Positions 1 to 64,000 of a stretch of 64,000 nt of DNA are shown here, piece after piece. A model generated the notes under the pieces. The model searched no databases, was not told the origin of the DNA, and worked only from the letters and a program-made list of their open reading frames with translations. The stretch's first letter is position 1; each line of letters begins with the position of its first letter. This DNA comes from Mucilaginibacter geliditolerans (lineage in GTDB: Bacteria; Bacteroidota; Bacteroidia; Sphingobacteriales; Sphingobacteriaceae), in contig NZ_JACHBY010000006.1 of assembly GCF_014200495.1 (NCBI RefSeq), positions 310,001-374,000 on the forward strand. Reading direction: 5' to 3'. A program made the position numbers and the translations under genes.

Positions 1-1
1 T

Positions 2-43
2 GAGGCAGTAATTGAAAAAACTATTGCTGCCGCTTTAAAGTGA
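2..43 (+). CDS. C-terminal tail of an unidentified gene (partial)
   Basis: The first bases read in frame as a short tail ending ...IAAALK followed by TGA. The gene begins outside the window. Thirteen residues are too few to name a family. The only support is the open frame ending directly before the convergent cupin-like gene. Confidence 0.3.
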   Translation, partial: EAVIEKTIAAALK

Positions 44-56
44 TTAATTAAGATCC

Positions 57-938
57 TTACAACGGTTTCCCATTCGCTAAAGCCTTGTCAGCCCATTTTA
101 TCGCTAATTTCTCGCGGCGTTTGGCGTATTTGGCTTTAAAGGTCATTTTCAGCAGACTATCTAATCCGCCTTTTACAGCCAGGTTGTACAGGCTTGCTGC
201 CTTGCGTATAGGCGATGAATCCCAGGCGCGCAGGCTTAGCGAGAATGAGCCATCCAGGTATTTCATCCAGTGCCAGTAGCCGGTTGGCATAAATAGGGTA
301 TCGCCATGCTCTAAAAAGCACTCTGTGCCTTCCACACCTTCCAGTGCCGGGAAAAGTTTGGTATCCGGGTTTGATACATCATAATCCTCCAGCGCGTAGG
401 TGGCGTTAGGGATACAGTATAAACGGCGTTTCCATTTATTTTCGAACAGGATCACATGCTTGCGGCCACCGAAATGGGTATGGAAAATATGCGGCAGGTC
501 GATATCATAATGTAAAAACGTAACAGAGTTTGATCCGCCAAAGAACATGGCAGGCATGCTTTCTATAAAGCCGCCCATCAGATCCTTAGGCAATACAATA
601 TCATCCAGCAACTGCGGGGCCTGTTTAAATATGTTGAAGAAAAATATGCGTAGTTCGGTAGGTTGAGATTTTATCAGGTCGATATATTCATCAAAAGGCA
701 TTTCAGCAGCTGATGAATTGATGGGCTTTGAAGGATCAGCCTTTGAATTATCGTACAATGGCACCACTTTTTTGCCAACCGCTTCCTTTAAATATTCGGC
801 AGTCCATTTTTCGCGGGCGGGCCAGCTTTTGGTTAAGCCTTTGATAATCAGCGGGCGACGCTTATCTAAATAGTTCTTTTTAAAATCGGCAGGGCTAATT
901 GATTCAACAGTGTCAATCGGACGAAGGATAAAACTCAT
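57..938 (-). CDS. JmjC/cupin-like domain protein, copy 1
   Basis: A 293-residue cytosolic protein of the cupin_8/JmjC-like family, whose members are mostly Fe(II)/2-oxoglutarate-dependent oxygenases. The metal-binding facial triad is visible: H143-x-D145 in FLHYDIDL and the distal H223 in PTGYWHWMKYL. R237 in the SLSLRAW strand could contact the co-substrate. There is no signal peptide. The neighbour at 1404-2288 is a close paralogue with the same length and triad positions, so the pair arose by duplication. The start is the ATG giving MSFILRPID, matching the MGITLTPID start of the paralogue. The substrate cannot be told; protein hydroxylation is a family-level possibility only. Confidence 0.85.
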   Translation of the reverse strand: MSFILRPIDTVESISPADFKKNYLDKRRPLIIKGLTKSWPAREKWTAEYLKEAVGKKVVPLYDNSKADPSKPINSSAAEMPFDEYIDLIKSQPTELRIFFFNIFKQAPQLLDDIVLPKDLMGGFIESMPAMFFGGSNSVTFLHYDIDLPHIFHTHFGGRKHVILFENKWKRRLYCIPNATYALEDYDVSNPDTKLFPALEGVEGTECFLEHGDTLFMPTGYWHWMKYLDGSFSLSLRAWDSSPIRKAASLYNLAVKGGLDSLLKMTFKAKYAKRREKLAIKWADKALANGKPL

Positions 939-1110
939 GCTATGTTAAATTTATCGGACGTCCGTATTAACTTAAGGGGTTTCCTTAGGTACCGAAAACA
1001 CCGAAGTTTAGCAAAGTAACGGAAATTATTGCTTTGGATTGTTAAACGATTGTTAAATAAATTGGTGAGTTGGATGTGGTGAATAGTGAGTTGTTAGCTG
1101 TTCAATGGCT

Positions 1111-1396
1111 TTTTGGCTAAAGCCACTTACCGTAACCCAAATTATCCATCCCATAAATGGGATGGCAATGAATTGATTAGTATATTATCCTATCTCTTAG
1201 CGCAAGCCTTGTGCGTTGGGATTAAGAATGGCTGACTTGTGCTTTAACAATTCAAAAAAGCACAAGTCAGCCCAACACAGGCAACCTCACAAGACTTGCG
1301 CTAAAGAAGGGGCAAAGAGGGTAAGGGGAAATTTGAATTCATTGCTATTGCTTCAGCCAACTGAATAGCAATTAGGCAATCTGGCTTTAGCCAAAA
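1111..1396. mobile_element. Fold-back / MITE-like element between the cupin paralogues
   Basis: A gene-free stretch with perfect 15-bp terminal inverted repeats TTTTGGCTAAAGCCA (1111-1125) and its complement (1382-1396). More pairs are nested inside: 1166-1174 with 1335-1343, 1196-1213 with 1288-1306 (one mismatch and one extra base), and a perfect 16-bp pair 1230-1245 with 1257-1272. A small hairpin CCATCCCATAAATGGGATGG lies at 1147-1166. The whole can fold on itself. It encodes no protein, which fits a non-autonomous miniature element. The rest of the 939-1403 gap holds nothing else recognisable. Confidence 0.55.
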
Positions 1397-1403
1397 TAAT
1401 AAA

Positions 1404-2288
1404 TCAGCGGTCAGGAGCCCCTTCAGCCAATGCCTTATTTGCCCTTTCAATAGCTAAATCTTCTTTCCAGTCCATATAGCGCTTTTTGAAGTTTTTTTTC
1501 ATCATATCATCAAACTTGCGCTGGATAGTCAAATTATACAAACTTTTAGCTTTAATACCCCACGATTTATCCCACGCGCGCAACGATATGGCGAACGAAC
1601 CATCCAAATACTTCATCCAATGCCAGTAACCGGTTGGCATAAACAGGGTATCACCATGCTCTAATACGGCTTCATGTCCTTCAACGCCATCTAATGCCGG
1701 GAATTTCTTGAAATCGGGCTTCTCAATATCATAATCCTCCAAAGCATAAGTGGCAAAAGGAATGCAATACAGGCGCTCGCTCCATTTATTATCGAACAAA
1801 ATCACATGCTTGCGTCCATTAAAATGGGTATGGAAGATGTGGGCAAGATCAATATCGTAATGTAAAAATGTTACTGAGCCCTTACCGCCGAAGAACATAT
1901 TCGGGTATTTATCCAAAAAACCACCCATCAAATCGGTAGGGGAGCGGTAATCATCCAGCAAGCCGGGTGCATGTTTTATCGGGTCGAACAAAAATATACG
2001 CAGATCGGTAGGTTGTGTTTGTATCAGGTCGATATAATCGCCAAACTTCATTTCCAAAGCGGCAGCGTTGATCGGCTTTGAAGGATCAGCTTTTGAGCTG
2101 TCGTAAAGCGGCACTATTTTATCGCCAACAGTTTCCTTTAAATAATCAAAAGTCCATTTTTTAAGGGCAGGCCAGCTTTCAGTTGCTTTGTGGATAATAA
2201 GCGGTTTACGCGGTTTTAAATAATTATTTACGAAATCTTCCCTGCTTATATTATCAACACTATCTATAGGGGTTAGAGTGATGCCCAT
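1404..2288 (-). CDS. JmjC/cupin-like domain protein, copy 2
   Basis: A 294-residue paralogue of the protein at 57-938, colinear throughout: shared blocks are SWPA near residue 40, KADPSKPIN at 66-75, MFFGG at 131-135 and the triad H143-x-D145 / H223. Predicted Fe(II)/2-oxoglutarate oxygenase fold, cytosolic, substrate unknown. The C-terminal tails of the two copies have diverged most. The gap to copy 1 carries a fold-back element, so the genes are unlikely to be a tight operon although they face the same way. The ATG is preceded by an AT-rich leader with no other in-frame start nearby. Confidence 0.85.
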   Translation of the reverse strand: MGITLTPIDSVDNISREDFVNNYLKPRKPLIIHKATESWPALKKWTFDYLKETVGDKIVPLYDSSKADPSKPINAAALEMKFGDYIDLIQTQPTDLRIFLFDPIKHAPGLLDDYRSPTDLMGGFLDKYPNMFFGGKGSVTFLHYDIDLAHIFHTHFNGRKHVILFDNKWSERLYCIPFATYALEDYDIEKPDFKKFPALDGVEGHEAVLEHGDTLFMPTGYWHWMKYLDGSFAISLRAWDKSWGIKAKSLYNLTIQRKFDDMMKKNFKKRYMDWKEDLAIERANKALAEGAPDR

Positions 2289-2405
2289 GTTTTACAATTA
2301 GTTAACGTATTAAACCTACAAATTTAACAAAAAGAGAAAATGCTGAAAAAGCGAAAATTGTTTTTGATATTTTTCTGACAAAGCTTTTTCAAGTCAATAA
2401 ACCCC

Positions 2406-2488
2406 ATTGTCATCCTGAGCGATAGCGAAGGATCTTGCCGGTTAGTCGCCCGTATAATAGAAGCTTCGCTATCGCTCAGCATGACAAT
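2406..2488. repeat. Dispersed long hairpin (REP-like), copy 1
   Basis: Two 25-bp arms, 2406-2430 and 2464-2488, are inverted copies with one mismatch (core GAGCGATAGCGAAG). It resembles the GTCATTGCGAGG-type hairpins found later in this window (45.1, 46.9, 54.1, 56.8, 57.0, 58.1 and 60.2 kb). It lies upstream of copy 2 of the cupin gene and downstream of the fasciclin gene terminator. Confidence 0.7.
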
Positions 2489-2508
2489 CCTAAAAAAGTC
2501 AACAATAA

Positions 2509-2538
2509 AAAACCCGGTGCTTAATGCAGCCGGGTTTT
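2509..2538 (-). terminator. Terminator of the fasciclin gene
   Basis: Inverted repeat AAAACCCGG (2509-2517) / CCGGGTTTT (2530-2538) with a 12-base loop. On the minus strand it ends in a T run, downstream of the stop codon of the fasciclin gene. Confidence 0.65.
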
Positions 2539-2614
2539 ATCTTTAGGTAGATTGAAGTATTTTTTTGAGTTTGCAGGGGCAGTGTGTTACGCCGTTAAAC
2601 AAACTGTAACCCAA

Positions 2615-3163
2615 TTATTGGGGCATTAAAACGGTATTTATTACATGTATTACACCATTGCTCTGGAAGACATCCGAAATAGTGATCCATGATGTGCCAC
2701 CTTTTTCATCAACTAAGTATAATTTTTTGCCTTTTGCCATAACTTTTAAGGTGCCACCTTCAACAGTTGTTAAAGTTGCTGTGCCATTACCTGCTTTAAC
2801 CTTAGCCCATAGGTCGGCAGCGCTTAAGCGGCCTGCAACTACGTGGTAAGTTAAAATTTTGGTTAAAGTAGCTTTGTTTTCTGGTTTAACCAGGTTATCA
2901 ACAGTACCAGCAGGCAATTTGTTAAATGCCTCGTTGGTTGGTGCAAATACAGTGAATGGACCCGGGCCTTCTAAGGTTTCAACCAAACCTGCAGCTTTAA
3001 CAGCGGCAACCAGTGTGGTGTGGTCTTTTGAGTTTACAGCGTTTTCAACTATGTTTTTTGTTGGATACATAGCGGCACCGCCTACCATTTTAGTTTGTGC
3101 ATACGTGTTAGGTGCAATTGCAATAGCTACTACTGCAAACGCTGCGATAATTAATTTTTTCAT
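2615..3163 (-). CDS. Secreted fasciclin (FAS1) domain protein
   Basis: A 182-residue exported protein. Residues 1-23 form a signal peptide ending ...NTYAQ. A single FAS1 domain fills about residues 40-181, with the H1 motif [11 protein letters not shown], the central YHVVAG and the H2 motif [15 protein letters not shown]1 domains mediate adhesion or binding in the periplasm or on the surface; no enzymatic activity is expected. It stands alone, with its own terminator downstream and hemW about 160 bp upstream in the same direction. Confidence 0.9.
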
Positions 3164-3322
3164 TGTAGTTTTTCTTTATAGGTTATTTGATAGAAGATAC
3201 GGCGCTTATGCGGAGGCGGTTTTATTATTGCCGGATAATTCCAATAGCCAAAAGCGCTAAGAAAATTTAAACCAAACGCAAATAATATTCGTAGATGCGC
3301 GCCTGTAAGTAATCTATCAGGA

Positions 3323-4444
3323 TCAGAAAAACAGCTCGGATGCTATATGATCGGCATATAGTTTTCCTTTTGGGGTGAGGAAAATAATGTTATTATTTTT
3401 TGTCAGCCATTCCTTATTAAAATACTCATCGGCAGCAATTAATAACTGATTGGCTGATGCCGCCGCTATGTTGTTCAGCTTATCCAGATCGAGCCCCCAA
3501 ATGGTACGTAACGAAGTCATGATGTATTCGTTCAGGCGGTCAGCTTCTGTTAGCACTTCTGTTTCTGCTGGTAGTTTGCCGGTAACAATAGCTTCAATAT
3601 ATTTTGTGTTATTGGCTATGTTCCATTGCCTGGCCTCACCATTATAGGAGTGTGCCGATGGCCCTATGCCCAGGTATTTTACACCCTTCCAGTAATTAGA
3701 GTTATGCCGGGAGTAAAAGCCGGGCTTGCAAAAGTTCGAGATCTCGTAATGCTCAAAGCCTTGCAACTGCATAATGTCTGTCATATAAACAAACTGCGCT
3801 GCGCTTTGCTCATCATTCATGGCGGGTTGTTTTTTCTTGCGGATAAATGATGCCAGGGCGGTTTGGGGTTCAACCGTCATGGAGTAGGCTGATATATGGG
3901 GCACACCCAATTCAAAAACCTTATCTAAATTAAACTTCCATTTTTGATCAGTGAGCAGGGGATAACCATAGATCAGGTCGACGGTCAGGTTCTCAAAACC
4001 AATATCCTGCGCTCTTTTTACTGATGCCTCAGCTTCGGATGCGCGATGTACGCGGTTCATCCATTGCAAATCATCATCAAAAAATGATTGCAGGCCAATG
4101 CTGAATCTGTTAATGGGCGTATGCTTTAGCGACTGTAATTTTAGTTTATCCAGATCGTCGGGATTAGCCTCAAGGGTGATCTCGGCATCGGCTGCCACGG
4201 TATGTATGCCGGTAATCGTATTGATAATAAGCCCTATTTCGCTTTCGCTTAACAGGGACGGGGTACCACCACCAAAGTAAATGGTTTCAATAGTTTCGCC
4301 GCTTAAGTAACTCCTTTGCAGCTGTATTTCCTTTATTAAGGCTTGTAAAAGCTCGTCCTTATATTTAAAAGAAGTGCTGAAATGGAAATCGCAGTAATGG
4401 CAAGCCTGCTTGCAAAAAGGAATATGTATGTAGATGCCTGCCAT
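3323..4444 (-). CDS. hemW: HemW-type radical SAM protein (haem chaperone)
   Basis: A 373-residue radical SAM protein related to oxygen-independent coproporphyrinogen III oxidase (HemN). The cluster motif C11-x3-C15-x2-C18 (FCKQACHYCDF) opens the protein, followed by GGGTPS, and the C-terminal HemN domain is complete. HemW homologues insert haem into target proteins and usually lack the N-terminal extension of true HemN; this protein starts immediately before the cysteine motif, as HemW does. Its ATG at 4444 lies at the edge of a 120-bp sequence that is repeated at 22345-22465, so its leader forms one flank of the island. Confidence 0.88.
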   Translation of the reverse strand: MAGIYIHIPFCKQACHYCDFHFSTSFKYKDELLQALIKEIQLQRSYLSGETIETIYFGGGTPSLLSESEIGLIINTITGIHTVAADAEITLEANPDDLDKLKLQSLKHTPINRFSIGLQSFFDDDLQWMNRVHRASEAEASVKRAQDIGFENLTVDLIYGYPLLTDQKWKFNLDKVFELGVPHISAYSMTVEPQTALASFIRKKKQPAMNDEQSAAQFVYMTDIMQLQGFEHYEISNFCKPGFYSRHNSNYWKGVKYLGIGPSAHSYNGEARQWNIANNTKYIEAIVTGKLPAETEVLTEADRLNEYIMTSLRTIWGLDLDKLNNIAAASANQLLIAADEYFNKEWLTKNNNIIFLTPKGKLYADHIASELFF

Positions 4445-4559
4445 AGGGGTTCAAATGTAAGGAATTTAGTATTACTGTTATATAAGGTCAGTTTATATAG
4501 AAGTACCAGGCACAAGTGGGTTTCCTTTAAAAAAAACATACTGTAATTTTCAAAGCTAT
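4440..4559. repeat. Direct repeat A: left flank of the island, hemW leader
   Basis: A 120-bp sequence from the hemW start codon outward, repeated in the same orientation at 22345-22465 with about eight differences. Similarity stops abruptly on both sides. The truncated recombinase frame becomes recognisable directly after its right edge. It may be an attachment site or a target-derived duplication. Confidence 0.75.
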
Positions 4560-5243
4560 CTTCTTAACCAGGTCAGCAGAAATACCACTAACGCCTATAT
4601 GTTGGTCTTTAGGCAGCATTTTAATAAACTTGTTGTAAAGGGCGTTATCCAAGTTTCACCGTTCAGCAGCTTTAAAATTATCGGGGAGGAAGATTCAGAG
4701 CGGACTACTCTAACTATTGAAGAAGTAAGGACATTGGCCGGTTTTATTCCCAAAAAAGGTAATAGTCAAATTCGGCAAGCATTCTTATTCTCATGCTTCA
4801 CAGGGCTGCGGTTTTCTGACATTAAAAAATTAGTTTATAGTGAAATTCAAAACGATCAAATTACTTTCAGGCCTGCCAAAACCACTAAAAAAACCGTAAT
4901 GGTTCCGGTAATAGAAGATGCTAAATTAATCATAGAAAAACTCCCCAAGCACCCTAATAATAAAAAGGTATTTTGGGATCTACCATCAAGTCAGGTTGTT
5001 AATGTTTATTTGAAATTCTGGGCGTTAGAAGCAGGTCTAAAGAAAAACCTACATTTTCATGCCGCCAGACATACTTTTGCCACTGTTGGCCTAACGTTTG
5101 GGATGGATATTTACACTATGAAAGAACTACTCGGCCATAGTAAAATCGAAATGACACAAGTATATGCCAAAATTGTTGATCAAAAGAAAAAGTCAGAAAT
5201 GGCCAAATTTCCTTCTTTAGCAAATGAAAAAAATATTCATTGA
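4560..5243 (+). pseudogene. Tyrosine recombinase/integrase, 5'-truncated
   Basis: From the first ATG (4599) the frame gives 214 residues containing the complete catalytic domain of a Bacteroidota phage-type integrase: R71 in FTGLR, K94 in the RPAKT strand, H154-x2-R157 in HAARHTF, H180 in LLGHS and nucleophile Y189. The recognisable frame continues upstream of that ATG (VSRNTTNAY, typical of the core-binding domain) back to about 4560, where direct repeat A ends. Family members are usually near 400 residues, so the arm-binding and most of the core-binding domain are missing. It is probably inactive, though a catalytic fragment could still be translated. It is the only recombinase in the island. 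Confidence 0.75.
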
Positions 5244-5253
5244 AATTTTAATG

Positions 5254-5520
5254 CTAATTATTTTCTGCCTGACATAAGTGAACTGGGGCAATCATTCTTT
5301 TCTTAATTATTTCACCGTCCAAACCGAAATGGAATAACTGCCATTCCTTATTCACCTGTGCCGCTAAGATAGCCCACCGCAGGGATAAAAAGTAAAGCAT
5401 ATATACAAGCGGGCGAGAATTGTTCGCTTTCAGCCGCCCCGCCCGTATTCTAAGACATTGTGAATAGCTATTTTCATCTTCCCTCGCCACAAAGTTCTTG
5501 TTTTGACCGGAACCCGTCAA
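5254..5520 (-). CDS. Small hypothetical protein, possibly a remnant
   Basis: An 88-residue frame with no domain I can name. It contains a stretch YFLSLRWAILAAQVNKEWQL that reads like real protein, flanked by polar segments. It faces the truncated integrase and ends 10 bp after it, so it may belong to the same degraded mobile cargo. The following stretch, 5521-5811, holds no further frame I can support. Chance coding cannot be excluded. Confidence 0.3.
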   Translation of the reverse strand: MTGSGQNKNFVAREDENSYSQCLRIRAGRLKANNSRPLVYMLYFLSLRWAILAAQVNKEWQLFHFGLDGEIIKKRMIAPVHLCQAENN

Positions 5521-5811
5521 GGGTATAATAAATAGCTCCGCCTACAGGCCCGCGCTTCGCTGCCCTTGATGGAACCCGTTCAAAATAAAGAGAGGTGTTT
5601 ATGAGTAAGATGAAAAAGCACTAAGCTGCATACTTCGATCTAATCAGGCGATGCGGCTTCATTGTAGTAAGGTTTAAAGGCCAGGCAGTGAGCGCGGATT
5701 TTTCAAACGTTTTGTATCAGATACGTTGTAATAAAGGATTTCTCTCAGATATGTTTGCGTCTATAAATGATCCGCTAGGTAACGGTATAAAAACGACAAA
5801 TATAACACACC

Positions 5812-5882
5812 CGTCACTTGTCGATTAAAAATGTTGTTGGTCGAATATCTGTTTTACGTCTAATTAGCTATCATTAGGTTTG
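5812..5882 (+). promoter_or_regulatory. Island operator site 1 plus -7 box
   Basis: Two direct half-sites, CGTCACTTGTCGA (5812-5824) and TGTTGTTGGTCGA (5832-5844), start 20 bp apart. Thirty bases further is TAGGTTTG (5875-5882), a Bacteroidota -7 element, 20 bases before the ATG at 5903. It is one of seven such arrangements in the island and is probably bound by the LytTR regulator at 15812-16525 (inferred). Confidence 0.7.
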
Positions 5883-5902
5883 ATATAGCAATACTATCAA
5901 AA

Positions 5903-7234
5903 ATGAAAAAATTAAAGCTAATTGTGCCAGTGATATTGACACTGGTGGTATCAGCCTGTGTAAAATACAATGCAGGATCGGGTAATGGCAGCCCGGTAAA
6001 AACCACCTCATTAACTATAACAGCTACCAACCGTGTTGCCGGAGCTATGAACGACAGTCTTGTAATTGGGGGAACCGGCTTTGTGACTGATACATCAATG
6101 GATATAGTTACAGTAAATGGGGTACGTGCGCCTATTTTGTCCGCTACCGCGAGTGAGATCATAGCAAAAATTCCTGTGAGGGCGTTTTCGGGGAATATTG
6201 TGGTACAGGTAGGTGGCCGATCGGCTACCGGGCCTAAGTTTCAATACCTGGTTACCACAGGTGTGGTAAGTACTTTTGCCGGCAACCCTAATTTAGGGCC
6301 GGGTTATAAAGATGGCGTGGGAACAAATGCGCGTTTTTTTGGGCCGGTTGCTTTGGCGCTTGATTCGACAGGTAATTTATTTGTAGCCGATTTGCTTAAC
6401 CGCCGCATCCGTAAAATAACAACACAAAATGCGGCAGTTACTACATTTGCAGGTAATGGCACTTACGGCGATAAAGACGGTGACGGAATATCAGCTGAAT
6501 TTGGGTCGATTAATGGGATAGCGATTACTAAAAATGGCTCAGTATATGTTTCCGATGCTGATTTTGATGTCATAAGGGCTATTAGCACCGATGGTACTTT
6601 AGTTACTACCGTAGCCGGGGAGGCAGGACAACAGGGATATTCTAATAACACTTACTTAACGTCACTCTTTAACAAACCCATGGGTCTTACTTTTGATAAT
6701 GTTGGCAACTTGATAATTGTGGACCAGGGTAATAATGTTTTGCGAGAGTTGCCCATACCATCATCAACTTATGTTTCAACATTAACAATGGGTACAAATG
6801 GCAATTTTAACCAGATAAATGGCATAACCTATAATGCTAGGAACAGCGATGTTTACGTAGCTGATGCCGGAAGCAACCAGATAAAGGCGTTTTCTGTAAC
6901 AGCAGTAAATTATACGAATTTCGGTAATGGAACGCTGGGTTATCTAAATGGTATTCATGGAGCACCCGTTGAATTTAACAGGCCGCAAGGTTTGGCGGTT
7001 GATAATGATTTTAATATTTATGTAGCTGATACCTTTAATAACTGTATCAGGATGATTGATAACCAATATAATGTAACCACGTTGGTAGGGAGCACAGAGG
7101 TGGGGTTATTTGATGGAACCGGCGCTGCTGCAAAATTTAACGAGCCAAATGCCGTTGTAGTTGATAATGTTAATCATTACCTATATGTGGCTGATACCGG
7201 TAATCATTGTATAAGAAAGGTTGTGCTTGAATAA
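5903..7234 (+). CDS. Lipoprotein with IPT/TIG domain and NHL repeats
   Basis: A 443-residue lipoprotein. The signal ends at C19 (lipobox VSAC). Residues about 35-115 form an IPT/TIG immunoglobulin-like domain; the rest is an NHL-type beta-propeller with repeats of the pattern P-x-G-(L/I)-A-(V/L)-D...(V/I)YVADxxNxxIR, seen near residues 147, 205, 255, 305, 360 and 410. Such proteins act at the cell envelope as binding scaffolds; no catalytic residues are evident. It is transcribed alone from operator site 1 and faces the operon that ends at 7288. The start is set by the lipoprotein signal and the -7 box 20 bp upstream. Confidence 0.85.
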   Translation: MKKLKLIVPVILTLVVSACVKYNAGSGNGSPVKTTSLTITATNRVAGAMNDSLVIGGTGFVTDTSMDIVTVNGVRAPILSATASEIIAKIPVRAFSGNIVVQVGGRSATGPKFQYLVTTGVVSTFAGNPNLGPGYKDGVGTNARFFGPVALALDSTGNLFVADLLNRRIRKITTQNAAVTTFAGNGTYGDKDGDGISAEFGSINGIAITKNGSVYVSDADFDVIRAISTDGTLVTTVAGEAGQQGYSNNTYLTSLFNKPMGLTFDNVGNLIIVDQGNNVLRELPIPSSTYVSTLTMGTNGNFNQINGITYNARNSDVYVADAGSNQIKAFSVTAVNYTNFGNGTLGYLNGIHGAPVEFNRPQGLAVDNDFNIYVADTFNNCIRMIDNQYNVTTLVGSTEVGLFDGTGAAAKFNEPNAVVVDNVNHYLYVADTGNHCIRKVVLE

Positions 7235-7287
7235 TAATTGAAAGACATTCTAATATTTATTTGTCTTCATTATGTATCCTGAAGTTG

Positions 7288-8286
7288 TTATAGCTTATCC
7301 AGCCATTCCTTTTTCTTCGCATCAAACTCTTCCTGGGTAATTATTTTTTCGTCAAGCAGCTGCTTTAAATTATGTAATGGCAGCATCGGGTCGGATGTCT
7401 CGGTACCTGGCGGCACTTCCTCCTGAGCATTAAAAATTTTACTTAATGCTAAACCTGCACCTATTTGCATTGCCGCACCAGACATGCCTCCCTGATTTTT
7501 GGCAGCATCCCGCAAAGCTTTTAATTTTTCCATATCCACAAAATTCAGCCCCCCGGTTTTAGCGGCTTCGGTTTCAGCTGTTACGTCTGCAATGGTGTTG
7601 ATCCTATCCTGTGTTCCTTTATCAAATACTGTCCCGTTTATCCTGAAATCATTTAACATCAGGCCCAAATGAGTGAATTCAGCAGATAAAACTTCTTTTA
7701 ACCGGTCGGAGAGGAGCCCGAGTTGTGCATCAATTTGCTGGTAAGAAAATTTTGCTGTTGCTAATTGTGTTGCCAGTGTTTGCGTAATTCGGCTTTGTAT
7801 CAGGGGTTTGGCCTGCGTAGTTATATATGAATCACTTAAGCCGGCTGTTTCTGAAAAAAAGAGTTTAGGGTCTGTTATCCTGTAAGAGAAACTACCATTA
7901 GCGCCCAGCTCAACCGGGAAATTATAAACCGGGTCGACATATTTAATGGCATTTGCAGTGCCCCAATTTTGATTGGTGTTATCAGCAACGCGGTAAAAAT
8001 AGATCTTTAGCTTATGCTCACTTTCAAAAGCTGTACGCAGCTTTAATAAAGTGGTGATAAACGGATGATTATCCGTTTCAAGAGTGTAAATGCCCTCATC
8101 TGTAAGTATATCGGTTATTACACCTTCATACACCAGCATAACCCCCTGACCGGGCCCGATAATGAGCTTGCTGGCATTTTTTATCTCGTCGTTAACAGAG
8201 GGAAACTTATAGAGCAGTACCCATAATTGTGGGTTGGGCCATTCAATAACCGATGCCAGTTGATTTTTAAAAAAGCTTAAATTCAT
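7288..8286 (-). CDS. SPFH-domain protein with C-terminal SHOCT motif
   Basis: A 332-residue protein. Residues about 35-230 match the SPFH/band-7 fold of the YdjI ('virion core protein-like') type: GPGQGVMLVYEGVI, a conserved DPVYNFPVELG segment and a long helical region. The C-terminal 30 residues, LKQLLDEKIITQEEFDAKKK, are a SHOCT oligomerisation motif. There is no zinc ribbon in this protein, although the next gene upstream carries one; in many relatives the two are fused. SPFH proteins organise membrane-associated assemblies. It is the last gene of the run 10495-9752, 9739-8411, 8286-7288 that starts at operator site 2, with a 124-bp gap before it. Confidence 0.8.
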   Translation of the reverse strand: MNLSFFKNQLASVIEWPNPQLWVLLYKFPSVNDEIKNASKLIIGPGQGVMLVYEGVITDILTDEGIYTLETDNHPFITTLLKLRTAFESEHKLKIYFYRVADNTNQNWGTANAIKYVDPVYNFPVELGANGSFSYRITDPKLFFSETAGLSDSYITTQAKPLIQSRITQTLATQLATAKFSYQQIDAQLGLLSDRLKEVLSAEFTHLGLMLNDFRINGTVFDKGTQDRINTIADVTAETEAAKTGGLNFVDMEKLKALRDAAKNQGGMSGAAMQIGAGLALSKIFNAQEEVPPGTETSDPMLPLHNLKQLLDEKIITQEEFDAKKKEWLDKL

Positions 8287-8410
8287 GATTAATTTGTTTT
8301 GAACATCCCATGGACGTATTTAGTGATTTTACCTTTAAAACTAACGCTATAAATAGCCCTGCATCATTCCAATTACAATGAGCTTGTATAAATGCTTTAA
8401 AGGCTTGTCT

Positions 8411-9739
8411 TCACCTACTTCCAACAGCATCTTCATTAGCTTTGTACATCCCGGGAATATATTTAGTAAACTTACCTTTAAAGTCAACTTTGTAGGTATT
8501 TCCTGCATCAACCATTGCAAATCCATCGTTATAGCGTACACACTTATCAGGCGGATATAACTCTTTTAACGGAGTGGTAAAGATAATGGCACCCGAGTGC
8601 GCGTCAAGGCATTGAAGGTAACGCAATGCACTTTCGGCCGGGCTTTGTTTCAGGCAGATCAGCACGTAATCATCGTCAAAGTATAGTATCTGCTGTTCAA
8701 AATAGATCCTTGCCGGCGTGAAATCTTTATGAGATATCACACCTTCTTCTTTCAGTTCCTGTTCATTGTTCCAGAAGAAAGGAGAATATCGGGGCACTGG
8801 AACTGTCTCCACAATTTTATCCCCTAAGTATTGATAACTGATCAGTCTCGCGCCGATCTCAGGATGGTCATAATCACTTTGGTTACTAAAATCAAACGCC
8901 GTTTTTTCATCGTTACCTTGCGATAGCGTTTTAATTGGACTTTCAAAACGGCTAAGTTCTTCTTTGGTACATAACTGATCGGTTAGCGGAAAGTAGAAAT
9001 AGTTTTTACCATCATTAGTAAATACCTTAAAACCATTACCGTGCGCATAATCATTATCAGCAAATTCCGCTTTAGCTAAGCCGCTGCTCATCTCCGTATG
9101 GTGCTCAAAAAGTGATTGGGTAACGTCCGTTACGGACAATGAAGATTTTGTTACCTTGGATATAACCAGGTTATCAGAGATGATATACATATCCCCGTTT
9201 GAAAATTCGCGGACATCCAAATTGGTTCCACCATGTTCATGGGTTAAGGCTGAGGCGCCCGGCATTGGTAGTAATTTAAGCTCAGTTTGTAAACCAAGAT
9301 CGTAAAAGGCTATATAATCTTTTGATCTTGTATTGTCACCCCCGTAAGTTTTAGTGCCTATGGTAAATAATATAGGCCTTTTATCTGTTGAAAGGTATAA
9401 CCACTGGCCAGCCCAGGAAATATCCCAACTATAACTGTTATCGCTGCCAGAATTACTTTGCCCGGAGGAAGTGGTTGTTGAATCACTTGGTAAATAGACA
9501 ATGACACAAATTGCAACGGCTATAACTAAAACAAATATGGTTACAGCGGCGATTGCACACCCTGGCTTAGCGGGCTGTACCTGCACCGGTTGTTGTAACG
9601 GATTTGAAAAGGTGACAGTGCCATTATCTAAAAAATATTCAGTTCCGCAGGCTGTACATTTGTAATCTCCCGGCCTTACCTCATATTTTTGAGTGCTGCC
9701 GCATTTTGGGCATTCAATTGCTTTTATTTCTGTTGCCAT
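8411..9739 (-). CDS. Zinc-ribbon, single-span membrane protein
   Basis: A 442-residue protein in three parts: an N-terminal zinc ribbon (C10-P-K-C13 ... C28-T-A-C31), a hydrophobic span at about residues 61-85 (AIAAVTIFVLVIAVAICVIV), and a large outer part of about 350 residues rich in beta strands with no named domain. The topology suggests a cytosolic zinc ribbon coupled to an extracytoplasmic sensor-like or binding domain. It lies 12 bp downstream of the metallopeptidase-like gene, so co-transcription is likely. Function is unknown; association with the SPFH protein downstream is suggested by context only. Confidence 0.7.
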   Translation of the reverse strand: MATEIKAIECPKCGSTQKYEVRPGDYKCTACGTEYFLDNGTVTFSNPLQQPVQVQPAKPGCAIAAVTIFVLVIAVAICVIVYLPSDSTTTSSGQSNSGSDNSYSWDISWAGQWLYLSTDKRPILFTIGTKTYGGDNTRSKDYIAFYDLGLQTELKLLPMPGASALTHEHGGTNLDVREFSNGDMYIISDNLVISKVTKSSLSVTDVTQSLFEHHTEMSSGLAKAEFADNDYAHGNGFKVFTNDGKNYFYFPLTDQLCTKEELSRFESPIKTLSQGNDEKTAFDFSNQSDYDHPEIGARLISYQYLGDKIVETVPVPRYSPFFWNNEQELKEEGVISHKDFTPARIYFEQQILYFDDDYVLICLKQSPAESALRYLQCLDAHSGAIIFTTPLKELYPPDKCVRYNDGFAMVDAGNTYKVDFKGKFTKYIPGMYKANEDAVGSR

Positions 9740-9751
9740 TAATTAATGGAA

Positions 9752-10495
9752 CTATTTAAGTGGCTTGCCTGCGTTTTGTATTGCTTGCCTGAATGTTTCA
9801 AAGGGTTGTTCTTTACTCACCTCTACTATCATAATTGATTGGTACCAGGTGTAGGCGGCGCCACCAGGAAGCTTTTGATAATTATCGTTTAGATATTGCG
9901 CTTTATCCAGCCCGGCAGGGACCGGGCTAGGGGAATGGCTTACAATACCATTAAAAACACTAAGCATAAGCTGGTAAAATTGCGGATCATGCTCGTTCCA
10001 ATAAGCGGCATCAATACGGTTGGCAGCTTTTTCATTTTCATACGGATCTGCGGTTACGTGCTGGCAGGCTCTCCACCAATGCCCCAACTCATGAATGAAT
10101 ATCCATTTATGAACGCTTATTTCAAAAAATTGCTCTGCTGTTATCCTTGAGTTCAGGTTTTTAGCTAATTCTTCAAACACCTGGCGTGCTCCTGCGGGAA
10201 GCGTATTCCAGTCGCAGGTGTGCAAAACGTTCTTTTCGTCATCATAGTTACCAAATGACCTGGGATTATCCAGAACTAAAACCGGCGGGGCCAGGCTTGG
10301 CTTAAAACTAAATGATTTTATTTCATTAATATATGAGTCCCTTAATGTTGAAAGTTTTTTAAGCAACGTGTCATTTTGCTGTGCCGATACTGTATTTATA
10401 AGTAAGACAAATGGTACAAATGCCCCAATTTTAAATGCGCTGCCAATAAAGGTTATAGCATTTAAAATTATTTTTTTTATAGCAGGATGTTTCAT
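9752..10495 (-). CDS. Exported zincin-like metallopeptidase (HELGH)
   Basis: A 247-residue protein with a hydrophobic signal at about residues 20-39 (ending SAQQ) and a zincin motif H135-E-L-G-H139 in KWIFIHELGHWWRACQ. E153 or E155 in YENEKAANRIDAAYW could be the third zinc ligand of a gluzincin. No exact peptidase family was recognised. It is the first gene of a three-gene operon controlled by operator site 2. The -7 box of that site (10500-10507) lies only four bases before the ATG at 10495, so the transcript would be nearly or fully leaderless unless translation starts further in. Confidence 0.65.
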   Translation of the reverse strand: MKHPAIKKIILNAITFIGSAFKIGAFVPFVLLINTVSAQQNDTLLKKLSTLRDSYINEIKSFSFKPSLAPPVLVLDNPRSFGNYDDEKNVLHTCDWNTLPAGARQVFEELAKNLNSRITAEQFFEISVHKWIFIHELGHWWRACQHVTADPYENEKAANRIDAAYWNEHDPQFYQLMLSVFNGIVSHSPSPVPAGLDKAQYLNDNYQKLPGGAAYTWYQSIMIVEVSKEQPFETFRQAIQNAGKPLK

Positions 10496-10499
10496 TCAT

Positions 10500-10570
10500 C
10501 AAACCTATGAAATACTCAAAGGGTATTAAATAACATATCGACCAACGACAATTTAAATAGACAGAAGACG
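10500..10570 (-). promoter_or_regulatory. Island operator site 2 plus -7 box
   Basis: Read on the minus strand: half-sites CGTCTTCTGTCTA (10570-10558) and TGTCGTTGGTCGA (10550-10538), starting 20 bp apart, then 30 bases, then TAGGTTTG (10507-10500). It faces the operon 10495-7288. It stands back to back with site 3, 17 bp away. Confidence 0.72.
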
Positions 10571-10587
10571 ATGTTTCAAATCCTACC

Positions 10588-10658
10588 TGTAGTTTGTCGA
10601 TTAAATGAGCAGTTCGGCGAGAAACGCTTTGACGGAAGGGGAATTCCTAAGACGTTTG
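10588..10658 (+). promoter_or_regulatory. Island operator site 3 (degenerate) plus -7-like box
   Basis: Half-sites TGTAGTTTGTCGA (10588-10600) and AGCAGTTCGGCGA (10608-10620), 20 bp apart. Thirty bases further is GACGTTTG (10651-10658), one mismatch from TAnnTTTG. It is the weakest of the seven sites, but its spacing is exact and it precedes a lipoprotein gene. Confidence 0.5.
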
Positions 10659-10681
10659 TGGTAAATCATATGATCAAAAAA

Positions 10682-11113
10682 ATGAAAAGATACATACTAC
10701 TAATTCCTGCGATACTTATTATGGCCGCCTGTTCAAAAAAGAACAACCCTGCTCCAGCACGGCTTACCCCATCCAATGCCAATGCAACTGATCTTGTAGG
10801 GAAATGGACTGTAATTACAGATACTATATTTTTGAAGGGGAGTAGTCAGTTTAATACTAAGCCGGTGAACGACGCGTCTTATTTCACATTTGAAGCTGAT
10901 GGTACAGGTAATTTAGGCACTACCAGTAGCGGTTTGGAAGGGCTCTTCAATTATACTGTTAATAACGGAACTTTAATTTTAACCATACCTAATCCCAACG
11001 GTAGCACAGGTGTCTATGCAACATATTCGATCTATAATATTACAAAAAGTACGTTGGGATTACGGCTCAGTAATAATAACAACACGTACGAAGATGCCTG
11101 GCTAACCAAATGA
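10682..11113 (+). CDS. Small lipoprotein, lipocalin-like
   Basis: A 143-residue lipoprotein with a signal ending at C17 (lipobox IMAAC). The body has the pattern of small Bacteroidota lipocalin-like proteins: LVGKWTV near residue 38, then alternating beta strands (FTFEADGTGNLG, FNYTVNNGTLILTI). The frame is open further upstream to 10571, but that part overlaps operator site 3 and lacks a signal peptide, so ATG 10682 (or 10670) is the likely start. Ligand unknown. Confidence 0.75.
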   Translation: MKRYILLIPAILIMAACSKKNNPAPARLTPSNANATDLVGKWTVITDTIFLKGSSQFNTKPVNDASYFTFEADGTGNLGTTSSGLEGLFNYTVNNGTLILTIPNPNGSTGVYATYSIYNITKSTLGLRLSNNNNTYEDAWLTK

Positions 11114-11215
11114 AGCGGTGAATTTTAGAGCTTTATACCGCCGGGTATTTTCTAAATTAAGGGTGAATTATTACCATATTCCTGTTAAGAAGAAGTGGTA
11201 CTCTGTTATGAATTG

Positions 11216-13240
11216 CTATCGGGCCATATTCTCAAACTCCAACATAATACTCACGCCCTGGCCGGGGTTGGTAACAGCGGTTACCTTACAATTGATAGCA
11301 TGCGCCATGTCCCTTACAATATGCAAACCTAATCCACTTTTAATGCCTATTGGTGCTTCTTTATTATACAATGGCGCGAATTGCTGTTGTGTGGCGCCTG
11401 GGCCGTTATCGGTAACGGAAAAATACGTTATGCCATCTTTTTCCCAGGCTTTCCATTCAATAGCGGCATTGGGTGTATTTTTAAGTGCCTTTTGCGCATT
11501 GCCGGTAAGGTTGTGCATAATGGTTTTAAGGTAATTTTCATCAGTAAGCAGCTGCATCCCATCCGGCTGGCTAAAGTTGACATTTATTCCGGTAGCGGTT
11601 ACCATTGAGCGGGCTATGTATTCAAACAATTCTTTTACCGCAACGTGTGCCGGTTGCGGGGTGAAGTTTTCCATCTGGTCTTTGCTCCACAACAGCAGGT
11701 CCTCCATTTTCTCGAGCAAGTTTTCGGCAACTTTTTCTGATCGAGCGGCAAAACGTTCGGCAGCATGGGGGGCCAACATGTCGGGATCATCACGTTGCAG
11801 GCGTATAAAGTTAAGGTAGCCCGCTACCGGGCCGCGCAGGTCGTGGTTAAGTATGCCGAGGAATTTTATCTTAATTTTATTAGCTTTATCTAATTGTACA
11901 TTAGCGGTAGTGAGCTGGCTATTAAGCGCTGATAATGATGTATTAGCCTTTTTACGCTGACGACTTTGGCTAAAAATGAGGCTCGCTATCAAAAGCAATA
12001 GAATAAGGCCCACCGTTAAAAAAATGGTTTGTTTATGCTCATTGGCTATTTGTAGCTTATTTATTTCCAGCTGTTTGTTGCGTAAGGCAATTTCTCGGTC
12101 AGATTCTATGTCAGAGATCTTATTCTTATCCTTCTGCGAATAAATAGAATCTTTTAATTTTTCAAGCGACCTGATGTTTTGCAATGCGTTCTTATACTTC
12201 CCTTCGTAGGCCTGCACCGATGCCAGGCTATCTAAAGTCATTATGGTAAAGGTTTTGTTCAATGCTTTTCTTGAATACATAAGCGTGTTATTAAAAGCGC
12301 TGTCGGCTTTGGCAACCATTGCGGCCTTTAGGGCTTTCCGGTTCTTAATACCTTTCAGGGTATCAATGGTGCCAGTCAGATCCCAGTAATTAGCAGCTAT
12401 GTTAAACTGGTTCATTACCGAATAAAAGTTGAGCGGATATATCTTATCCCATATAGAGCGCGCTAAAAAGCAGTAATGGATGGACGCGGTATCTTCAGGG
12501 TATGAACTGCCATAACTGGCGGCCAGCTGGCAGTACATGGTGGCCTGGCCGATACTATCTTTTGTATGCTGGTATATTTTCAGCGCTTTGGTAAACCAGC
12601 TTTTTGCTTCCGGAAATTTTTGCGTATTCTGGTTTATTACCCCGTAAAGTTCATAGGCCTTGGCTTTGGCAATGTAGCCTGTGTTGCCCATCTTCAATGC
12701 TTTATTGATATATTCTATAGCCTTAGCGCTGTTATTCTCGTTGAGAAAAACAGAGGCTATATTTACATAAATAAGATCACTACGGGGGCGTTTTTTCATG
12801 CTTTCGGATATGGAAAGGGCACTGAAAAGAGACCTCATGGATGATAAAAAATCCGCCTGATTCTGATAGACGAGCCCGGTGCCTACATAGGCATTTATCA
12901 TCCGCACCGAATCATACTGTTCCCTGGCCAGGTTAAGATCCCGCCTGTAGTATGCTATGGCTTCGGCAAATTTTTGCTGACCGGAGCTGATATCGCCAAG
13001 AAATCCGTAAAACTTGCCGATTGCCAGTTTATTGTTGGTTTTAACGGCAAGCGCCAGCCCTTGCTGTGCATAAGCAGTGGCTTTAGCGGGCGATTTGTAT
13101 TTGAACTGATCAACCAGTTTTTGAAGCGATCTTAACTTTATTGAGTCCGGGTTGGCCGAAGGTTTTTTCTGGGCAAATGCGGAAAACAGGCATAGTAATA
13201 AAATCACCGTAGTAATATATTTCATAGTTGGTTGAGGCAT
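11216..13240 (-). CDS. TPR-containing membrane histidine kinase
   Basis: A 674-residue sensor kinase. A signal peptide (ending FSAFAQ) leads to about 350 periplasmic residues of tetratricopeptide repeats, one membrane span near residue 405 (TVGLILLLLIASLIF), a coiled linker, a HisKA domain with phospho-acceptor H466 (LNHDLRGP), and an HATPase_c domain with the N/G boxes DNGPGA and GIKSGLGLHIV. A likely better start is the ATG five codons in (13225). It is the only kinase in the island, and the only soluble response regulator there is the LytTR protein at 15812, so they probably form a pair even though three genes separate them. No operator site precedes this gene. Confidence 0.88.
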   Translation of the reverse strand: MPQPTMKYITTVILLLCLFSAFAQKKPSANPDSIKLRSLQKLVDQFKYKSPAKATAYAQQGLALAVKTNNKLAIGKFYGFLGDISSGQQKFAEAIAYYRRDLNLAREQYDSVRMINAYVGTGLVYQNQADFLSSMRSLFSALSISESMKKRPRSDLIYVNIASVFLNENNSAKAIEYINKALKMGNTGYIAKAKAYELYGVINQNTQKFPEAKSWFTKALKIYQHTKDSIGQATMYCQLAASYGSSYPEDTASIHYCFLARSIWDKIYPLNFYSVMNQFNIAANYWDLTGTIDTLKGIKNRKALKAAMVAKADSAFNNTLMYSRKALNKTFTIMTLDSLASVQAYEGKYKNALQNIRSLEKLKDSIYSQKDKNKISDIESDREIALRNKQLEINKLQIANEHKQTIFLTVGLILLLLIASLIFSQSRQRKKANTSLSALNSQLTTANVQLDKANKIKIKFLGILNHDLRGPVAGYLNFIRLQRDDPDMLAPHAAERFAARSEKVAENLLEKMEDLLLWSKDQMENFTPQPAHVAVKELFEYIARSMVTATGINVNFSQPDGMQLLTDENYLKTIMHNLTGNAQKALKNTPNAAIEWKAWEKDGITYFSVTDNGPGATQQQFAPLYNKEAPIGIKSGLGLHIVRDMAHAINCKVTAVTNPGQGVSIMLEFENMAR

Positions 13241-13454
13241 AGCTGTATAATACGAAGATAAGCAATAGTATTTGCCTTTTTTTTAATACCTGGTGTTGTG
13301 CGTGGGCTATGGAAAATACAAAAAAGCTGACCAGGTTAAAAGCTACGGCCTGTTTCAGCTATGAACAAACTTACCTAGCTAACCCTGTAAAATAAATTCC
13401 GTTAATATTTTCCTATACCATAGGAAATAAAACCAACTTTTTTGTGAAATAAAA

Positions 13455-13478
13455 AACCCCACTCGTTAGAGTAGGGTT
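13455..13478 (-). terminator. Terminator of the 15651-13527 operon
   Basis: Stem AACCCCACTC (13455-13464) / GAGTAGGGTT (13469-13478) with loop GTTA and one mismatch, flanked by an A run that gives T residues on the minus strand. It lies about 50 bp past the stop of the lipoprotein gene ending at 13527. The rest of the gap to 13240 shows nothing recognisable. Confidence 0.65.
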
Positions 13479-13526
13479 AATAATTTTTAGATTTCAGTAT
13501 TTTCGTAAGCTAATTCCAGCACTTTT

Positions 13527-14213
13527 TCATTTAGTAAAGGTACCGTATATATAATCCGAACCGCCGTTAACTACAGCAGGAGGCTTATAACTCATCATCA
13601 TTATCGCCCCATTGTCAAATACGAATACACTGTTAACGCCATTTAATGTCGTTGTTGCTACTGCATTATTTTGTAGCGTATAAGCTTGGTCGGGGGTGTT
13701 GTAGCCGGTTTGATCGATATTGTATTGACTGCCTGAAAAGGAAAGGTAAGCAAAAGAATGTTGTCCGTTTGTAAACGTAACGGCGCCTGTATATTCATTA
13801 TTGCTAAAGGAATTGCTGGCAGGTGTTTTTTCAAGCTTATAGGTGATAAGGCCCAGGCCATCTGTTGAAGCCCCGCTAATAGTACTATTAGCTATTGTAA
13901 AATCAAATGTGGCCACAAGCTGCATAGTTTGCCCAAAGCTGGTGATCAAATGGCCATTGGCATAAGTATAACTACCCTTTACAACACCAAAAATAGCATC
14001 TACAAAAGTACATGCTGAATTAGTGTTTAAAATTATAGCATAAGGGATCGGTACATTGGTTACACTTGGCGAAAGATTGTAATTATACTGCCCTGCAATA
14101 TAATATTGTGTGAGGCCGGCGGTGCCCGAAGCCGTATCCTTGTCTTTACCACAGGCAGTTATCAGCATGATTGCCGCCAAGCAAGTCGTTTTTATGAGCG
14201 TTTTAATTTTCAT
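13527..14213 (-). CDS. Lipoprotein of unknown function
   Basis: A 228-residue lipoprotein: signal ending at C21 (lipobox ITAC), then GKDKD and a beta-rich body with several internally similar segments (FTIANSTISGASTDG, FSFSGSQYN-like strands). No family is recognised. The ATG at 14213 is preferred over the upstream in-frame ATG at 14231 because it places the signal peptide at the N terminus. It is the last gene of a run of three minus-strand genes starting at 15651 and is followed by a terminator. Confidence 0.7.
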   Translation of the reverse strand: MKIKTLIKTTCLAAIMLITACGKDKDTASGTAGLTQYYIAGQYNYNLSPSVTNVPIPYAIILNTNSACTFVDAIFGVVKGSYTYANGHLITSFGQTMQLVATFDFTIANSTISGASTDGLGLITYKLEKTPASNSFSNNEYTGAVTFTNGQHSFAYLSFSGSQYNIDQTGYNTPDQAYTLQNNAVATTTLNGVNSVFVFDNGAIMMMSYKPPAVVNGGSDYIYGTFTK

Positions 14214-14260
14214 GATATAATTACTGATCATTTAATAAATCGAAGTATGCAATAGATGGA

Positions 14261-14989
14261 TCATGGCATCCACGATACCATCTTGGCATATAGCTGGTTG
14301 GTCCAGTTGCCGCCACAGTGTGTATTGCAGCTATTATCTGTAACACCGCTGCTTTCCGCTTTTATCGGCGAATTGGGATCTATGTGTTCATAAAGTTCTT
14401 TACCCGAGTAATCGCCCTCGTTATTGCCACTACAGGCTATAGCAAAAATAGGTATCTTAAATTCGGTGGCTTCCGTACCGCCGCATGGGGCAAGCAGCCC
14501 TTTGCAATAACTAAGGTCATCGTAATAAGCGCTGTTGGTAAGCAGCATAAAGCTGGCATAAGAGTAGCCGCCTACAACAGAATTGTTCTTATTTACATTA
14601 AATTCGGCAGATAGGGCAGTGATGCAGCTATTGTAATCCTCGCCTATCTCTTGTGCACTGGTATTCCAGTCGGCCAGGCCAGGTGTTTTACGGTATTGAA
14701 CTATGGCTGCCACATAACCATTCTGCGCTGCTTTGGTACAAAGGTCAACGTCGGTACTTTCGTCAAGGATGCCGGCAGTAGGGTTATTTTCGTCGTTCCC
14801 ACTGCCCATTACCAATATACCTTTAAAGCTGCTTATGCCGCTACCCACGAATGATTTATAGGTAATGGCATTTTTCATTTCTACTGTTTCTTTTACGTTG
14901 CTGCTGGTAACAGTACTATTGGTGCTTTTACCGCATGATAGCATGGCGCCTAATATTAATACGGTTGCTAAATAAAATATTGCTTTCAT
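14261..14989 (-). CDS. Alpha/beta-hydrolase-like lipoprotein
   Basis: A 242-residue lipoprotein with a signal ending at C19 (lipobox AMLSC). The body looks like an alpha/beta hydrolase: a GSGNDEN segment after the second strand, a nucleophile elbow candidate VVGGYSYASF (serine in G-Y-S-Y-A, not the usual GxSxG), an APCGG loop, a possible acid in SGNNEGDYSG and a histidine in CNTHCGGNW near the C terminus. Several cysteines could form disulfides. The ATG at 14989 rather than the upstream 15040 start fits the signal. Activity, if any, is likely esterase-like; this is inference. Confidence 0.65.
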   Translation of the reverse strand: MKAIFYLATVLILGAMLSCGKSTNSTVTSSNVKETVEMKNAITYKSFVGSGISSFKGILVMGSGNDENNPTAGILDESTDVDLCTKAAQNGYVAAIVQYRKTPGLADWNTSAQEIGEDYNSCITALSAEFNVNKNNSVVGGYSYASFMLLTNSAYYDDLSYCKGLLAPCGGTEATEFKIPIFAIACSGNNEGDYSGKELYEHIDPNSPIKAESSGVTDNSCNTHCGGNWTNQLYAKMVSWMP

Positions 14990-15048
14990 TTTACTCGTCT
15001 TTAATTGTGTAATGTTAACGCGGTAATTCAGAATAAGCATAAAGCTGT

Positions 15049-15651
15049 TTAAAACTTGAACGATAAACCTACCTGCAATGCCGATACGCCATATCCGACT
15101 TCGGCAAAGCCGCCAACACTATTGCTGAACATATATCTTGCACCTGCATGTACACCTAAAAACACTGTACTGCCATAAGCACCAGGCAAAGGGTTACCGG
15201 CGTAATTATAGCTTGCTGAGTAATAGCCCAACGAAACGCCGGCATAAGGATCAAATTTTGGATTACTTACATTAAGAAGTTTGGCAAAGTGGTATGATCC
15301 GCGCACGCCAACGTATACCAGGTGCAGGCTGTAATTATATAAGCCATTATCATTATAAGATGAATAATTTACAAATGCGCCGGCGCTGATATCATCGGTA
15401 AAGCCATGTTCAAATGATACGCCAAACGGTAAGCCCTTGTAGTAGGTGCCTAACCCAACGCCGGGATCAAGAAAATTTTTATCCATCACACTGTATTCAT
15501 CTGTTTTTGGTGCTACAATTACCGGGCGCGGCACAGGTTTAGGTTTTCCGGATGTAGCCGTAACGCTTGTTTTGGTGGTTTTCTTTTTTGTTTGAGCATT
15601 TACGCAAATTGCCGATATGGCAATTAACATGAGTAATAAGACCTTTTTCAT
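15049..15651 (-). CDS. Outer-membrane beta-barrel protein
   Basis: A 200-residue exported protein. Residues 1-19 are a signal peptide (ending VNAQ), followed by a Lys/Thr/Pro-rich linker and a small beta-barrel of about eight strands with alternating hydrophobic residues (GVSFEHGFTDDISAGAFVNY, GVRGSYHF, VGGFAEVGYGVSALQVGLSFKF). The terminal phenylalanine is typical of outer-membrane proteins. First gene of the operon with two lipoproteins downstream, transcribed from operator site 4. Confidence 0.75.
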   Translation of the reverse strand: MKKVLLLMLIAISAICVNAQTKKKTTKTSVTATSGKPKPVPRPVIVAPKTDEYSVMDKNFLDPGVGLGTYYKGLPFGVSFEHGFTDDISAGAFVNYSSYNDNGLYNYSLHLVYVGVRGSYHFAKLLNVSNPKFDPYAGVSLGYYSASYNYAGNPLPGAYGSTVFLGVHAGARYMFSNSVGGFAEVGYGVSALQVGLSFKF

Positions 15652-15682
15652 ACGTTTGGTAGTTTCGATTTTTTTTTCAAAT

Positions 15683-15753
15683 CAAAACTATGTACTGCCA
15701 AAGCGCTAAAAAATGACCATTAGACAAACGACAATTTAAATCGACCAGCAACA
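15683..15753 (-). promoter_or_regulatory. Island operator site 4 plus -7 box
   Basis: On the minus strand: TGTTGCTGGTCGA (15753-15741) and TGTCGTTTGTCTA (15733-15721), starting 20 bp apart, then 30 bases, then TAGTTTTG (15690-15683), about 31 bp before the ATG of the beta-barrel gene. It lies in the gap shared with the divergent LytTR regulator gene, so binding could also affect the regulator itself. Confidence 0.75.
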
Positions 15754-15811
15754 TAGCATACCTTTTTTTGTTATATTGCCAATGATAATTTAATAGCTCC
15801 AGGTAGGGAAG

Positions 15812-16525
15812 ATGACAGATATTATAAAATATAACTGTGTTATTGTTGACGATGAGGAAATAGACAGGCTTACAACACTCTCGTTTGTACGCAAATATCC
15901 CCAGTTTAATGTTTGTGGCATATGTGCATCTGTTGAAGACGCGCTGAAAATTATTGAAACCGTAGATATACAAATACTTTTTTCGGATATTGATATGCCC
16001 GGTATCGACGGATTTGAGTTCCGGCGCAGGCTGATGCATATACCGGTATGCGTATATATCACCTCTTATGCTGATATGGCTGCCGAAAGCTTTGAACTTT
16101 CCGCACTCGATTTTTTGGTTAAGCCAATTAAAGCGGATCGTTTTGAACGCACGGTGGCCCGAATTCAGGAATATATGGATGTGAAGCAGAAAGCGAACTT
16201 ATACGAACACAGCCTCGGTGGCGATACGGTTTTTATAAAAGACGGACATAGCTTTATAAAAGTGAAGCTTCATGACATCATGTACCTGGAGGCTTTGAAA
16301 GATTATACGCTAATATTCACCACCGAAAAAAAATACTGTGTACTTTCCACTATCGGCAGTTTGCTAAAGGAAAATAACTTCCGCAGCTTCATCCGCGTAC
16401 ACCGTAGTTATGCCGTACAAAAACATCTCATCAATAAAATTTCCACCAACGAATTAGTCGTTAATGACATAACTATTCCTATAGGCCGGATATATAAAGA
16501 TAATCTGCTGGGTATAAAATCCTGA
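15812..16525 (+). CDS. LytTR-family response regulator
   Basis: A 237-residue two-domain regulator. The receiver domain covers about residues 7-120, with acidic pocket D13-D14, phospho-acceptor D59 (SDIDMPGIDG), the conserved Thr in YITSYAD and the Lys in FLVKPIKADRF. The LytTR DNA-binding domain covers about 135-237, with the motifs IKVKLHDIMYLEALKDYTLIF and FRSFIRVHRSYAVQKHLINKI. LytTR regulators bind paired direct repeats spaced about two helical turns apart, which is what the seven island sites show. It is divergent from the beta-barrel operon and has no adjacent kinase; the TPR kinase at 11216-13240 is the likely partner. Confidence 0.9.
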   Translation: MTDIIKYNCVIVDDEEIDRLTTLSFVRKYPQFNVCGICASVEDALKIIETVDIQILFSDIDMPGIDGFEFRRRLMHIPVCVYITSYADMAAESFELSALDFLVKPIKADRFERTVARIQEYMDVKQKANLYEHSLGGDTVFIKDGHSFIKVKLHDIMYLEALKDYTLIFTTEKKYCVLSTIGSLLKENNFRSFIRVHRSYAVQKHLINKISTNELVVNDITIPIGRIYKDNLLGIKS

Positions 16526-16611
16526 TATATAATAGTAAAAAATAATTAATGCCAAGTGGAAGAGCCAAAGCTTTCTTAACATTGGGCATACTGTAGAGTT
16601 TAACCTTTAGT

Positions 16612-16682
16612 TGTTGTTGAGCGATTTAAAATGTCGCTTGTCGAAAATGTGTTTTCAGTCCGCGGCAGGCGGGATATGTTTG
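16612..16682 (+). promoter_or_regulatory. Island operator site 5 plus -7 box
   Basis: Half-sites TGTTGTTGAGCGA (16612-16624) and TGTCGCTTGTCGA (16632-16644), 20 bp apart; 30 bases further TATGTTTG (16675-16682), 28 bases before the ATG at 16711. Confidence 0.72.
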
Positions 16683-16710
16683 TGTAAATATTAACTAACA
16701 CTTACGTAAA

Positions 16711-17196
16711 ATGAAAACATTTAAAAAAATCCTCAGCTTTTCTATTATCGTGTCGGTGGCTTTTTTTGGCTGCGGAAAGAAAAGCGATGTTTCACCTTCA
16801 GGCAGCACATCATCATCATGGACAATTGCAGGAAATAACTATAATTCAACCACCACCGCGTTTACCAATAACGAACTTTTGGGTATTGATCAAAAGGTGA
16901 GCACCGAGCCTAATATTGGCATTCAATTTAATGCCACACCCGCTGCCGGTACTTACACCATAGTAAATCAATATAATGCAACTGTTGGCAACGGGCAATG
17001 CTCAATTCTTGAGTCAATTGGAAATGCCGTGTATGTATCAGATAACGGCGGTACTGTAACGGTCACTGTTTCAAACGGAAAGATAACAGCTTCATTTAAA
17101 AATATTGCAATGGGTATGCTTTCTGCAGTTAACAATAATGGGACTTTTGAATTTGTCAGTGCCGGAACCAGTACAGGTACCTTAACAGAGCAATAG
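16711..17196 (+). CDS. Small lipoprotein of unknown function
   Basis: A 161-residue lipoprotein with a signal ending at C21 (lipobox FFGC) and a low-complexity Ser/Gly linker. The body is beta-rich (WTIAGNNYNSTTTAF, GIQFNATPAAGTYTIVNQY, GGTVTVTVSNGKITASFKNI), resembling small surface-exposed Bacteroidota proteins with an Ig-like or jelly-roll fold, but no family is named. It is transcribed alone from operator site 5. Confidence 0.7.
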   Translation: MKTFKKILSFSIIVSVAFFGCGKKSDVSPSGSTSSSWTIAGNNYNSTTTAFTNNELLGIDQKVSTEPNIGIQFNATPAAGTYTIVNQYNATVGNGQCSILESIGNAVYVSDNGGTVTVTVSNGKITASFKNIAMGMLSAVNNNGTFEFVSAGTSTGTLTEQ

Positions 17197-17414
17197 TTTT
17201 CGTAATTCGCAAAAACCTGTCGTTGCCTTTATGTTTAATGATAGGATTAATTAAGCTGTCCGGTGCAAAAGGACACGATTTTTTAGCCTCGCATATGCGG
17301 AGCTTTTTGCGTTTCAGGGAGTAAACAACCATTCATTTTAATTATTAAGCATACAAAGCCGCAATTATTTAAGCCACCTGAGTTTTCATCTCAACTGTAG
17401 CAGACGCTTAAACC

Positions 17415-17624
17415 TTCGTTCGGGATTTTATGTAAATCTGAACTACCAGCCCTGGAACGCCACCTGGAAATTCGGTTATAATAAAGAAAAGACGGAGACC
17501 GACTATGACGACGACGGTAATCCATATACATCTACCAACTCAAAATTTGTAGGACAAACGGTAAATGATGTGCCTGCGCTGGCCAGCAGATTTATGGATG
17601 CTGGTGTTTTTTTATCGATAGCCT
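17415..17624 (+). pseudogene. Orphan C-terminal coding fragment
   Basis: In an otherwise gene-free stretch (17197-17836), an open frame without a start codon encodes about 69 residues of credible protein (FYVNLNYQPWNATWKFGYNK, then an acidic loop with DDDGNPY, ending VFLSIA and TGA). The composition looks like an outer-membrane or surface protein C terminus. No ATG precedes it, so it is probably the 3' remnant of a deleted gene. The family is not recognised. The flanking bases show nothing else apart from operator site 6. Confidence 0.4.
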
Positions 17625-17751
17625 GAGCGAGCTACTGAGGCAAAAACGTTCTTCTGAGTAAAGTATGCTGAAGATCCATAAGCATAGCTTACCCGCTGCG
17701 CGACTATTACCGATCAACCCTATTTCCAAAATTGCAAAAGTGAACAGTCTA

Positions 17752-17821
17752 TGTTGCTGGTCGATTTTAAATGTCGTTGGTCTAATAAAATTTTCGGTTC
17801 AAAAACCCTGGATTAAATTTG
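17752..17821 (+). promoter_or_regulatory. Island operator site 6 plus -7 box
   Basis: Half-sites TGTTGCTGGTCGA (17752-17764) and TGTCGTTGGTCTA (17772-17784), the closest to consensus. After 29 bases comes TAAATTTG (17814-17821). The first half-site and linker are nearly identical to those of site 4 on the other strand. Confidence 0.77.
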
Positions 17822-17836
17822 AGAAAAACATTTACT

Positions 17837-19003
17837 ATGAAACGTTTCCTCAAACTCCTGATCATTGTTCTATGCACAATTACTGTTATTACTTCCTGTA
17901 GCAAATCGGGCGTTACCCCGAAAATAAAACCTGATACTACCGGCACTAAAACCGGAACCACAACCGGTACAGGCGCTGTAGACGTTTATGTGGCGGGTAC
18001 TTACTCAAATCTTACTACATATCTACACGGGCAAGCTTGCTATTGGAAAAACGGAACGCTGGTATTGTTACCCGCGCCCAGCAACCCTTCCCAGGCGTTT
18101 TCGGTTTCGGTTTTAGGAAGCGATGTATACGTATCAGGCTGTTACGGCTCACCTGAAAGTCCGGCCCTATGGAAAAACGGACTGCTTATTCCTTCGGCAT
18201 CGGCCCCAACTGGCCCATGGGGTGCAAGGGCAACCTGCATGGCCGTCTCAAATAACACGCTCTATGTGGGTATCGATACGTACACTTATACAAACATTGC
18301 AACTACTGCTGAATACCTTGCTATTACCGGAACGAAGTCGGTAGAATCAGGTTTGCCCGACGGTAATAACCAGCCTATGGTTAAATCCATCTGTGCTTCT
18401 GGTAGTACGGTATATAGCGCTGGCACCGGATACATTTCTTTTACCAGCAGCTTTACGGCAACCATCCCTGTTTACTGGGCAAACTCAACTGAACAACCGT
18501 TTTTGTTTCCAAGCGAGTTTGGTAGCGCTATGTATAAGTTTGGCGTTGCGTATAGCATAACAACTTCAGGAACTAATGTGTACGCCGTAGGAGAGATAAA
18601 AGGTTCAAATGACCCAAATGGCGCTTCTGCCAGTTCTGCCCCGGTGTTGTGGAAAAATAATGTGGCAACCATTCTTAGTGAAACAGCGCCGGGCATTTGG
18701 ACGGGTGGGGCAGCAACAGGTGTAGCTGTATCAAATAATGATGTTTACATTGCCGGCTATCTTTCTCAAATTAATGGAGAAGAACCGGTATTATGGAAAA
18801 ATGGCGTAATGACACAACTACCGCAGCATTCCGGTGATGCGTTGCCGAGCGGCATTGCTGTTAACGGCAGCGATGTGTATATATGTGGCATCGATGGTGT
18901 TTCCACCAATTCGGCTTGTTATTGGAAAAACGGAACAGAGACCTTATTGACCGACGGAACATCTGACTGTGCAGCACACGGCATTTTAGTGGTTCAGCAT
19001 TGA
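17837..19003 (+). CDS. Lipoprotein with WKNG-type propeller repeats
   Basis: A 388-residue lipoprotein: signal ending at C21 (lipobox VITSC), a Thr/Gly-rich linker, then six to eight repeats of about 45 residues with the pattern (V/I)YVxGxx...(P/A)xx(W/Y)WKNGxxxxL. The repeats suggest a beta-propeller resembling Bacteroidota surface repeat proteins of unknown role. A TTG start 18 bp upstream is possible in frame, but that TTG is part of the -7 box of site 6, so ATG 17837 is preferred. Transcribed alone. Confidence 0.75.
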   Translation: MKRFLKLLIIVLCTITVITSCSKSGVTPKIKPDTTGTKTGTTTGTGAVDVYVAGTYSNLTTYLHGQACYWKNGTLVLLPAPSNPSQAFSVSVLGSDVYVSGCYGSPESPALWKNGLLIPSASAPTGPWGARATCMAVSNNTLYVGIDTYTYTNIATTAEYLAITGTKSVESGLPDGNNQPMVKSICASGSTVYSAGTGYISFTSSFTATIPVYWANSTEQPFLFPSEFGSAMYKFGVAYSITTSGTNVYAVGEIKGSNDPNGASASSAPVLWKNNVATILSETAPGIWTGGAATGVAVSNNDVYIAGYLSQINGEEPVLWKNGVMTQLPQHSGDALPSGIAVNGSDVYICGIDGVSTNSACYWKNGTETLLTDGTSDCAAHGILVVQH

Positions 19004-19079
19004 TTAAATGAATCGTTTTATAATATTTTAGATAATTTAATATAAGTATTCAAGTAGACATTGCCATAAAATTTAAGTC

Positions 19080-19670
19080 ATGCCATTAACGTCTTTAGCA
19101 AAATCAGCCATGTTAGCTATAGCAATAACCATAATTGCTATTGGCACATGAGAAATCCGTTTAGGCACCAGGGAATAAAGCCCGATTTTGATGATGATGC
19201 CGAACTTTGGTCCAATAAAAGGGCAATGGTATATGGATCATCTGATAAATTCACTGTGATTTTAGGTTCATCACGAGGGGTATTTGATATTGACATACGC
19301 ACCTATGAGCGGATGACAGGCAAACAGGTTGTGCAATTGTCGATGAACGGGGCTTCGCCCAGAACGGCGCTGGATGATTTGGCCAATGATCCTAAATTTA
19401 AAGGCAAATTAATTTTAGACGTAACAGAAACCCTGTTTTTCAATAACCAGCAGCGGCCCGGTGGCGGATATCGAAGCAAATTTGTACCCTAAAACCGGCT
19501 ATTGGGACAAGTTGCTTGCGGCCACGGGCTGTAAAGGGATATACAATGCGGATTATTCGGCTATTAGCCATTTTGCTTGTCCTGAATTTTCGCACCTGCA
19601 ACCCAGAGAAGCCGCTATATTCACCAAAAACATTGTTACCATCCTCAAAAATGAAAAAGGGTGGAATTAA
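19080..19670 (+). pseudogene. Broken SGNH-like membrane protein gene
   Basis: Three pieces of one ancestral gene. From ATG 19080 a membrane helix (MLAIAITIIAIG) reads into a TGA at 19149-19151, where a tryptophan codon would be expected. After a frame change, 19148-19492 encodes FTVILGSSRGVFDIDIRTYE and LILDVTETLFF, resembling the N-terminal half of SGNH-type acylhydrolase-like membrane proteins. The next frame, to 19670, encodes the C-terminal part (GYWDKLLAATGCKGIYNADY, FSHLQPREAAIFTKN). Roughly 150 residues of the usual middle are missing. Nonsense change, frameshift and deletion together mark it as dead. Confidence 0.65.
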
Positions 19671-19878
19671 GTATTCAAAACGACCACGGAATTAATTTTT
19701 AGTTATGGTTTTCAACTCTTTTACCTTCATCGCATTTTTTATTGTTACCTTGATATTGCATAATCTTCCGTTTTCTGATTGAACACCGATGTAAGATATT
19801 TATATCGCACAAATCTGATTCCTTATTTACTAAATCATACAATGAAACGGGTATATAAAGTTAAATACCAAATAACCT

Positions 19879-21321
19879 TTAAAACTTTCCAACCTGGCCT
19901 TTAAGCTGCTGCAGGATCTTCTGTGCATTAAAGCCTACGCCGTCTTTAAAAACGAATTGTACTTTTTCAATATTATTAATATTGTCTGCCACGTTTCCAT
20001 CAATCACCACCATATCAGCGTGCTTACCAACTTCCAGTGACCCAATAGTTGACTGCGCCTGTAATGCAACCGCTCCGTTGTAAGTAGCTATGCGTATCGC
20101 TTCAATGGCCGTAAATCCCGCCTTCGTCAATAATTCAATGGCACGCAAGCTTCCATACCCTGCCAGCACATTACCGTTACCTGTCGGGTCAGTTCCAGCA
20201 GTAAGCAAGCCCCCGGCACCGGCAAACTCTTTCTCCATAACAAGTTCCTTGGTCATTGCACTATCCATATCGGCACTTTTTTCGTGGCTATAATATTTTA
20301 AGTACATATCCCTGGTATCGGGCGACATGGCGTCAAACGCCTGTTGTTTTGGTATGGTATCCTGTTTGCACAATCCTTCAAAAACGGCAAGAGTAGAAGT
20401 AAGGATCACTTTGTTTTTAACAAGTATGTTTATCAGGTCTTTTATTTCTTTGCCACGCGGGTTGATATGTTTAAAGGGGTTCAGTTCAGAAACGCAGGCA
20501 TCTTCTCCTTTACCGGGTATAAAATCAGTGGCAGCAAAAAAGCCGTGTTCCAGTTGATCTATACCCATTTCTGCCGCTTCACGATAAGTTACCGCGCACA
20601 AATGCCCTGTTATTTTTAATCCTCTTGCATGGGCAGCATCAATCGCGGCTTTCAAAACAGCGCGGTTAAGGTTCATGTAAGCCTTAAAAGAAGTGAAGCC
20701 TTCATCAGCCCAAAAGTTTACAAATCTTTTTGCCTCTTCGGTAGTGGTTATTTCATGCATCTGGGGTGCAAAGCCACCCGCCCCTTCCATATACGGCGCC
20801 GTAACATACAGGGTAGGGCCAATGATCTGATGCGCATCGATTTCTTTTTTTAAGGATAGATCCGAGTAAGGCTCAACGCTTCCTGCCGTGCGTGCTGTAG
20901 TTACGCCGCATGCAAAATAAAGCCTGGGGAAGCTTACCGGCAATTGCTTATAATGTATGTAATAGGGTGAAATACTGGCATCAGGATAAAACATGTGTTC
21001 GTGCAGCAACACATAACCCGGCAATACTGTTTTCCCTGTACAGTCAATTATAGTTGCACCAGGAGGAATATGTACTACTTTTGTTTTGCCCGTACTTATG
21101 ATAATTCCATGCGCTATTACAATCGTTTCATCACTTAAAACGGTTTTATGAATAACATCTCCAAAATAGCAATGGGTAAGCGCTATGGTATCCTGCTTAT
21201 AAGAAATATAAGCCTGGATAGCATAAGGATAAGCAGACTGTGCATAAAGCTTGCATGAAAAAACCAAGCAGAAAAAAACTGTAATAACGGTTTTACCGAT
21301 ACCCTTTAACAGCTTTTTCAT
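19879..21321 (-). CDS. Exported amidohydrolase (imidazolonepropionase-like)
   Basis: A 480-residue amidohydrolase with a signal peptide (residues about 10-27, ending KLYAQ). The metal centre motifs are present: HEH after the PGYVLLH strand (H107/H109 region), a candidate bridging lysine in TSFKAYMNL, histidines in KITGHLCAV and QLEHGFF, and the catalytic aspartate in TAGTDPTGNG. The small beta-sandwich domain closes with the GKHADMVVIDGN motif. It should hydrolyse amide or cyclic amide bonds in the periplasm, such as dipeptides or imides. It lies 24 bp downstream of the small secreted protein, so both are probably transcribed from operator site 7. Confidence 0.88.
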   Translation of the reverse strand: MKKLLKGIGKTVITVFFCLVFSCKLYAQSAYPYAIQAYISYKQDTIALTHCYFGDVIHKTVLSDETIVIAHGIIISTGKTKVVHIPPGATIIDCTGKTVLPGYVLLHEHMFYPDASISPYYIHYKQLPVSFPRLYFACGVTTARTAGSVEPYSDLSLKKEIDAHQIIGPTLYVTAPYMEGAGGFAPQMHEITTTEEAKRFVNFWADEGFTSFKAYMNLNRAVLKAAIDAAHARGLKITGHLCAVTYREAAEMGIDQLEHGFFAATDFIPGKGEDACVSELNPFKHINPRGKEIKDLINILVKNKVILTSTLAVFEGLCKQDTIPKQQAFDAMSPDTRDMYLKYYSHEKSADMDSAMTKELVMEKEFAGAGGLLTAGTDPTGNGNVLAGYGSLRAIELLTKAGFTAIEAIRIATYNGAVALQAQSTIGSLEVGKHADMVVIDGNVADNINNIEKVQFVFKDGVGFNAQKILQQLKGQVGKF

Positions 21322-21345
21322 GTTTTTGCATTTTATTGAAACTAA

Positions 21346-21708
21346 TTATTTAGAGCGCAACATTTTAAGATGCAACTTGTGACCATTAGGTAAGGCAACA
21401 TTGGAACTTAGCGAATCAGTATAGTAAGTCCCCGTTATTTTTGCCTGACCGTAATTCTCTGTTATTATAAAAGAAAAATTATTTCCGGCAACCTTACCGC
21501 TGTCAATATCAACACTGCCTCCATCCGGGCCAACAACGGCACCGGTAAGTGTATTATTGGTTTGTGTCAGATTATAAACGAAGGTAGCCGAATCTGTACT
21601 GTGGGGACGAATCAGATGACCGATCCATTTGCCTGAAAGGTTGATTTGTGTAAATGCCATCAGCCCACATGTAAGCACCAATGACAATAGGATAAATTTA
21701 TTTTTCAT
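21346..21708 (-). CDS. Small secreted protein, lipocalin-like fold
   Basis: A 120-residue exported protein: signal peptide ending about residue 21 (LMAFTQ), then INLSGKWIGHL, a start typical of small lipocalin-like Bacteroidota proteins, and strands FVYNLTQTNNTLTGAVVG and FSFIITENYGQAKITGTYY. No catalytic residues. It lies 24 bp upstream of the amidohydrolase and about 90 bp downstream of the -7 box of site 7. Confidence 0.7.
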   Translation of the reverse strand: MKNKFILLSLVLTCGLMAFTQINLSGKWIGHLIRPHSTDSATFVYNLTQTNNTLTGAVVGPDGGSVDIDSGKVAGNNFSFIITENYGQAKITGTYYTDSLSSNVALPNGHKLHLKMLRSK

Positions 21709-21795
21709 TATACTAATTTAGCTTATTACAATTTAATTTCAACCTAAATTCAGTTCTCATCATTAGGCATCCCCCTTAGCACAATAATTATACGC

Positions 21796-21865
21796 CAAAC
21801 ATACTGGTGGTTTACCACTAATTAAAATATTTTAGACGAACAGCAAAATAAACCGACGAACGAAT
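21796..21865 (-). promoter_or_regulatory. Island operator site 7 plus -7 box
   Basis: On the minus strand: ATTCGTTCGTCGG (21865-21853) and TGCTGTTCGTCTA (21845-21833), starting 20 bp apart, then 29 bases and TATGTTTG (21803-21796). It is more diverged than the others but keeps period and spacing. It overlaps the 3' end of the truncated AlbA_2 frame, whose last residues are translated operator sequence. Confidence 0.55.
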
Positions 21866-22195
21866 GGAGTTTGATAAAATTTGCTGGCCATCCACCGTTT
21901 CAATAAGGAGTTTAGGATGGTAAACCGGGTTAATCAGGTTATTATAGCCGATCATCTCTTTTTGAATGGAGGCAATCTTGGAGATACTTAAACCTATAAT
22001 GGGTCGTTTGGCAATCCCGTTTTCTTCTTCCACGCCAATTAATATATTGCCACCACCCACATTTTCAAAATCATTCGCAAAAGCACAAATTGAACGGTAT
22101 ATGGCATCCGGATTCCATCCCTCTTTAAATTCGAGCCTTTCCGATTCAACAGAACGGGCGTTTAATAAATCTTCAATATTGATGTGTAATGACAT
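21818..22195 (-). pseudogene. AlbA_2/Schlafen-like protein, truncated
   Basis: A 125-residue frame. Residues 1-107 are the start of an AlbA_2 (divergent AAA-4) DNA-binding domain: ESERLEFKEGWNPDAIYRSI, CAFANDFENVGGGNILIGVE and the KEMIGYNNLINP segment. Family members usually run to 400-500 residues. After VDGQQIL (about 21875) the frame enters operator site 7 and ends in 18 unrelated residues, so the rest of the gene has been lost at this junction. It is the last cargo gene before direct repeat B. Confidence 0.65.
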
Positions 22196-22344
22196 GCTGT
22201 AAAAATAAGCAGGAATGTCATAGTATCGAATTAAAATTTAATTCTCCATTTTTAAACCCGCGAGATAAATTTTCTATCGCTGTGTTACTTATTTGTTACT
22301 TTTTGAATGTAACTAATTGTGAGCTAGTTACAAATTCAATCCCG

Positions 22345-22465
22345 GCCATAGGGGTTCAAATGTAAGGAATTTAGTATTACAATTATATAAGGCCAGTTTA
22401 TATAGAAGCACCAGGCATAAGTGGGTTTTCTTTAAAAAAAACATGCTGTAATTTTTCAAAGCTAT
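22345..22465. repeat. Direct repeat B: right flank of the island
   Basis: A 121-bp copy of the hemW-leader sequence at 4440-4559, same orientation, about 93% identical. It contains the hemW start triplet complement CCAT but no hemW coding sequence beyond it. It lies between the truncated AlbA_2 gene and the membrane LytTR gene. An adjoining short inverted pair GTAACTA / TAGTTAC precedes it (about 22310-22332). The rest of the 22196-22511 gap holds nothing recognisable. Confidence 0.75.
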
Positions 22466-22511
22466 ATCATTCTAATATATTTAGAAGTTAGTTCATTCGC
22501 CAAAGAAAATT

Positions 22512-23417
22512 ATGCGGTTTATAAATTTCGGTATGCAAGTTTTTAATAGCAAGATGGATTATCCTCTTAGATATCAATCCAAGAACTTAGCCAAAATTGC
22601 ATTTATCCAGTTTTTACTAATTTTTGTTACCCTTTACTTTTTCAGGCCATTTACTGTAAATGTTTCGGAGCAAAAGATGAATTATTTAACAATTTGCTGT
22701 TTACATGCACTATTGCCTGCATTTATTGTTTACCTGTATATTAATACACTTACCCGTTTCAGAAAAAAGCATCCCATAAATGACTGGACACTAAAAAAGG
22801 AATTTTTTCACACAGCAATTGTATTTTTGATTATAGGCTTGTCAGGCTTTTTATTACGGAGCGTAATTTATACTAACCCGGACAATATTTCATGGCGCTA
22901 TTTATGGGAAGAAATAAGAAATGCTTATTTGGCGGGCATTGTATTCTGCTTTTATTTGATTTTTAGTAAGTTTTATTTTAGTCCTACCATTGATGAATCA
23001 CCCAATTATCATCCTCTTGCAGTTAGTTTGGAACCTGTAAAACAAGATTTAGCGGCACCTTCAATATTTATAAAAGCTCACGTTAGGATTGACGATTTCT
23101 ATTTTAAGGCTGATGACTTATTGTTTGCCAAAGCTGACGGGAATTATGTTATGATATACATTCTTGAAGATGGCTTTTTAAAAAGTGAGCTTAAAAGAAT
23201 TTCATTAAAGCAATTGGAAATACAACTTGTTGCTTATCCTTATTTACTGCGATGCCATCGCGCTTACTTATTGAATGTTAAACGGGTAGTTAAACTTTCA
23301 GGAAATTCACAGGGATATTTAATTTCATTTGATAGAACGGAAGACAAAGTACCTGTTTCACGGGCATACTTAAATGTTTTTGATCAGGTTTATCAGCAGG
23401 CCAATGTAGCCTGTTAG
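22512..23417 (+). CDS. Membrane-anchored LytTR transcription regulator
   Basis: A 301-residue protein. Four hydrophobic helices occupy about residues 27-155 (IAFIQFLLIFVTLYFF, LTICCLHALLPAFIVYLYI, TAIVFLIIGLSGFLL, AYLAGIVFCFYLIFS), followed by a linker and a C-terminal LytTR DNA-binding domain (about 195-298: FKADDLLFAKADGNYVMIYI, YLLRCHRAYLLNVKRVVKL). There is no receiver domain, so it senses by its membrane part or by partners. It lies just outside direct repeat B. Internal ATGs at 22533 and 22554 are alternative starts. Confidence 0.85.
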   Translation: MRFINFGMQVFNSKMDYPLRYQSKNLAKIAFIQFLLIFVTLYFFRPFTVNVSEQKMNYLTICCLHALLPAFIVYLYINTLTRFRKKHPINDWTLKKEFFHTAIVFLIIGLSGFLLRSVIYTNPDNISWRYLWEEIRNAYLAGIVFCFYLIFSKFYFSPTIDESPNYHPLAVSLEPVKQDLAAPSIFIKAHVRIDDFYFKADDLLFAKADGNYVMIYILEDGFLKSELKRISLKQLEIQLVAYPYLLRCHRAYLLNVKRVVKLSGNSQGYLISFDRTEDKVPVSRAYLNVFDQVYQQANVAC

Positions 23418-23547
23418 TTGTATCCTTGTCATCCATCACAAAACATAGTTACTCGTCACAACCTTTTAGCATAGCTTTTTAGTTCATGTATTTTTGAAGA
23501 GTCAATGCCGAAACAATTCCTGCGGCTTTGGTTTTCTCAATAAAATT

Positions 23548-25065
23548 ATGAAAAACATAAAAAATACAGCTTTAATTATTCTTCTATTTTGTGTGATAGA
23601 GTTGATATTACACCTGATCGCTGATTATAATTCGGGATTTCACGGGGACGAATTGTTGCACATCGCAACCGGGAACCATCCTGCGTTTGGTTATATGGAG
23701 TTCCCACCAATGATTGGCTGGCTGGCCTGGATACAGGATCAATTTGGATCAACTTCGGTATTTGTCCATCACATTTTCACCCATATTGCCACAATACTAA
23801 TTTTGACTCTGATAGGATTAACTATAGTAGAATTGGGTGGAAAATCGAAAGCAGTCTTTATCGCGCTTCTTTGTATTATGATCTCGCCTGGATTTGACAG
23901 ATCGCACCAGTTGTTTCAGCCGGTTGTATTCAGCGAACTTTTTTGGGTGCTGGGTTTTTACCTGCTGGCGAAGTTTGTAAAAGAGCCAAATAGTAAAAAT
24001 TTATTTTACTTAACCCTTGCCCTCGCGTTTGGTTTTTTGACCAAGTACGACATTGTGTTTTTTATAGCTGGGATTTGCGGTCTTTTCTTTTTTAAAAACA
24101 CGCAAAAGATATTGTTAAGCAGGCAAGTATGGAAATTTATCTTATTGTTCTTTGTTATTGTAGCGCCTAATTTATGCTGGCAATACGTGCATGGTTTCCC
24201 CATGTTCCAAATGTTTTCGCGCTTATATGAAACACAACTGGATAAGTTGAGCGTTGGCGGCGTTATTGGCGAATTAATAATTGACCTTAACCCAATTACA
24301 CTGTTAATATGGCTGCCGGGATTGTTTTATATGTTTAACAGAAAGTCTAAAACAATCTATCAGCCTTTAGCCGTATGCGTCACATTATCGATACTGGTTT
24401 TGGCACTGGCAAAAGGCAAGCATTACTACTTTTTTTCAGATATCATATTTCTGATCATATTCGGCAGTATCTGGTTCGAACAAAAAGTACTGGCCTGGCG
24501 AAAATGGCTGTTATATCCTGTTAGCGCGCTGTTTATTTTAACAGGGTTGTTCCTGTTACCATGGGGGCTGATGGTATTGCCCTTGAATAGTTTTATCAGT
24601 GTTTACAAGTTAAAAAAAGAAGAAAACAGGTTTGGGATACCTGATGAGTATTACACGAAAAGCAAATGGGTGAAAACAATGTCGGCCATTAAAGCTGTTT
24701 ATGATAGTTTGCCTGCTAAAGAAAAGCATGGTTGTTTAATTTGGGGAAAACATTACAGCCAGGCAGGTGCGGTGAATCTGCTTGGCAGCGCGTATGGATT
24801 ACCCAAAGCTTTCTCTTATCATGGTAGTTTTTATTTATGGGCGCCTGGAGGACAAATGCCTGAAACGGTTATAGGCTTTACAAATGGTGAAGCAACTATT
24901 GATTTCTTTAAATCCTATTTCAACTCCGTTGTTGCGGTAAAAAAAGTGTATAATCCTTATGCGGATTTTGATAAGGATATGTACCAAACCATTTATATCT
25001 GCAAAGGGCCCAAACAAAGTTTTGATGAGTTAAAAGTTCTCTTTAAGAAAAGAGTTTTTGAATAA
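23548..25065 (+). CDS. GT39-like membrane glycosyltransferase
   Basis: A 505-residue polytopic protein of the ArnT/dolichyl-phosphate-mannose mannosyltransferase class. The first loop carries the typical catalytic region SGFHGDELLHIATGNHPAFG, followed by EFPPMIGWLAW, and about 11 hydrophobic segments follow before a soluble C-terminal part of about 150 residues. Such enzymes transfer sugars from polyprenyl-phosphate donors on the periplasmic side. The ATG at 23548 gives the hydrophobic N terminus. A terminator hairpin overlaps its stop codon. Confidence 0.8.
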   Translation: MKNIKNTALIILLFCVIELILHLIADYNSGFHGDELLHIATGNHPAFGYMEFPPMIGWLAWIQDQFGSTSVFVHHIFTHIATILILTLIGLTIVELGGKSKAVFIALLCIMISPGFDRSHQLFQPVVFSELFWVLGFYLLAKFVKEPNSKNLFYLTLALAFGFLTKYDIVFFIAGICGLFFFKNTQKILLSRQVWKFILLFFVIVAPNLCWQYVHGFPMFQMFSRLYETQLDKLSVGGVIGELIIDLNPITLLIWLPGLFYMFNRKSKTIYQPLAVCVTLSILVLALAKGKHYYFFSDIIFLIIFGSIWFEQKVLAWRKWLLYPVSALFILTGLFLLPWGLMVLPLNSFISVYKLKKEENRFGIPDEYYTKSKWVKTMSAIKAVYDSLPAKEKHGCLIWGKHYSQAGAVNLLGSAYGLPKAFSYHGSFYLWAPGGQMPETVIGFTNGEATIDFFKSYFNSVVAVKKVYNPYADFDKDMYQTIYICKGPKQSFDELKVLFKKRVFE

Positions 25066-25097
25066 CCTGCTCATTAAATTTTTAATGAGCAGGTTAT
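25062..25097 (+). terminator. Terminator hairpin after the GT39-like gene
   Basis: Perfect 17-bp arms, 25062-25078 and 25081-25097 (core AACCTGCTCATTAAA), with a two-base spacer. The stop codon TAA lies within the first arm. Confidence 0.7.
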
Positions 25098-25145
25098 CTA
25101 CCATGTTACTTTTGAACAGACGATCACATGCTAAAAGCACGCCCA

Positions 25146-25187
25146 TAAAGGGCCATTTTATATTATATAATATAAAATGGCCCTTTA
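25146..25187. repeat. 42-bp perfect palindrome
   Basis: A perfect 42-bp palindrome with the core AAAGGGCCATTTTATATTA and its complement, with no loop. It lies between the GT39-like gene and the DUF2264 gene, 35 bp before the latter's ATG. It may be a second terminator or an operator for the downstream sugar genes. Confidence 0.75.
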
Positions 25188-25221
25188 AATATACCTGCAG
25201 TTCTCTATTTTAGACGCCAAT

Positions 25222-26448
25222 ATGAAAGCTAGATATTTGAAAATTTGCAGCACGATGTTTTTAACCTGCATAAGTGCATCAATGGTTAAGGCGCAATCGC
25301 AATCAGCGGGACAAACTGAGCGTACTTATTATGTAAGTACGCTTACACGCATAGCTGATCCGGTATTGGAAGCGTTAAGCAAAAATGAACTCAGAAAACA
25401 AATGCCGGTAGAGTCGAATGCAAAAGGCCGGGAATCATCTACCTACCTGGAGGCTTTTGGTCGACTGATGGCAGGTATGGCCCCTTGGCTTGAACTTGGT
25501 CCCGATAAAACACCCGAAGGTAAACTTCGTGAAAAATATATTAAACTGGCCCTGCTGAGCCTGCACAATGCTACCGATCCAAAAGCGGCAGATTTTATGA
25601 ACTTTAATAAAGGCAGCCAGCCCGTAGTTGATGCTGCCTTTTTAGCACAAGCTTTACTGAGGGCTCCAAACCAGTTATGGGGTAGGCTGGATAGTGAAAC
25701 CCAAAGTAATGTGTTGGCAGCGCTAAAATCTTCGAGGGTTATTACCCCCGGATTTAATAATTGGCTTTTATTTAGCGCCACCATAGAGGCAGCCCTCTTG
25801 CGCTTTGATGGTAGCGGCGATAGGATGCGTATGGATTATGCTATTAAACAGCATTTGGTATCATGGTATAAAGGAGACGGCGCCTATGGCGACGGAGAAA
25901 ATTTTCATTGGGATTATTACAATAGCTTCGTTATTCAGCCTATGCTCGTTGGGGTATTAAAAACGTTAAGTGACGCTAATCCCGGACAAAAGAAGACTTA
26001 TGAAATTGCCCTTGCCCATGCAAAACGCTACGCTATTGTACAAGAAAGGATGATATCGCCGGAGGCCACCTATCCACCTATAGGCCGGTCATTAGCATAT
26101 AGGTTTGGCGCGTTCCAAACCTTGTCTATGATAAGCTTAATGCACGAACTTCCTGCCAGCGTTAAGCCTCAGCAAGTTCGGGCTGCTTTATATACAATGA
26201 TTAAACGGCAGGTTGAAGCGCCGGGCACTTTTGATAACAATGGCTGGCTGCAGATAGGCATTTATGGGCACCAACCCAGTATAGGTGAATCTTATATTTC
26301 TACAGGTAGCCTCTATTTGTGTTCCGAGGCATTCCTGGTGTTAGGGTTGCCGCCAACAGATGATTTTTGGCAGGGTGCAGATGAAGAATGGACTGCAAAA
26401 AAAGTGTGGGAAGGTAAAGAAGTGAGCATAGATCACGCTGAAGATTAA
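25222..26448 (+). CDS. DUF2264 domain protein, exported
   Basis: A 408-residue exported protein: signal peptide to about residue 24 (MVKAQ), then a DUF2264 domain filling the rest: FGRLMAGMAPWLEL, AFLAQALLRAPNQLWGRLD, GDGAYGDGENFHWDYYNSFV and a final YISTGSLYLCSEAFLVLGLP. DUF2264 proteins have an alpha/alpha-barrel fold related to polysaccharide lyases and glycoside hydrolases and occur in plant-polymer utilisation loci. It is followed after 56 bp by a GH29 fucosidase, so the two probably act on the same glycan. Confidence 0.85.
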   Translation: MKARYLKICSTMFLTCISASMVKAQSQSAGQTERTYYVSTLTRIADPVLEALSKNELRKQMPVESNAKGRESSTYLEAFGRLMAGMAPWLELGPDKTPEGKLREKYIKLALLSLHNATDPKAADFMNFNKGSQPVVDAAFLAQALLRAPNQLWGRLDSETQSNVLAALKSSRVITPGFNNWLLFSATIEAALLRFDGSGDRMRMDYAIKQHLVSWYKGDGAYGDGENFHWDYYNSFVIQPMLVGVLKTLSDANPGQKKTYEIALAHAKRYAIVQERMISPEATYPPIGRSLAYRFGAFQTLSMISLMHELPASVKPQQVRAALYTMIKRQVEAPGTFDNNGWLQIGIYGHQPSIGESYISTGSLYLCSEAFLVLGLPPTDDFWQGADEEWTAKKVWEGKEVSIDHAED

Positions 26449-26504
26449 TAGCATTATTAAATAGAACCAGGGGATGAACTATATAATTAAATAATAAAAA
26501 CAAT

Positions 26505-27872
26505 ATGATTTTTTCATCATTAATTTCGTTAAAGCCAGTAAACAATAGAAAAAAGTTTCTATCAGCTATTGTCCTGGTTTTTCTATCAACATTAAGTTAC
26601 GCTCAATCCTCAGTTGATCCGGCAAGCATTAAAGATAAAATGCAATGGTTCGCAGATGCAAAACTTGGCATATTTATTCATGAAGGTATCTATGCTGTTA
26701 ATGGCATCGACGAATCCTGGAGCTTTCACAACAAAAAGATCACCTATGCTGATTATATGAAGCAGCTTCAGGGGTTTACGCTCAAGAAATATGATCCTGA
26801 GTACTGGGCTGACCTGATCAAAGAAAGCGGTGCCAGGTATGCTGTTATTACTACAAAACACCACGATGGCGTCACTATGTATGATTCACAGGTTGATAAT
26901 CTGAATATTGTAAAGTCAACGCCAGCCCACCGGGATATGATCAAACCTTTATTTGATGCATTGAGAGAAAGAAATATCAAATGTGGTGCCTACTTCTCGC
27001 TGATCGATTGGTCAAATCGCTACTATCCGGGGTTTTTAAAAGATAGCTCAAGGTATAATGTTCATGATGATTACGATCGCTGGAATAAGTTCCGGGCATT
27101 CTTTCAATCTCAGATCAAAGAGATCAACCAAAAGTTCAAGCCCGATTTATGGTGGTTTGATGGTGATTGGGAACATAGTGCCGAAGAATGGGAATCTGCT
27201 AAAGTGCGCGATATTATTTTAACGGGTAATAAAAATGCCATCATCAATGGCCGGCTTCAGGGCTATGGCGACTACGAAACACCGGAGCAAAATTTTCCTG
27301 TTTCACGCCCGGCTTTCAACTGGTGGGAATTGTGTATGACTGCGAATAATAACTGGGGGTATCATCCTGACGATACAAATTGGAAGACACCATATGAAGT
27401 TATTACCATTTTTACCGATGCGGTTTCAAATGGCGGCAATTTACTGCTTGATATTGGCCCCCGGGCAGACGGTTCAATACCTGATGAAGATGTATACTTG
27501 CTAAAGGAACTTGGTGCGTGGAATAAGAGAAACGGGGATGCCATATTTAATACAATTGCCGGAATACCACAGGGGCATTTTTACGGTCCAACTACGCTTT
27601 CTAAAGACTCAACCGTATTGTATCTATTTCTGCAGGGCGACATCAGCGGCAGTGTAACCCTAAAGGGTCTACAGAATAAGATCAAAGATATAACAGTATT
27701 GGGCATTGGTACTCATTTAAGCTATAATATTGTCGGCAAAATATCCTGGAGCAAGGTGCCGGGACTCGTATATATCGATGTTCCAAAAGGAGTACAGGAT
27801 AAATATGTTACGGCTTTAAAGGTTTCCCTGGATGGTCCTGTTAGGTTATACAACGGCAAAGGCGGCCTATAA
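26505..27872 (+). CDS. Alpha-L-fucosidase, glycoside hydrolase family 29
   Basis: A 455-residue exported enzyme. The signal peptide (about 16-34) ends LSYAQ, and a GH29 (alpha/beta)8 barrel follows: FADAKLGIFIHEGIYAVNG, the HHDGVTMYDS loop, and the nucleophile aspartate region PDLWWFDGDWE. A C-terminal beta domain starts near residue 345 (GDAIFNTIAGIPQGHF). It cleaves alpha-linked L-fucose in the periplasm. FIHEGIY rather than the common FIHWGxY at the substrate-contact position suggests altered specificity. Confidence 0.88.
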   Translation: MIFSSLISLKPVNNRKKFLSAIVLVFLSTLSYAQSSVDPASIKDKMQWFADAKLGIFIHEGIYAVNGIDESWSFHNKKITYADYMKQLQGFTLKKYDPEYWADLIKESGARYAVITTKHHDGVTMYDSQVDNLNIVKSTPAHRDMIKPLFDALRERNIKCGAYFSLIDWSNRYYPGFLKDSSRYNVHDDYDRWNKFRAFFQSQIKEINQKFKPDLWWFDGDWEHSAEEWESAKVRDIILTGNKNAIINGRLQGYGDYETPEQNFPVSRPAFNWWELCMTANNNWGYHPDDTNWKTPYEVITIFTDAVSNGGNLLLDIGPRADGSIPDEDVYLLKELGAWNKRNGDAIFNTIAGIPQGHFYGPTTLSKDSTVLYLFLQGDISGSVTLKGLQNKIKDITVLGIGTHLSYNIVGKISWSKVPGLVYIDVPKGVQDKYVTALKVSLDGPVRLYNGKGGL

Positions 27873-27973
27873 TTGAGGGGCTAATTTAAAATGCATCGCC
27901 CGGCGACTACTATGGTAGCTGCCGGGTGTTCATTTGATGTTAGTAATTTGTTGTCTTTATCTCCGCATCCGGA

Positions 27974-28633
27974 TCATTTTCTAAATGAAATTTTTAAGTT
28001 CGCGAAGGCCCCGTCAGAACCATTGCCTACCCATAAGCCGATCTTGCCGCTTTTCCGGTCATTCAACTGCTTGACAGTTAGGCAAGGCTTTTGATCATCA
28101 CCTACAAATACTTTGATCTCCGGGTAATTCACTTCGATGCGGACATGAAACCAACCATCCGGATTAGGCGGATTACTGAGTCCTTTTTCATATTGCCCAG
28201 GAAATTTTTCGCGCAATACCTGCCAGGTATATTTTGGATGGGAAACGTATTCCACCATATGGATGTGTTTCTGCAAATCCGTCGAACGAAAATTAAAGGG
28301 CCGAAAATAAATGGCGTCCAGCGTTTTGCCGTCAACGCCGTGAAAGGCAATTCCCAGAAAACTTTGCTGTTCTACATTCTTGCCTTTCAGGTCCACTTCG
28401 ATGATGCCATTTGAAAAATCTACCTTATCCAGCCAGGCCACACCGTCCCCATCTGCCGCGGAAAGCAGGGCGCCTCCCGTCGGGCCTGCTGTTGCTTCAC
28501 GGTTCACAATGTCGAGCTTCTTTTCCGAAAGCCATTGCGCCAGATTATAATTGACCGTCCGATGCTGTGCATACCCTGTTCCAGTCATCAAAACGGAGAG
28601 GAGGAGGGCATAAAAAACTCGTCTAATTTCCAT
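27974..28633 (-). CDS. Exported DUF1080-like (concanavalin fold) protein
   Basis: A 219-residue exported protein: signal to about residue 22 (GTGYAQ), then a single jelly-roll with VDFSNGIIEVDLKGKN, FLGIAFHGVD, WFHVRIEVNYPEIKVFVGD and SGKIGLWVGNGSDGAFANLKI, as in DUF1080/3-keto-disaccharide hydrolase-like and LamG-like domains. Probable sugar binding or hydrolysis. It converges on the fucosidase gene. The 28634-28930 stretch upstream is AT-rich with no gene. Confidence 0.75.
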   Translation of the reverse strand: MEIRRVFYALLLSVLMTGTGYAQHRTVNYNLAQWLSEKKLDIVNREATAGPTGGALLSAADGDGVAWLDKVDFSNGIIEVDLKGKNVEQQSFLGIAFHGVDGKTLDAIYFRPFNFRSTDLQKHIHMVEYVSHPKYTWQVLREKFPGQYEKGLSNPPNPDGWFHVRIEVNYPEIKVFVGDDQKPCLTVKQLNDRKSGKIGLWVGNGSDGAFANLKISFRK

Positions 28634-28930
28634 AGTTGATAAGTTTTAATCTCTCTTTGTATCTGTTTAAATAGGGCTTCATATTTACTATACCAATACC
28701 CATAAGTAATCTTGTAAATAAGCCGACAGGTACATTCTTTTTGACTATCTCGTAATTCACTTATTATAATTGTGCCAATGTTGTAATTTGTTGAATTTTA
28801 ATGATTTATTGTGATTTTTATCTTATAGCATGTATCATAACCGTACAATGAATGTCCGGTTATGAAAAAGACTGATTTGCTACAACGAATTATTGGATTT
28901 TGGGGCAGCAATCGGTAGTATCTCTCATCT

Positions 28931-29284
28931 TCATTTTATCTTTTGCCGGTGATTTAAACCCCACTGAACAAGGGTTTCTGTTACCGGGAAAACACTCATG
29001 CCGTATTCAGTTATGGCATAGCTTACGGTAACCGGGCGGGTATTCATGACTGTCCTGGTCAGCAGCAGGTTTGTTTCCAGGTCCTGTAATTCTTTTGAAA
29101 GCATTTTTGCCGATATGCCTTCAACCTCACGCTGGATCTTTTTAAAAGTGTTTGTTTCATCAATGTGATTATTTAAATGGCGCATAATCCTAAGCTTCCA
29201 TTTGCCACCTAATATCTCGAGGCTATCGCGAATAGCAATCAATTCCTGCTCGCAGGTTGCTCCTTGTTTGATTTGATCTTCCAT
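28931..29284 (-). CDS. HxlR-family transcription regulator
   Basis: A 117-residue winged-helix regulator of the HxlR/MarR-like class: CEQELIAIRDSLEILGGKWKL, the recognition helix region GISAKMLSKELQDLETNLLLTRTV, and the wing TRPVTVSYAITEYG. The cysteine near residue 11 is the usual redox or ligand position in this family. The frame is open up to 29347, but ATG 29284 fits family lengths and leaves the palindromic operator outside the gene. It is divergent from the PhzF-like gene and probably controls it. Confidence 0.85.
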   Translation of the reverse strand: MEDQIKQGATCEQELIAIRDSLEILGGKWKLRIMRHLNNHIDETNTFKKIQREVEGISAKMLSKELQDLETNLLLTRTVMNTRPVTVSYAITEYGMSVFPVTETLVQWGLNHRQKIK

Positions 29285-29293
29285 ATTATGATA

Positions 29294-29327
29294 GTTACCA
29301 AATGGTAACCGGTTACCTTTAGTTAAC
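29294..29327. promoter_or_regulatory. Probable HxlR operator, overlapping palindromes
   Basis: The gap between the two divergent genes holds GTTACC-AAAT-GGTAAC (29294-29309), the perfect palindrome GGTAACCGGTTACC (29304-29317) and a further GTTAAC (29322-29327). These are four repeats of one half-site in alternating orientation, as expected for a dimeric winged-helix regulator. Confidence 0.6.
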
Positions 29328-29385
29328 TGATAATAAATGTAAACCATTAGTATCTAATTTTGAAAATAAATAAAATAATAAGCGC

Positions 29386-30270
29386 ATGAAAACACTGGAT
29401 TATTACGTAGTGGATGTATTTACCGACAGCAGGTATAAAGGTAATCAGCTGTCAGTGGTATATATTGTTGAAGAACTTGATATCGATCAGTATTATGATA
29501 TTTCCCGGGAATTCGGGTATTCAGAGACATCCTTTGTGAATTATTCAACTACGGAAAACGTTTTTAAGGTCCGCTCATTTACCCAGGCAAAACATGAAGT
29601 TATAGGCGCCGGGCACAATCTGTTGGGTGCCGTATGCCTTGCCCTGCTTAAAAAGTGGGATATTTTTAAGACTCATGGCACCCAACCATGGGTTATGATA
29701 AAAGATGATAAAATTCCATTGAAAATTACCGAACAGGGTGGTTTACCTTATGTGGGAATGAAGCAGCGCCCTGCCCAAATTATTAAAACGGTGCCGGCTG
29801 AACTTATTGCCCAGGCTGTAGGATTAAGCGTTGATGACCTCTGCCTGAATGGATGGGATATCAATATAGTAAAGACCGAAGTTGCACACCTGATGGTTCC
29901 TGTAAAGAATAGAGAACTGCTAAAAAAGGCCATCTCAAATAAATCTTTGTTGAAAGAAGCTTCTGCTAAGTTTGGCTTTGAAGGGTGCTATTTATTTACT
30001 ACAGATCATCCTGACACTAACATCCTGGCTGAAGCAAGGTTTTTTAACCCTGGTATTGGCATTGATGAAGACCCTGCCACGGGTACGGCTGCCGGTCCGT
30101 TGGCGGGATACCTGGAAAAGCTTGGCTACATCAATAAAGACGCAGATTTTCAGATCTTACAGGGGGAATATGTAAGCCAACCATCCATCATTCACGCAAA
30201 AGTAGTAAACGATGGGGTTTGGGTAAGTGGCTCATCTGTAATCGTAATGGAAGGAAAACTTTACTTATAA
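29386..30270 (+). CDS. PhzF-family isomerase/epimerase
   Basis: A 294-residue protein of the PhzF/DapF fold: YYVVDVFTDSRYKGNQLSVV at the start, the catalytic glutamate region FGYSETSFV near residue 47, AGHNLLGAVCLAL, and GIDEDPATGTAAGPLAGYL near residue 225. Family members isomerise small unsaturated or aromatic acids; the substrate cannot be inferred. Divergent from an HxlR regulator with a palindromic operator between, suggesting induction by a reactive small molecule. Confidence 0.87.
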   Translation: MKTLDYYVVDVFTDSRYKGNQLSVVYIVEELDIDQYYDISREFGYSETSFVNYSTTENVFKVRSFTQAKHEVIGAGHNLLGAVCLALLKKWDIFKTHGTQPWVMIKDDKIPLKITEQGGLPYVGMKQRPAQIIKTVPAELIAQAVGLSVDDLCLNGWDINIVKTEVAHLMVPVKNRELLKKAISNKSLLKEASAKFGFEGCYLFTTDHPDTNILAEARFFNPGIGIDEDPATGTAAGPLAGYLEKLGYINKDADFQILQGEYVSQPSIIHAKVVNDGVWVSGSSVIVMEGKLYL

Positions 30271-30385
30271 AGGGTAGTGGGCCTGCCATGCGCAAAGATA
30301 TTCATATAGGTGATATGCAAAATTTAGTACATTTATGGGGCTGTGATTTCTAACGAAAGGAATCATATTCTAAAACCGATATTGC

Positions 30386-31003
30386 ATGCTTAAAAAATAT
30401 TCGATCCTGTATGGAATAATTATTTCTTTATCACTGCTCCTGATAGCTACCTGGTATTATCCAGGTGGCTCACAATATGATAAAAATTCCATCGGGTACG
30501 ATTGGGGGAATAACTACCTGAGTAACCTGTTTGGCCCAAAAGCAGTAAACGGTGCCCATAATGCCTCCCAACTTTGGGCTATTGCTGGCATGTTGTTTCT
30601 TTGTGGCAGTTTTGCTTTGTTTTTTATTGACTTCTCAAAAAAAATACCTCAAAAAGGTGCATCCAAAATGATCAGATACTGCGGTGTTAGCGCTATGCTA
30701 TTTGCATTTTTGGCAGTAACACCCTATCATGATAAAATGATCACTATTGCCAGTACGCTGGCGCTTATTAGTATGTTTTATATCACAATATTTGTATTTA
30801 AGTCGAAATTGCACTTGTTTAAAGCACTTTGCATTGTTTGTCTTATTGTTTCTTATGGTTGCAATTACATGTATTTTACCCGTAGCAACGTAGAGCTTTT
30901 ACCCATTATGCAAAAAATTACGCTGCTTATTACAATTGCCTGGGTTTTATCATTGCAGTATTTTACTCAAAAAGCTGATTTCCATCCCAAAAAGGTGTTG
31001 TAA
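30386..31003 (+). CDS. Six-helix membrane protein, DUF998-like
   Basis: A 205-residue integral membrane protein with six hydrophobic segments and a polar first loop (WYYPGGSQYDKNSIGYDWGN) typical of DUF998-like proteins. The short motif TPYHDKMITIA lies between helices. No catalytic residues can be assigned. It stands alone between the PhzF-like gene and the DUF4271 gene. Confidence 0.6.
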   Translation: MLKKYSILYGIIISLSLLLIATWYYPGGSQYDKNSIGYDWGNNYLSNLFGPKAVNGAHNASQLWAIAGMLFLCGSFALFFIDFSKKIPQKGASKMIRYCGVSAMLFAFLAVTPYHDKMITIASTLALISMFYITIFVFKSKLHLFKALCIVCLIVSYGCNYMYFTRSNVELLPIMQKITLLITIAWVLSLQYFTQKADFHPKKVL

Positions 31004-31210
31004 TAAAGTAGGATACGGCAGCGTACGGCTAACAACAGCTTTTGTTATTGAATAGGATCAAAATATACTAAATGCTTTTTAGTTATTAATAAGTATTATA
31101 ATATTCATATTCGGGTAGGTCATAAATTTAACACTAAAATAAAGCCCGGATGCATAAATAAACCAATAAATGCGGTATTTTCGCAGCAAATAAGCAATCT
31201 TGTATTTATA

Positions 31211-32206
31211 ATGCGCTTTAGTGTTTTGGGGCTTCTGTTTATACTGATTACCTGTTCCGGTGTTTATGCGCAACAGGATTCCGTGTCTGCAAGCAAGCCT
31301 GCATTAACAGGTAGTACTTCATTAACGGGGGCCGACTCTAATGTAACCCGTACTCCGCAACACATGGAATTGCTTGATTCCGTAGCGATGGCTACAACAT
31401 TGCGGGCAAAGTTTGTAAGTGATTCGTTGGCTAATATGTATGTATTCCCCGATTCAAACCGGGCTAACCAGCTGGCAACAATGCTGATGGGGAATCTATA
31501 TAAAGGACATGATTTTTTAGATATTCCTTTTAAATCCGGCAAAACAACAGGGGATGGGCACATCCGTAAAAGCCGCGACCCATGGATATTGGTTATCATC
31601 GTCATCCTGCTTTTATATACCGCTTTGCTTAATTTTTCGTTTGGCAGCGACATTAAAACTATATTTCAATCATTTTATGCCAAACGTGCGGCCCAGTTTG
31701 ATAAGGACGACAAACAATTAAATTTCCGCACTTTTATTGGTTTGTTCCTGCTTTTTAGTGCAACGTTCGGTTTGTTTTTATATCAGTATGCCTCCTATAA
31801 AAGTGTATATTTCAGCTATAGCGGCTTACAGCTTTTTGTAGCGCTTTCGCTTATTGTTATATCACTTTTTGCGTTTAAATTTTTGCTGTTAAAAGTAATT
31901 GGCTTTCTGTTTGATATTAACCGTATAGTTAGCGAATACATTACAGCGCTGTATTTAACTTATTTTAATATAGCTTTTGTTTTTTTACCGGTTGCCGTGT
32001 GTTTTAGCTTAATGGCGGCCCAGTTTATCCCTTACCTGCTGGCTGTAGCCTTGTTTTTAATCGTAGTTATATTCGTTTGGATCTACCTGCGCAGCAGTGT
32101 TAACATTATTTCTAATTTTCGATTTCACAAATTTTATTTATTTATCTATCTTTGTGCCCTCGAAATTTGCCCCATTTTGATTTTGATCAAGGTACTTAAC
32201 TTATAG
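31211..32206 (+). CDS. DUF4271 membrane protein
   Basis: A 331-residue membrane protein: signal peptide ending VYAQQ, a periplasmic N-terminal part of about 100 residues, and a DUF4271 membrane domain from residue about 115 with eight hydrophobic segments, ending LFIYLCALEICPILILIKVL-like as in the family. It lies 26 bp before hemD and upstream of gldK; DUF4271-hemD-gldK is a recurrent order in Sphingobacteriaceae (family knowledge). Role unknown. Confidence 0.8.
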   Translation: MRFSVLGLLFILITCSGVYAQQDSVSASKPALTGSTSLTGADSNVTRTPQHMELLDSVAMATTLRAKFVSDSLANMYVFPDSNRANQLATMLMGNLYKGHDFLDIPFKSGKTTGDGHIRKSRDPWILVIIVILLLYTALLNFSFGSDIKTIFQSFYAKRAAQFDKDDKQLNFRTFIGLFLLFSATFGLFLYQYASYKSVYFSYSGLQLFVALSLIVISLFAFKFLLLKVIGFLFDINRIVSEYITALYLTYFNIAFVFLPVAVCFSLMAAQFIPYLLAVALFLIVVIFVWIYLRSSVNIISNFRFHKFYLFIYLCALEICPILILIKVLNL

Positions 32207-32232
32207 GATTTAGGCAGTTATAAAATTGAATA

Positions 32233-32991
32233 TTGGAAGATAGAAAGAAAAAGGTTAAAAGTATATTGGTTACTTTACCGAAACCTGAGAACGATAAGAA
32301 TCCATACGCTGAACTGGCTAAAAAGCTTAACCTGAAAATTGATTTCAGGGCTTTTATACATGTTGAAGGCGTACCGGCTAAAGATTTCCGTAAAGAGAAA
32401 ATAAATCTCGTGGATTTTACCGCGGTAATTTTTACGAGCCGTAACTCTGCTGATCACTTTTTTCGCATTTGTGAGGAGATGCGTTTTGAAGTGCCGGTAG
32501 AAATGAAATATTTCTGCCTTTCAGAAACTATAGCCCTTTATCTTCAAAAATATATACAGTACCGTAAAAGAAAAATATTCTTTGGCAAACAAACCGCGGC
32601 CGACCTGGCCGAAGTGTTAAAAAAACACTCAAACGAAAAGTTCCTGTACCCATGCTCGGATGTTGCTGCCGAAGAAACACAAAAGTTTTTGCTGGAGAAC
32701 GGTTACAACTTTACACCGGCAGTACTCTTCCGTACCGTTTGCAGTGATCTTTCCGATCTGGCTGAAGTTTTTTATGACGTTATCGCTTTCTTTAGTCCAT
32801 CAAGTATCCAGTCGTTATATAAAAACTTTCCCGACTTTAAACAGAACAATACCCGTATAGCTGCCTTTGGTGCAACCACCCATAAAGCAGTGCTTGAATC
32901 AGGCTTAATATTGGATATTCCGGCCCCTACACCACAGGCCCCATCTATGACAATGGCAATAGAACAATACGTTAAACAGGTAAATAAATAA
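32233..32991 (+). CDS. hemD: Uroporphyrinogen-III synthase
   Basis: A 252-residue cytosolic enzyme of the HemD fold, converting hydroxymethylbilane to uroporphyrinogen III in haem synthesis. Two Rossmann-like lobes are seen: KSILVTLPKPENDKNPYAEL and FTAVIFTSRNSADHFF in the first, VAFFSPSSIQSL-like FFSPSSI and IAAFGATTHKAVLESG in the second. The start is TTG (32233), since no ATG in frame gives the full first strand. It lies 26 bp after the DUF4271 gene, probably co-transcribed. Confidence 0.85.
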   Translation: MEDRKKKVKSILVTLPKPENDKNPYAELAKKLNLKIDFRAFIHVEGVPAKDFRKEKINLVDFTAVIFTSRNSADHFFRICEEMRFEVPVEMKYFCLSETIALYLQKYIQYRKRKIFFGKQTAADLAEVLKKHSNEKFLYPCSDVAAEETQKFLLENGYNFTPAVLFRTVCSDLSDLAEVFYDVIAFFSPSSIQSLYKNFPDFKQNNTRIAAFGATTHKAVLESGLILDIPAPTPQAPSMTMAIEQYVKQVNK

Positions 32992-33261
32992 AGTTTAACT
33001 ATTTTTATTTAACTTATTGTAACTTTTTTTTACAAGTCTTCGTATAAAAGCCTGAAAATAGCCCTCTATTTGAATGATATTTTTGTATGTTGTTAACATG
33101 TAATGTGCTGATTTTAAACTAATTGGTGCTAATGTTGATAGCTTATCAACAAGCACTGAAAAAAAATGTTTTATTTTCAGTATTTGTCAATCATTTGTTA
33201 TATTCGGGGGTTACATTTGATTGTTATATTTTTAATATAACGGGATTTTTGAATTATATAT

Positions 33262-34578
33262 ATGAAGCAGATATACTCTTTAGTTTTTATTTTGGTTACA
33301 CTGGCAGCATTAAGTAGCTGTCGTAGCGGCGGTGGGGGTGAACTAACCGGCGTTCCTCAGCGTAACTTCAGGGCCGAAATACCTTATGGTATGGTTTACA
33401 TACCTGGTGGAACCTTTTTAATGGGTCAAACAGACCAGGATATTACCTATTCTCAAATCTCCCAGACAAAACAAGTTACTGTTCCTCCGTTTTTCATGGA
33501 TCAAACTGAGATCTCAAATAGCCAGTATAAACAATTTGTATTTTGGGTACGCGATTCAATCGCTATCACCAATTATTTAAATGATGATAAGTACTACATA
33601 CACCCTAAAGGTGCAACCGCAGGTAAATCAAGTGGAAAAAAATACATTAACTGGGATTATGTAAAAAGATATCCGGTATGGAGCCCTGCCCGTAAAGGAC
33701 AAGGTAATAATACTGCCAAGCTTGATGGTATGTACTATCAGGGCGATGACCGCGTATTCGATCGTAATGAGATTGATGTGCGTTTATTAAAATACAACTA
33801 CTCAATGCTGGTATTGCGTAATGCGGCCAACTATAAGAACGATAAATCAAAAAGGCGTTCAGATTTCATTCTGCGCGATACAGTACAAGTATATCCCGAT
33901 ACTTTAGTTTGGCTGAGCGATTTCTCATACGCTGCAAACGAACCAATGGTACAGGGCTATTTTTCACACCCGGCTTACAGAAATTATCCGGTTGTTGGTG
34001 TAACCTGGCGTCAGGCACGTGCCTTTACCGTATGGCGTACACGTTATAATGATAGCTACAAAGATTCACACCACTTACCTCACCGTTTACCATATGAATT
34101 ACCTTCAGAGGCTCAGTTTGAATATGCAGCACGCGGTGGCAGGATAGGTACTGATTACCCTTGGGGTGGTCCGTACATTAAAAATGCCAAAGGCTGTTTA
34201 CTGGCTAACTTCAAACCAGGCCGTGGTAACTACTCTGATGACGGCGGTGCTTATACCGTAAATGTAAGATCATATTTCCCTAACGATTACGGTTTATATA
34301 ATATGGCAGGTAACGTTGCTGAATGGACTTCATCAACATTTAATCCTTCAGCTTCAACCTTTGTTAGCGATATGGCCCCTACCTATGAGTACGAGGCTAA
34401 GGCCAGCGACCCTGAAGAATTAAAGCGTAAAGTAGTAAAAGGCGGATCATGGAAAGATGTAGGTTACTTCCTGCAAAACTCATCACGCAGTTATGAATAC
34501 CAGGATACAGCAAAATCTTATATCGGTTTCCGTTGCGTAACAAGTTTCATGGGGCGCGACATCAGGGATAAACACTAA
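33262..34578 (+). CDS. gldK: Gliding motility / T9SS outer-membrane lipoprotein GldK
   Basis: A 438-residue lipoprotein: signal ending at C20 (lipobox ALSSC) followed by a Gly-rich stretch, then a formylglycine-generating-enzyme-like (FGE-sulfatase) domain: MVYIPGGTFLMGQTDQDI, FFMDQTEISNSQYKQFV, YPVVGVTWRQARAFTVWR, LPYELPSEAQFEYAARGG, YNMAGNVAEWTSS and VVKGGSWKDVGYFLQ. GldK (PorK) forms the periplasmic ring of the type IX secretion system with GldN. First gene of gldKLMN; 262 bp of AT-rich leader separate it from hemD. Confidence 0.95.
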   Translation: MKQIYSLVFILVTLAALSSCRSGGGGELTGVPQRNFRAEIPYGMVYIPGGTFLMGQTDQDITYSQISQTKQVTVPPFFMDQTEISNSQYKQFVFWVRDSIAITNYLNDDKYYIHPKGATAGKSSGKKYINWDYVKRYPVWSPARKGQGNNTAKLDGMYYQGDDRVFDRNEIDVRLLKYNYSMLVLRNAANYKNDKSKRRSDFILRDTVQVYPDTLVWLSDFSYAANEPMVQGYFSHPAYRNYPVVGVTWRQARAFTVWRTRYNDSYKDSHHLPHRLPYELPSEAQFEYAARGGRIGTDYPWGGPYIKNAKGCLLANFKPGRGNYSDDGGAYTVNVRSYFPNDYGLYNMAGNVAEWTSSTFNPSASTFVSDMAPTYEYEAKASDPEELKRKVVKGGSWKDVGYFLQNSSRSYEYQDTAKSYIGFRCVTSFMGRDIRDKH

Positions 34579-34626
34579 AATCTCAACTTACTTAACTCAC
34601 AATCAAATACACTTTTTATTAAAATT

Positions 34627-35421
34627 ATGGCTGGCAAAAAACAAGGTTACGGAATAAATAATATCGTATCATGGGGCGCTACGGTAGTTATTGTTGGACT
34701 ATTATTCAAAATACAGCACTGGCCTTACGGTGGTCTGTTTATTTCTCTGGGTTTAGGAATGGAAGCTTTCCTATTCTTAATATTAGGCTTTCAGAGAGAT
34801 ACTACAGAGGTTGACTGGACTCGTGCTTATCCTGAATTAGCTGATGATTACACCGGCGAACTTCCTAAAAGAGCTGCTATTGCTCCAGGCAATTTCTCAA
34901 ATACTGCTGCTTTAGATAAGATGATGAGCGATGCAAAAATTGGTCCTGAACTTATCCAGAATCTGGGCGAAGGCTTAAGGACATTTGGTGACAAAGTAAG
35001 CGCTATCTCAAGAGTTACCGATGCCGGTAATGCTACCATCGCATTTACTGAAAAAATAAAATCAGCAGGTGAGAGCTATGATAAATTAAGTACATCATTT
35101 GAAAAAGCCTCTGCAAATCTGGCTGAAATGGCAGGCTCAAGCAATGATTCAAAAAACTATCATGAGCAGGTAAATACAATGGTTAAAAATCTTGCAGCAT
35201 TAAATGCAGTTTATGAACTGGAATTGAATGACTCAAGTAATCACTTAAAATCAATGAGTAAGTTTTATAAAGACATGGAAGGAACCATGCAAAACTTTAA
35301 CGAATCATTGGATGGCTCACAACAGTTTAAAACTGAAGTTGGCAAATTAGCTAAGAACTTGTCCTCATTAAATGCTGTTTATGGCAATATGCTATCAGCA
35401 ATGAGCCAGCCTCGTGCTTAA
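34627..35421 (+). CDS. gldL: T9SS inner-membrane motor protein GldL
   Basis: A 264-residue inner-membrane protein. Two N-terminal helices (IVSWGATVVIVGLLFKI and YGGLFISLGLGMEAFLFLILGF) are joined by QHWPYGG; the conserved glutamate in the second helix is the proposed proton-path residue. The rest is a cytoplasmic coiled-coil region with a duplicated segment (KNLAALNAVYELEL near 185 and KNLSSLNAVYGNML near 245). With GldM it forms the proton-driven T9SS motor. It follows gldK after 48 bp. Confidence 0.95.
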   Translation: MAGKKQGYGINNIVSWGATVVIVGLLFKIQHWPYGGLFISLGLGMEAFLFLILGFQRDTTEVDWTRAYPELADDYTGELPKRAAIAPGNFSNTAALDKMMSDAKIGPELIQNLGEGLRTFGDKVSAISRVTDAGNATIAFTEKIKSAGESYDKLSTSFEKASANLAEMAGSSNDSKNYHEQVNTMVKNLAALNAVYELELNDSSNHLKSMSKFYKDMEGTMQNFNESLDGSQQFKTEVGKLAKNLSSLNAVYGNMLSAMSQPRA

Positions 35422-35477
35422 TACATTAATACCTAATTAATTGATTAATTATTTTAACCTAACTAAGATTAAATCAC

Positions 35478-37004
35478 ATGGCTGGAGGTAAACAAACCCC
35501 AAGACAGCGAATGATGGGTATATTGTATTTGGTTCTTCTGGGACTAATTGCACTGGATGTACCCGACAGTTTGCTGGACTCATTCAAAAATATAAGTGAT
35601 AGCTTAACCGCATCAAAAACAAATGTACAAAGTGGTATAGATCAAGCCTTTACTACATTTGAGGCAACAAAATTAAAACAAGAAGGTGATAGGGCGCAAA
35701 AAATACATGACGATGCGTTAAAAGCTAAAAAACTGGCAGACGATCTGAATGCTTACGTTGAAGGTTTAAAAGACAAATTCAAGTCAGCAACTGGTGGCAT
35801 TGATGATGCAACCAATGACTATAAAGGTCGTGAAGATATGGACGTATCAACACATATGATGATCAATGATGAAAAATATGCTTATGATTTGCATAAAAAG
35901 ATCGATGATACCAGGAATGGCTTATTAGCTTTGCTTAAGCCATCTGAAAGACAGGGGGTAAACCTTTCTTTAGATGCTGTGGCTCCTCCGCACAGAGCTG
36001 GTTTCCCTAATAAAGACTGGGAAAACGCAAACTTTGGCGAAGGTATTCCGATGGCTGCCGCGATGACAGCTTTAGTGAAAATACAGTCAGATGCAAAAAA
36101 CTCTGAGAACGAGGTTGTTAAAAAGATCTTAGGTCGTATAGATGTAGCGCAAGTTACACTGGATCAATTTAAAGCCGTGGCTGTTGCTCCAAGTAGTTAT
36201 GTTCTGGCTGGACAGCAGTATAAAGCTGATATTTACTTAACAGCGTATGATTCGCACTCAAACCCTACTATTACAGTTGATGGTTCAAATGTGCCAACGT
36301 CTAATGGTGTAGGTACATATACTGCAACTGCAAGTGGTGTGGGTTTACGTACGTGGACAGGTACTTTGAGTGTTAAACAAGTTGACGGACCTCCAAAAAC
36401 TTATACAGTAACCGGCCAGTATATGGTTGCAAAACCATCAGCAGTAGTATCGCCTGATAAGATGAACGTATTTTACATAGGTGTGCCTAACCCGGTAACG
36501 GTATCGGCCCCAGGTGTAGCAACATCCGCTTTAAAATTAAGCATGAGTGGTGGTTCATTAAGTGGTGGCACTGATGGTAAATATATTGTTCAGGTACATA
36601 CTATAGGCGATGCCAAAATCACTGTTTTAGGTGAAAAAGGTATGGTTTTAGGTACATCACTGTTCCGTGTAAAACGTATACCTGATCCAAAACCAATGTT
36701 TGCAGGTAAAAGCGGTGGTACTACCAGCGCGGCAAATATTCGCGGTCAGGATAGAGTATTCGCGAAATTGGATAACTTTGATTTCGATGCTAAGTTTAAC
36801 GTAACACGTTTTACTATGCTTATTGTAAAACCGCGCCAGGATGCTATTATACTTTCAGGCAGTGGTAATGAGTTGACAAGTGCAATGCGTTCAGCAATGA
36901 GCACAGTTTCACCTGGTACAACTATTGTTTTTAAAGATATTGTTGCAGTTGGCCCTGATGGTTCGCCGCGCGGACTTGACCCGATTGTAATAAGTGCAAA
37001 TTAA
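35478..37004 (+). CDS. gldM: T9SS motor shaft protein GldM
   Basis: A 508-residue protein with one N-terminal transmembrane helix (MMGILYLVLLGLIALDV) and a long periplasmic part: a helical first domain to about residue 225 (KLKQEGDRAQKIHDDALKAK), followed by Ig-like beta domains (YKADIYLTAYDSHSNPTIT, YMVAKPSAVVSPDKMNVFY) and a C-terminal domain ending GPDGSPRGLDPIVISAN. It spans the periplasm between GldL and the GldK/GldN ring. Full family length, 56 bp after gldL. Confidence 0.95.
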   Translation: MAGGKQTPRQRMMGILYLVLLGLIALDVPDSLLDSFKNISDSLTASKTNVQSGIDQAFTTFEATKLKQEGDRAQKIHDDALKAKKLADDLNAYVEGLKDKFKSATGGIDDATNDYKGREDMDVSTHMMINDEKYAYDLHKKIDDTRNGLLALLKPSERQGVNLSLDAVAPPHRAGFPNKDWENANFGEGIPMAAAMTALVKIQSDAKNSENEVVKKILGRIDVAQVTLDQFKAVAVAPSSYVLAGQQYKADIYLTAYDSHSNPTITVDGSNVPTSNGVGTYTATASGVGLRTWTGTLSVKQVDGPPKTYTVTGQYMVAKPSAVVSPDKMNVFYIGVPNPVTVSAPGVATSALKLSMSGGSLSGGTDGKYIVQVHTIGDAKITVLGEKGMVLGTSLFRVKRIPDPKPMFAGKSGGTTSAANIRGQDRVFAKLDNFDFDAKFNVTRFTMLIVKPRQDAIILSGSGNELTSAMRSAMSTVSPGTTIVFKDIVAVGPDGSPRGLDPIVISAN

Positions 37005-37016
37005 AAGGATTGGATT

Positions 37017-37982
37017 ATGAAGACGAAAATTTTGCTTATTGTATTATGTTTAGCTTGTACGGCTTCTTTTGCACAAAAGAAGAAACGTTCAAGAAAAAAG
37101 AAGGCAGCGACTACTACTCAGACGGCGGCACCTATTCCTACTTATACGCCGAGCACCGCTTTGAGCGCACAACCCTCTGATACAAGCAAAAGAGCGCCAT
37201 TAAAGCCTTTTGACAGGCCATTGGACGGCTATTATAAAAAATCAGATATCCTGAATGCTAGGGTAACACCTTACCCAAACATTCGTGAGGCTGATGTGGC
37301 TTATGCAAAACGCATATGGCGCGAAATAGATGTACGCGATAAAATGAACCAATATATGGCGTCGCCAAAACAACGCCTGATTGACATTTTAATGACCGCT
37401 ATTGCCAATGGTGAGTTAACAGCTTATGACCCATCTCCAGATCCTAAAAATGACCCTGACGGTGATGGCTTTGCACACCCTTTAACACCAGGGCAAGCTA
37501 AAAACAAAATGGCCGATAGCTCAGTTGTTGACAAGTTTGATAAAGATGGCAACAAAATAAGCTCGGTATTAACCGCAGGTGAGTTTAACCCTGATAGTGT
37601 TGTAAAGTTCCGTATAAAGGAAGACTGGATTTTTGACAAAGCAAGATCTGTTTTTGAACCACGTATTATTGGTATTGCGCCAATGATAAAACCAAAAGCG
37701 GGTAGCCTTGATCTTGATTACCAGCCGGCATTCTGGATATATTTCCCTGATGCGCGCCCGATATTAGTTACCAAGGAAGTTGTAAGCAAAAACAGCGATG
37801 CAACAGGCTTAAGCTATGATGATGTATTTATGAAGCGATTGTTTAATAGCTACATTGTTAAAGTATCAAACGAAAAGGACGAGCGTATAAAGGATTATGC
37901 CCAGGGTATAGACAGGTTATACGAATCGGAGAAGATCAAGAAATCCTTATTGGACTGGGAACTTAATTTGTGGCAATACTAA
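37017..37982 (+). CDS. gldN: T9SS periplasmic ring protein GldN
   Basis: A 321-residue exported protein: signal peptide to about residue 19 (CTASFAQ), a Lys/Arg- and Thr/Pro-rich linker, then the GldN/PorN domain beginning PFDRPLDGYYKKSDILNAR and DVAYAKRIWREIDVRDKMN, with IKEDWIFDKARSVFEPRIIG further on. It pairs with GldK. It follows gldM after 12 bp and is closed by a strong hairpin. Confidence 0.95.
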   Translation: MKTKILLIVLCLACTASFAQKKKRSRKKKAATTTQTAAPIPTYTPSTALSAQPSDTSKRAPLKPFDRPLDGYYKKSDILNARVTPYPNIREADVAYAKRIWREIDVRDKMNQYMASPKQRLIDILMTAIANGELTAYDPSPDPKNDPDGDGFAHPLTPGQAKNKMADSSVVDKFDKDGNKISSVLTAGEFNPDSVVKFRIKEDWIFDKARSVFEPRIIGIAPMIKPKAGSLDLDYQPAFWIYFPDARPILVTKEVVSKNSDATGLSYDDVFMKRLFNSYIVKVSNEKDERIKDYAQGIDRLYESEKIKKSLLDWELNLWQY

Positions 37983-38020
37983 GTATTGATAAACAGATAG
38001 ATCCTTAATCTAAAAAATAA

Positions 38021-38053
38021 AAGAGCCCTTGCTAGATAATAGTAAGGGCTCTT
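38021..38053 (+). terminator. Terminator of the gldKLMN operon
   Basis: Stem AAGAGCCCTTGCTA (38021-38034) / TAGTAAGGGCTCTT (38040-38053), one G-T pair, five-base loop, 39 bp after the gldN stop. Confidence 0.8.
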
Positions 38054-38093
38054 CTTATTAGCTTTACTATTGTAAACCGCAAACTGAAACAGA

Positions 38094-39020
38094 ATGGAAT
38101 TTGGCAGAGTAACACCGGAGGAATTATTGGAGGTTGATTTTACGCTTCCGGCTGATGCTGCGTTGACGATACAAACGCTTAAAGCAGCATTAAATGATAA
38201 ACCATTGGAGGTACACGTAGGTTGTGCTAAATGGGGGCGTAAGGAGTGGCTGGGTAAAATATATCCGCTTAAAACAAAAGAAGCTAATTTTTTAGATGAA
38301 TATGTTAAGCACTTTGATTGTATTGAGCTTAACGCCACCTTCTATAATGTTTACGGCCCGGATACCATAAAAAAGTGGAAAGACAAAGCGGAGAGCCACC
38401 CCGGTTTTAAATTTTGCCCTAAGTTTTCGCAAAGTATTACACATATACGCCGCCTAAAAAATGCCGACGATATTACCACCAGCTATTATGAGGGCGTTTT
38501 AGCCTTTGGCGATAAGCTAGGCCCCCTTTTTCTACAGCTGAGCGATAATTATACCCCAAAGAGCTTTCCTGAGTTTAAGGTCTACCTGGAAAGCTTACCA
38601 ACAGATATCCCTGTTTTTGTTGAACTGCGCCACAAGGATTGGTTTGCCATCCCCGAAAACCGCGACCAGGTATTTGAGCTTTTTAAACAGTTAAACATTA
38701 GTGCCGTAATAACAGATGCCAGCGGCCGGCGCGATGTAGTGCATATGACTTTACCTACGCCACATGCTTTTATCCGTTTTGTAGGTAACAGCCTGCATAA
38801 AACCGATTATACACGTGTTGATGAATGGGTTGCCCGCATACAACAATGGCAAACACAGGGCCTGCAATCGGTATGGTTTTTTATGCATCAGCATGATGAA
38901 CGCTACTCGCCCGAACTGGCTGATTACGTAGTTGAGCAATTAAACAAAAAACTAGGCACACAACTTGCCAGGCCACAGTTTATTGATAGGGACAAGGGAG
39001 CGCAACCAGAATTATTTTAG
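38094..39020 (+). CDS. DUF72 domain protein
   Basis: A 308-residue TIM-barrel protein of the DUF72 (YecE-like) family: VHVGCAKWGRKEWLGKIYP, YVKHFDCIELNATFYNVYG, FCPKFSQSITHIRRL and FVELRHKDWF. A 40-residue N-terminal extension precedes the domain. No enzyme activity is established for the family. It stands alone after the gld terminator. Confidence 0.88.
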   Translation: MEFGRVTPEELLEVDFTLPADAALTIQTLKAALNDKPLEVHVGCAKWGRKEWLGKIYPLKTKEANFLDEYVKHFDCIELNATFYNVYGPDTIKKWKDKAESHPGFKFCPKFSQSITHIRRLKNADDITTSYYEGVLAFGDKLGPLFLQLSDNYTPKSFPEFKVYLESLPTDIPVFVELRHKDWFAIPENRDQVFELFKQLNISAVITDASGRRDVVHMTLPTPHAFIRFVGNSLHKTDYTRVDEWVARIQQWQTQGLQSVWFFMHQHDERYSPELADYVVEQLNKKLGTQLARPQFIDRDKGAQPELF

Positions 39021-39143
39021 AACCAAATTAAACCAGAACCAGGATTTGTTGGATTTAAAAGATTCTCAGAATAGTATAAGCACGTTTGCTTAACAACATC
39101 CTGTAAATCCCTAAAATCCTATAAATCCTGGTTCCCTTTTTTT

Positions 39144-39836
39144 TTACTGCGATACCATCCCCGATATCACATTGATGCTCAGCGCCACTATCAGCGTATT
39201 AAATATAAAGGATATCAAACTATGCACCAGGCAAAGGCGACGGATGGAGCGGTGTGTGATCACAACATCTGATACCTGGAATGTCATGCCTACTACAAAC
39301 GCGAAATACACAAAATCAAGATAATCGGGATCTTCAGTATCAGGGAATTGGAGGCCGCCACCGGGTAATATTTTACCATCATCTGTGTCGGTATCATAAT
39401 ACATATGCGCGTAGCGCGATGTAAAAACGGTATGAACCAGCCACCATGATACTGCCACCGCAGATATGGAGAGCAATATATGTGCATTTTTAGCTGCCGC
39501 AGAAATGCCGTGAGATGATTTTAGCAGGAAAATAATTGCCACTAAACTAACTACAGCCGCTGATATAATAAATACAAACAGGAAATAACGACTGGAATCC
39601 TGCAATTTGGCTATCTTTTTTACCTCGCGCGGGTGGGAGGTAAGCATTATGATCCAATTGAGTATGATTATGGTTAAGGCGCAGCCTATCCAGCAGGATA
39701 ATGCCAGTTCGGGCCAGGTTAATGAATTGCGGAAGCAGAAAAAAACAATTACGCTGACAGCAATTGCTATCATTAAACGAACGTGTGCATCAATCCGGAA
39801 AAAAAATCGTCTGTCAGGGATTATATTTTTTGTCAT
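39144..39836 (-). CDS. DUF1345 membrane protein
   Basis: A 230-residue membrane protein with five to six helices. The family signature lies in the C-terminal half: YLDFVYFAFVVGMTFQVSDV, then ITHRSIRRLCLVHSLISFIFN. It ends just before the intergenic space shared with the DUF72 gene and starts 7 bp downstream of the YwbE gene, with which it is probably co-transcribed. Confidence 0.85.
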   Translation of the reverse strand: MTKNIIPDRRFFFRIDAHVRLMIAIAVSVIVFFCFRNSLTWPELALSCWIGCALTIIILNWIIMLTSHPREVKKIAKLQDSSRYFLFVFIISAAVVSLVAIIFLLKSSHGISAAAKNAHILLSISAVAVSWWLVHTVFTSRYAHMYYDTDTDDGKILPGGGLQFPDTEDPDYLDFVYFAFVVGMTFQVSDVVITHRSIRRLCLVHSLISFIFNTLIVALSINVISGMVSQ

Positions 39837-39843
39837 TTTTTAT

Positions 39844-40053
39844 TTAATCTTCTTCAATAATTTCAATTACACGGCCAACCTGTCCATCCTCCAACCTAAC
39901 TTTTATGCCCCGTGAGTGGTAGGCTGAACTGGTTAATAAATTCTTTACTATCCCACGTGTTCTTTTGCCCGATCGCTGATCTTGTTTAAGTATGATATCA
40001 ACCTCAAGTCCGGGATAAATATCGCTTCTGTTCTGTCCGTTCATTTTATCCAA
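39844..40053 (-). CDS. ywbE: YwbE-family small protein
   Basis: A 69-residue protein matching the YwbE family nearly end to end: YPGLEVDIILKQDQRSGKRT, GIVKNLLTSSAYHSRGIKVR and LEDGQVGRVIEI. It has a small beta-rich KOW-like fold and unknown function. A second ATG four codons in is an alternative start. Upstream partner of the DUF1345 gene. Confidence 0.88.
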   Translation of the reverse strand: MDKMNGQNRSDIYPGLEVDIILKQDQRSGKRTRGIVKNLLTSSAYHSRGIKVRLEDGQVGRVIEIIEED

Positions 40054-40127
40054 ATCTATAACAGATTATTTATAAAGTCTATTTTATTTGAACATCAGAA
40101 CACCCGGCGTATTTTTTGACTTTTGAA

Positions 40128-40556
40128 TTAGCTACTGCTCGAGGTATGATCGCAAACAATTTTCCACTCACCATCAATTTTACGGAACCATAAGGTAAAA
40201 TAACCGCCTATATCTCCGCTGGCACGTGTTAAATGCCATTTGCCAAGCATAAACGCGTTTTCGGGGTCGAGCAGTTGCAGTTTAATCACCTTGAATGCCA
40301 ACTGCCCCATAGCGGCTTTACCCGGATAGCGTTTTTTGTAATTATCCAGCGTAGTTTGCCAGCCATAAACAGGCCCGTTTTTGCCAACAAACATTAACGA
40401 ATCCGATTTCCAGTAGCCTTGCATAAAGCCATCAACATCGGCATTGTTCCAGGCTTGCTGCTGGTCGGCTAATAATTTAAGGATGGCTTGCTTGTCTTGT
40501 GCATAAACTGTACACAATGTAAAAATGAACAAGCAGGAAAGTAACAATCTCTTCAT
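40128..40556 (-). CDS. Exported SnoaL-like (DUF4440) protein
   Basis: A 142-residue exported protein: signal peptide to residue 19 (CTVYAQ), then a ketosteroid-isomerase-like cone: LLADQQQAWNNADVDGFMQG, YWKSDSLMFVGKNGPVYGW and FTLWFRKIDGEWKIVCDHTS. Members bind or modify small hydrophobic molecules; no specific substrate. Confidence 0.85.
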   Translation of the reverse strand: MKRLLLSCLFIFTLCTVYAQDKQAILKLLADQQQAWNNADVDGFMQGYWKSDSLMFVGKNGPVYGWQTTLDNYKKRYPGKAAMGQLAFKVIKLQLLDPENAFMLGKWHLTRASGDIGGYFTLWFRKIDGEWKIVCDHTSSSS

Positions 40557-40618
40557 AATGCAAAATACATAAAATCATCCGAAAATACTTTTTAGCTTTG
40601 GGGCTTCATCTAATACTT

Positions 40619-41497
40619 ATGAACAATAAAGTACTGTGTTTCGGCGAGGTTTTATGGGATACCTTTGGTAATGAAAAAAAAGCCGGTGGTGCCCCTATGA
40701 ATGTGGCAGCACATTTGGCCCAGCAAAAGGTTGATGTGGGTTTTGCCAGCAGAATAGGATCAGATGAACCGGGTATTAAACTTGCCGGAGTTTTAAAGAA
40801 AAGTGGTTTGTTTTCTGAGCTTATACAGGTAGATGAAGAACTGCCAACCTGCGAGGTTACTGTTCAGCTTGATGAAAACAACCAGGCTACCTATATTATA
40901 CCTGAACCCGTTTCGTGGGATAATATTCAAACAACAGAAGCGCTTGTTGCCAGCGCTGTAAAAGCATCAGCTATTGTTTTTGGCAGTTTAGCCTGCCGCA
41001 CGCGCACCACTCGTGATACCTTACTGAATTTGCTTGATGAAACCAAAGCGCTGAGAATATTTGATGTAAACCTGCGCGCGCCACACTATACGCTCTCGAC
41101 CATCGAGAACCTGGCAGCCCGTGCTACAGTGGTAAAAATGAATGAAGAGGAAGCCAACCTGTTAATAGGTGGCAGTAACGGGCATTTGTTAGATAAGATT
41201 GCTGAATTTCGTGCTAAATACCATCCGCAAACTATTTGTGTAACCCGTGGTGAAAACGGCGCTATGATATGGCACGACCATGAGGTTTATGAACACCCCG
41301 GATTTAAAGTTAATGTTGTAGATACTGTAGGCGCGGGCGATGCTTTTTTAGCCACTTTTATTGCCGGCATTTTAGAAAAACAACCCATGCAGCAAGTGCT
41401 TGAAAATGCCTGTGCTATAGGCGCATTTGTAACCAGTAAACGCGGTGCTAATCCGGTTTATGACTGGGCCGAAATAGATGCTATAAAACAGGGATAA
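40619..41497 (+). CDS. PfkB-family sugar kinase, probably fructokinase
   Basis: A 292-residue ribokinase-like kinase. N-terminal GEVLWDTFGNEKKAGGAPMN and VGFASRIGSDEPG bind the sugar; the C-terminal signature VDTVGAGDAFLATFIAGIL carries the catalytic aspartate (GAGDAF). It phosphorylates a sugar using ATP, with fructose most likely by the GEVLWD-type start. ATG 40619 is preferred over 40598 because it begins right at the first strand. Confidence 0.87.
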   Translation: MNNKVLCFGEVLWDTFGNEKKAGGAPMNVAAHLAQQKVDVGFASRIGSDEPGIKLAGVLKKSGLFSELIQVDEELPTCEVTVQLDENNQATYIIPEPVSWDNIQTTEALVASAVKASAIVFGSLACRTRTTRDTLLNLLDETKALRIFDVNLRAPHYTLSTIENLAARATVVKMNEEEANLLIGGSNGHLLDKIAEFRAKYHPQTICVTRGENGAMIWHDHEVYEHPGFKVNVVDTVGAGDAFLATFIAGILEKQPMQQVLENACAIGAFVTSKRGANPVYDWAEIDAIKQG

Positions 41498-41809
41498 AAC
41501 TCTTCTGAAATTTCCTGTCCCACCCTTTTTAGCGCGACATTTTCCGTAAAATGATTTCGGTTTTGACTGAAATTATTTTTTGGGTTAATATGTCGATAAA
41601 CAGTGTTTCCTCGATACTCCATTGAATTTACTTCTAAAGCATTACTAGTTGCTTTTTATTTTATAAATAGTAAGAATTGTTGCCTAATATGTACAAGTTT
41701 AAACTTTTGAGAATTTGTGTTCTTTGATGCTTTAAAGCGGTTTTTTTGATGTTTTTTCTCAACTTTATACAAGTAAAAAACGTATAAATCACCAACAAAA
41801 TTAGTTGTT
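41498..41809. other. Gene-free AT-rich stretch
   Basis: About 310 bp between the sugar kinase and the small zinc-ribbon gene. It is AT-rich, with short poly-T runs and an imperfect hairpin (TTTCGGTTTTGACTGAAA, around 41556-41573). No gene, known RNA or clear regulatory site was seen. Confidence 0.5.
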
Positions 41810-42016
41810 ATGGACCCAATAATAATGGACCGAAAAAAATGCAAAAAATGTGCACGGGGAAAGCTAGACACCCGGGCCAGACGCAGCATTGTGGTTAAAG
41901 TAACTTTATTTTGGTTGCCTGTTAAAAGGTACAGGTGTGATAGTTGCCTTAAAAAAACATATGTACTCGGGTCGTCACTGGCACCGGTAAGGAGAGCTAA
42001 TTTGCAAATACTTTAA
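41810..42016 (+). CDS. Small zinc-ribbon protein
   Basis: A 68-residue basic protein with two CxxC knuckles: CKKCARGKLDTRARRS and YRCDSCLKKTYVLG, separated by a hydrophobic stretch (VVKVTLFWLPV). The spacing suits one zinc site. No family name is certain. A second ATG five codons in is possible. Its neighbours give no functional hint. Confidence 0.6.
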   Translation: MDPIIMDRKKCKKCARGKLDTRARRSIVVKVTLFWLPVKRYRCDSCLKKTYVLGSSLAPVRRANLQIL

Positions 42017-42280
42017 CCCATTTATCCTTTCATCATTTAGCAGGTTGTTGTGATCCTGCTAAAAGTAGAATGTTCCTAGTCCTTATTTCCTGATTATCTG
42101 TCCGCCATAACAGCGGGCAGATATTTTTTTTTCTAAAATCGGCTTTTTGTTTGAAAATAAGAGCTTTTAGCAGGATGAACCATTCCTATTGTCATTGCTG
42201 CCTAACAATTCGCCGTAAAAAGCCCCCGCATAAAACTTTTAATAAAAATTATCCGTTATTTTATATCAGAAAGGTACAAT

Positions 42281-43378
42281 ATGCGTGGTTTTGGATTTTC
42301 CAAGTTTAGCCCAAACGATATCCCGAAAGGTGGATTCGACGAATTACTGAAGTTATTTCTGGAATTGCTTAATTATACATCAGGCGATGCCGGCGAAACT
42401 TTGGCCTGGATGAACGAGCTTGATAAGCAGTATAACATCACCAGTGATGAATACGGCATGGGCGATTTTATTGATGAACTGAAGCAAAAAGGATACCTGG
42501 ATGAGGACAAGCAAAATGGTGAGTTCAGGATAACAGCGAAGGCAGAACAGGGGATAAGGCAATCGGCATTGGAAGAGATCTTCGGTAAGCTGAAGAAATC
42601 AGGAAAAGGCAACCATCGGTCGCCGCAATCAGGTCAGGGTGATGAGAAGAATGCTGAGCGCCGGGAATTTGAGTTTGGCGATAGTCTTGACCAAATAGAT
42701 ATGACCCAATCTATCCACAACGCCCAGGTAAATCATGGTATAGGTGATTTTATGATGACCGAGCGTGACCTGGAAGTAGAGGAGATGGATTACAAAACCC
42801 TTACCTCAACCGTGCTGATGATAGATATATCGCACTCCATGATACTTTATGGCGAGGACAGGATCACGCCGGCCAAAAAAGTTGCCATGGCGCTGGCTGA
42901 ACTTATCCGTACCAAATACCCTAAGGATACATTGGATATTGTTGTATTTGGTAATGACGCCTGGCCTATCACATTAAAAGATTTGCCTTATTTACAGGTA
43001 GGGCCATACCATACCAATACCTATGCAGGGCTTGAGCTGGCAACCGATCTGCTGCGCAGGCGAAAAACCCACAACAAGCAAATATTTATGATAACCGATG
43101 GCAAGCCTACCTGCTTAAAAGAGGGTACTAAATACTACAAGAACAGTATAGGGCTCGATAGGAAAGTGGTTAACAAAACCCTGAACATGGCTGCCCAGTG
43201 TAAACGCTTAAAAATACCTATCACCACATTTATGATAGCCAAAGATCCCTACCTGCAACAATTTGTGCGTAAATTTACGGAAACAAACGGCGGCAAGGCT
43301 TTTTACAGCTCGTTGAATGGCTTAGGCGAATACATTTTTGAGGATTACATCCGCAACAGGCGAAAGACAGTTAGATAA
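42281..43378 (+). CDS. VWA-domain protein
   Basis: A 365-residue protein. The N-terminal 150 residues are helical and charged; the C-terminal part is a von Willebrand A domain with a complete MIDAS: DISHS (about residue 184), a conserved threonine in NTYAGLELATDLL, and FMITDGKP. It precedes a MoxR/magnesium-chelatase-like AAA+ ATPase, the usual pairing in which the VWA protein carries substrates to the ATPase. Co-transcription with it is plausible across a 194-bp gap filled by a tandem repeat. Confidence 0.85.
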   Translation: MRGFGFSKFSPNDIPKGGFDELLKLFLELLNYTSGDAGETLAWMNELDKQYNITSDEYGMGDFIDELKQKGYLDEDKQNGEFRITAKAEQGIRQSALEEIFGKLKKSGKGNHRSPQSGQGDEKNAERREFEFGDSLDQIDMTQSIHNAQVNHGIGDFMMTERDLEVEEMDYKTLTSTVLMIDISHSMILYGEDRITPAKKVAMALAELIRTKYPKDTLDIVVFGNDAWPITLKDLPYLQVGPYHTNTYAGLELATDLLRRRKTHNKQIFMITDGKPTCLKEGTKYYKNSIGLDRKVVNKTLNMAAQCKRLKIPITTFMIAKDPYLQQFVRKFTETNGGKAFYSSLNGLGEYIFEDYIRNRRKTVR

Positions 43379-43565
43379 ATTTGAAGATTTGAAAATGTGC
43401 TGATTTGAAAATGACTTTAATGTTTCATATTCAAAGTATAACCTTCAAATCCTCAAATCACCAAATTAAATAAATTTGAAGATTTGAAAATATGCTGATT
43501 TGAAAATGTTGTTTTGCTTCATATTCAAAGTATAATCTTCAAATCCTCAAATCACCAAATTTTCA
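43376..43565. repeat. Tandem duplication, about 95 bp, two copies
   Basis: Copies at 43376-43470 and 43471-43565 are about 85-90% identical. Each is itself partly self-complementary (TTTGAAGATTTGA near the start, TCAAATCCTCAAATC near the end), so each copy can form a hairpin. The first copy begins at the stop codon of the VWA gene. Confidence 0.7.
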
Positions 43566-43572
43566 AATTAAA

Positions 43573-45081
43573 TTGATGAATAAATTAGAAATAAAGAACC
43601 TCGGCCAGTTAAAGCAAACTGATTATGTAAGCCGATCGGTTAAAGATGAGTTAAGGGCCAACCTGATAACCCAGCTGCAAAAAAAAGAGGGTGGTTTTGA
43701 GGGTATTATCGGTTTTGAGGATACCGTGATACCTGATCTGCAAACTGCCATACTATCACGCCATAATATTCTTTTACTCGGTTTACGCGGTCAGGCAAAA
43801 ACACGTATTGCCCGCTTGCTGGTAAATCTGCTGGATGAGTATGTGCCGTATATTGAAGGATCGGAACTATTTGATGACCCTTTGGCGCCTATATCATGGT
43901 TTGGGCATCACGAAGTGCTTGCCAAAGGTGATAACACCCCAATAGCATGGTTGCACCGTTCTGATCGCTATACTGAAAAGCTGGCCACGCCTGATGTTAC
44001 CGTGGCCGATTTAATTGGCGATGTTGACCCTATTAAAGCCGCTACAATGAAGTTAACTTACTCTGATGAACGTGTGATACATTTCGGCTTGATACCGCGC
44101 GCGCACAGGGGCATATTTGTAATAAACGAATTGCCCGATCTGCAGGCACGTATACAGGTATCGCTGTTTAATATTTTGCAGGAAAGGGATATACAGATCC
44201 GCGGCTTTAAACTGCGTCTGCCGCTTGATATCCAGTTTGTGTTTACAGCTAACCCGGAAGATTATACCAACCGTGGTTCAATAGTAACGCCACTAAAGGA
44301 CAGGATTGAGAGCCAGATATTAACGCATTACCCGCGTACGGTTGAAATATCGCGCAAGATAACCCAGCAGGAAGCATTCTTAAGCCCTGAGCAGAAGGTA
44401 GCCGTAGAAGCTGATGGTTTGGTGAAGAACATGATAGAGCAGATTGCTTTTGAGGCGCGTAACTCGGAGTATATCGATAAGAAATCGGGTGTATCGGCAC
44501 GTTTAACCATATCAGCCTATGAAAACCTGATCAGTAATGCAGAGCGCCGCATGATCATTAATCATGAGGCCACTACTTTTGTACGTATATGCGACTTTTT
44601 AGGCGTTATACCGGCAATTACCGGCAAAATTGAGTTGGTATATGAAGGCGAGCTCGAAGGCCCCGCAAAAGTGGCTAATATGCTTATAGGCAAAGCCGTT
44701 AAAACAATGCTGCTGCAATTTTTCCCTGATCCGGAAAAAGCTAAAAAATCCAAAGCTCCCAACCCTTATACAGAGGTTATCAACTGGTTCAGCAATGGCA
44801 ACAACTTATCGTTGGTGGACGACCTGCCGCTGGCCGAATATAAAAAAGCTTTGAATTCAGTAACCGGTTTAAAGGATCTGGTTAAAAAGTTCCATCCGAG
44901 CCTGAGCGAAAACCAGCAGTTGTTGCTGATGGAGTTTGTACTGCATGGCCTGGCGGAGTTTTCACAGCTGAGCAAAGGTTTTCTGGATAATGGTTTTGCA
45001 TTTTCAGATATGTTCAACAGCCTGTTCAACCTTGAACCGGATGATGACGACGACCTGGATATGGATGACGATCGTTATTAA
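43573..45081 (+). CDS. MoxR/magnesium-chelatase-like AAA+ ATPase
   Basis: A 502-residue AAA+ protein: Walker A variant LGLRGQAKTRIARLL, Walker B GIFVINELPDLQ, sensor region FTANPEDYTNRGSIVTPLKD, and arginine-rich RIESQ loop. A C-terminal helical domain ends in an acidic tail (DDDDDLDMDDD). Works with the upstream VWA protein, probably as a chaperone or insertase-like machine whose target is unknown. Annotated in relatives as magnesium chelatase, but this organism shows no photosynthetic context, so that name would mislead. Confidence 0.87.
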   Translation: MMNKLEIKNLGQLKQTDYVSRSVKDELRANLITQLQKKEGGFEGIIGFEDTVIPDLQTAILSRHNILLLGLRGQAKTRIARLLVNLLDEYVPYIEGSELFDDPLAPISWFGHHEVLAKGDNTPIAWLHRSDRYTEKLATPDVTVADLIGDVDPIKAATMKLTYSDERVIHFGLIPRAHRGIFVINELPDLQARIQVSLFNILQERDIQIRGFKLRLPLDIQFVFTANPEDYTNRGSIVTPLKDRIESQILTHYPRTVEISRKITQQEAFLSPEQKVAVEADGLVKNMIEQIAFEARNSEYIDKKSGVSARLTISAYENLISNAERRMIINHEATTFVRICDFLGVIPAITGKIELVYEGELEGPAKVANMLIGKAVKTMLLQFFPDPEKAKKSKAPNPYTEVINWFSNGNNLSLVDDLPLAEYKKALNSVTGLKDLVKKFHPSLSENQQLLLMEFVLHGLAEFSQLSKGFLDNGFAFSDMFNSLFNLEPDDDDDLDMDDDRY

Positions 45082-45095
45082 TATTTTATAAAATT

Positions 45096-45225
45096 GTCAT
45101 TTCGACCGTAGGGAGAAATCTTCTTCACCATGCATATTCGCTGCGCAAAGCGCAAAAGATTTTTTCGCTCACACAGCCAATACACAGCCGGCTCAAGAGA
45201 TAGTTCTCCCTACGGTCGAAATGAC
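45096..45225. repeat. Dispersed long hairpin (REP-like)
   Basis: Perfect 22-bp arms GTCATTTCGACCGTAGGGAG.. (45096-45117) and complement (45204-45225), enclosing about 86 bp. Located in the gap after the AAA+ gene. Confidence 0.75.
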
Positions 45226-45340
45226 ATTTATTTTTTTAGATGATTATTGAAGTTGGAATATTGCAGGAGATTCCGATATTTGAATATTAGTCGCACCTAG
45301 TTATTAAATTAATATTGCCGGCTGATCATCCCAATCACTG

Positions 45341-46216
45341 ATGAGGAAAACATTACAATCTGCTTTTGATTTTATACTCTTCAGCAATATTTTCATGTCG
45401 TTGTGTGCAGTAGCGCAGGGGCTGGTTACTTTTCTTCTTATCGGTTCAAAACCTGTATATTCTGTTTTGGGGCTACTATTCGTATCAACCCTGGGCATAT
45501 ACAATTTCTGCATACTTATTAGCAAGCCCGAACGCCCAAAGGAATCCATATACCGCCGGGAGCGCTGGTTTTTCGCCCATTACAGGCTAATGGTTACCAT
45601 AACCATAGTATCCATACTGGCGTTAATGCCGCTGTTTATTTTAATATCAACAGAATCACGCATATTGCTCATCTTCCTGGGTGTCATATCATTTGCCTAT
45701 GGCTTGCCCCTGTTTACTCTGGGCGATAAGAAGTTTGGCTTACGTAATATTCCCGGCTTAAAGCAGTTTCTGATCACTTTGGTATGGACAATGAGCTCGG
45801 TACTATTGCCATTACTGGAAGCCCAGCATCTGCATTTGGGTACTGTATCCATGCGCGATACCACCATACTCATTGCCAAGCGATTTTTGTTCATAGGAGC
45901 GCTTACTGTTCCCTTTGATATCCGCGACTTGTTCCAGGATAAGCAATCGGGCCTTAAAACAGTTCCTGTTGTTTTCGGGGAAAAGAAAGCCTACCTGTTT
46001 TGCCAGGTGTTGCTGGCAGGCTATATTGTACTGCTGTTCCTGTTCAGAAATAATGGTTTTAATAACGATTTTTGGGCGCTAACCATAACCGCAGTTTTAG
46101 CCGGGTGGCTTATCTTCAGATCAACCTGGGAAAAGAATGAATATTACTATTTCTTTTGTGTTGATGGGATCCTGATCCTGCAATATTTTCTTTTGCTGGC
46201 ATTCAGGGCCATATAA
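45341..46216 (+). CDS. UbiA-like prenyltransferase-family membrane protein
   Basis: A 291-residue protein with eight or nine helices. The second conserved acidic motif of UbiA enzymes is present (FDIRDLFQDKQSGLKTVPVVFG), but the first NDxxD motif is not evident; the corresponding loop reads SKPERPKESIYRRERW. It may therefore have lost activity or use altered residues. It is followed after 9 bp by a methyltransferase, so the two may modify the same lipid or quinone. Confidence 0.7.
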   Translation: MRKTLQSAFDFILFSNIFMSLCAVAQGLVTFLLIGSKPVYSVLGLLFVSTLGIYNFCILISKPERPKESIYRRERWFFAHYRLMVTITIVSILALMPLFILISTESRILLIFLGVISFAYGLPLFTLGDKKFGLRNIPGLKQFLITLVWTMSSVLLPLLEAQHLHLGTVSMRDTTILIAKRFLFIGALTVPFDIRDLFQDKQSGLKTVPVVFGEKKAYLFCQVLLAGYIVLLFLFRNNGFNNDFWALTITAVLAGWLIFRSTWEKNEYYYFFCVDGILILQYFLLLAFRAI

Positions 46217-46225
46217 TAACTCTTT

Positions 46226-46843
46226 ATGGCAGCCAATTACAACAATTCAGCCTGGTTTTATGACAGGCTCTCACGTATTGTTTATGGTAAGGCACTGGTA
46301 AACGCGCAGGTTTATTTGCTGAAGCATGTGCCTGCAAATAGTAATGTGTTAATAGCAGGAGGGGGCACAGGATGGATACTGGAAGAACTGAGCAATATAC
46401 ATCCCACAGGCTTAAATATTACCTATGTTGAGATAGCTGAACATATGATGGCGTTATCCCAAAAAAGAAATATAGCCAGCAATAAAGTAACTTTTATTAA
46501 TGATGCCATAGAGAACATAGTATTGTCCACAGATTTTGATGTAGTGATCACCCCGTTTTTATTCGATAACTTCACCGAGCAAACACTTGAAAAAGTATTC
46601 GCTCACATCCACAGCCTGCTTAAAAGGGATGGACTATGGCTTAATACTGATTTTCAGCTCACGGGTAAATGGTGGCAGCAAGTATTACTAAAAACTATGT
46701 TCCTGTTTTTTAAAGTAATATGTGGGATAGAAGCATCCAGGCTTCCGGCTATTGGGAGGCGCTTTACAGAAGCTGGTTATAAGGTTGTGGATAGAAAAAC
46801 TTTCTTTGGCGATTTTATAGTGACGGAGGTGTACACCAGATAA
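46226..46843 (+). CDS. Class I SAM-dependent methyltransferase
   Basis: A 205-residue methyltransferase: N-terminal helix with WFYDRLSRIVYGKA, SAM-binding motif I VLIAGGGTGWILEEL, motif II YVEIAEHMM and motif post-II with IENIVLSTDFDVVITPFLFD. Substrate unknown; adjacency to a UbiA-like gene suggests a small isoprenoid or quinone. Confidence 0.85.
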   Translation: MAANYNNSAWFYDRLSRIVYGKALVNAQVYLLKHVPANSNVLIAGGGTGWILEELSNIHPTGLNITYVEIAEHMMALSQKRNIASNKVTFINDAIENIVLSTDFDVVITPFLFDNFTEQTLEKVFAHIHSLLKRDGLWLNTDFQLTGKWWQQVLLKTMFLFFKVICGIEASRLPAIGRRFTEAGYKVVDRKTFFGDFIVTEVYTR

Positions 46844-46868
46844 ACCTAAGCGCGCAGTTTATATAAAA

Positions 46869-46951
46869 GCGTCATTGCGAGGTACGAAGCAATCCCCGAT
46901 TAGCAGGTCCGACTGTATAGTTAGGGATTGCTTCGTACCTCGCAATGACGC
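46869..46951. repeat. Dispersed long hairpin (REP-like)
   Basis: Perfect 28-bp arms (46869-46896 and 46924-46951; core GTCATTGCGAGGTACGAAGC) around 27 bp, between the convergent methyltransferase and mannose-6-phosphate isomerase genes. It may double as a bidirectional terminator. Confidence 0.8.
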
Positions 46952-46971
46952 GTGGAGAAGAATGGAGTATA

Positions 46972-47952
46972 TTACTCAATATAACTTTCCAATAGCTTAA
47001 AGCCTCTTTCGCTGTAAAGCTCAACATGGTGAATTACCTTTGGCAATAATATGCACTCACCCATTTTAACCGGGTAGGTTTCGCCGTTGTATTTAATTTC
47101 ATATGCGCCTTCCAAACATACATGTATCACAAATGAATCTAATGATGAGTAGTCTTTTACCGTGCTTTCATTAAAATCAAGCAGGTTGGTTGTAAAGTAT
47201 GGGCAGCTAACTAAGTGAACTGTTTCGTCCTTTGCTGGGGTATATAGGGTTTTATATTCCGGGTAATGTTTGTAATCAATAGCAGCCAGTGCTTCTTCGG
47301 TATGCAGCTCACGCTTGTTGCCTTTATCATCCACACGGTCGAAATCATAAATACGATAGGTAATATCTGATGTTTGCTGTATCTCGGCGATCAGTAAGCC
47401 TTTGCCTATTGTATGTACGCGGCCTGCAGGTAAAAAGAAAACATCACCTGCTTTTACATCTTCCTTGTTCAAGACATCGGTTAAATGGCCGCTGTTGAAT
47501 TTCTCCAGGTATCCAGCCTGTGTAAGCTCCTTGTTAAAGCCGGCTATTAATGTTGAACCAGGATCAGCTTCAATAACATACCACATTTCGGTTTTGCCGA
47601 ATGAGTTATGGCGCTCCTTAGCCAGTTTATCATCAGGGTGAACCTGGATCGACAGGTCCTCATTAGCATCAATAAATTTCACCAGTAATGGAAAGATATT
47701 ACCGAAATGGTCGTAAACCTTTTTACCTACCAGTTCGTCCTTATATTGCTCCAGCAGATCAGCTAGCGATTCACCTGTTAAGCTGCCATTTTCAACAACA
47801 GATACATCAGATTTAACACCCGATATTTCCCAGGTTTCGCCGCAGTTTGGTAGATCGCCAAAATCTTTGTGTAAATAGGTCTTAATTTTTTGTCCGCCCC
47901 AGATCTTGTCTTTAAAAATGGTCTTGAATTTTAGTGGATATAATGTTGACAT
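46972..47952 (-). CDS. manA: Mannose-6-phosphate isomerase
   Basis: A 326-residue class I-type enzyme interconverting mannose-6-phosphate and fructose-6-phosphate: KTIFKDKIWGGQKIKTYL, GETWEISG and the metal-binding motif SIQVHPDD near residue 100, then FLPAGRVHTIGKG with the second histidine pair. It is a cupin fold with zinc. Supplies or consumes mannose units for glycan synthesis. Confidence 0.92.
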   Translation of the reverse strand: MSTLYPLKFKTIFKDKIWGGQKIKTYLHKDFGDLPNCGETWEISGVKSDVSVVENGSLTGESLADLLEQYKDELVGKKVYDHFGNIFPLLVKFIDANEDLSIQVHPDDKLAKERHNSFGKTEMWYVIEADPGSTLIAGFNKELTQAGYLEKFNSGHLTDVLNKEDVKAGDVFFLPAGRVHTIGKGLLIAEIQQTSDITYRIYDFDRVDDKGNKRELHTEEALAAIDYKHYPEYKTLYTPAKDETVHLVSCPYFTTNLLDFNESTVKDYSSLDSFVIHVCLEGAYEIKYNGETYPVKMGECILLPKVIHHVELYSERGFKLLESYIE

Positions 47953-47975
47953 GGTATGAATGTATTGTGAATTGA

Positions 47976-48320
47976 TTATTCGTATTTATTTAATAATTGT
48001 TTTATTTGAATTATTAGCTGAGGTAGATAGATTTCTTTTGTCGACCAGATTATCTTGTGGTCTATTCCAAAATAATTGTGAACAATTCTGTTTCTTAGTC
48101 CACGAATTTTGAACCAATCTAATTCAGTATTATTTTCTTTAAGTTCATCGGGCAAGCGGTTAGCTGCTTCACCAATAATTTCAAAGTTTCTTACTACTGC
48201 ATCAATAGTTTTGCTATCGACTATAAATTCCTCATAAGTTAAATTGATAGTATAAGTATTGATCTTTTCAGCACTTTCAAGTATATCTTCCAGAAGAAGT
48301 TTTGGCTGACGATTAGACAT
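47976..48320 (-). CDS. hepT: HepT-like HEPN toxin
   Basis: A 114-residue helical HEPN protein. The ribonuclease motif is present: IRGLRNRIVHNYFGID (R, H and N/Y). HepT proteins are RNases neutralised by a partner MntA nucleotidyltransferase through AMPylation. Its gene overlaps the upstream MntA gene by 8 bp, as usual for the pair. Confidence 0.85.
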   Translation of the reverse strand: MSNRQPKLLLEDILESAEKINTYTINLTYEEFIVDSKTIDAVVRNFEIIGEAANRLPDELKENNTELDWFKIRGLRNRIVHNYFGIDHKIIWSTKEIYLPQLIIQIKQLLNKYE

Positions 48321-48603
48321 AGATTATTTCCGGTTCAATTGCGTTGAAATATTTTTGCTTGATACCGCCTCTGGAAACCAAATCAACTTTGCGGTTTAAT
48401 CTTTGTTCAAGTTCTTCGGCAAGCGTTACAAACTCAATTCCGATGTTTCCGTTAAAATCAATAATAATGTCGATATCACTGTTGGCGTTAAAATCATCAC
48501 GCACAACAGATCCAAATAAACCAATAGAGGCTATTGGATATTTTAACAACAGTTCCGGCTTTAACTGTATTAAAACACTCTTTATTTTATTTAGATCGAT
48601 CAT
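48313..48603 (-). CDS. mntA: MntA-like minimal nucleotidyltransferase antitoxin
   Basis: A 96-residue protein with the polymerase-beta fold signature GLFGSVVRDDFNANSDIDII (GSx10DxD), and a final beta strand acidic residue after LVSRGG. It probably AMPylates and inactivates the HepT protein encoded just downstream. Confidence 0.85.
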   Translation of the reverse strand: MIDLNKIKSVLIQLKPELLLKYPIASIGLFGSVVRDDFNANSDIDIIIDFNGNIGIEFVTLAEELEQRLNRKVDLVSRGGIKQKYFNAIEPEIIYV

Positions 48604-48663
48604 AGAGCAAATATAGAAATTATAAAATTTCTATTCTGATTCCTTCTTATTGTAAAAACAAAA

Positions 48664-48692
48664 AAAGTCCGCATAGTAACTATGCGGACTTT
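48664..48692 (-). terminator. Terminator of the icd gene
   Basis: Stem AAAGTCCGCATAGT / ACTATGCGGACTTT (48664-48677 and 48679-48692) between icd and the MntA gene; poly-T on the minus strand. Confidence 0.75.
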
Positions 48693-48713
48693 CATATTTT
48701 AAAGCAACGCTAA

Positions 48714-49943
48714 TTACTTAGCCAGCTTCTTTTTCAAGTTCTCATCTATTGCAGCCAAAAACTCTTCGGTATATAAATAATCTACACCGTGCTCAACTTT
48801 TGGTTTAATGGTGATGGCCAAATCCTTGGTCATTTTACCACTTTCAACAGTTTCAATACAAACTTCTTCCAAAGCAGTACAGAAATCGATGAGCTCCTGG
48901 TTGTTATCCAGTTTACCGCGGAACTCTAAACCACGTGTCCATGCAAAGATAGACGCGATAGGGTTGGTTGATGTTGGTCTGCCAGCCTGGTGCTCGCGGT
49001 AGTGGCGGGTAACTGTACCGTGCGCGGCTTCAGCTTCCATTACAGTGCCATCCGGAGTAACCAATGTTGAGGTCATTAAACCTAATGAACCAAAGCCTTG
49101 TGCAACTGTGTCCGACTGTACGTCGCCATCATAGTTTTTGCAAGCCCAAACAAAGTTACCGTTCCATTTTAAGGCCGATGCAACCATGTCATCAATCAGG
49201 CGGTGCTCATAAGTGATATCTGCAGCAGCAAATTTTGCTTTGTATTCGTTTTGGTAGATCTCTTCAAAGATATCTTTAAAACGGCCATCATATTTTTTAA
49301 GGATGGTGTTTTTGGTTGATAAATATAAAGGCCAGCCTTTCATTAATGCCTGGTTAAAGCATGAATGTGCAAATCCTTTGATAGATTCATCGGTATTGTA
49401 CATAGCCATTGCTACGCCATCGCCCTTAAAGTTAAACACTTCAAATGATTGCTCAGGGCCGCCATCTTCAGGGGTGAATTTAATGGTTAATTTGCCTTTT
49501 CCTTTGGTTACAAAATCAGTTGCACGGTACTGATCGCCAAAAGCATGACGGCCTATGCAGATAGGGGCTGTCCAGTTTGGTACCAAACGCGGTACGTTTG
49601 ACATAACAATCGGCTCGCGGAAAACAGTACCGTCTAATATATTACGGATAGTACCGTTTGGTGATTTCCACATTTGTTTTAAGCCAAACTCTTTTACACG
49701 TTCTTCATCAGGCGTAATGGTTGCGCATTTAATACCAACACCATATTCTAAAATGGCGTTTGCAGCATCAATAGTCACCTGGTCGTTAGTTTCATCACGA
49801 TACTCTAAACCAAGATCATAATACTTAATATCCAGATCAAGGTAAGGAATTATCAGTTTATCTTTGATGAATTTCCATATAATACGGGTCATTTCATCGC
49901 CATCCAGTTCAACTACCGGATTTTCTACTTTAATTTTTGACAT
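48714..49943 (-). CDS. icd: NADP-dependent isocitrate dehydrogenase
   Basis: A 409-residue dimeric eukaryote-like [17 protein letters not shown] at the start, the substrate-binding [19 protein letters not shown] region, [20 protein letters not shown], and the cofactor region [15 protein letters not shown]. Decarboxylates isocitrate in the TCA cycle with NADP. The ATG at 49943 gives the family length; a frame nine codons longer (49970) is less likely. Confidence 0.95.
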
Positions 49944-50129
49944 TTCTGATGCTTTGTTTAATAGTTTCAAATATATAAAAATGAGCTTTACCTGTTTAAT
50001 TAAATGGCAATAAATGGCAAAAAGCTGTCATTACTGCAAAATATTTTGTTTTGGTATTGTTTTGTTTAAGATTGATGCTATTTTTATAGAATAATACCCC
50101 AAATTAATTTTCAACCTGATATACGCGTA

Positions 50130-50846
50130 ATGCTGATGATAAAAAACCTTACCTTAAAAACATTAATTTTAACAATATTTATGTGTTTTACTGTGCTGGT
50201 TTCAAAAGCGCAGCTAGGGTACAATTATAATCAGTTTGATTTTGGTATAGGAGTTGGTGCTGACCAGGTTTATGGCGATGCGCAATCAATTACAACTACA
50301 GGTACTGTACATGTTTCCCTTAATTATAACCAAACGCCATTTATTAACTATATTTTAGAAGTACAGGGCGGTAAACTGCAGGGTGGTAACGAATATAAGG
50401 ATAGCTCGGGCAGGCAATTCTCTAACAGCTTTACAGCTTTTCTTTTCAGGGCGCAGGTACAGGCGGGTGAACTTATAGATTATTCGGAGAGCCCGTTTGC
50501 TAATGCCATGAAAAACTTTTACCTATCCAGTGGTGTAGGTTATATAGTAAACCATGTAACAGCAAACAGGTATTCTTTTTTAATACCGGGCTATTATACC
50601 CCTGGCAAAAACAGTAGTAATGAAATTTTTATACCCGCGCGTATTGGCTATGAGTTTAAATTTTTCAACCAGTATAATATTCCTAATTTAAAGGTTGATA
50701 TAGCTTATCAATATAATTTTGTGATGGGCGATGATATTGATGGTTACGAGACGGGCAAGAGCAAGGATAAGTTCAGTCAGTTTACTATTGGTTTAAAATT
50801 TGCTTTCGGCGCGCTCACCTCATACCGTAAGTCGATTCAATTTTAA
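50130..50846 (+). CDS. Outer-membrane beta-barrel protein, unknown
   Basis: A 238-residue exported protein with a signal peptide (about residues 7-28, ending VSKAQ). The body has alternating strands (FDFGIGVGADQVYGDAQS, PFINYILEVQGGKLQGGN, IPARIGYEFKFFNQYNI) and a last strand ending SFGLKFAFG-like. A small porin-like or OmpW-like barrel. A second ATG two codons in is an alternative start. Confidence 0.7.
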   Translation: MLMIKNLTLKTLILTIFMCFTVLVSKAQLGYNYNQFDFGIGVGADQVYGDAQSITTTGTVHVSLNYNQTPFINYILEVQGGKLQGGNEYKDSSGRQFSNSFTAFLFRAQVQAGELIDYSESPFANAMKNFYLSSGVGYIVNHVTANRYSFLIPGYYTPGKNSSNEIFIPARIGYEFKFFNQYNIPNLKVDIAYQYNFVMGDDIDGYETGKSKDKFSQFTIGLKFAFGALTSYRKSIQF

Positions 50847-50920
50847 TATTTTACCGATTTTTTTGTTTGCGATTTTTTTGGCAGGGTTTTAGTACATTTA
50901 CTTATATTAACTCAAAACCT

Positions 50921-51343
50921 ATGAACAACGAAATTGACGACCCCGTTTTTGACGATGATAGTGTAGACAGGGACAGAATACTTAAAGATGAGCTGGGCGA
51001 AACAATCGACAAGCAACAATTGAAGTACAATGCTGATGACAACAGCTACGAATACGATGTAAAAAGCGATAACCCGGATTACGACCACCCCGATCCGTAT
51101 AAAACCTCTGCAAAAAATGGTGAGGATATGAATTCCACCTATGACGAGGCTAACCCTTTCGACACATCAGACGAATATATACCGAATGAATCATTGGAGA
51201 CAGATGTTGACCAGTTAGCTATGCACATTGATAACGGCGAAATAGTTGAGCTCGATCCTACAGATGAACTCCTTTCCCGCACGCCCGAAGATGAAAGAGA
51301 TGATTTGGACGAGGAGGGATACCCTAAAAATGACAGGAAATAA
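50921..51343 (+). CDS. Acidic protein of unknown function
   Basis: A 140-residue protein with no signal or helix. It is very acidic (DDPVFDDDSVDRDR, DEYIPNESLETDVDQLAMHI), low in hydrophobic residues and probably disordered. The frame opens at 50867, but the ATG at 50921 precedes the charged body. It lies 75 bp after the barrel gene. No family is recognised. Confidence 0.6.
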   Translation: MNNEIDDPVFDDDSVDRDRILKDELGETIDKQQLKYNADDNSYEYDVKSDNPDYDHPDPYKTSAKNGEDMNSTYDEANPFDTSDEYIPNESLETDVDQLAMHIDNGEIVELDPTDELLSRTPEDERDDLDEEGYPKNDRK

Positions 51344-51368
51344 TTAAGGGTTATATTATCTTGAAAAC

Positions 51369-51406
51369 AAAAGGGGGTAGTTTACAATTGTAAACTACCC
51401 CCTTTT
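51369..51406. terminator. Bidirectional terminator
   Basis: A perfect 38-bp palindrome with no loop (core AAAAGGGGGTAGTTTACAA) flanked by A and T runs, between the convergent acidic-protein gene and the (Gly-Thr)n lipoprotein gene. Confidence 0.8.
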
Positions 51407-51423
51407 ATGCTATTAAGCTATAT

Positions 51424-52050
51424 TTATTGTTTTGTAAATGTTGTTTGAAAAGCCAAATAATATTTGCCGCCAATACCGTCATCAAGCACTGTTGGGTCAA
51501 TGGTTAACCAGGTCATGGAGGTGGCTGATATTGAAACTAGTTGAACCGGAGGATTATCACTTGTACCGTATAGCGCCTGGCTAAGATTAATATATGTTTT
51601 GCCATTGCTGGTAGATGTAGTATAGGTGAGGTCTTCATCATCGCCGAATTGTGGTGTTACCACAGCTGTTTTGGCGTTGTCGTCAATTACAGCAAGGGTA
51701 AACTCATTGTCGGTTTGAGCCGTGCCGGCAACAACGGTATATGACGTAGTAAGGAATTCTGTAACTGATGATGTAACTTTCCATGTGCCGGTTAATTGGC
51801 TATTGCTTGTACCGGTGCCCGTTCCAGTACCTGTTCCAGTTCCAGTTCCGGTTCCAGTACCTGTTCCCGTGCCAGTACCGGTTCCAGTACCTGTTCCCGT
51901 GCCAGTACCGGTTCCTGTTCCTGTTCCTGTCCCCGTTCCTGTATCATTGGGTTGTTTTGGATATATTGGGGGATCAAGTTTGCATGAATATAATGAAATG
52001 CTTAGTGCAGCAAGTAGTGTAGCTAAAAGTAAAGGTCTTTTCATTAACAA
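51424..52050 (-). CDS. Lipoprotein with a (Gly-Thr)n linker
   Basis: A 208-residue lipoprotein: signal ending at the cysteine in SLYSCKLDPP, then more than 20 Gly-Thr dipeptides in a row, then a beta-rich domain of about 125 residues (LTGTWKVTSSVTEFLTT, TYINLSQAL, TYYLAFQTTF-like end) with a lipocalin-like start. The dipeptide stretch is encoded by a 6-bp tandem repeat of GGTACC-like units (51804-51945), which is likely to vary in length between strains. Probably surface exposed. Start 52050 or 52044. Confidence 0.75.
   Translation of the reverse strand: MLMKRPLLLATLLAALSISLYSCKLDPPIYPKQPNDTGTGTGTGTGTGTGTGTGTGTGTGTGTGTGTGTGTGTGTGTGTGTSNSQLTGTWKVTSSVTEFLTTSYTVVAGTAQTDNEFTLAVIDDNAKTAVVTPQFGDDEDLTYTTSTSNGKTYINLSQALYGTSDNPPVQLVSISATSMTWLTIDPTVLDDGIGGKYYLAFQTTFTKQ
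51804..51945. repeat. 6-bp tandem repeat encoding (Gly-Thr)n
   Basis: About 24 units of GGnACn (minus strand), with a larger ~30-bp unit duplicated near 51868-51915. Alternate forms differ mainly at third codon positions, so the repeat is old enough to have drifted but is still in frame. Confidence 0.85.
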
Positions 52051-52201
52051 TATTGTTTAGGAGCTTGCAAAGCTAAATAAATATTTAACCCGTGCTATAT
52101 ATTCTCGCACAAAAAGCTGATAGTTAAGTAATAGTGCAAAAAAAGTAAGTTTAAGTAGAAATATTTAAGTCTGACTGTGAAAATAAAGGCGAGACAAGGG
52201 C

Positions 52202-54019
52202 TTAATCAAAATCCAGGTTGAATTTTCGTTTAAGCTCTGTAAGCTGCGGGTTCTTAGCAGCCATGTATTGAAACTTTTCCTGGTTGGTATAGGGGCGTTT
52301 AATAGCTGTTATTTCATCAACCCTAACATTTACCTCTATACTGTAATTCTTTAAATTACTGCGCAGATAATTGAGCAAATACGGCCTTTCATCCCTGAAG
52401 AGGTTTTCCTGTACCTTGTTGCCAACTACCACTTCAAACTCATAAGGGCGCAGCATTTTAGCGGCATTGGTGTTAAATATGCTTAACAAATTATGTTTGC
52501 TTTCGGATTTTAACTTGGCGGCGTAAGTATGCCAGTGCCTTAAAAACTCATCGGGCGAAAAATCTTCCTTGTCATCGCCTTTAAGGTAAGGGTCTTCTTC
52601 CTCATCAACCATCGCCTCGGCCCCTTTACCCAGATCCTTTAATGATGGGATCTTTATTGATGTTGACGATGTGTTTAGGCTGGGTATGAATATTTTAGGC
52701 TTTTCGGCTATCAGGGTTTCCTTAGCATTGTTTACCGGCTCTGTATTTATTGATGGCGTTTTTTTTGCAGTAGTATAATTTGCAGGGGCATCATTAAGAA
52801 CAGGGGCCGGATTTGGTGTTGCCGAAGCCGTAGCGGGGGCTATCCCTGCTGAGGAATCAGGTTTTTTTTTTAATTGCCCATCCGGAGAGGGCATTGCAGT
52901 AGGCGGCGCGGCGGCCAGATTAAAGGCCGATGTGAGGTAACACATCTTTAGCAGGGCCAGTTCAACCTGTAAGCGCTGGTTTTTGCTGAGCTTATAATTC
53001 AGATCGCACTGGTTGGCAATATTCATGGCCGATAGCAGGAACGAAACCGACGAAGCCTGTGATTGCTGCAGATACTTGGTTTTAATACCGTCGCTAACCT
53101 CCAATAATTTAAGGGTTGATGTATCCTTACCTACCAATAGGTTGCGCAAGTGCTCCGACAGGCCCGATACAAAATGAGCGCCATCAAAGCCCTTGGTTAA
53201 TATCTCATCAAAAAGCAGCAACGTTTTGGCGCTGTCTTCCTTTAATAAGCTTTCGGTTATGTTAAAATAGTAATCGTAATCCAGTATGTTCAGGTTATCG
53301 ATAACCGATCTATAGGTTACATTGCCGCCTGAAAAGCTCACAATCTGATCGAACATGGAGAGGGCATCCCTTAAACCGCCATCAGCTTTTTGGGCGATGA
53401 TATGCAGGCCGTCATTCTCATAACTGATGCTTTCCTTTTGCGCTATGGATGCCAGGTGATTGGCCATATCCTCCACACGGATGCGGTTAAAATCAAATAT
53501 CTGGCAGCGTGAAAGTATGGTGGGTAATATCTTATGCTTTTCCGTAGTGGCTAATATGAAAATGGCATAGTGCGGCGGTTCTTCCAGCGTTTTCAGGAAA
53601 GCGTTAAAAGCTGCCTGCGACAGCATGTGCACCTCATCAATAATATAAACTTTGTAGCGTACACCCTGTGGCGGTATGCGTACCTGCTCAATAAGGCTGC
53701 GGATATCATCAACCGAATTGTTGGAGGCGGCATCCAGCTCGTGAACGTTAAAGGAATTACCATTTAAAAAGGAACGGCATGAATCGCATGTTCCACAGGC
53801 TTCGCCATTGGGCTGCAAATTGGTGCAGTTTATGGTTTTTGCCAATATACGCGCACAGGTAGTTTTGCCCACACCACGCGGACCGCAGAATAAAAATGCC
53901 TGCGCCAGCTGATTATTCTTAATAGCGTTTTTTAACGTATTAGTTATATGCTGCTGACCTACAACACTTTCAAAAGTAGCCGGGCGGTATTTACGTGCCG
54001 AAACAATGAAATTCTCCAC
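52202..54019 (-). CDS. dnaX: DNA polymerase III subunit gamma/tau
   Basis: A 605-residue clamp-loader ATPase: Walker A GPRGVGKTT (46-54), zinc module with C65, C75, C78 and C81, DEVH motif in YIIDEVHML, sensor ATTEKHKILPTILSRC, and a collar domain to about residue 370. The rest is a Pro/Ala-rich linker and a C-terminal domain (about 475-605) with the tau-like end. The start is GTG (54019), giving the conserved MENFIVSARKYRP. A run of ten A codes for K384-K386; slippage there would yield a short gamma-like product. Confidence 0.93.
   Translation of the reverse strand: MENFIVSARKYRPATFESVVGQQHITNTLKNAIKNNQLAQAFLFCGPRGVGKTTCARILAKTINCTNLQPNGEACGTCDSCRSFLNGNSFNVHELDAASNNSVDDIRSLIEQVRIPPQGVRYKVYIIDEVHMLSQAAFNAFLKTLEEPPHYAIFILATTEKHKILPTILSRCQIFDFNRIRVEDMANHLASIAQKESISYENDGLHIIAQKADGGLRDALSMFDQIVSFSGGNVTYRSVIDNLNILDYDYYFNITESLLKEDSAKTLLLFDEILTKGFDGAHFVSGLSEHLRNLLVGKDTSTLKLLEVSDGIKTKYLQQSQASSVSFLLSAMNIANQCDLNYKLSKNQRLQVELALLKMCYLTSAFNLAAAPPTAMPSPDGQLKKKPDSSAGIAPATASATPNPAPVLNDAPANYTTAKKTPSINTEPVNNAKETLIAEKPKIFIPSLNTSSTSIKIPSLKDLGKGAEAMVDEEEDPYLKGDDKEDFSPDEFLRHWHTYAAKLKSESKHNLLSIFNTNAAKMLRPYEFEVVVGNKVQENLFRDERPYLLNYLRSNLKNYSIEVNVRVDEITAIKRPYTNQEKFQYMAAKNPQLTELKRKFNLDFD
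52862..52871 (-). promoter_or_regulatory. Candidate dnaX slippage site, A10
   Basis: On the coding strand TTA AAA AAA AAA CCT GAT. One extra A, or a -1 shift, reads AAA ACC TGA and stops at once, giving about 387 residues. One A fewer reads AAC CTG ... and stops after eight codons. The run lies just after the collar domain, as in dnaX genes that make gamma. Confidence 0.6.
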
Positions 54020-54103
54020 AAGTGCTAAGATAATGAGAAATTGGCTTAGTTAAAATAGGCTTGATGGATTGTGGAAAAATGGGGGGCACGTTTAAAAATT
54101 AAG

Positions 54104-54195
54104 TCATGCCGAACTTGTTTCGGCATCTCAAACGCTTGGTCAACTTCAGGCGGGTCACCTGTCTTGTGAGATCCCGAAACAAGTTCGGCATGACG
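54104..54195. repeat. Dispersed long hairpin (REP-like)
   Basis: Arms of about 28 bp (54104-54131, 54168-54195; core GCCGAACTTGTTTCGG) with two mismatches, between dnaX and the AI-2E permease gene. Confidence 0.72.
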
Positions 54196-54209
54196 GTAGG
54201 TATATATAG

Positions 54210-55274
54210 CTATTCCTCATTTATCTTCTTAACATACAACTCATCCACCAAAATAATGATAATAGATAACAACGGTACGGCTAAAATAATGCCTAAAGCA
54301 CCGCTCAGCACGCCCATAATTAACTGACTTATGAGGGTTAGCGCGGGTGGTAGATCAATCATCTTTTTTTGGATGAGCGGCGTTATTATGTTTGATACTA
54401 TGGTTTGTGAAACTATGTATATTATAGCTACAACAATTGCTGTATTGGTACTTATGGTAAGCGCCAGCAATACGCCTGGTATCATGGCTAGTAATGAGCC
54501 CAAGTTGGGTATAAGTTTGAGTGAGCCCGCAATCAGGCCCAGCACCATAGCCATCGGAATACTGATAATAGATAAGCTTGTGGCAATTAAAATAGTAATG
54601 AGCACAATGGATACCATCATGCTTTTAAGCCAGCCTTTAAGCGAAAGGCTTATCCTGTCCATAATATGTTTGCTAAGTTCCTTTCTGGATTTTGGCACCA
54701 GTAACAATATGCCGTTTTTATAGGAATTGGGGTTGGACGTAAAAAATATGCCCAGGAAAGCGATAATGTATATATCGCCAATTACACCAAAACTGGTACT
54801 AAAAAACGCTTGTACAGTATGGGTAAGATTGGTTGTATTGCCATCGGAGAAATTATCAAGGATTTTTTGGCCTATCGTACTTTCGCTCAGCTTTTCTTTA
54901 AATACATTTACGGTATGCGGCAGCGTATTACTCAGTTCGGCAACCTGCACCTGTATGGTACTGCCCATAAACCAAAGAAGTACCCCGAGGATAACAAACG
55001 ATAGTGTAACGGATAGAGTCATGGCCCATTTGCGGCTCAGCTTGGTTTTGCGCTCAATAACATCACCCAGCCCATGAAAATAAACCGAGATTAATGATCC
55101 CGCCAAAACCATCAGCAGGATATTAAAGGCCACGCGGGCTATTAATATTACACAAACCAGCAAAGCCACTATGGCAACGGTGTGCCATACTTTTTCAATG
55201 TATGTCAGTTCTTTCTTTACTACTTGTTCTTTTTCTTCTTTCATGGTTTGGTTGATTTGTTTAATAACCTCCAA
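54210..55274 (-). CDS. AI-2E-family permease
   Basis: A 354-residue polytopic membrane protein of the AI-2E/PerM family: eight helices, a large periplasmic loop (about 95-145) and the family motif near IPNLGSLLAMIPGVLLAL and the PxxQ-like ITPLIQKKMIDLPP region. Exporter or sodium/proton-coupled transporter of unknown substrate. ATG at 55244 is an alternative start. It is followed by the Asp-rich gene in the other reading direction side. Confidence 0.85.
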   Translation of the reverse strand: MEVIKQINQTMKEEKEQVVKKELTYIEKVWHTVAIVALLVCVILIARVAFNILLMVLAGSLISVYFHGLGDVIERKTKLSRKWAMTLSVTLSFVILGVLLWFMGSTIQVQVAELSNTLPHTVNVFKEKLSESTIGQKILDNFSDGNTTNLTHTVQAFFSTSFGVIGDIYIIAFLGIFFTSNPNSYKNGILLLVPKSRKELSKHIMDRISLSLKGWLKSMMVSIVLITILIATSLSIISIPMAMVLGLIAGSLKLIPNLGSLLAMIPGVLLALTISTNTAIVVAIIYIVSQTIVSNIITPLIQKKMIDLPPALTLISQLIMGVLSGALGIILAVPLLSIIIILVDELYVKKINEE

Positions 55275-55302
55275 TTCGCTAAAAGGTTGTAATAGTCATT
55301 AT

Positions 55303-55548
55303 CTATTGCAGGTCATCATCGGGCAAATGATCGTCATCATCCGGGTCGAGCGGTAGCTCTTCGTCATCCATCTGCATTTCATGCTCATCGTCATCATCAT
55401 TTGCCATATCTTCAAAATCCTCATCGTCAATATCTGTCCAGTCATCCTCCTCATCATCGTCGTCATCATCGTCGCCAAATGTTGATGTAATTGCAGGTTG
55501 TGGCGTATGATTAATGGTTGTTAAGTCTTCATTATCAATAAATAGCAT
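55303..55548 (-). CDS. Asp-rich small protein
   Basis: An 81-residue protein of which about half the residues are Asp or Glu (FGDDDDDDDEEDDW, DDDDEHEMQMDDEELPLDPD). It begins MLFIDNEDLTTINHTPQPAI. Similar Asp-rich proteins occur near ribosomal operons in this family (family knowledge). Disordered, possibly a metal or basic-protein binder. It is divergent from rpsF. Confidence 0.55.
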   Translation of the reverse strand: MLFIDNEDLTTINHTPQPAITSTFGDDDDDDDEEDDWTDIDDEDFEDMANDDDDEHEMQMDDEELPLDPDDDDHLPDDDLQ

Positions 55549-55649
55549 ATTTGTAGTTTTATGTTTGTGAGTGTTTGAAAAGTAAGAAATTCTTATTACA
55601 TTTGCAGCCCCGTAATAGCGGGTAAATAATTAAAAATCAAAGTATAATA

Positions 55650-56015
55650 ATGCAACAGTACGAAATCGTGATCGTTCTAACCCCGTTGTTATCAGAAGAA
55701 ACTGCTAAAGAGGCTAATGCCAAATATAGCAAAATCTTAACTGATGGCGGAGCCGAAATTGTCCAGGAGGATAATTGGGGTTTGAGAAAATTAGCGTACC
55801 CTATTCAAAAGAAGACTACAGGGTACTATCACTTAACTGAATTTAAGGCTCCAGGTGATTTAATTAACAAATTGGAGGTAGAGTTAAGGCGCGATGAGCG
55901 TGTTTTGCGTTTCCTGACCATTGCTTTGGACAAACATGCCATTGCTTACAATGACAAAAAACGCAGCGGTGCTTTTAACAAAAAACCTAAAGCAACAGAG
56001 GAGGCAGCACACTAA
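55650..56015 (+). CDS. rpsF: 30S ribosomal protein S6
   Basis: A 121-residue ribosomal protein: [41 protein letters not shown] and [14 protein letters not shown]. Binds S18 in the small subunit platform. First gene of rpsF-rpsR-rplI; its stop overlaps the rpsR start region by a base. Confidence 0.97.
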
Positions 56016-56278
56016 TGGCTAACGAGCAAATTAAATACGTTACCGCTCCCAAGGTGGAGGATAACCGTAAAAAATACTGCCGATTCAAAAAGAACGGTAT
56101 TAAGTACATCGATTACAAAGACGCAAACTTTTTATTAAAGTTCATTAACGATCAGGGTAAAGTATTACCTCGCCGTTTAACTGGTACTTCATTAAAATTC
56201 CAGCGTAAAGTGGCTCAGGCTGTTAAGCGTGCACGCCACATCGGTTTATTACCTTATGTTACAGATTCATTAAAATAA
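56015..56278 (+). CDS. rpsR: 30S ribosomal protein S18
   Basis: An 87-residue protein: [40 protein letters not shown] and [19 protein letters not shown]. It has one cysteine only, so it is the zinc-free form. It follows rpsF with overlapping ends. Confidence 0.97.
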
Positions 56279-56293
56279 TAGGAGATCTAAGAA

Positions 56294-56737
56294 ATGGAAG
56301 TTATTTTAAAACAAGATGTAAAAAACCTGGGTGATAAAGACGATGTAGTAAGCGTTAAACCAGGTTATGGCCGTAACTACCTTTTACCTAAAGGCTACGC
56401 CATATTAGCTACAGTAAGTGCACGTAAAGTTTTAGCTGAAAACCTTAAACAGGCTCAGTTTAAACAAGAAAAGATCCGCAAGGATGCTGACGCGATAGCT
56501 GCCCGTTTGGAAGGTGTTAAACTTACCATTGGTGCTAAAGCCGGCGAAAGCGGTAAAATTTTCGGTGCTATCAACACTATTCAATTAGCTGACGCTTTGA
56601 AAAAAGAAGGCTTTGAAGTTGACCGTCGTCGTATTACTTTTGATACTGAGCCTAAATTTGTAGGTGAGTATGTTGCAAATGTAAACTTGCATAAAGAAGT
56701 AAAAGTACGCGTACCATTTGAAGTGGTAGCTGAGTAA
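56294..56737 (+). CDS. rplI: 50S ribosomal protein L9
   Basis: A 147-residue protein: MEVILKQDVKNLGDKDDVV, VKPGYGRNYLLPKGYAILAT, a connecting helix and the C-terminal domain with VKVRVPFEVV. Binds 23S rRNA. Followed by a clear terminator. Confidence 0.97.
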   Translation: MEVILKQDVKNLGDKDDVVSVKPGYGRNYLLPKGYAILATVSARKVLAENLKQAQFKQEKIRKDADAIAARLEGVKLTIGAKAGESGKIFGAINTIQLADALKKEGFEVDRRRITFDTEPKFVGEYVANVNLHKEVKVRVPFEVVAE

Positions 56738-56784
56738 TTATAATTTCGGAATTCGGAATTTCGATTTCGGATTTAGATAATATT

Positions 56785-56818
56785 AAAAAGGTGTTTTGTG
56801 AGAGCAAAACACCTTTTT
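56785..56818 (+). terminator. Terminator of rpsF-rpsR-rplI
   Basis: Stem AAAAAGGTGTTTTG / CAAAACACCTTTTT (56785-56798, 56805-56818), loop TGAGAG, followed by T residues. Confidence 0.85.
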
Positions 56819-56838
56819 TTGTTTCTCCTTAGCCTCCC

Positions 56839-56919
56839 TTGTCATGCGGAGGTACGAAGCATCTATCCTGTGGCGACGTGCTGCTCCAATAATAGATGCT
56901 TCGTACCTCTGCATGACAA
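56839..56919. repeat. Dispersed long hairpin (REP-like)
   Basis: 28-bp arms 56839-56866 and 56892-56919 (core GTACGAAGCATCTAT), one mismatch. Directly downstream at 56939-56987 a separate inverted repeat has arms with the core TTTGTGTCCCCACAA. Confidence 0.75.
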
Positions 56920-57003
56920 TTAGAGAAATCCATTCCATTGTTTGTGTCCCCACAATCCGCCAGTAGCTGTTTGTGGGGACACAAACAGCGGGTATATGGG
57001 CAT

Positions 57004-57096
57004 GTCATGCTGAACTTGTTTCAGCACCTCATTTGCAAGATTATACACCTGGCAAGCTGATTGTCCTTTGAGATCCCGAAACAAGTTCGGGATGAC
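57004..57096. repeat. Dispersed long hairpin (REP-like)
   Basis: 28-bp arms 57004-57031 and 57069-57096 (GAACTTGTTTC core) with a few mismatches, close to the type at 54104-54195. It ends about 70 bp before mtgA. Confidence 0.7.
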
Positions 57097-57168
57097 TGTT
57101 GGGTTAAAAAAATAAATCCGAACTCCCACATCCAAAATCCGAAATATCAAATTATTTTTACAGCCGAA

Positions 57169-57849
57169 ATGTTAAAACTTATCCTCCGGTTTCTTAAACT
57201 ATTTTTCCTGTTTTATTTTGGCATCACTATTCTTTGGGTGATACTATACCGTTTTGTAAACCCGCCAGTTACCCTGCTCATGATAGAGCGTGGCTTTGAA
57301 AGGAAATCAGATGGGAAAGATTGGAAGATAGATAAACAATGGGTTGATTTTGATGACATTGCCGACCCTATGAAACGCGCCGCCGTAGCTGCGGAAGACC
57401 AGCGTTTTCTGGATCACTTTGGCTTTGATTTTAAGGCAATGGAACGTGCCATTGATAAAAATGCCAAAAGTCATAAACTGATAGGAGGGAGCACCATATC
57501 GCAACAGACTGCTAAGAACGTTTTCCTGTGGCCGGGCCGCTCTTATGTACGCAAGGCTTTTGAGGCTTACTTTACCATATTGGAAGAGATTTTCTGGAGC
57601 AAAAAGCGCATTATGGAAGTTTACCTCAATGAGATTGAAATGGGCGACGGTATATACGGCGTACAAGCCGCCTCGCAGGCTTATTTCCACAAGAATGCCA
57701 AAGACCTTACCAAACACGAAGCCGCGGCTATAGCCTCTATATTCCCCGATCCGTTGAAATGGTCGCCAACTAACCCGAGTGATTATGTGGCCCACAGGCA
57801 GTATTTGATATTAAAGAATATGAGAAGGCTGGGACCGTTGGATTTTTAG
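57169..57849 (+). CDS. mtgA: Monofunctional peptidoglycan transglycosylase
   Basis: A 226-residue inner-membrane GT51 enzyme: one N-terminal helix (LKLFFLFYFGITILWVILY), then the glycosyltransferase domain with the catalytic glutamate in AAEDQRFLDHFGFD, GGSTISQQTAKNVFL and EVYLNEIEMGDGIYGVQAAS. It polymerises lipid II. The frame is open upstream, but ATG 57169 places the helix at the N terminus. Confidence 0.92.
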   Translation: MLKLILRFLKLFFLFYFGITILWVILYRFVNPPVTLLMIERGFERKSDGKDWKIDKQWVDFDDIADPMKRAAVAAEDQRFLDHFGFDFKAMERAIDKNAKSHKLIGGSTISQQTAKNVFLWPGRSYVRKAFEAYFTILEEIFWSKKRIMEVYLNEIEMGDGIYGVQAASQAYFHKNAKDLTKHEAAAIASIFPDPLKWSPTNPSDYVAHRQYLILKNMRRLGPLDF

Positions 57850-58621
57850 CTTCATCCGTCATAGTATTCTCTCCGTGCGTCATTGCGAGGAACGAAGCAA
57901 TCTCTACGTAGACATCACGAATATGTTGGCGTGAACATCGCTTGAAGCCGCTCATTGCCGCGGAGGCTAGTTCTTTTGTCTTGACACAAAAGAACCAAAA
58001 AGTCAAGACAAAAAGATCCTTCCGCCCACAGGCAAAACACCCAGCCCCGCGCTTTTTGTCGGGCCTTTACCCGCTTTTCATTACGTTACTTATTTTAAAA
58101 ATGTCATTGCGAGGAGGAACGACGAAGCAACCTCGTCGCGTTCAATATGCGAACGATGAGATTGCTACTCCGCTATCAGCGGATCGCAATGACATGATGG
58201 CGATTTTCTCCTCCCTGTCAGTAGAACAGCTTCGGGCGAAATCAGACAAAACAATGGTGGCCTTGTGTGGTGGCAGGGCATAGCAGATTTTTACAGATGC
58301 GTAAAGGCCAGGTGCGTAGCGACAGCAGGGTAAAAATATAGCAGCCCAGGTTTTGCCTGATTTGCAGGGCAGAGGCCTTGTGCGGCAAAGAAGCATTTCT
58401 ACTGACTTGATTTATTGTTTCTTTTGTGGCGAAGACAAAAGAAATAGGCCTTAGCGGCTATGAGCGATACCATGCGACTCAACAGACAAGCATCTCCGCT
58501 CTGCACAGTCGGGGATTGCTTCGTTCCTCGCAATGACGCTTGGAGAAAATAACTATTAGGGTTTGTAATTTTTACCCCCTCATTATAGTACTCTCCACCC
58601 AACCCCGTAACTTTATACCCA
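57850..58621. other. Gene-free region rich in inverted repeats
   Basis: About 770 bp without a supportable gene. It holds a copy of the GTCATTGCGAGG-type arm at 57878-57908 and its inverted partner near 58508-58541, about 600 bp apart; a compact hairpin of the same family at about 58101-58195; and a palindrome around 57971-58014 (CTTTTGTCTTGAC / GTCAAGACAAAAAG). The short open frames here are by-products of these repeats. Confidence 0.6.
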
Positions 58622-59008
58622 ATGAACAACGAACTCCTTACGCTTGATGATGTAAAACTATTGGTGGATACCTTTTACACTAAAGTGCAGGATGATGCCC
58701 TTTTAGCGCCGATATTTAATGAACGCATAGGTAATCACTGGCACCATCACCTCGAAAAAATGTACACCTTTTGGCAAACCACCTTGTTAGGCGAACATAC
58801 TTATTATGGCAGTCCGTTTCCGCCGCATGCTAAGTTACCGGTTGATGGCAGCCACTTTAAACAATGGATAAACCTGTTTAACCAAACGGTTGATGAGTTA
58901 TTTACAGGCGATAAAGCCGAAGAAGCCAAGTGGCGTGCCGGTAAAATGGCCGAAATGTTTGAGTTGAAGATTAATCATTTCAGGGATAATTCAAGAGCGA
59001 TCCAATAA
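58622..59008 (+). CDS. Group III truncated haemoglobin
   Basis: A 128-residue globin: VKLLVDTFYTKVQDDALLAPIF, HWHHHLEKMYTFWQTTLLGE, PFPPHAKLPVDGSHFKQWI (with the proximal-histidine region HF) and a final helix. Group III globins bind oxygen or nitric oxide; role in this organism unknown. Stands alone. Confidence 0.88.
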   Translation: MNNELLTLDDVKLLVDTFYTKVQDDALLAPIFNERIGNHWHHHLEKMYTFWQTTLLGEHTYYGSPFPPHAKLPVDGSHFKQWINLFNQTVDELFTGDKAEEAKWRAGKMAEMFELKINHFRDNSRAIQ

Positions 59009-59021
59009 TGATTGGGATTAG

Positions 59022-59516
59022 CTAGCAGTATTTATACTGAATGTCCTCATCAGCAAGCACCCGGTCTATTTCAAACCCTGCCCGCGATAATAAGTTTTTA
59101 GTCTTAATATTTCTGTTTGAAGTTATGGCAATTACTTTCTTTAGGCCTATATCCATCAATCCATAATTTGCAGCTAAATTAACTGCAGTTAACATATATC
59201 CCTTTCCTCTAAATTCAGATTTTAGAATAAAGCCCATCTCACCGGTATCATTATCAAACCCTCTGTAATAACCACAAGAGCCAACAATTATATTTTTGCC
59301 AATGTCAACTATCCCCCAATGGATAGAATTTCCGTCTTGATAATCTTTGTCAATTTTATTTAAGATTTCCTGCGCGTCATGTGCGGTAACGGCCCATTTG
59401 CCATCATAAACACATATATCTATTATATTGGCAATATCGGTAGTTGAAATTTGCCGCATAATGATGTTATCATATTGCAATTCAGGAAATTCATTATAAG
59501 GAGGCAGGTTTAACAT
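59022..59516 (-). CDS. GNAT-family N-acetyltransferase
   Basis: A 164-residue acetyltransferase of the RimJ-like GNAT class: MRQISTTDIANIIDICVYDG, GIVDIGKNIIVGSCGYYRGF, the acetyl-CoA loop FRGKGYMLTAVNLAANYG, and IAITSNRNIKTKNLLSRAGF. It modifies an amino group on an unknown substrate. Four bp after the next gene upstream. Confidence 0.85.
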   Translation of the reverse strand: MLNLPPYNEFPELQYDNIIMRQISTTDIANIIDICVYDGKWAVTAHDAQEILNKIDKDYQDGNSIHWGIVDIGKNIIVGSCGYYRGFDNDTGEMGFILKSEFRGKGYMLTAVNLAANYGLMDIGLKKVIAITSNRNIKTKNLLSRAGFEIDRVLADEDIQYKYC

Positions 59517-59520
59517 TTAA

Positions 59521-60129
59521 TTATTGATATTTCCAATTCCTCGATTTTCCTTCTTCCATCATCTCGATAGCTTGCTGCATTCGTTTTTGGCGTGTAGCGT
59601 CAGTCTTTGCATCGATAATCCATTCTAAATATTCCTTTTTGTGCGAATAACTGAATTTATCGAAGACCTCTTTTGCTTTGGGATGATCATTTAATAAGAC
59701 TTCAAAGTAGTCAGGAGTGACCAGTTCCTTTTTTTCGGCAGGTGTTTTCTTTGCTGTGGGTATTTTTATTCCTCTGTCGTTGTTTTCAATGGCTAATAAT
59801 ACAAAGTGTTTTATAGCATCGGGTATGGGCAGGTCGTCAATGGTGTTAATGCGCCCAAAACTGCCTGCACTGCCTTCGGCAATTTTCAGTAACCCATGTG
59901 GATCATCCAGTAATGAAGCTTTCCAGAAACCGAAGGCACAATGTTCCTTAAAAGCAGCCATCTGGCAAACCGGCCCTTTATATTCAAAAAAAGGCATTCC
60001 CCATTTAATCGTCTCCGTTATTAATGGCGATGCCGCATGTACTACTTCCCTGATGTGGTTTAAAATTGGTTTTGCAAATGCCGCTGATTTTTCAATATAA
60101 GCATCAACCCTTGCGTCGTACTGTCCCAT
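59521..60129 (-). CDS. YdeI-type protein (DUF1801 plus OmdA-like C terminus)
   Basis: A 202-residue protein with an iron-sulfur-carrier-like DUF1801 domain (residues about 15-110: SPLITETIKWGMPFFEYKGP, MAAFKEHCAFGFW) and an OmdA-type C-terminal segment (FDKFSYSHKKEYLEWIIDAK, ARQKRMQQAIEMMEEGKSRN-like). Family function unknown. Probably co-transcribed with the acetyltransferase. Confidence 0.8.
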   Translation of the reverse strand: MGQYDARVDAYIEKSAAFAKPILNHIREVVHAASPLITETIKWGMPFFEYKGPVCQMAAFKEHCAFGFWKASLLDDPHGLLKIAEGSAGSFGRINTIDDLPIPDAIKHFVLLAIENNDRGIKIPTAKKTPAEKKELVTPDYFEVLLNDHPKAKEVFDKFSYSHKKEYLEWIIDAKTDATRQKRMQQAIEMMEEGKSRNWKYQ

Positions 60130-60176
60130 AAAATAAAGTTAATGGTTTTCGGGGAAAAGTGAAAGTATTCCGATAT

Positions 60177-60262
60177 GTCATTGCGAGCGATAGCGCGGCA
60201 ACCCCGTCGAAGGTACATTGAATGCGACGAGGTTGCTTCGTCGTTCCTCCTCGCAATGACAC
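60177..60262. repeat. Dispersed long hairpin (REP-like)
   Basis: Inverted arms GTCATTGCGAG... and ...CTCGCAATGAC enclosing GAGGTTGC-type inner pairs; the two halves have diverged inside. Between the DUF1801 gene and the TonB-like gene. Confidence 0.7.
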
Positions 60263-60275
60263 GAATTTATGGGTA

Positions 60276-61085
60276 TTAATTCAGTTTAAACACAAATACC
60301 ACCTGTCCCTGTTGGGTATCTGGTGCGGTATCGAGGGCGTTTACTTTGGAGTTTCTAACGGCGTCCTCACATTTTTTTATCAGGTCGTAATCAGTGATGG
60401 TAGTACCACGACCGGCCTGGGCATAGATAACATTGCCGTTTTTATCAACATGGATGTCAATTGATACCTTGCCCGTAACCCTGTGCTCATCGGTAACTGT
60501 TGGTTTACTGATAAAACTGCGCTGTATCAGGTTTAAACTGCCACCATTGCCCGATCCTGTTCCGTTATAATTATTGGTAAGCGTGCTGCCGTTTGGCTTG
60601 CCCTGGTTACCCGGCGTGTTGGTGGTACCATCGCCTGCACCTGTGCCTCCATTTGTCTTGCCCTTATATAATGCGTTCTGATTAACTACGGGCTTGGCTA
60701 CGGCCTTTGTAGCTTGCGTGGCAACATTTGCAGTAGGTTTTTTGGCGGTTGATGCAACTTCTGGAGCGTCCTCATTATTTTGGGTCGCTATTTTTTTGTC
60801 GCTGCTTTCTTCCTGTACCTTTTCGGTAGGTGGGGCAGGAGTAACTTTGTTTGGTGCTGCATGGTTAGCTTTCTCTGCCACTGATGGCTGCTCTGTACTC
60901 ATATAATCAGTACCCATACCCTGGTCGGTAGTGCCATAATTCACCAATATACCACCCGTACCTTCTTCCTGTTTAGGCGGACTCTGGAATACAATAAAAT
61001 AACACATAGCCACAATAACACCAAGCAAAATGCCTGTCGCTAAAAATGCCTTCGGGTAGTTATTTTCTTCTTGTTTGTATTCCAT
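60276..61085 (-). CDS. TonB-like energy transducer
   Basis: A 269-residue protein: one N-terminal helix (AFLATGILLGVIVAMCYFIV), a Pro/Lys/Ala-rich periplasmic linker, a Gly/Asn-rich stretch, and a C-terminal TonB-like domain (RVTGKVSIDIHVDKNGNVIY, ending QGQVVFVFKLN). Couples the ExbB/ExbD-type motor encoded just upstream to outer-membrane receptors. ATG 61085 gives the correct topology. Confidence 0.8.
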   Translation of the reverse strand: MEYKQEENNYPKAFLATGILLGVIVAMCYFIVFQSPPKQEEGTGGILVNYGTTDQGMGTDYMSTEQPSVAEKANHAAPNKVTPAPPTEKVQEESSDKKIATQNNEDAPEVASTAKKPTANVATQATKAVAKPVVNQNALYKGKTNGGTGAGDGTTNTPGNQGKPNGSTLTNNYNGTGSGNGGSLNLIQRSFISKPTVTDEHRVTGKVSIDIHVDKNGNVIYAQAGRGTTITDYDLIKKCEDAVRNSKVNALDTAPDTQQGQVVFVFKLN

Positions 61086-61192
61086 TTGTTTAGTATCAGG
61101 TATCAAGTATTTAGTATCAAGTATGGAGCTGCATCGCCGGTATTAGTTTTTTTAGTCTTGATACCTGATACTAGCTACTTGATACTAACAAC

Positions 61193-61591
61193 CTACTTAG
61201 GTTCCGTTGCCAGAACCAGTTTCATATTTAGTTTTTGGGCCACGTCCATTACTACTACTGCATCCTGTATGGCTACGGTTTTATCAACGTATAAAACTAT
61301 AGTAACCTCGGAAGCCAGGTTTTTATAAGCGGCTATGGCCGTTTGCAGCTGATCTGTTTTTGTTTCTTTCTTATCCACAAAATACCGCAGATCCTTGGTT
61401 ATAGATACGTTCACCGTTTTTTTAGTTACCGATTGACTGGTAGACGACTTAGGCAACAGTAACTTAATAACGTTAGGATTTGTTATGGTTGAAGCGATAA
61501 GAAAAAACAAAAGCAGGAAGAACATAATATCGTTCATCGCGGATGTCTGCACTTCGGCAGCTATCCTATTTTTCCTGTTCCTTAAATTCAT
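61193..61591 (-). CDS. ExbD/TolR-family protein
   Basis: A 132-residue protein with one N-terminal helix (DIMFFLLLFFLIASTITNP) carrying the conserved aspartate of the proton channel (residue about 20, MNDIMFF), and a small periplasmic domain. Its start overlaps the ExbB-type stop by four bases. Part of the same cluster. Confidence 0.88.
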   Translation of the reverse strand: MNLRNRKNRIAAEVQTSAMNDIMFFLLLFFLIASTITNPNVIKLLLPKSSTSQSVTKKTVNVSITKDLRYFVDKKETKTDQLQTAIAAYKNLASEVTIVLYVDKTVAIQDAVVVMDVAQKLNMKLVLATEPK

Positions 61592-62292
61592 TTGCTCGGC
61601 TCCTCTAACAGGTCAATAAACTCAATAGCATCAGTTTCCAAACTCAGGATTACCTTATCAACCATCATATTTAAAACGTGGTAGCATATATAGGCAACCA
61701 TACCTACAAATAAACCGGCTGCTGCTGTAACCATTTTAACATATAAACCACCTGATATAACACCTATACTTAGGTTACCCGATTGGGCGATGTCATAAAA
61801 TATTTTGATTACGCCATAAATAGTACCCAGGAAACCAAACATTGGCGCAATACCGGCAATAATACCTAAAATGCCTATGTTCTTTTCCAATTTAGCTACT
61901 TCCAGTTTACCTATGTTTTCAATAGCACCTTCAATATCCTTTATGGGCCTGCCTATCCTTAGCAAACCTTTTTGCAGCATACGGCCCAGTGGGGTGTTGC
62001 TGTTTTTACAAATGGCTATGGCCGACTGCAAATTGCCCGACATTACGCTTGAACGCACCTGCATCATTAAATTGTTTTCATTTTTTGATGCCTTGCGGAT
62101 AGTGAAATAACGTTCAAAAAATATCACCAGTCCTAATACCGCCAGTAAACCAATAGGTATCATTATCACACCACCCTTTATCAGCAAATCGCCAAAATGC
62201 AATTCATCGCCGGCTGTGCCGGTTTTGGAGAGATTGGTCACCGTGTCTGCTAATTTTTTCGCTGTATCTGTTATCTGCAATAATAAACTCAT
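61588..62292 (-). CDS. ExbB/TolQ/MotA-family proton channel
   Basis: A 234-residue membrane protein with three helices: IPIGLLAVLGLVIFFERYF, IAPMFGFLGTIYGVIKIFY and KMVTAAAGLFVGMVAYICY. The N-terminal cytoplasmic part and RRASKNENN-like linker precede helix 1. Forms the motor with the ExbD/TolR protein. Stop and start codons with the HU/SPOR gene are nearly adjacent (62292/62295). Confidence 0.88.
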   Translation of the reverse strand: MSLLLQITDTAKKLADTVTNLSKTGTAGDELHFGDLLIKGGVIMIPIGLLAVLGLVIFFERYFTIRKASKNENNLMMQVRSSVMSGNLQSAIAICKNSNTPLGRMLQKGLLRIGRPIKDIEGAIENIGKLEVAKLEKNIGILGIIAGIAPMFGFLGTIYGVIKIFYDIAQSGNLSIGVISGGLYVKMVTAAAGLFVGMVAYICYHVLNMMVDKVILSLETDAIEFIDLLEEPSK

Positions 62293-62294
62293 TG

Positions 62295-63488
62295 TTATGG
62301 ATTAGTTTTTTTGGGATGATATGGTTGTAAACTTATACTGTTTTTACTTATTTTTTTTGTTTTTAGTAATGTATCCTCAGCATTAACTGCTTGCTGGTAA
62401 TCAAAATAGGTACCTAACGTTACCTTATATAACTTGCCGGGTACATTGTTTAGTATCCGCGCATTAATTTGCAAATGTTTATAGTTACCGATAGCAATGT
62501 TAGCCTCGTCAAGAGTTTGGAATGCGCCACCCAAAATTTCGTAATGTATTTTGGTAAGCGTATCATTAACAGCGGCAGGGGTAACAGTAGCAGCGACAGG
62601 AGTCGGGATTTTTGCCGTTGTATCAGTTTTAACCGTTGTATTTGTTTTGCCGGTATCTGTTTTTTGGGCAGCTGTATCTGTTTTAACGCTATCGTGTTTT
62701 ACAGCAACAGGCGTATTTTTTACTGTAGTAATGCCATTAAATAAAACAGGATCGTACCTGTATAAGCCAAACACCACCAATGCTGTTAATGCTGCAACTA
62801 TAGCCAACGCAGTAAGCACACGTAGATAGGTTAATTTTTTTGGTTTGGTGTCATCAAGATGCGGAACATCTACATCAATTAATTCGTCATGCTCATCTGC
62901 TGCCGGTTCATAAGTATCAGGGTCCAGCGAATATATGGTTGGCTGCGGCTTATATTCTTCGGATACGGGTGTAGCGGATTCCTGTTTTTGAACGGATTCA
63001 ACCGGTAATTCCGGCTCGAGTTTGGGTATGTATACAGGTTCGGGGCTTTTTGGCGCCGTTGGTTCTGCAATAGGGGTATCACCCAGTTTATTCAATTTTA
63101 TCTGTGGATAGCCAAAAAAAGAGGGATCACCGGCTGATGTTGGCGATGCTTTAAAAGTAATATTGCCATTAGTAATATATATAACTCCCAGTTCGGCAAA
63201 GGCAACTTCGCTTTTTGCAGCCTGTTCTTTTAGGGTAGTAATATATTTTTCAGTAAAGTATTTGGATGATGCCAGCGAGATATTCTTTTTTTCGGCGATG
63301 TACTGGTAAAGCGCATCATCATCTATGGATTGCCTGTCGAACGCTACTTTATACTGTGGGGGGTAAAGAGTAGCCTCACGCTCGTCATAATAACCATCAA
63401 TACGCAAGCGCGCAAAATAGCCCAGGCCGGGCACATTTACCTCGCCAAGTTGCCCTAATAGTTCACTTATATAATAGGCTACATCCAT
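62295..63488 (-). CDS. HU-like N-terminal / SPOR C-terminal membrane protein
   Basis: A 397-residue protein. Residues 1-145 carry two HU/CCDC81-like segments (VAYYISELLGQLGEVNVPG, AELGVIYITNGNITFK); a Pro/Glu-rich linker follows; one helix near 230-250 (VLTALAIVAALTALVVFGLY); a Thr/Lys-rich periplasmic linker; and a SPOR domain at 317-397 (EILGGAFQTLDEANIAIGNY, YKVTLGTYFDYQQAVNAEDT) that binds denuded peptidoglycan. It heads the cluster with the motor and TonB-like genes, so it may anchor it to division sites. Confidence 0.82.
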   Translation of the reverse strand: MDVAYYISELLGQLGEVNVPGLGYFARLRIDGYYDEREATLYPPQYKVAFDRQSIDDDALYQYIAEKKNISLASSKYFTEKYITTLKEQAAKSEVAFAELGVIYITNGNITFKASPTSAGDPSFFGYPQIKLNKLGDTPIAEPTAPKSPEPVYIPKLEPELPVESVQKQESATPVSEEYKPQPTIYSLDPDTYEPAADEHDELIDVDVPHLDDTKPKKLTYLRVLTALAIVAALTALVVFGLYRYDPVLFNGITTVKNTPVAVKHDSVKTDTAAQKTDTGKTNTTVKTDTTAKIPTPVAATVTPAAVNDTLTKIHYEILGGAFQTLDEANIAIGNYKHLQINARILNNVPGKLYKVTLGTYFDYQQAVNAEDTLLKTKKISKNSISLQPYHPKKTNP

Positions 63489-63528
63489 TGCGCTAAAAGT
63501 ACGGTTAATTATAAAATATCAAAAAAGC

Positions 63529-64000
63529 TTAAAAAGAATAGCCAATACCGCCAAATATATTAAATCCGTAGTCAGGATAATACAGGTAGCTTTGATTTGT
63601 TGTGTCTAAAATGTTATTAACCTTTACAAACACCGATATTTTACTGGTAGCCTTATAATCAACACCGCCGCTCAGATCGGCAAATGAGCTGATAGTGGTT
63701 GGAGTAACTTTGATTAAATTAACAGCATCGGCATATGGCGCGTCCTGTGTACTGCCACGGAATAGCAATGATCCGGTAATAGATACCTGGTTATTTACAC
63801 GTATTGTAGTACCGGCTGTAAGTTTAAACTTAGGCAGGTTCCATGCTTCCTGTTGTTGCGATAAATTATAGCTCCTGATATCAACCTGGCCAAATATATT
63901 TACATCCTCTGACGCCTTGTAATCCAGTTCGCCGTTAAAGCCGTTTACACGTGTTTTACCATTATCATATACCACTGCATATTTATTTCCTGCCGGACCG
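63529..64000 (-). CDS. TonB-dependent receptor, C-terminal part (window edge)
   Basis: The frame is open to the end of the window and encodes about 157 residues of an outer-membrane barrel: VNGFNGELDYKASEDVNIFG, TAGTTIRVNNQVSITGSLLF, ISSFADLSGGVDYKATSKIS and the terminal NIFGGIGYSF. These are the last strands of a TonB-dependent receptor; the plug and most of the barrel lie upstream, outside the window. Confidence 0.85.
   Translation of the reverse strand, partial: GPAGNKYAVVYDNGKTRVNGFNGELDYKASEDVNIFGQVDIRSYNLSQQQEAWNLPKFKLTAGTTIRVNNQVSITGSLLFRGSTQDAPYADAVNLIKVTPTTISSFADLSGGVDYKATSKISVFVKVNNILDTTNQSYLYYPDYGFNIFGGIGYSF

Follow-up and report, generated by a model that had tools for sequence, protein, structure and literature searches.

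The 64-kb window (the whole stretch of Mucilaginibacter geliditolerans DNA analysed here) contains an 18-kb insertion between hemW and a LytTR gene, 22512, in which lie seven putative operators (Table 1). The insertion is flanked by two direct repeats of 117 bp, 92% alike, already described in an earlier note on this DNA; they are real, and are the sole two copies found in the genome. In three relatives (G117, G018 and G101) the orthologues of hemW and 22512 adjoin, giving the empty site. Extra DNA between genes that are neighbours in relatives, together with the 117-bp repeats, is what an integrative island would show. The sole recombinase found in it is 214 aa long and probably truncated.

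The island encodes a response regulator (15812-16525) in which Pfam models identify a LytTR DNA-binding domain and a receiver domain. The closest named NCBIfam model is BtsR (1e-27, below that model's cut-off), and in a sequence search of the PDB for an AgrA-like DNA complex all 50 matches aligned best in the receiver half. A TPR histidine kinase gene (11216-13240), the likely partner, had gone unnamed in the earlier note; the promoter scan gave it a promoter candidate of its own, TAAGTTTG, at 13373. The function of the predicted targets could not be named from domain-model searches, and positions 1-30000 gave no Rfam match to a known RNA element.

Table 1. The island: borders, putative operators, regulator, kinase and predicted target genes (window positions).
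Feature	Position	Strand	Context or evidence
Left flanking direct repeat, 117 bp	4434..4550	+	
Short tyrosine recombinase, 214 aa, probably truncated	4599..5243	+	Pfam Phage_integrase
Putative operator 1	5812..5844	+	5′ of NHL/TIG lipoprotein gene; -7 box TAGGTTTG, 5875-5882
Predicted target: NHL-repeat/TIG lipoprotein	5903..7234	+	Domain search
Predicted target: SPFH/Band 7 protein with SHOCT	7288..8286	-	Domain search
Predicted target: zinc-ribbon-like, hydrophobic segment by eye	8411..9739	-	Pfam match below cut-off
Predicted target: metallopeptidase-like	9752..10495	-	HELGH motif by eye; no Pfam match
Putative operator 2	10538..10570	-	5′ of metallopeptidase-like/zinc-ribbon-like/SPFH unit; -7 box TAGGTTTG, 10507-10500
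Putative operator 3, half-site 2 weaker	10588..10620	+	5′ of lipocalin-like lipoprotein; box GACGTTTG (5/6), 10651-10658
Predicted target: lipocalin-like lipoprotein	10682..11113	+	Start 10670 or 10682
TPR histidine kinase, 674 aa, predicted partner	11216..13240	-	Pfam TPR_12, HATPase_c; homologues adjoin regulator elsewhere
Predicted target: lipoprotein	13527..14231	-	No Pfam match
Predicted target: lipoprotein, alpha/beta-hydrolase-like by eye	14261..15040	-	No Pfam match
Predicted target: outer-membrane beta-barrel	15049..15651	-	Pfam match just below cut-off
Putative operator 4	15721..15753	-	5′ of beta-barrel/alpha-beta-hydrolase-like/lipoprotein unit; box TAGTTTTG, 15690-15683; divergent from regulator gene
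REC-LytTR response regulator, 237 aa, predicted operator binder	15812..16525	+	Pfam Response_reg 1.7e-14, LytTR 8.6e-14
Putative operator 5	16612..16644	+	5′ of small lipoprotein gene; box TATGTTTG, 16675-16682
Predicted target: lipoprotein by signal sequence	16711..17196	+	No Pfam match above cut-off
Putative operator 6	17752..17784	+	5′ of repeat lipoprotein gene; box TAAATTTG, 17814-17821
Predicted target: repeat lipoprotein, propeller-like by eye	17837..19003	+	
Predicted target: secreted amidohydrolase	19879..21321	-	Domain search
Predicted target: small secreted protein	21346..21708	-	No Pfam match
Putative operator 7, half-site 1 weak	21833..21865	-	5′ of 21708-21346 and amidohydrolase; box TATGTTTG, 21803-21796; overlaps 3′ end of AlbA_2 fragment
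Right flanking direct repeat, 92%	22339..22455	+	

Each of the seven sites is 33 bp long and holds two direct 13-bp half-sites, which start 20 bp apart and are separated by a 7-bp A/T linker. This arrangement (13+7+13 bp, period 20, 7/7) matches the LytTR regulon pattern of direct repeats in pairs, spaced by about two helical turns. On re-inspection, the coordinates and strands that the earlier note had given for the seven proved right, as did the paired 13-mers with their 20-bp start distance. Every site indeed precedes one of the lipoprotein, barrel, metallopeptidase/SPFH or amidohydrolase units, and the claimed distance of 29-30 bp to TAnnTTTG, with one mismatch at 10651, was measured at all seven. 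The half-site consensus is nearer TGTYGYTNGTCKA than the one given there.

The distance from half-site 2 to the start of the -7 box is 30 bp at five sites and 29 bp at two (17752 and 21833), and the box is exact at all sites but that with the match of 5/6 at 10651. An exact TAnnTTTG occurs at only 54 plus-strand positions in the 64 kb (0.084%), so chance falls far short of explaining its presence in six of seven sites at one of two fixed distances. We noted a further element, overlooked earlier: at all seven sites a TTT, in the place of the -33 element, follows half-site 2 by 5-7 nt and precedes the box by 20-21 bp. The TTT lacks a following G in six of the seven sites, where, if the consensus of the -33 element is TTG/TTTG, the element would be weak. 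The same layout is seen over 19 sites in 7 genomes, with the box at 30 bp in 16 and at 29 bp in 3, and exact in 16. The TTT lies 5-7 nt past half-site 2 in 18 of the 19, placing the repeats just 5′ of -35/-33, as is typical of LytTR regulons.

We searched the 6.5-Mb genome for further sites. With up to three mismatches allowed, the two-block pattern of the earlier note matched five sites, all in the island, and none outside it; a reversed control pattern matched none. A sequence model (R1) recovered all seven at E 5.9e-12 to 8.5e-9, with the next match at E 0.0585, and included the two weakest sites (10588 and 21833), which lie beyond the reach of the mismatch pattern; R1 was built from the same seven sites, making the recovery partly circular, and scoring covered 150 of the 2225 first-look candidates, so weak sites could escape. 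Leave-one-out matrix scores of the seven were 20.4-39.2 bits. In 1.65 Mb of other loci, which partly overlap and are non-random, many having been picked via a regulator, no place scored above 17 bits except in G029, on the Puia contig and in loci that contain a LytTR gene. Both genome scans agree with the earlier statement that no operators lie outside the flanking repeats, and the many matches elsewhere that had been set beforehand as refuting an island-wide regulon did not appear. A model-free count (spacing 20, at least 8/13 identity, exact box at 29-30 bp), which is a cruder and weaker control than the model-based searches, was less clean: it gave 12 rows, of which five operators account for 9 and the places 23426 and 55497 for the other 3, while other spacings from 15 to 26 gave at most 6 rows, and 20 shuffles gave 0-3 in 19 cases and 9 in one.

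Among 149 genomes of the genus, several sites were found by R1 (E ≤ 0.001, 33 first-look candidates scored per genome) in only two, G000 (seven) and G029 (five by model, six by matrix). These are also the two genomes that have a close copy of the regulator (100% and 77%, respectively). The gene block is rearranged in G029, and the six operators found there all still precede gene units. A Puia MAG has a regulator 83% identical and two operator sites, and the four loci with a 47-48% identical regulator each have one site, divergent from it. Searches with DNA only led to eight further genomes with the operator beside a REC-LytTR/TPR-kinase pair (regulator identity 51-57% in the five measured). 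In the family search, a LytTR gene was present in six of six 3-kb loci at E < 1e-4 outside the training set, in one of three at E 1e-4 to 0.0015, and in none of 17 above 0.002; by chance about 1% of such loci would hold one (arithmetic from 22 LytTR genes in 6.5 Mb). The larger regions around four family-search matches each contain a REC-LytTR gene and a TPR kinase, as does the neighbourhood of one strong new match of the class search; 12 candidates were scored per genome in both searches, and weak sites could escape. At this depth seven of the eight new genomes yielded a single site each, so that a large regulon does not seem to be the rule. Boxes in the new genomes match 5/6 at best. For G291 the model listed two sites and the matrix found four; its sites 6101 and 11964 have no box of at least 5/6 at 29-30 bp.

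As seen from a phylogenetic tree, 14 operator-bearing regulators form one clade with a support of 100/100. The tree includes seven of the eight DNA-found genomes (the G320 row cut to its regulator part) and leaves out G354 and the membrane LytTR genes of G006 and G062, which have no receiver domain. In the sister group, whose members are 40-42% identical and likewise come with a kinase, no such operator was found in the loci. Across genomes the operator tracks the regulator, with four exceptions: R1 matches G032 (E 4.6e-4) without a LytTR gene in the 3-kb locus, an operator-like match in G277 likewise has no LytTR gene in its locus, and similar repeats, also matched by R1, lie beside the membrane LytTR genes of G006 and G062. 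Given the matches in G032, G006 and G062, the clade does not have this operator type entirely to itself. Co-occurrence with close orthologues and the single regulator clade nevertheless support, at the level of sequence comparison, the proposed link of the operators to the 15812 regulator.

We consider it very probable that the island regulator uses the seven sites as its operators, through which the kinase is predicted to activate envelope genes. Counting against this reading, the transcript start predicted from the operator at 10538 falls at or next to the annotated ATG. It is unlikely, though the strongest of the alternatives, that the regulator binds and represses, or acts both ways. The TTT without G at six of seven sites would, if the consensus TTG/TTTG holds, make for weak -33 elements, which argues for activation. 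Repression is described for the LytTR protein CoxC, whose operator overlaps the -35 element (PMC11347149), but here the operator ends 5-7 nt 5′ of the -33 TTT without overlap, which is the position of activating LytTR sites (PMC6193735); the AgrA site used for comparison lies near -60 (PMC4227749).

More doubtful still is that another LytTR protein (the membrane LytTR protein 22512 or one of the other 20) binds the sites and that the island regulator is a passenger. With 22 LytTR genes the genome offers candidates, 22512 lies only 0.65 kb from operator 7, and the repeats in G006 and G062 resemble the operator beside LytTR genes of another kind. However, 22512 was rejected as the regulator of the operators, being a backbone gene whose orthologues (73-80%) lie beside hemW without the island in G117, G018 and G101. 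None of these three has an R1 match at E ≤ 0.001 (G117 has one weak match to model R2, at E 0.0042, whose locus lacks a LytTR gene), comparison of four loci from G029 and Puia turned up no 22512 homologue, and the operator-bearing REC-LytTR regulators fall in one group. Finally, it is highly improbable that the sites belong to a promoter cassette that was duplicated and spread along with paralogous lipoprotein genes, and are conserved by descent and not by binding. Some pairs are alike beyond the operator itself (10498-10562 and 15681-15745, 72%), and many predicted targets are lipoproteins, but in a comparison of 19 sites conservation covers the half-sites and boxes and is mostly missing from the intervening DNA, and this half-site pair recurs before other genes in other genera and another family.

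If the sites are operators of the 15812 regulator, the TPR histidine kinase, envelope-anchored as judged by eye, would probably sense a signal and phosphorylate the regulator. Two regulator molecules would then occupy the two half-sites, two helical turns apart on one face of the DNA, at about -74 to -42, just 5′ of the weak TTT. The bound regulator may recruit sigma-A RNA polymerase to the weak promoters of the target units, so activating about a dozen lipoprotein, barrel, SPFH/peptidase and amidohydrolase genes. The matrix and promoter scans found no operator pointing at the regulator gene, for which reason autoregulation via its own operator was rejected, and none was found directly 5′ of the kinase gene; autoregulation is thus not indicated. 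The regulon appears self-contained, inserted between hemW and another LytTR gene with operators found only in the island, and, since the same regulator and operator pair recurs in related bacteria, the block probably takes its own control system along when it moves. With less confidence, we lean towards a transferable, insulated regulon, in which a REC-LytTR/TPR-kinase clade would keep a near-fixed operator code, spanning at least two and probably three families of Bacteroidia, with the operator multiplied in some lineages (this island, G029 and G291). If so, an envelope cluster would be under its own travelling regulator, leaving the host's other LytTR circuits untouched, in a phylum whose genomes can hold many LytTR regulators, and would exemplify a regulon that apparently moves as a single insulated unit. 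An operator sequence, a promoter geometry, a regulator clade and a list of targets are now open to direct testing.

VirR and BtsR are LytTR-type response regulators with paired direct repeats. LytTR repeats are described as 9-11 nt long and separated by 11-13 nt (PMC4847170). The island resembles the AgrA and YpdB systems in having a REC-LytTR protein and two repeats two helical turns apart, 5′ of -35/-33; it differs in half-site sequence, in its 20-bp period, Bacteroidota -33/-7 promoter and TPR-type kinase, and in that its seven operators are confined to one inserted island. According to PMC6193735, which gives predicted operators for two Bacteroides LytTR operons, the LRS-like operons of B. 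thetaiotaomicron have 11-bp repeats 11 bp apart, 11 bp 5′ of TGTA-19 bp-TATCTTTG. Direct repeats upstream of the promoter are thus shared, but those systems have membrane-spanning LytTR regulators with a membrane partner in a presumed autoregulated operon (PMC6193735), in contrast to a soluble REC-LytTR protein, a kinase and targets in several cluster units here. The S. mutans HdrR/BrsR LRS (PMC6193735) likewise combines a LytTR regulator with several promoters and repeats just 5′ of -35, whereas the island has no inhibitory membrane protein and no operator aimed at the regulator gene. Indeed, the partner beside the regulator's relatives is a TPR histidine kinase, in place of the inhibitory membrane protein of an LRS operon, and 15812 lacks the repeats before its own operon that LRS autoactivation involves. 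Our literature search found no paper pairing LytTR with Mucilaginibacter or Pedobacter, and a few for LytTR with Bacteroidetes or Bacteroides. LytTR direct-repeat operators as such are already known; this operator sequence, the regulator clade and the island-confined regulon appear to be new.

The island between the flanking 117-bp direct repeats contains all seven operators at the places where the earlier note had put them. Each is 33 bp long and consists of two direct 13-bp half-sites that start 20 bp apart around a 7-bp A/T linker. The half-site is close to TGTYGYTNGTCKA, as judged from 15 sites in three genomes (the window's, G029 of the same genus, and a Puia metagenome-assembled genome, MAG), in which each half-site has an invariant C at its position 11 and the linker's first TT is likewise invariant. 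The described spacing to the −7 promoter box held as well: TAnnTTTG starts 30 bp past half-site 2 at five of the seven operators and 29 bp past it at two, and is exact at six. Over 19 sites from seven genomes the offset was 30 bp in 16 and 29 bp in 3, with the box exact in 16 and matching at 5/6 in 3. A TTT stands 5–7 nt past half-site 2, 20–21 bp ahead of the box, at all seven window operators and at 18 of the 19 sites (the exception is one Puia site). Since TAnnTTTG spans −12 to −5 in F. psychrophilum, according to an excerpt of PMC9723704, our own arithmetic would place the operator at roughly −74 to −42 and the TTT around −33. At operator 2, 5 bp separate the end of the −7 box from the annotated ATG of the metallopeptidase-like gene, whose transcript may therefore be leaderless.

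A scan of the 6.5-Mb genome with the earlier note's pattern, allowing up to 3 mismatches, returned five places, every one inside the island, and the reversed control pattern returned none. R1, a sequence-only covariance model trained on the seven operators, found them in the same genome at E values of 5.9e-12 to 8.5e-9, the next match being at 0.0585 (scored were 150 of the 2225 first-pass candidates). Leave-one-out scores matter here, because the training set was these same seven sites; they were 20.4 to 39.2 bits. In 1.65 Mb of other loci, which overlap in part and were in many cases chosen for having a regulator, so that the background is not random, places above 17 bits occurred only in G029, in the Puia contig or in loci holding a LytTR gene. 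A crude model-free count favours the operators; it is supportive but not clean.

The genes hemW and 22512 (a membrane LytTR gene), on either side of the island, are 18 kb apart in the window; their orthologues (74–76% and 73–80% identical, respectively) adjoin in three genomes (G117, G018 and G101), with a gap of about 90 to 215 bp. No copies of the 117-bp repeat beyond these two were found in the genome, and a 214-aa tyrosine recombinase lies directly inside the left one. The adjoining orthologues, the flanking repeats and the recombinase together indicate that the 18-kb block was inserted and that 22512 is no part of it. Further features of the island and its surroundings are listed in the table; G117 and G101 have one cupin_8/JmjC-like gene each within the regions read.

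Coordinates of features in the window and in loci of other genomes
Feature	Sequence	Coordinates	Remark
Cupin_8/JmjC-like gene pair	window	57-938, 1404-2288	side by side, 67% identical
hemW	window	3323-4444	left of island
Box-to-ATG gap, operator 2	window	10495-10500	
TPR histidine kinase	window	11216-13240 (-)	
Kinase's own TAAGTTTG box	window	13373	
REC-LytTR regulator	window	15812-16525 (+)	
Small ORF	window	19148-19492	
AlbA_2/Schlafen-like fragment	window	21818-22195	125 aa, island right end; 3′ end overlapped by operator 7
Self-inverted stretch, 36 nt	window	25062-25097	94%; BLAST self-match; at end of or just past PMT_2 gene
Self-inverted stretch, 42 nt	window	25146-25187	perfect; BLAST self-match; at end of or just past PMT_2 gene
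Single regulator-TPR frame	L163 (G320)	1607-3043	no stop between
Single regulator-TPR frame	L164 (G354)	2-1435	no stop between
117-aa ORF adjoining radical SAM protein	L201 (G291)	15110-16675	in operator cluster

The proposed link of the operators to the island's regulator is supported by their distribution. In 149 genomes of the genus, R1 at E ≤ 0.001 found seven sites in the window's genome, five in G029 and one each in G006, G032 and G062. Regulator matches at E ≤ 1e-45 occurred in 10 of the 149, and close ones only in the window's genome itself and in G029 (77% identity; the others 35–48%); among these 149, multiple sites were found only where a close regulator is. The G029 block is split over two contigs and changed in gene order, and its genes are mostly 59–86% identical to the window's, except one propeller-like lipoprotein (35%) and a second lipocalin-like copy (53%). 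By matrix it has six operators, all ahead of a gene unit, the amidohydrolase unit sitting behind the operator of the lipocalin-like gene. In this island (L049) a single regulator is accompanied by two TPR kinase genes, of which one breaks off close to the end of its contig (93% identical to the window's over 86 aa) and the other is 41% identical. The Puia contig (L048) carries a regulator (83%) with a kinase immediately after it, and has two operators. G126, G073, G127 and G151, with regulators of 47–48% identity, have one operator each, divergent from the regulator and 30 bp ahead of an exact TAnnTTTG box; those of G073 and G151 point toward secreted-protein genes, which in G073 include TIG and LGFP proteins.

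The operator also leads to the regulator. R2, a model of 19 sites, was run on 399 genomes of the family and at E ≤ 0.01 listed 40 places, 10 of them training sites. Of the 30 others, 26 were checked by scanning a 3-kb locus around each with a LytTR profile, the remainder being the G232 place and the second places in G157, G349 and G291 (the last seen in locus L201). A LytTR gene was present in 6/6 loci at E < 1e-4 (G340, G291, G320, G354, G402 and G214), in 1/3 at 1e-4 to 0.0015 (G272, not G032 or G277) and in 0/17 at E > 0.002. After the regulator, the G340 and G402 loci show the beginning of a TPR protein; in the full regions of G340, G291, G214 and G272 a REC-LytTR gene (51–55%) adjoins a TPR kinase. 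The single frames in G320 and G354 may represent a fused regulator-kinase or a sequence error. G291 has four operators inside 11 kb; the cluster around them codes for secreted proteins, NHL and LGFP proteins among them, and we read it as a second local regulon. Its 117-aa ORF and radical SAM protein are possibly a modified-peptide pair. The −7 boxes of the R2-found genomes are looser: 8 of 10 distinct sites have a 5/6 box at offset 29–30 and none an exact one, the background rate of matches of at least 5/6 being 1.07% of window positions. The G291 sites 6101 and 11964 have neither box at that offset. R3, a model of 28 sites, found three places beyond its training set in 395 class genomes. That in G506, from another family (E 2.5e-9), is accompanied by a regulator (57%) and a TPR kinase, the operator being divergent, toward three lipoprotein-like genes; the weak matches in G682 and G055 (E 0.001–0.0017) had neither regulator nor kinase within the region read.

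In a tree of 46 REC-LytTR proteins, including 27 best matches from other genomes, the 14 operator-bearing regulators form one group (support 100/100), seven reached from the protein (the window's, G029, Puia, G126, G073, G127 and G151) and seven from the DNA (G340, G320, G402, G291, G214, G272 and G506). Five relatives (40–42% identity), whose loci yielded no operator, make up their own group (100/98) joined to it (99/95), and the remaining 27 proteins fall outside both. The Puia protein nests with the window's (97/89), pointing to horizontal transfer or a mis-binned MAG contig. The membrane LytTR genes adjoining the R1 matches in G006 and G062, left out of the tree, are without a receiver domain; a similar repeat can therefore neighbour another LytTR type. 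Weaker half-site pairs of 21-bp period (the best of eight spacings, without a control) lie about 1.1–1.3 kb from other REC-LytTR genes in loci L009, L017, L020, L023, L025, L030 and L033, and might serve other LytTR clades as operators.

From adjacency in other genomes we infer that the kinase is the partner of the regulator; in the window their genes are 2.6 kb apart. Operator and promoter scans of the window found no operator directly before, and pointing at, either gene. Transcription of the barrel unit could run on into the kinase gene through a gap of 286 bp, which contains the kinase's own box. The predicted regulon comes to 12 genes, or 13 with the kinase, in agreement with the dozen or so anticipated; the small ORF could be an additional one. 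Its recurrent predicted targets, namely lipoproteins and NHL, TIG, propeller-like (by eye) and LGFP secreted proteins, suggest a cell-envelope or surface response.

In the literature searched, we found no paper joining LytTR with Mucilaginibacter or Pedobacter; papers on LytTR in Bacteroidetes or Bacteroides exist and may describe such an operator. LytTR sites are described, in an excerpt of PMC4847170, as 9–11-nt repeats with 11–13 nt between them and without a common consensus. Placed just upstream of −33 without overlapping it, the operator would match activating LytTR sites in position: excerpts put LRS repeats mostly ~10 bp upstream of −35 (PMC6193735) and the AgrA site near −60 (PMC4227749), and the LRS-like repeats of Bacteroides 11 bp upstream of a TGTA-19-TATCTTTG promoter (PMC6193735).
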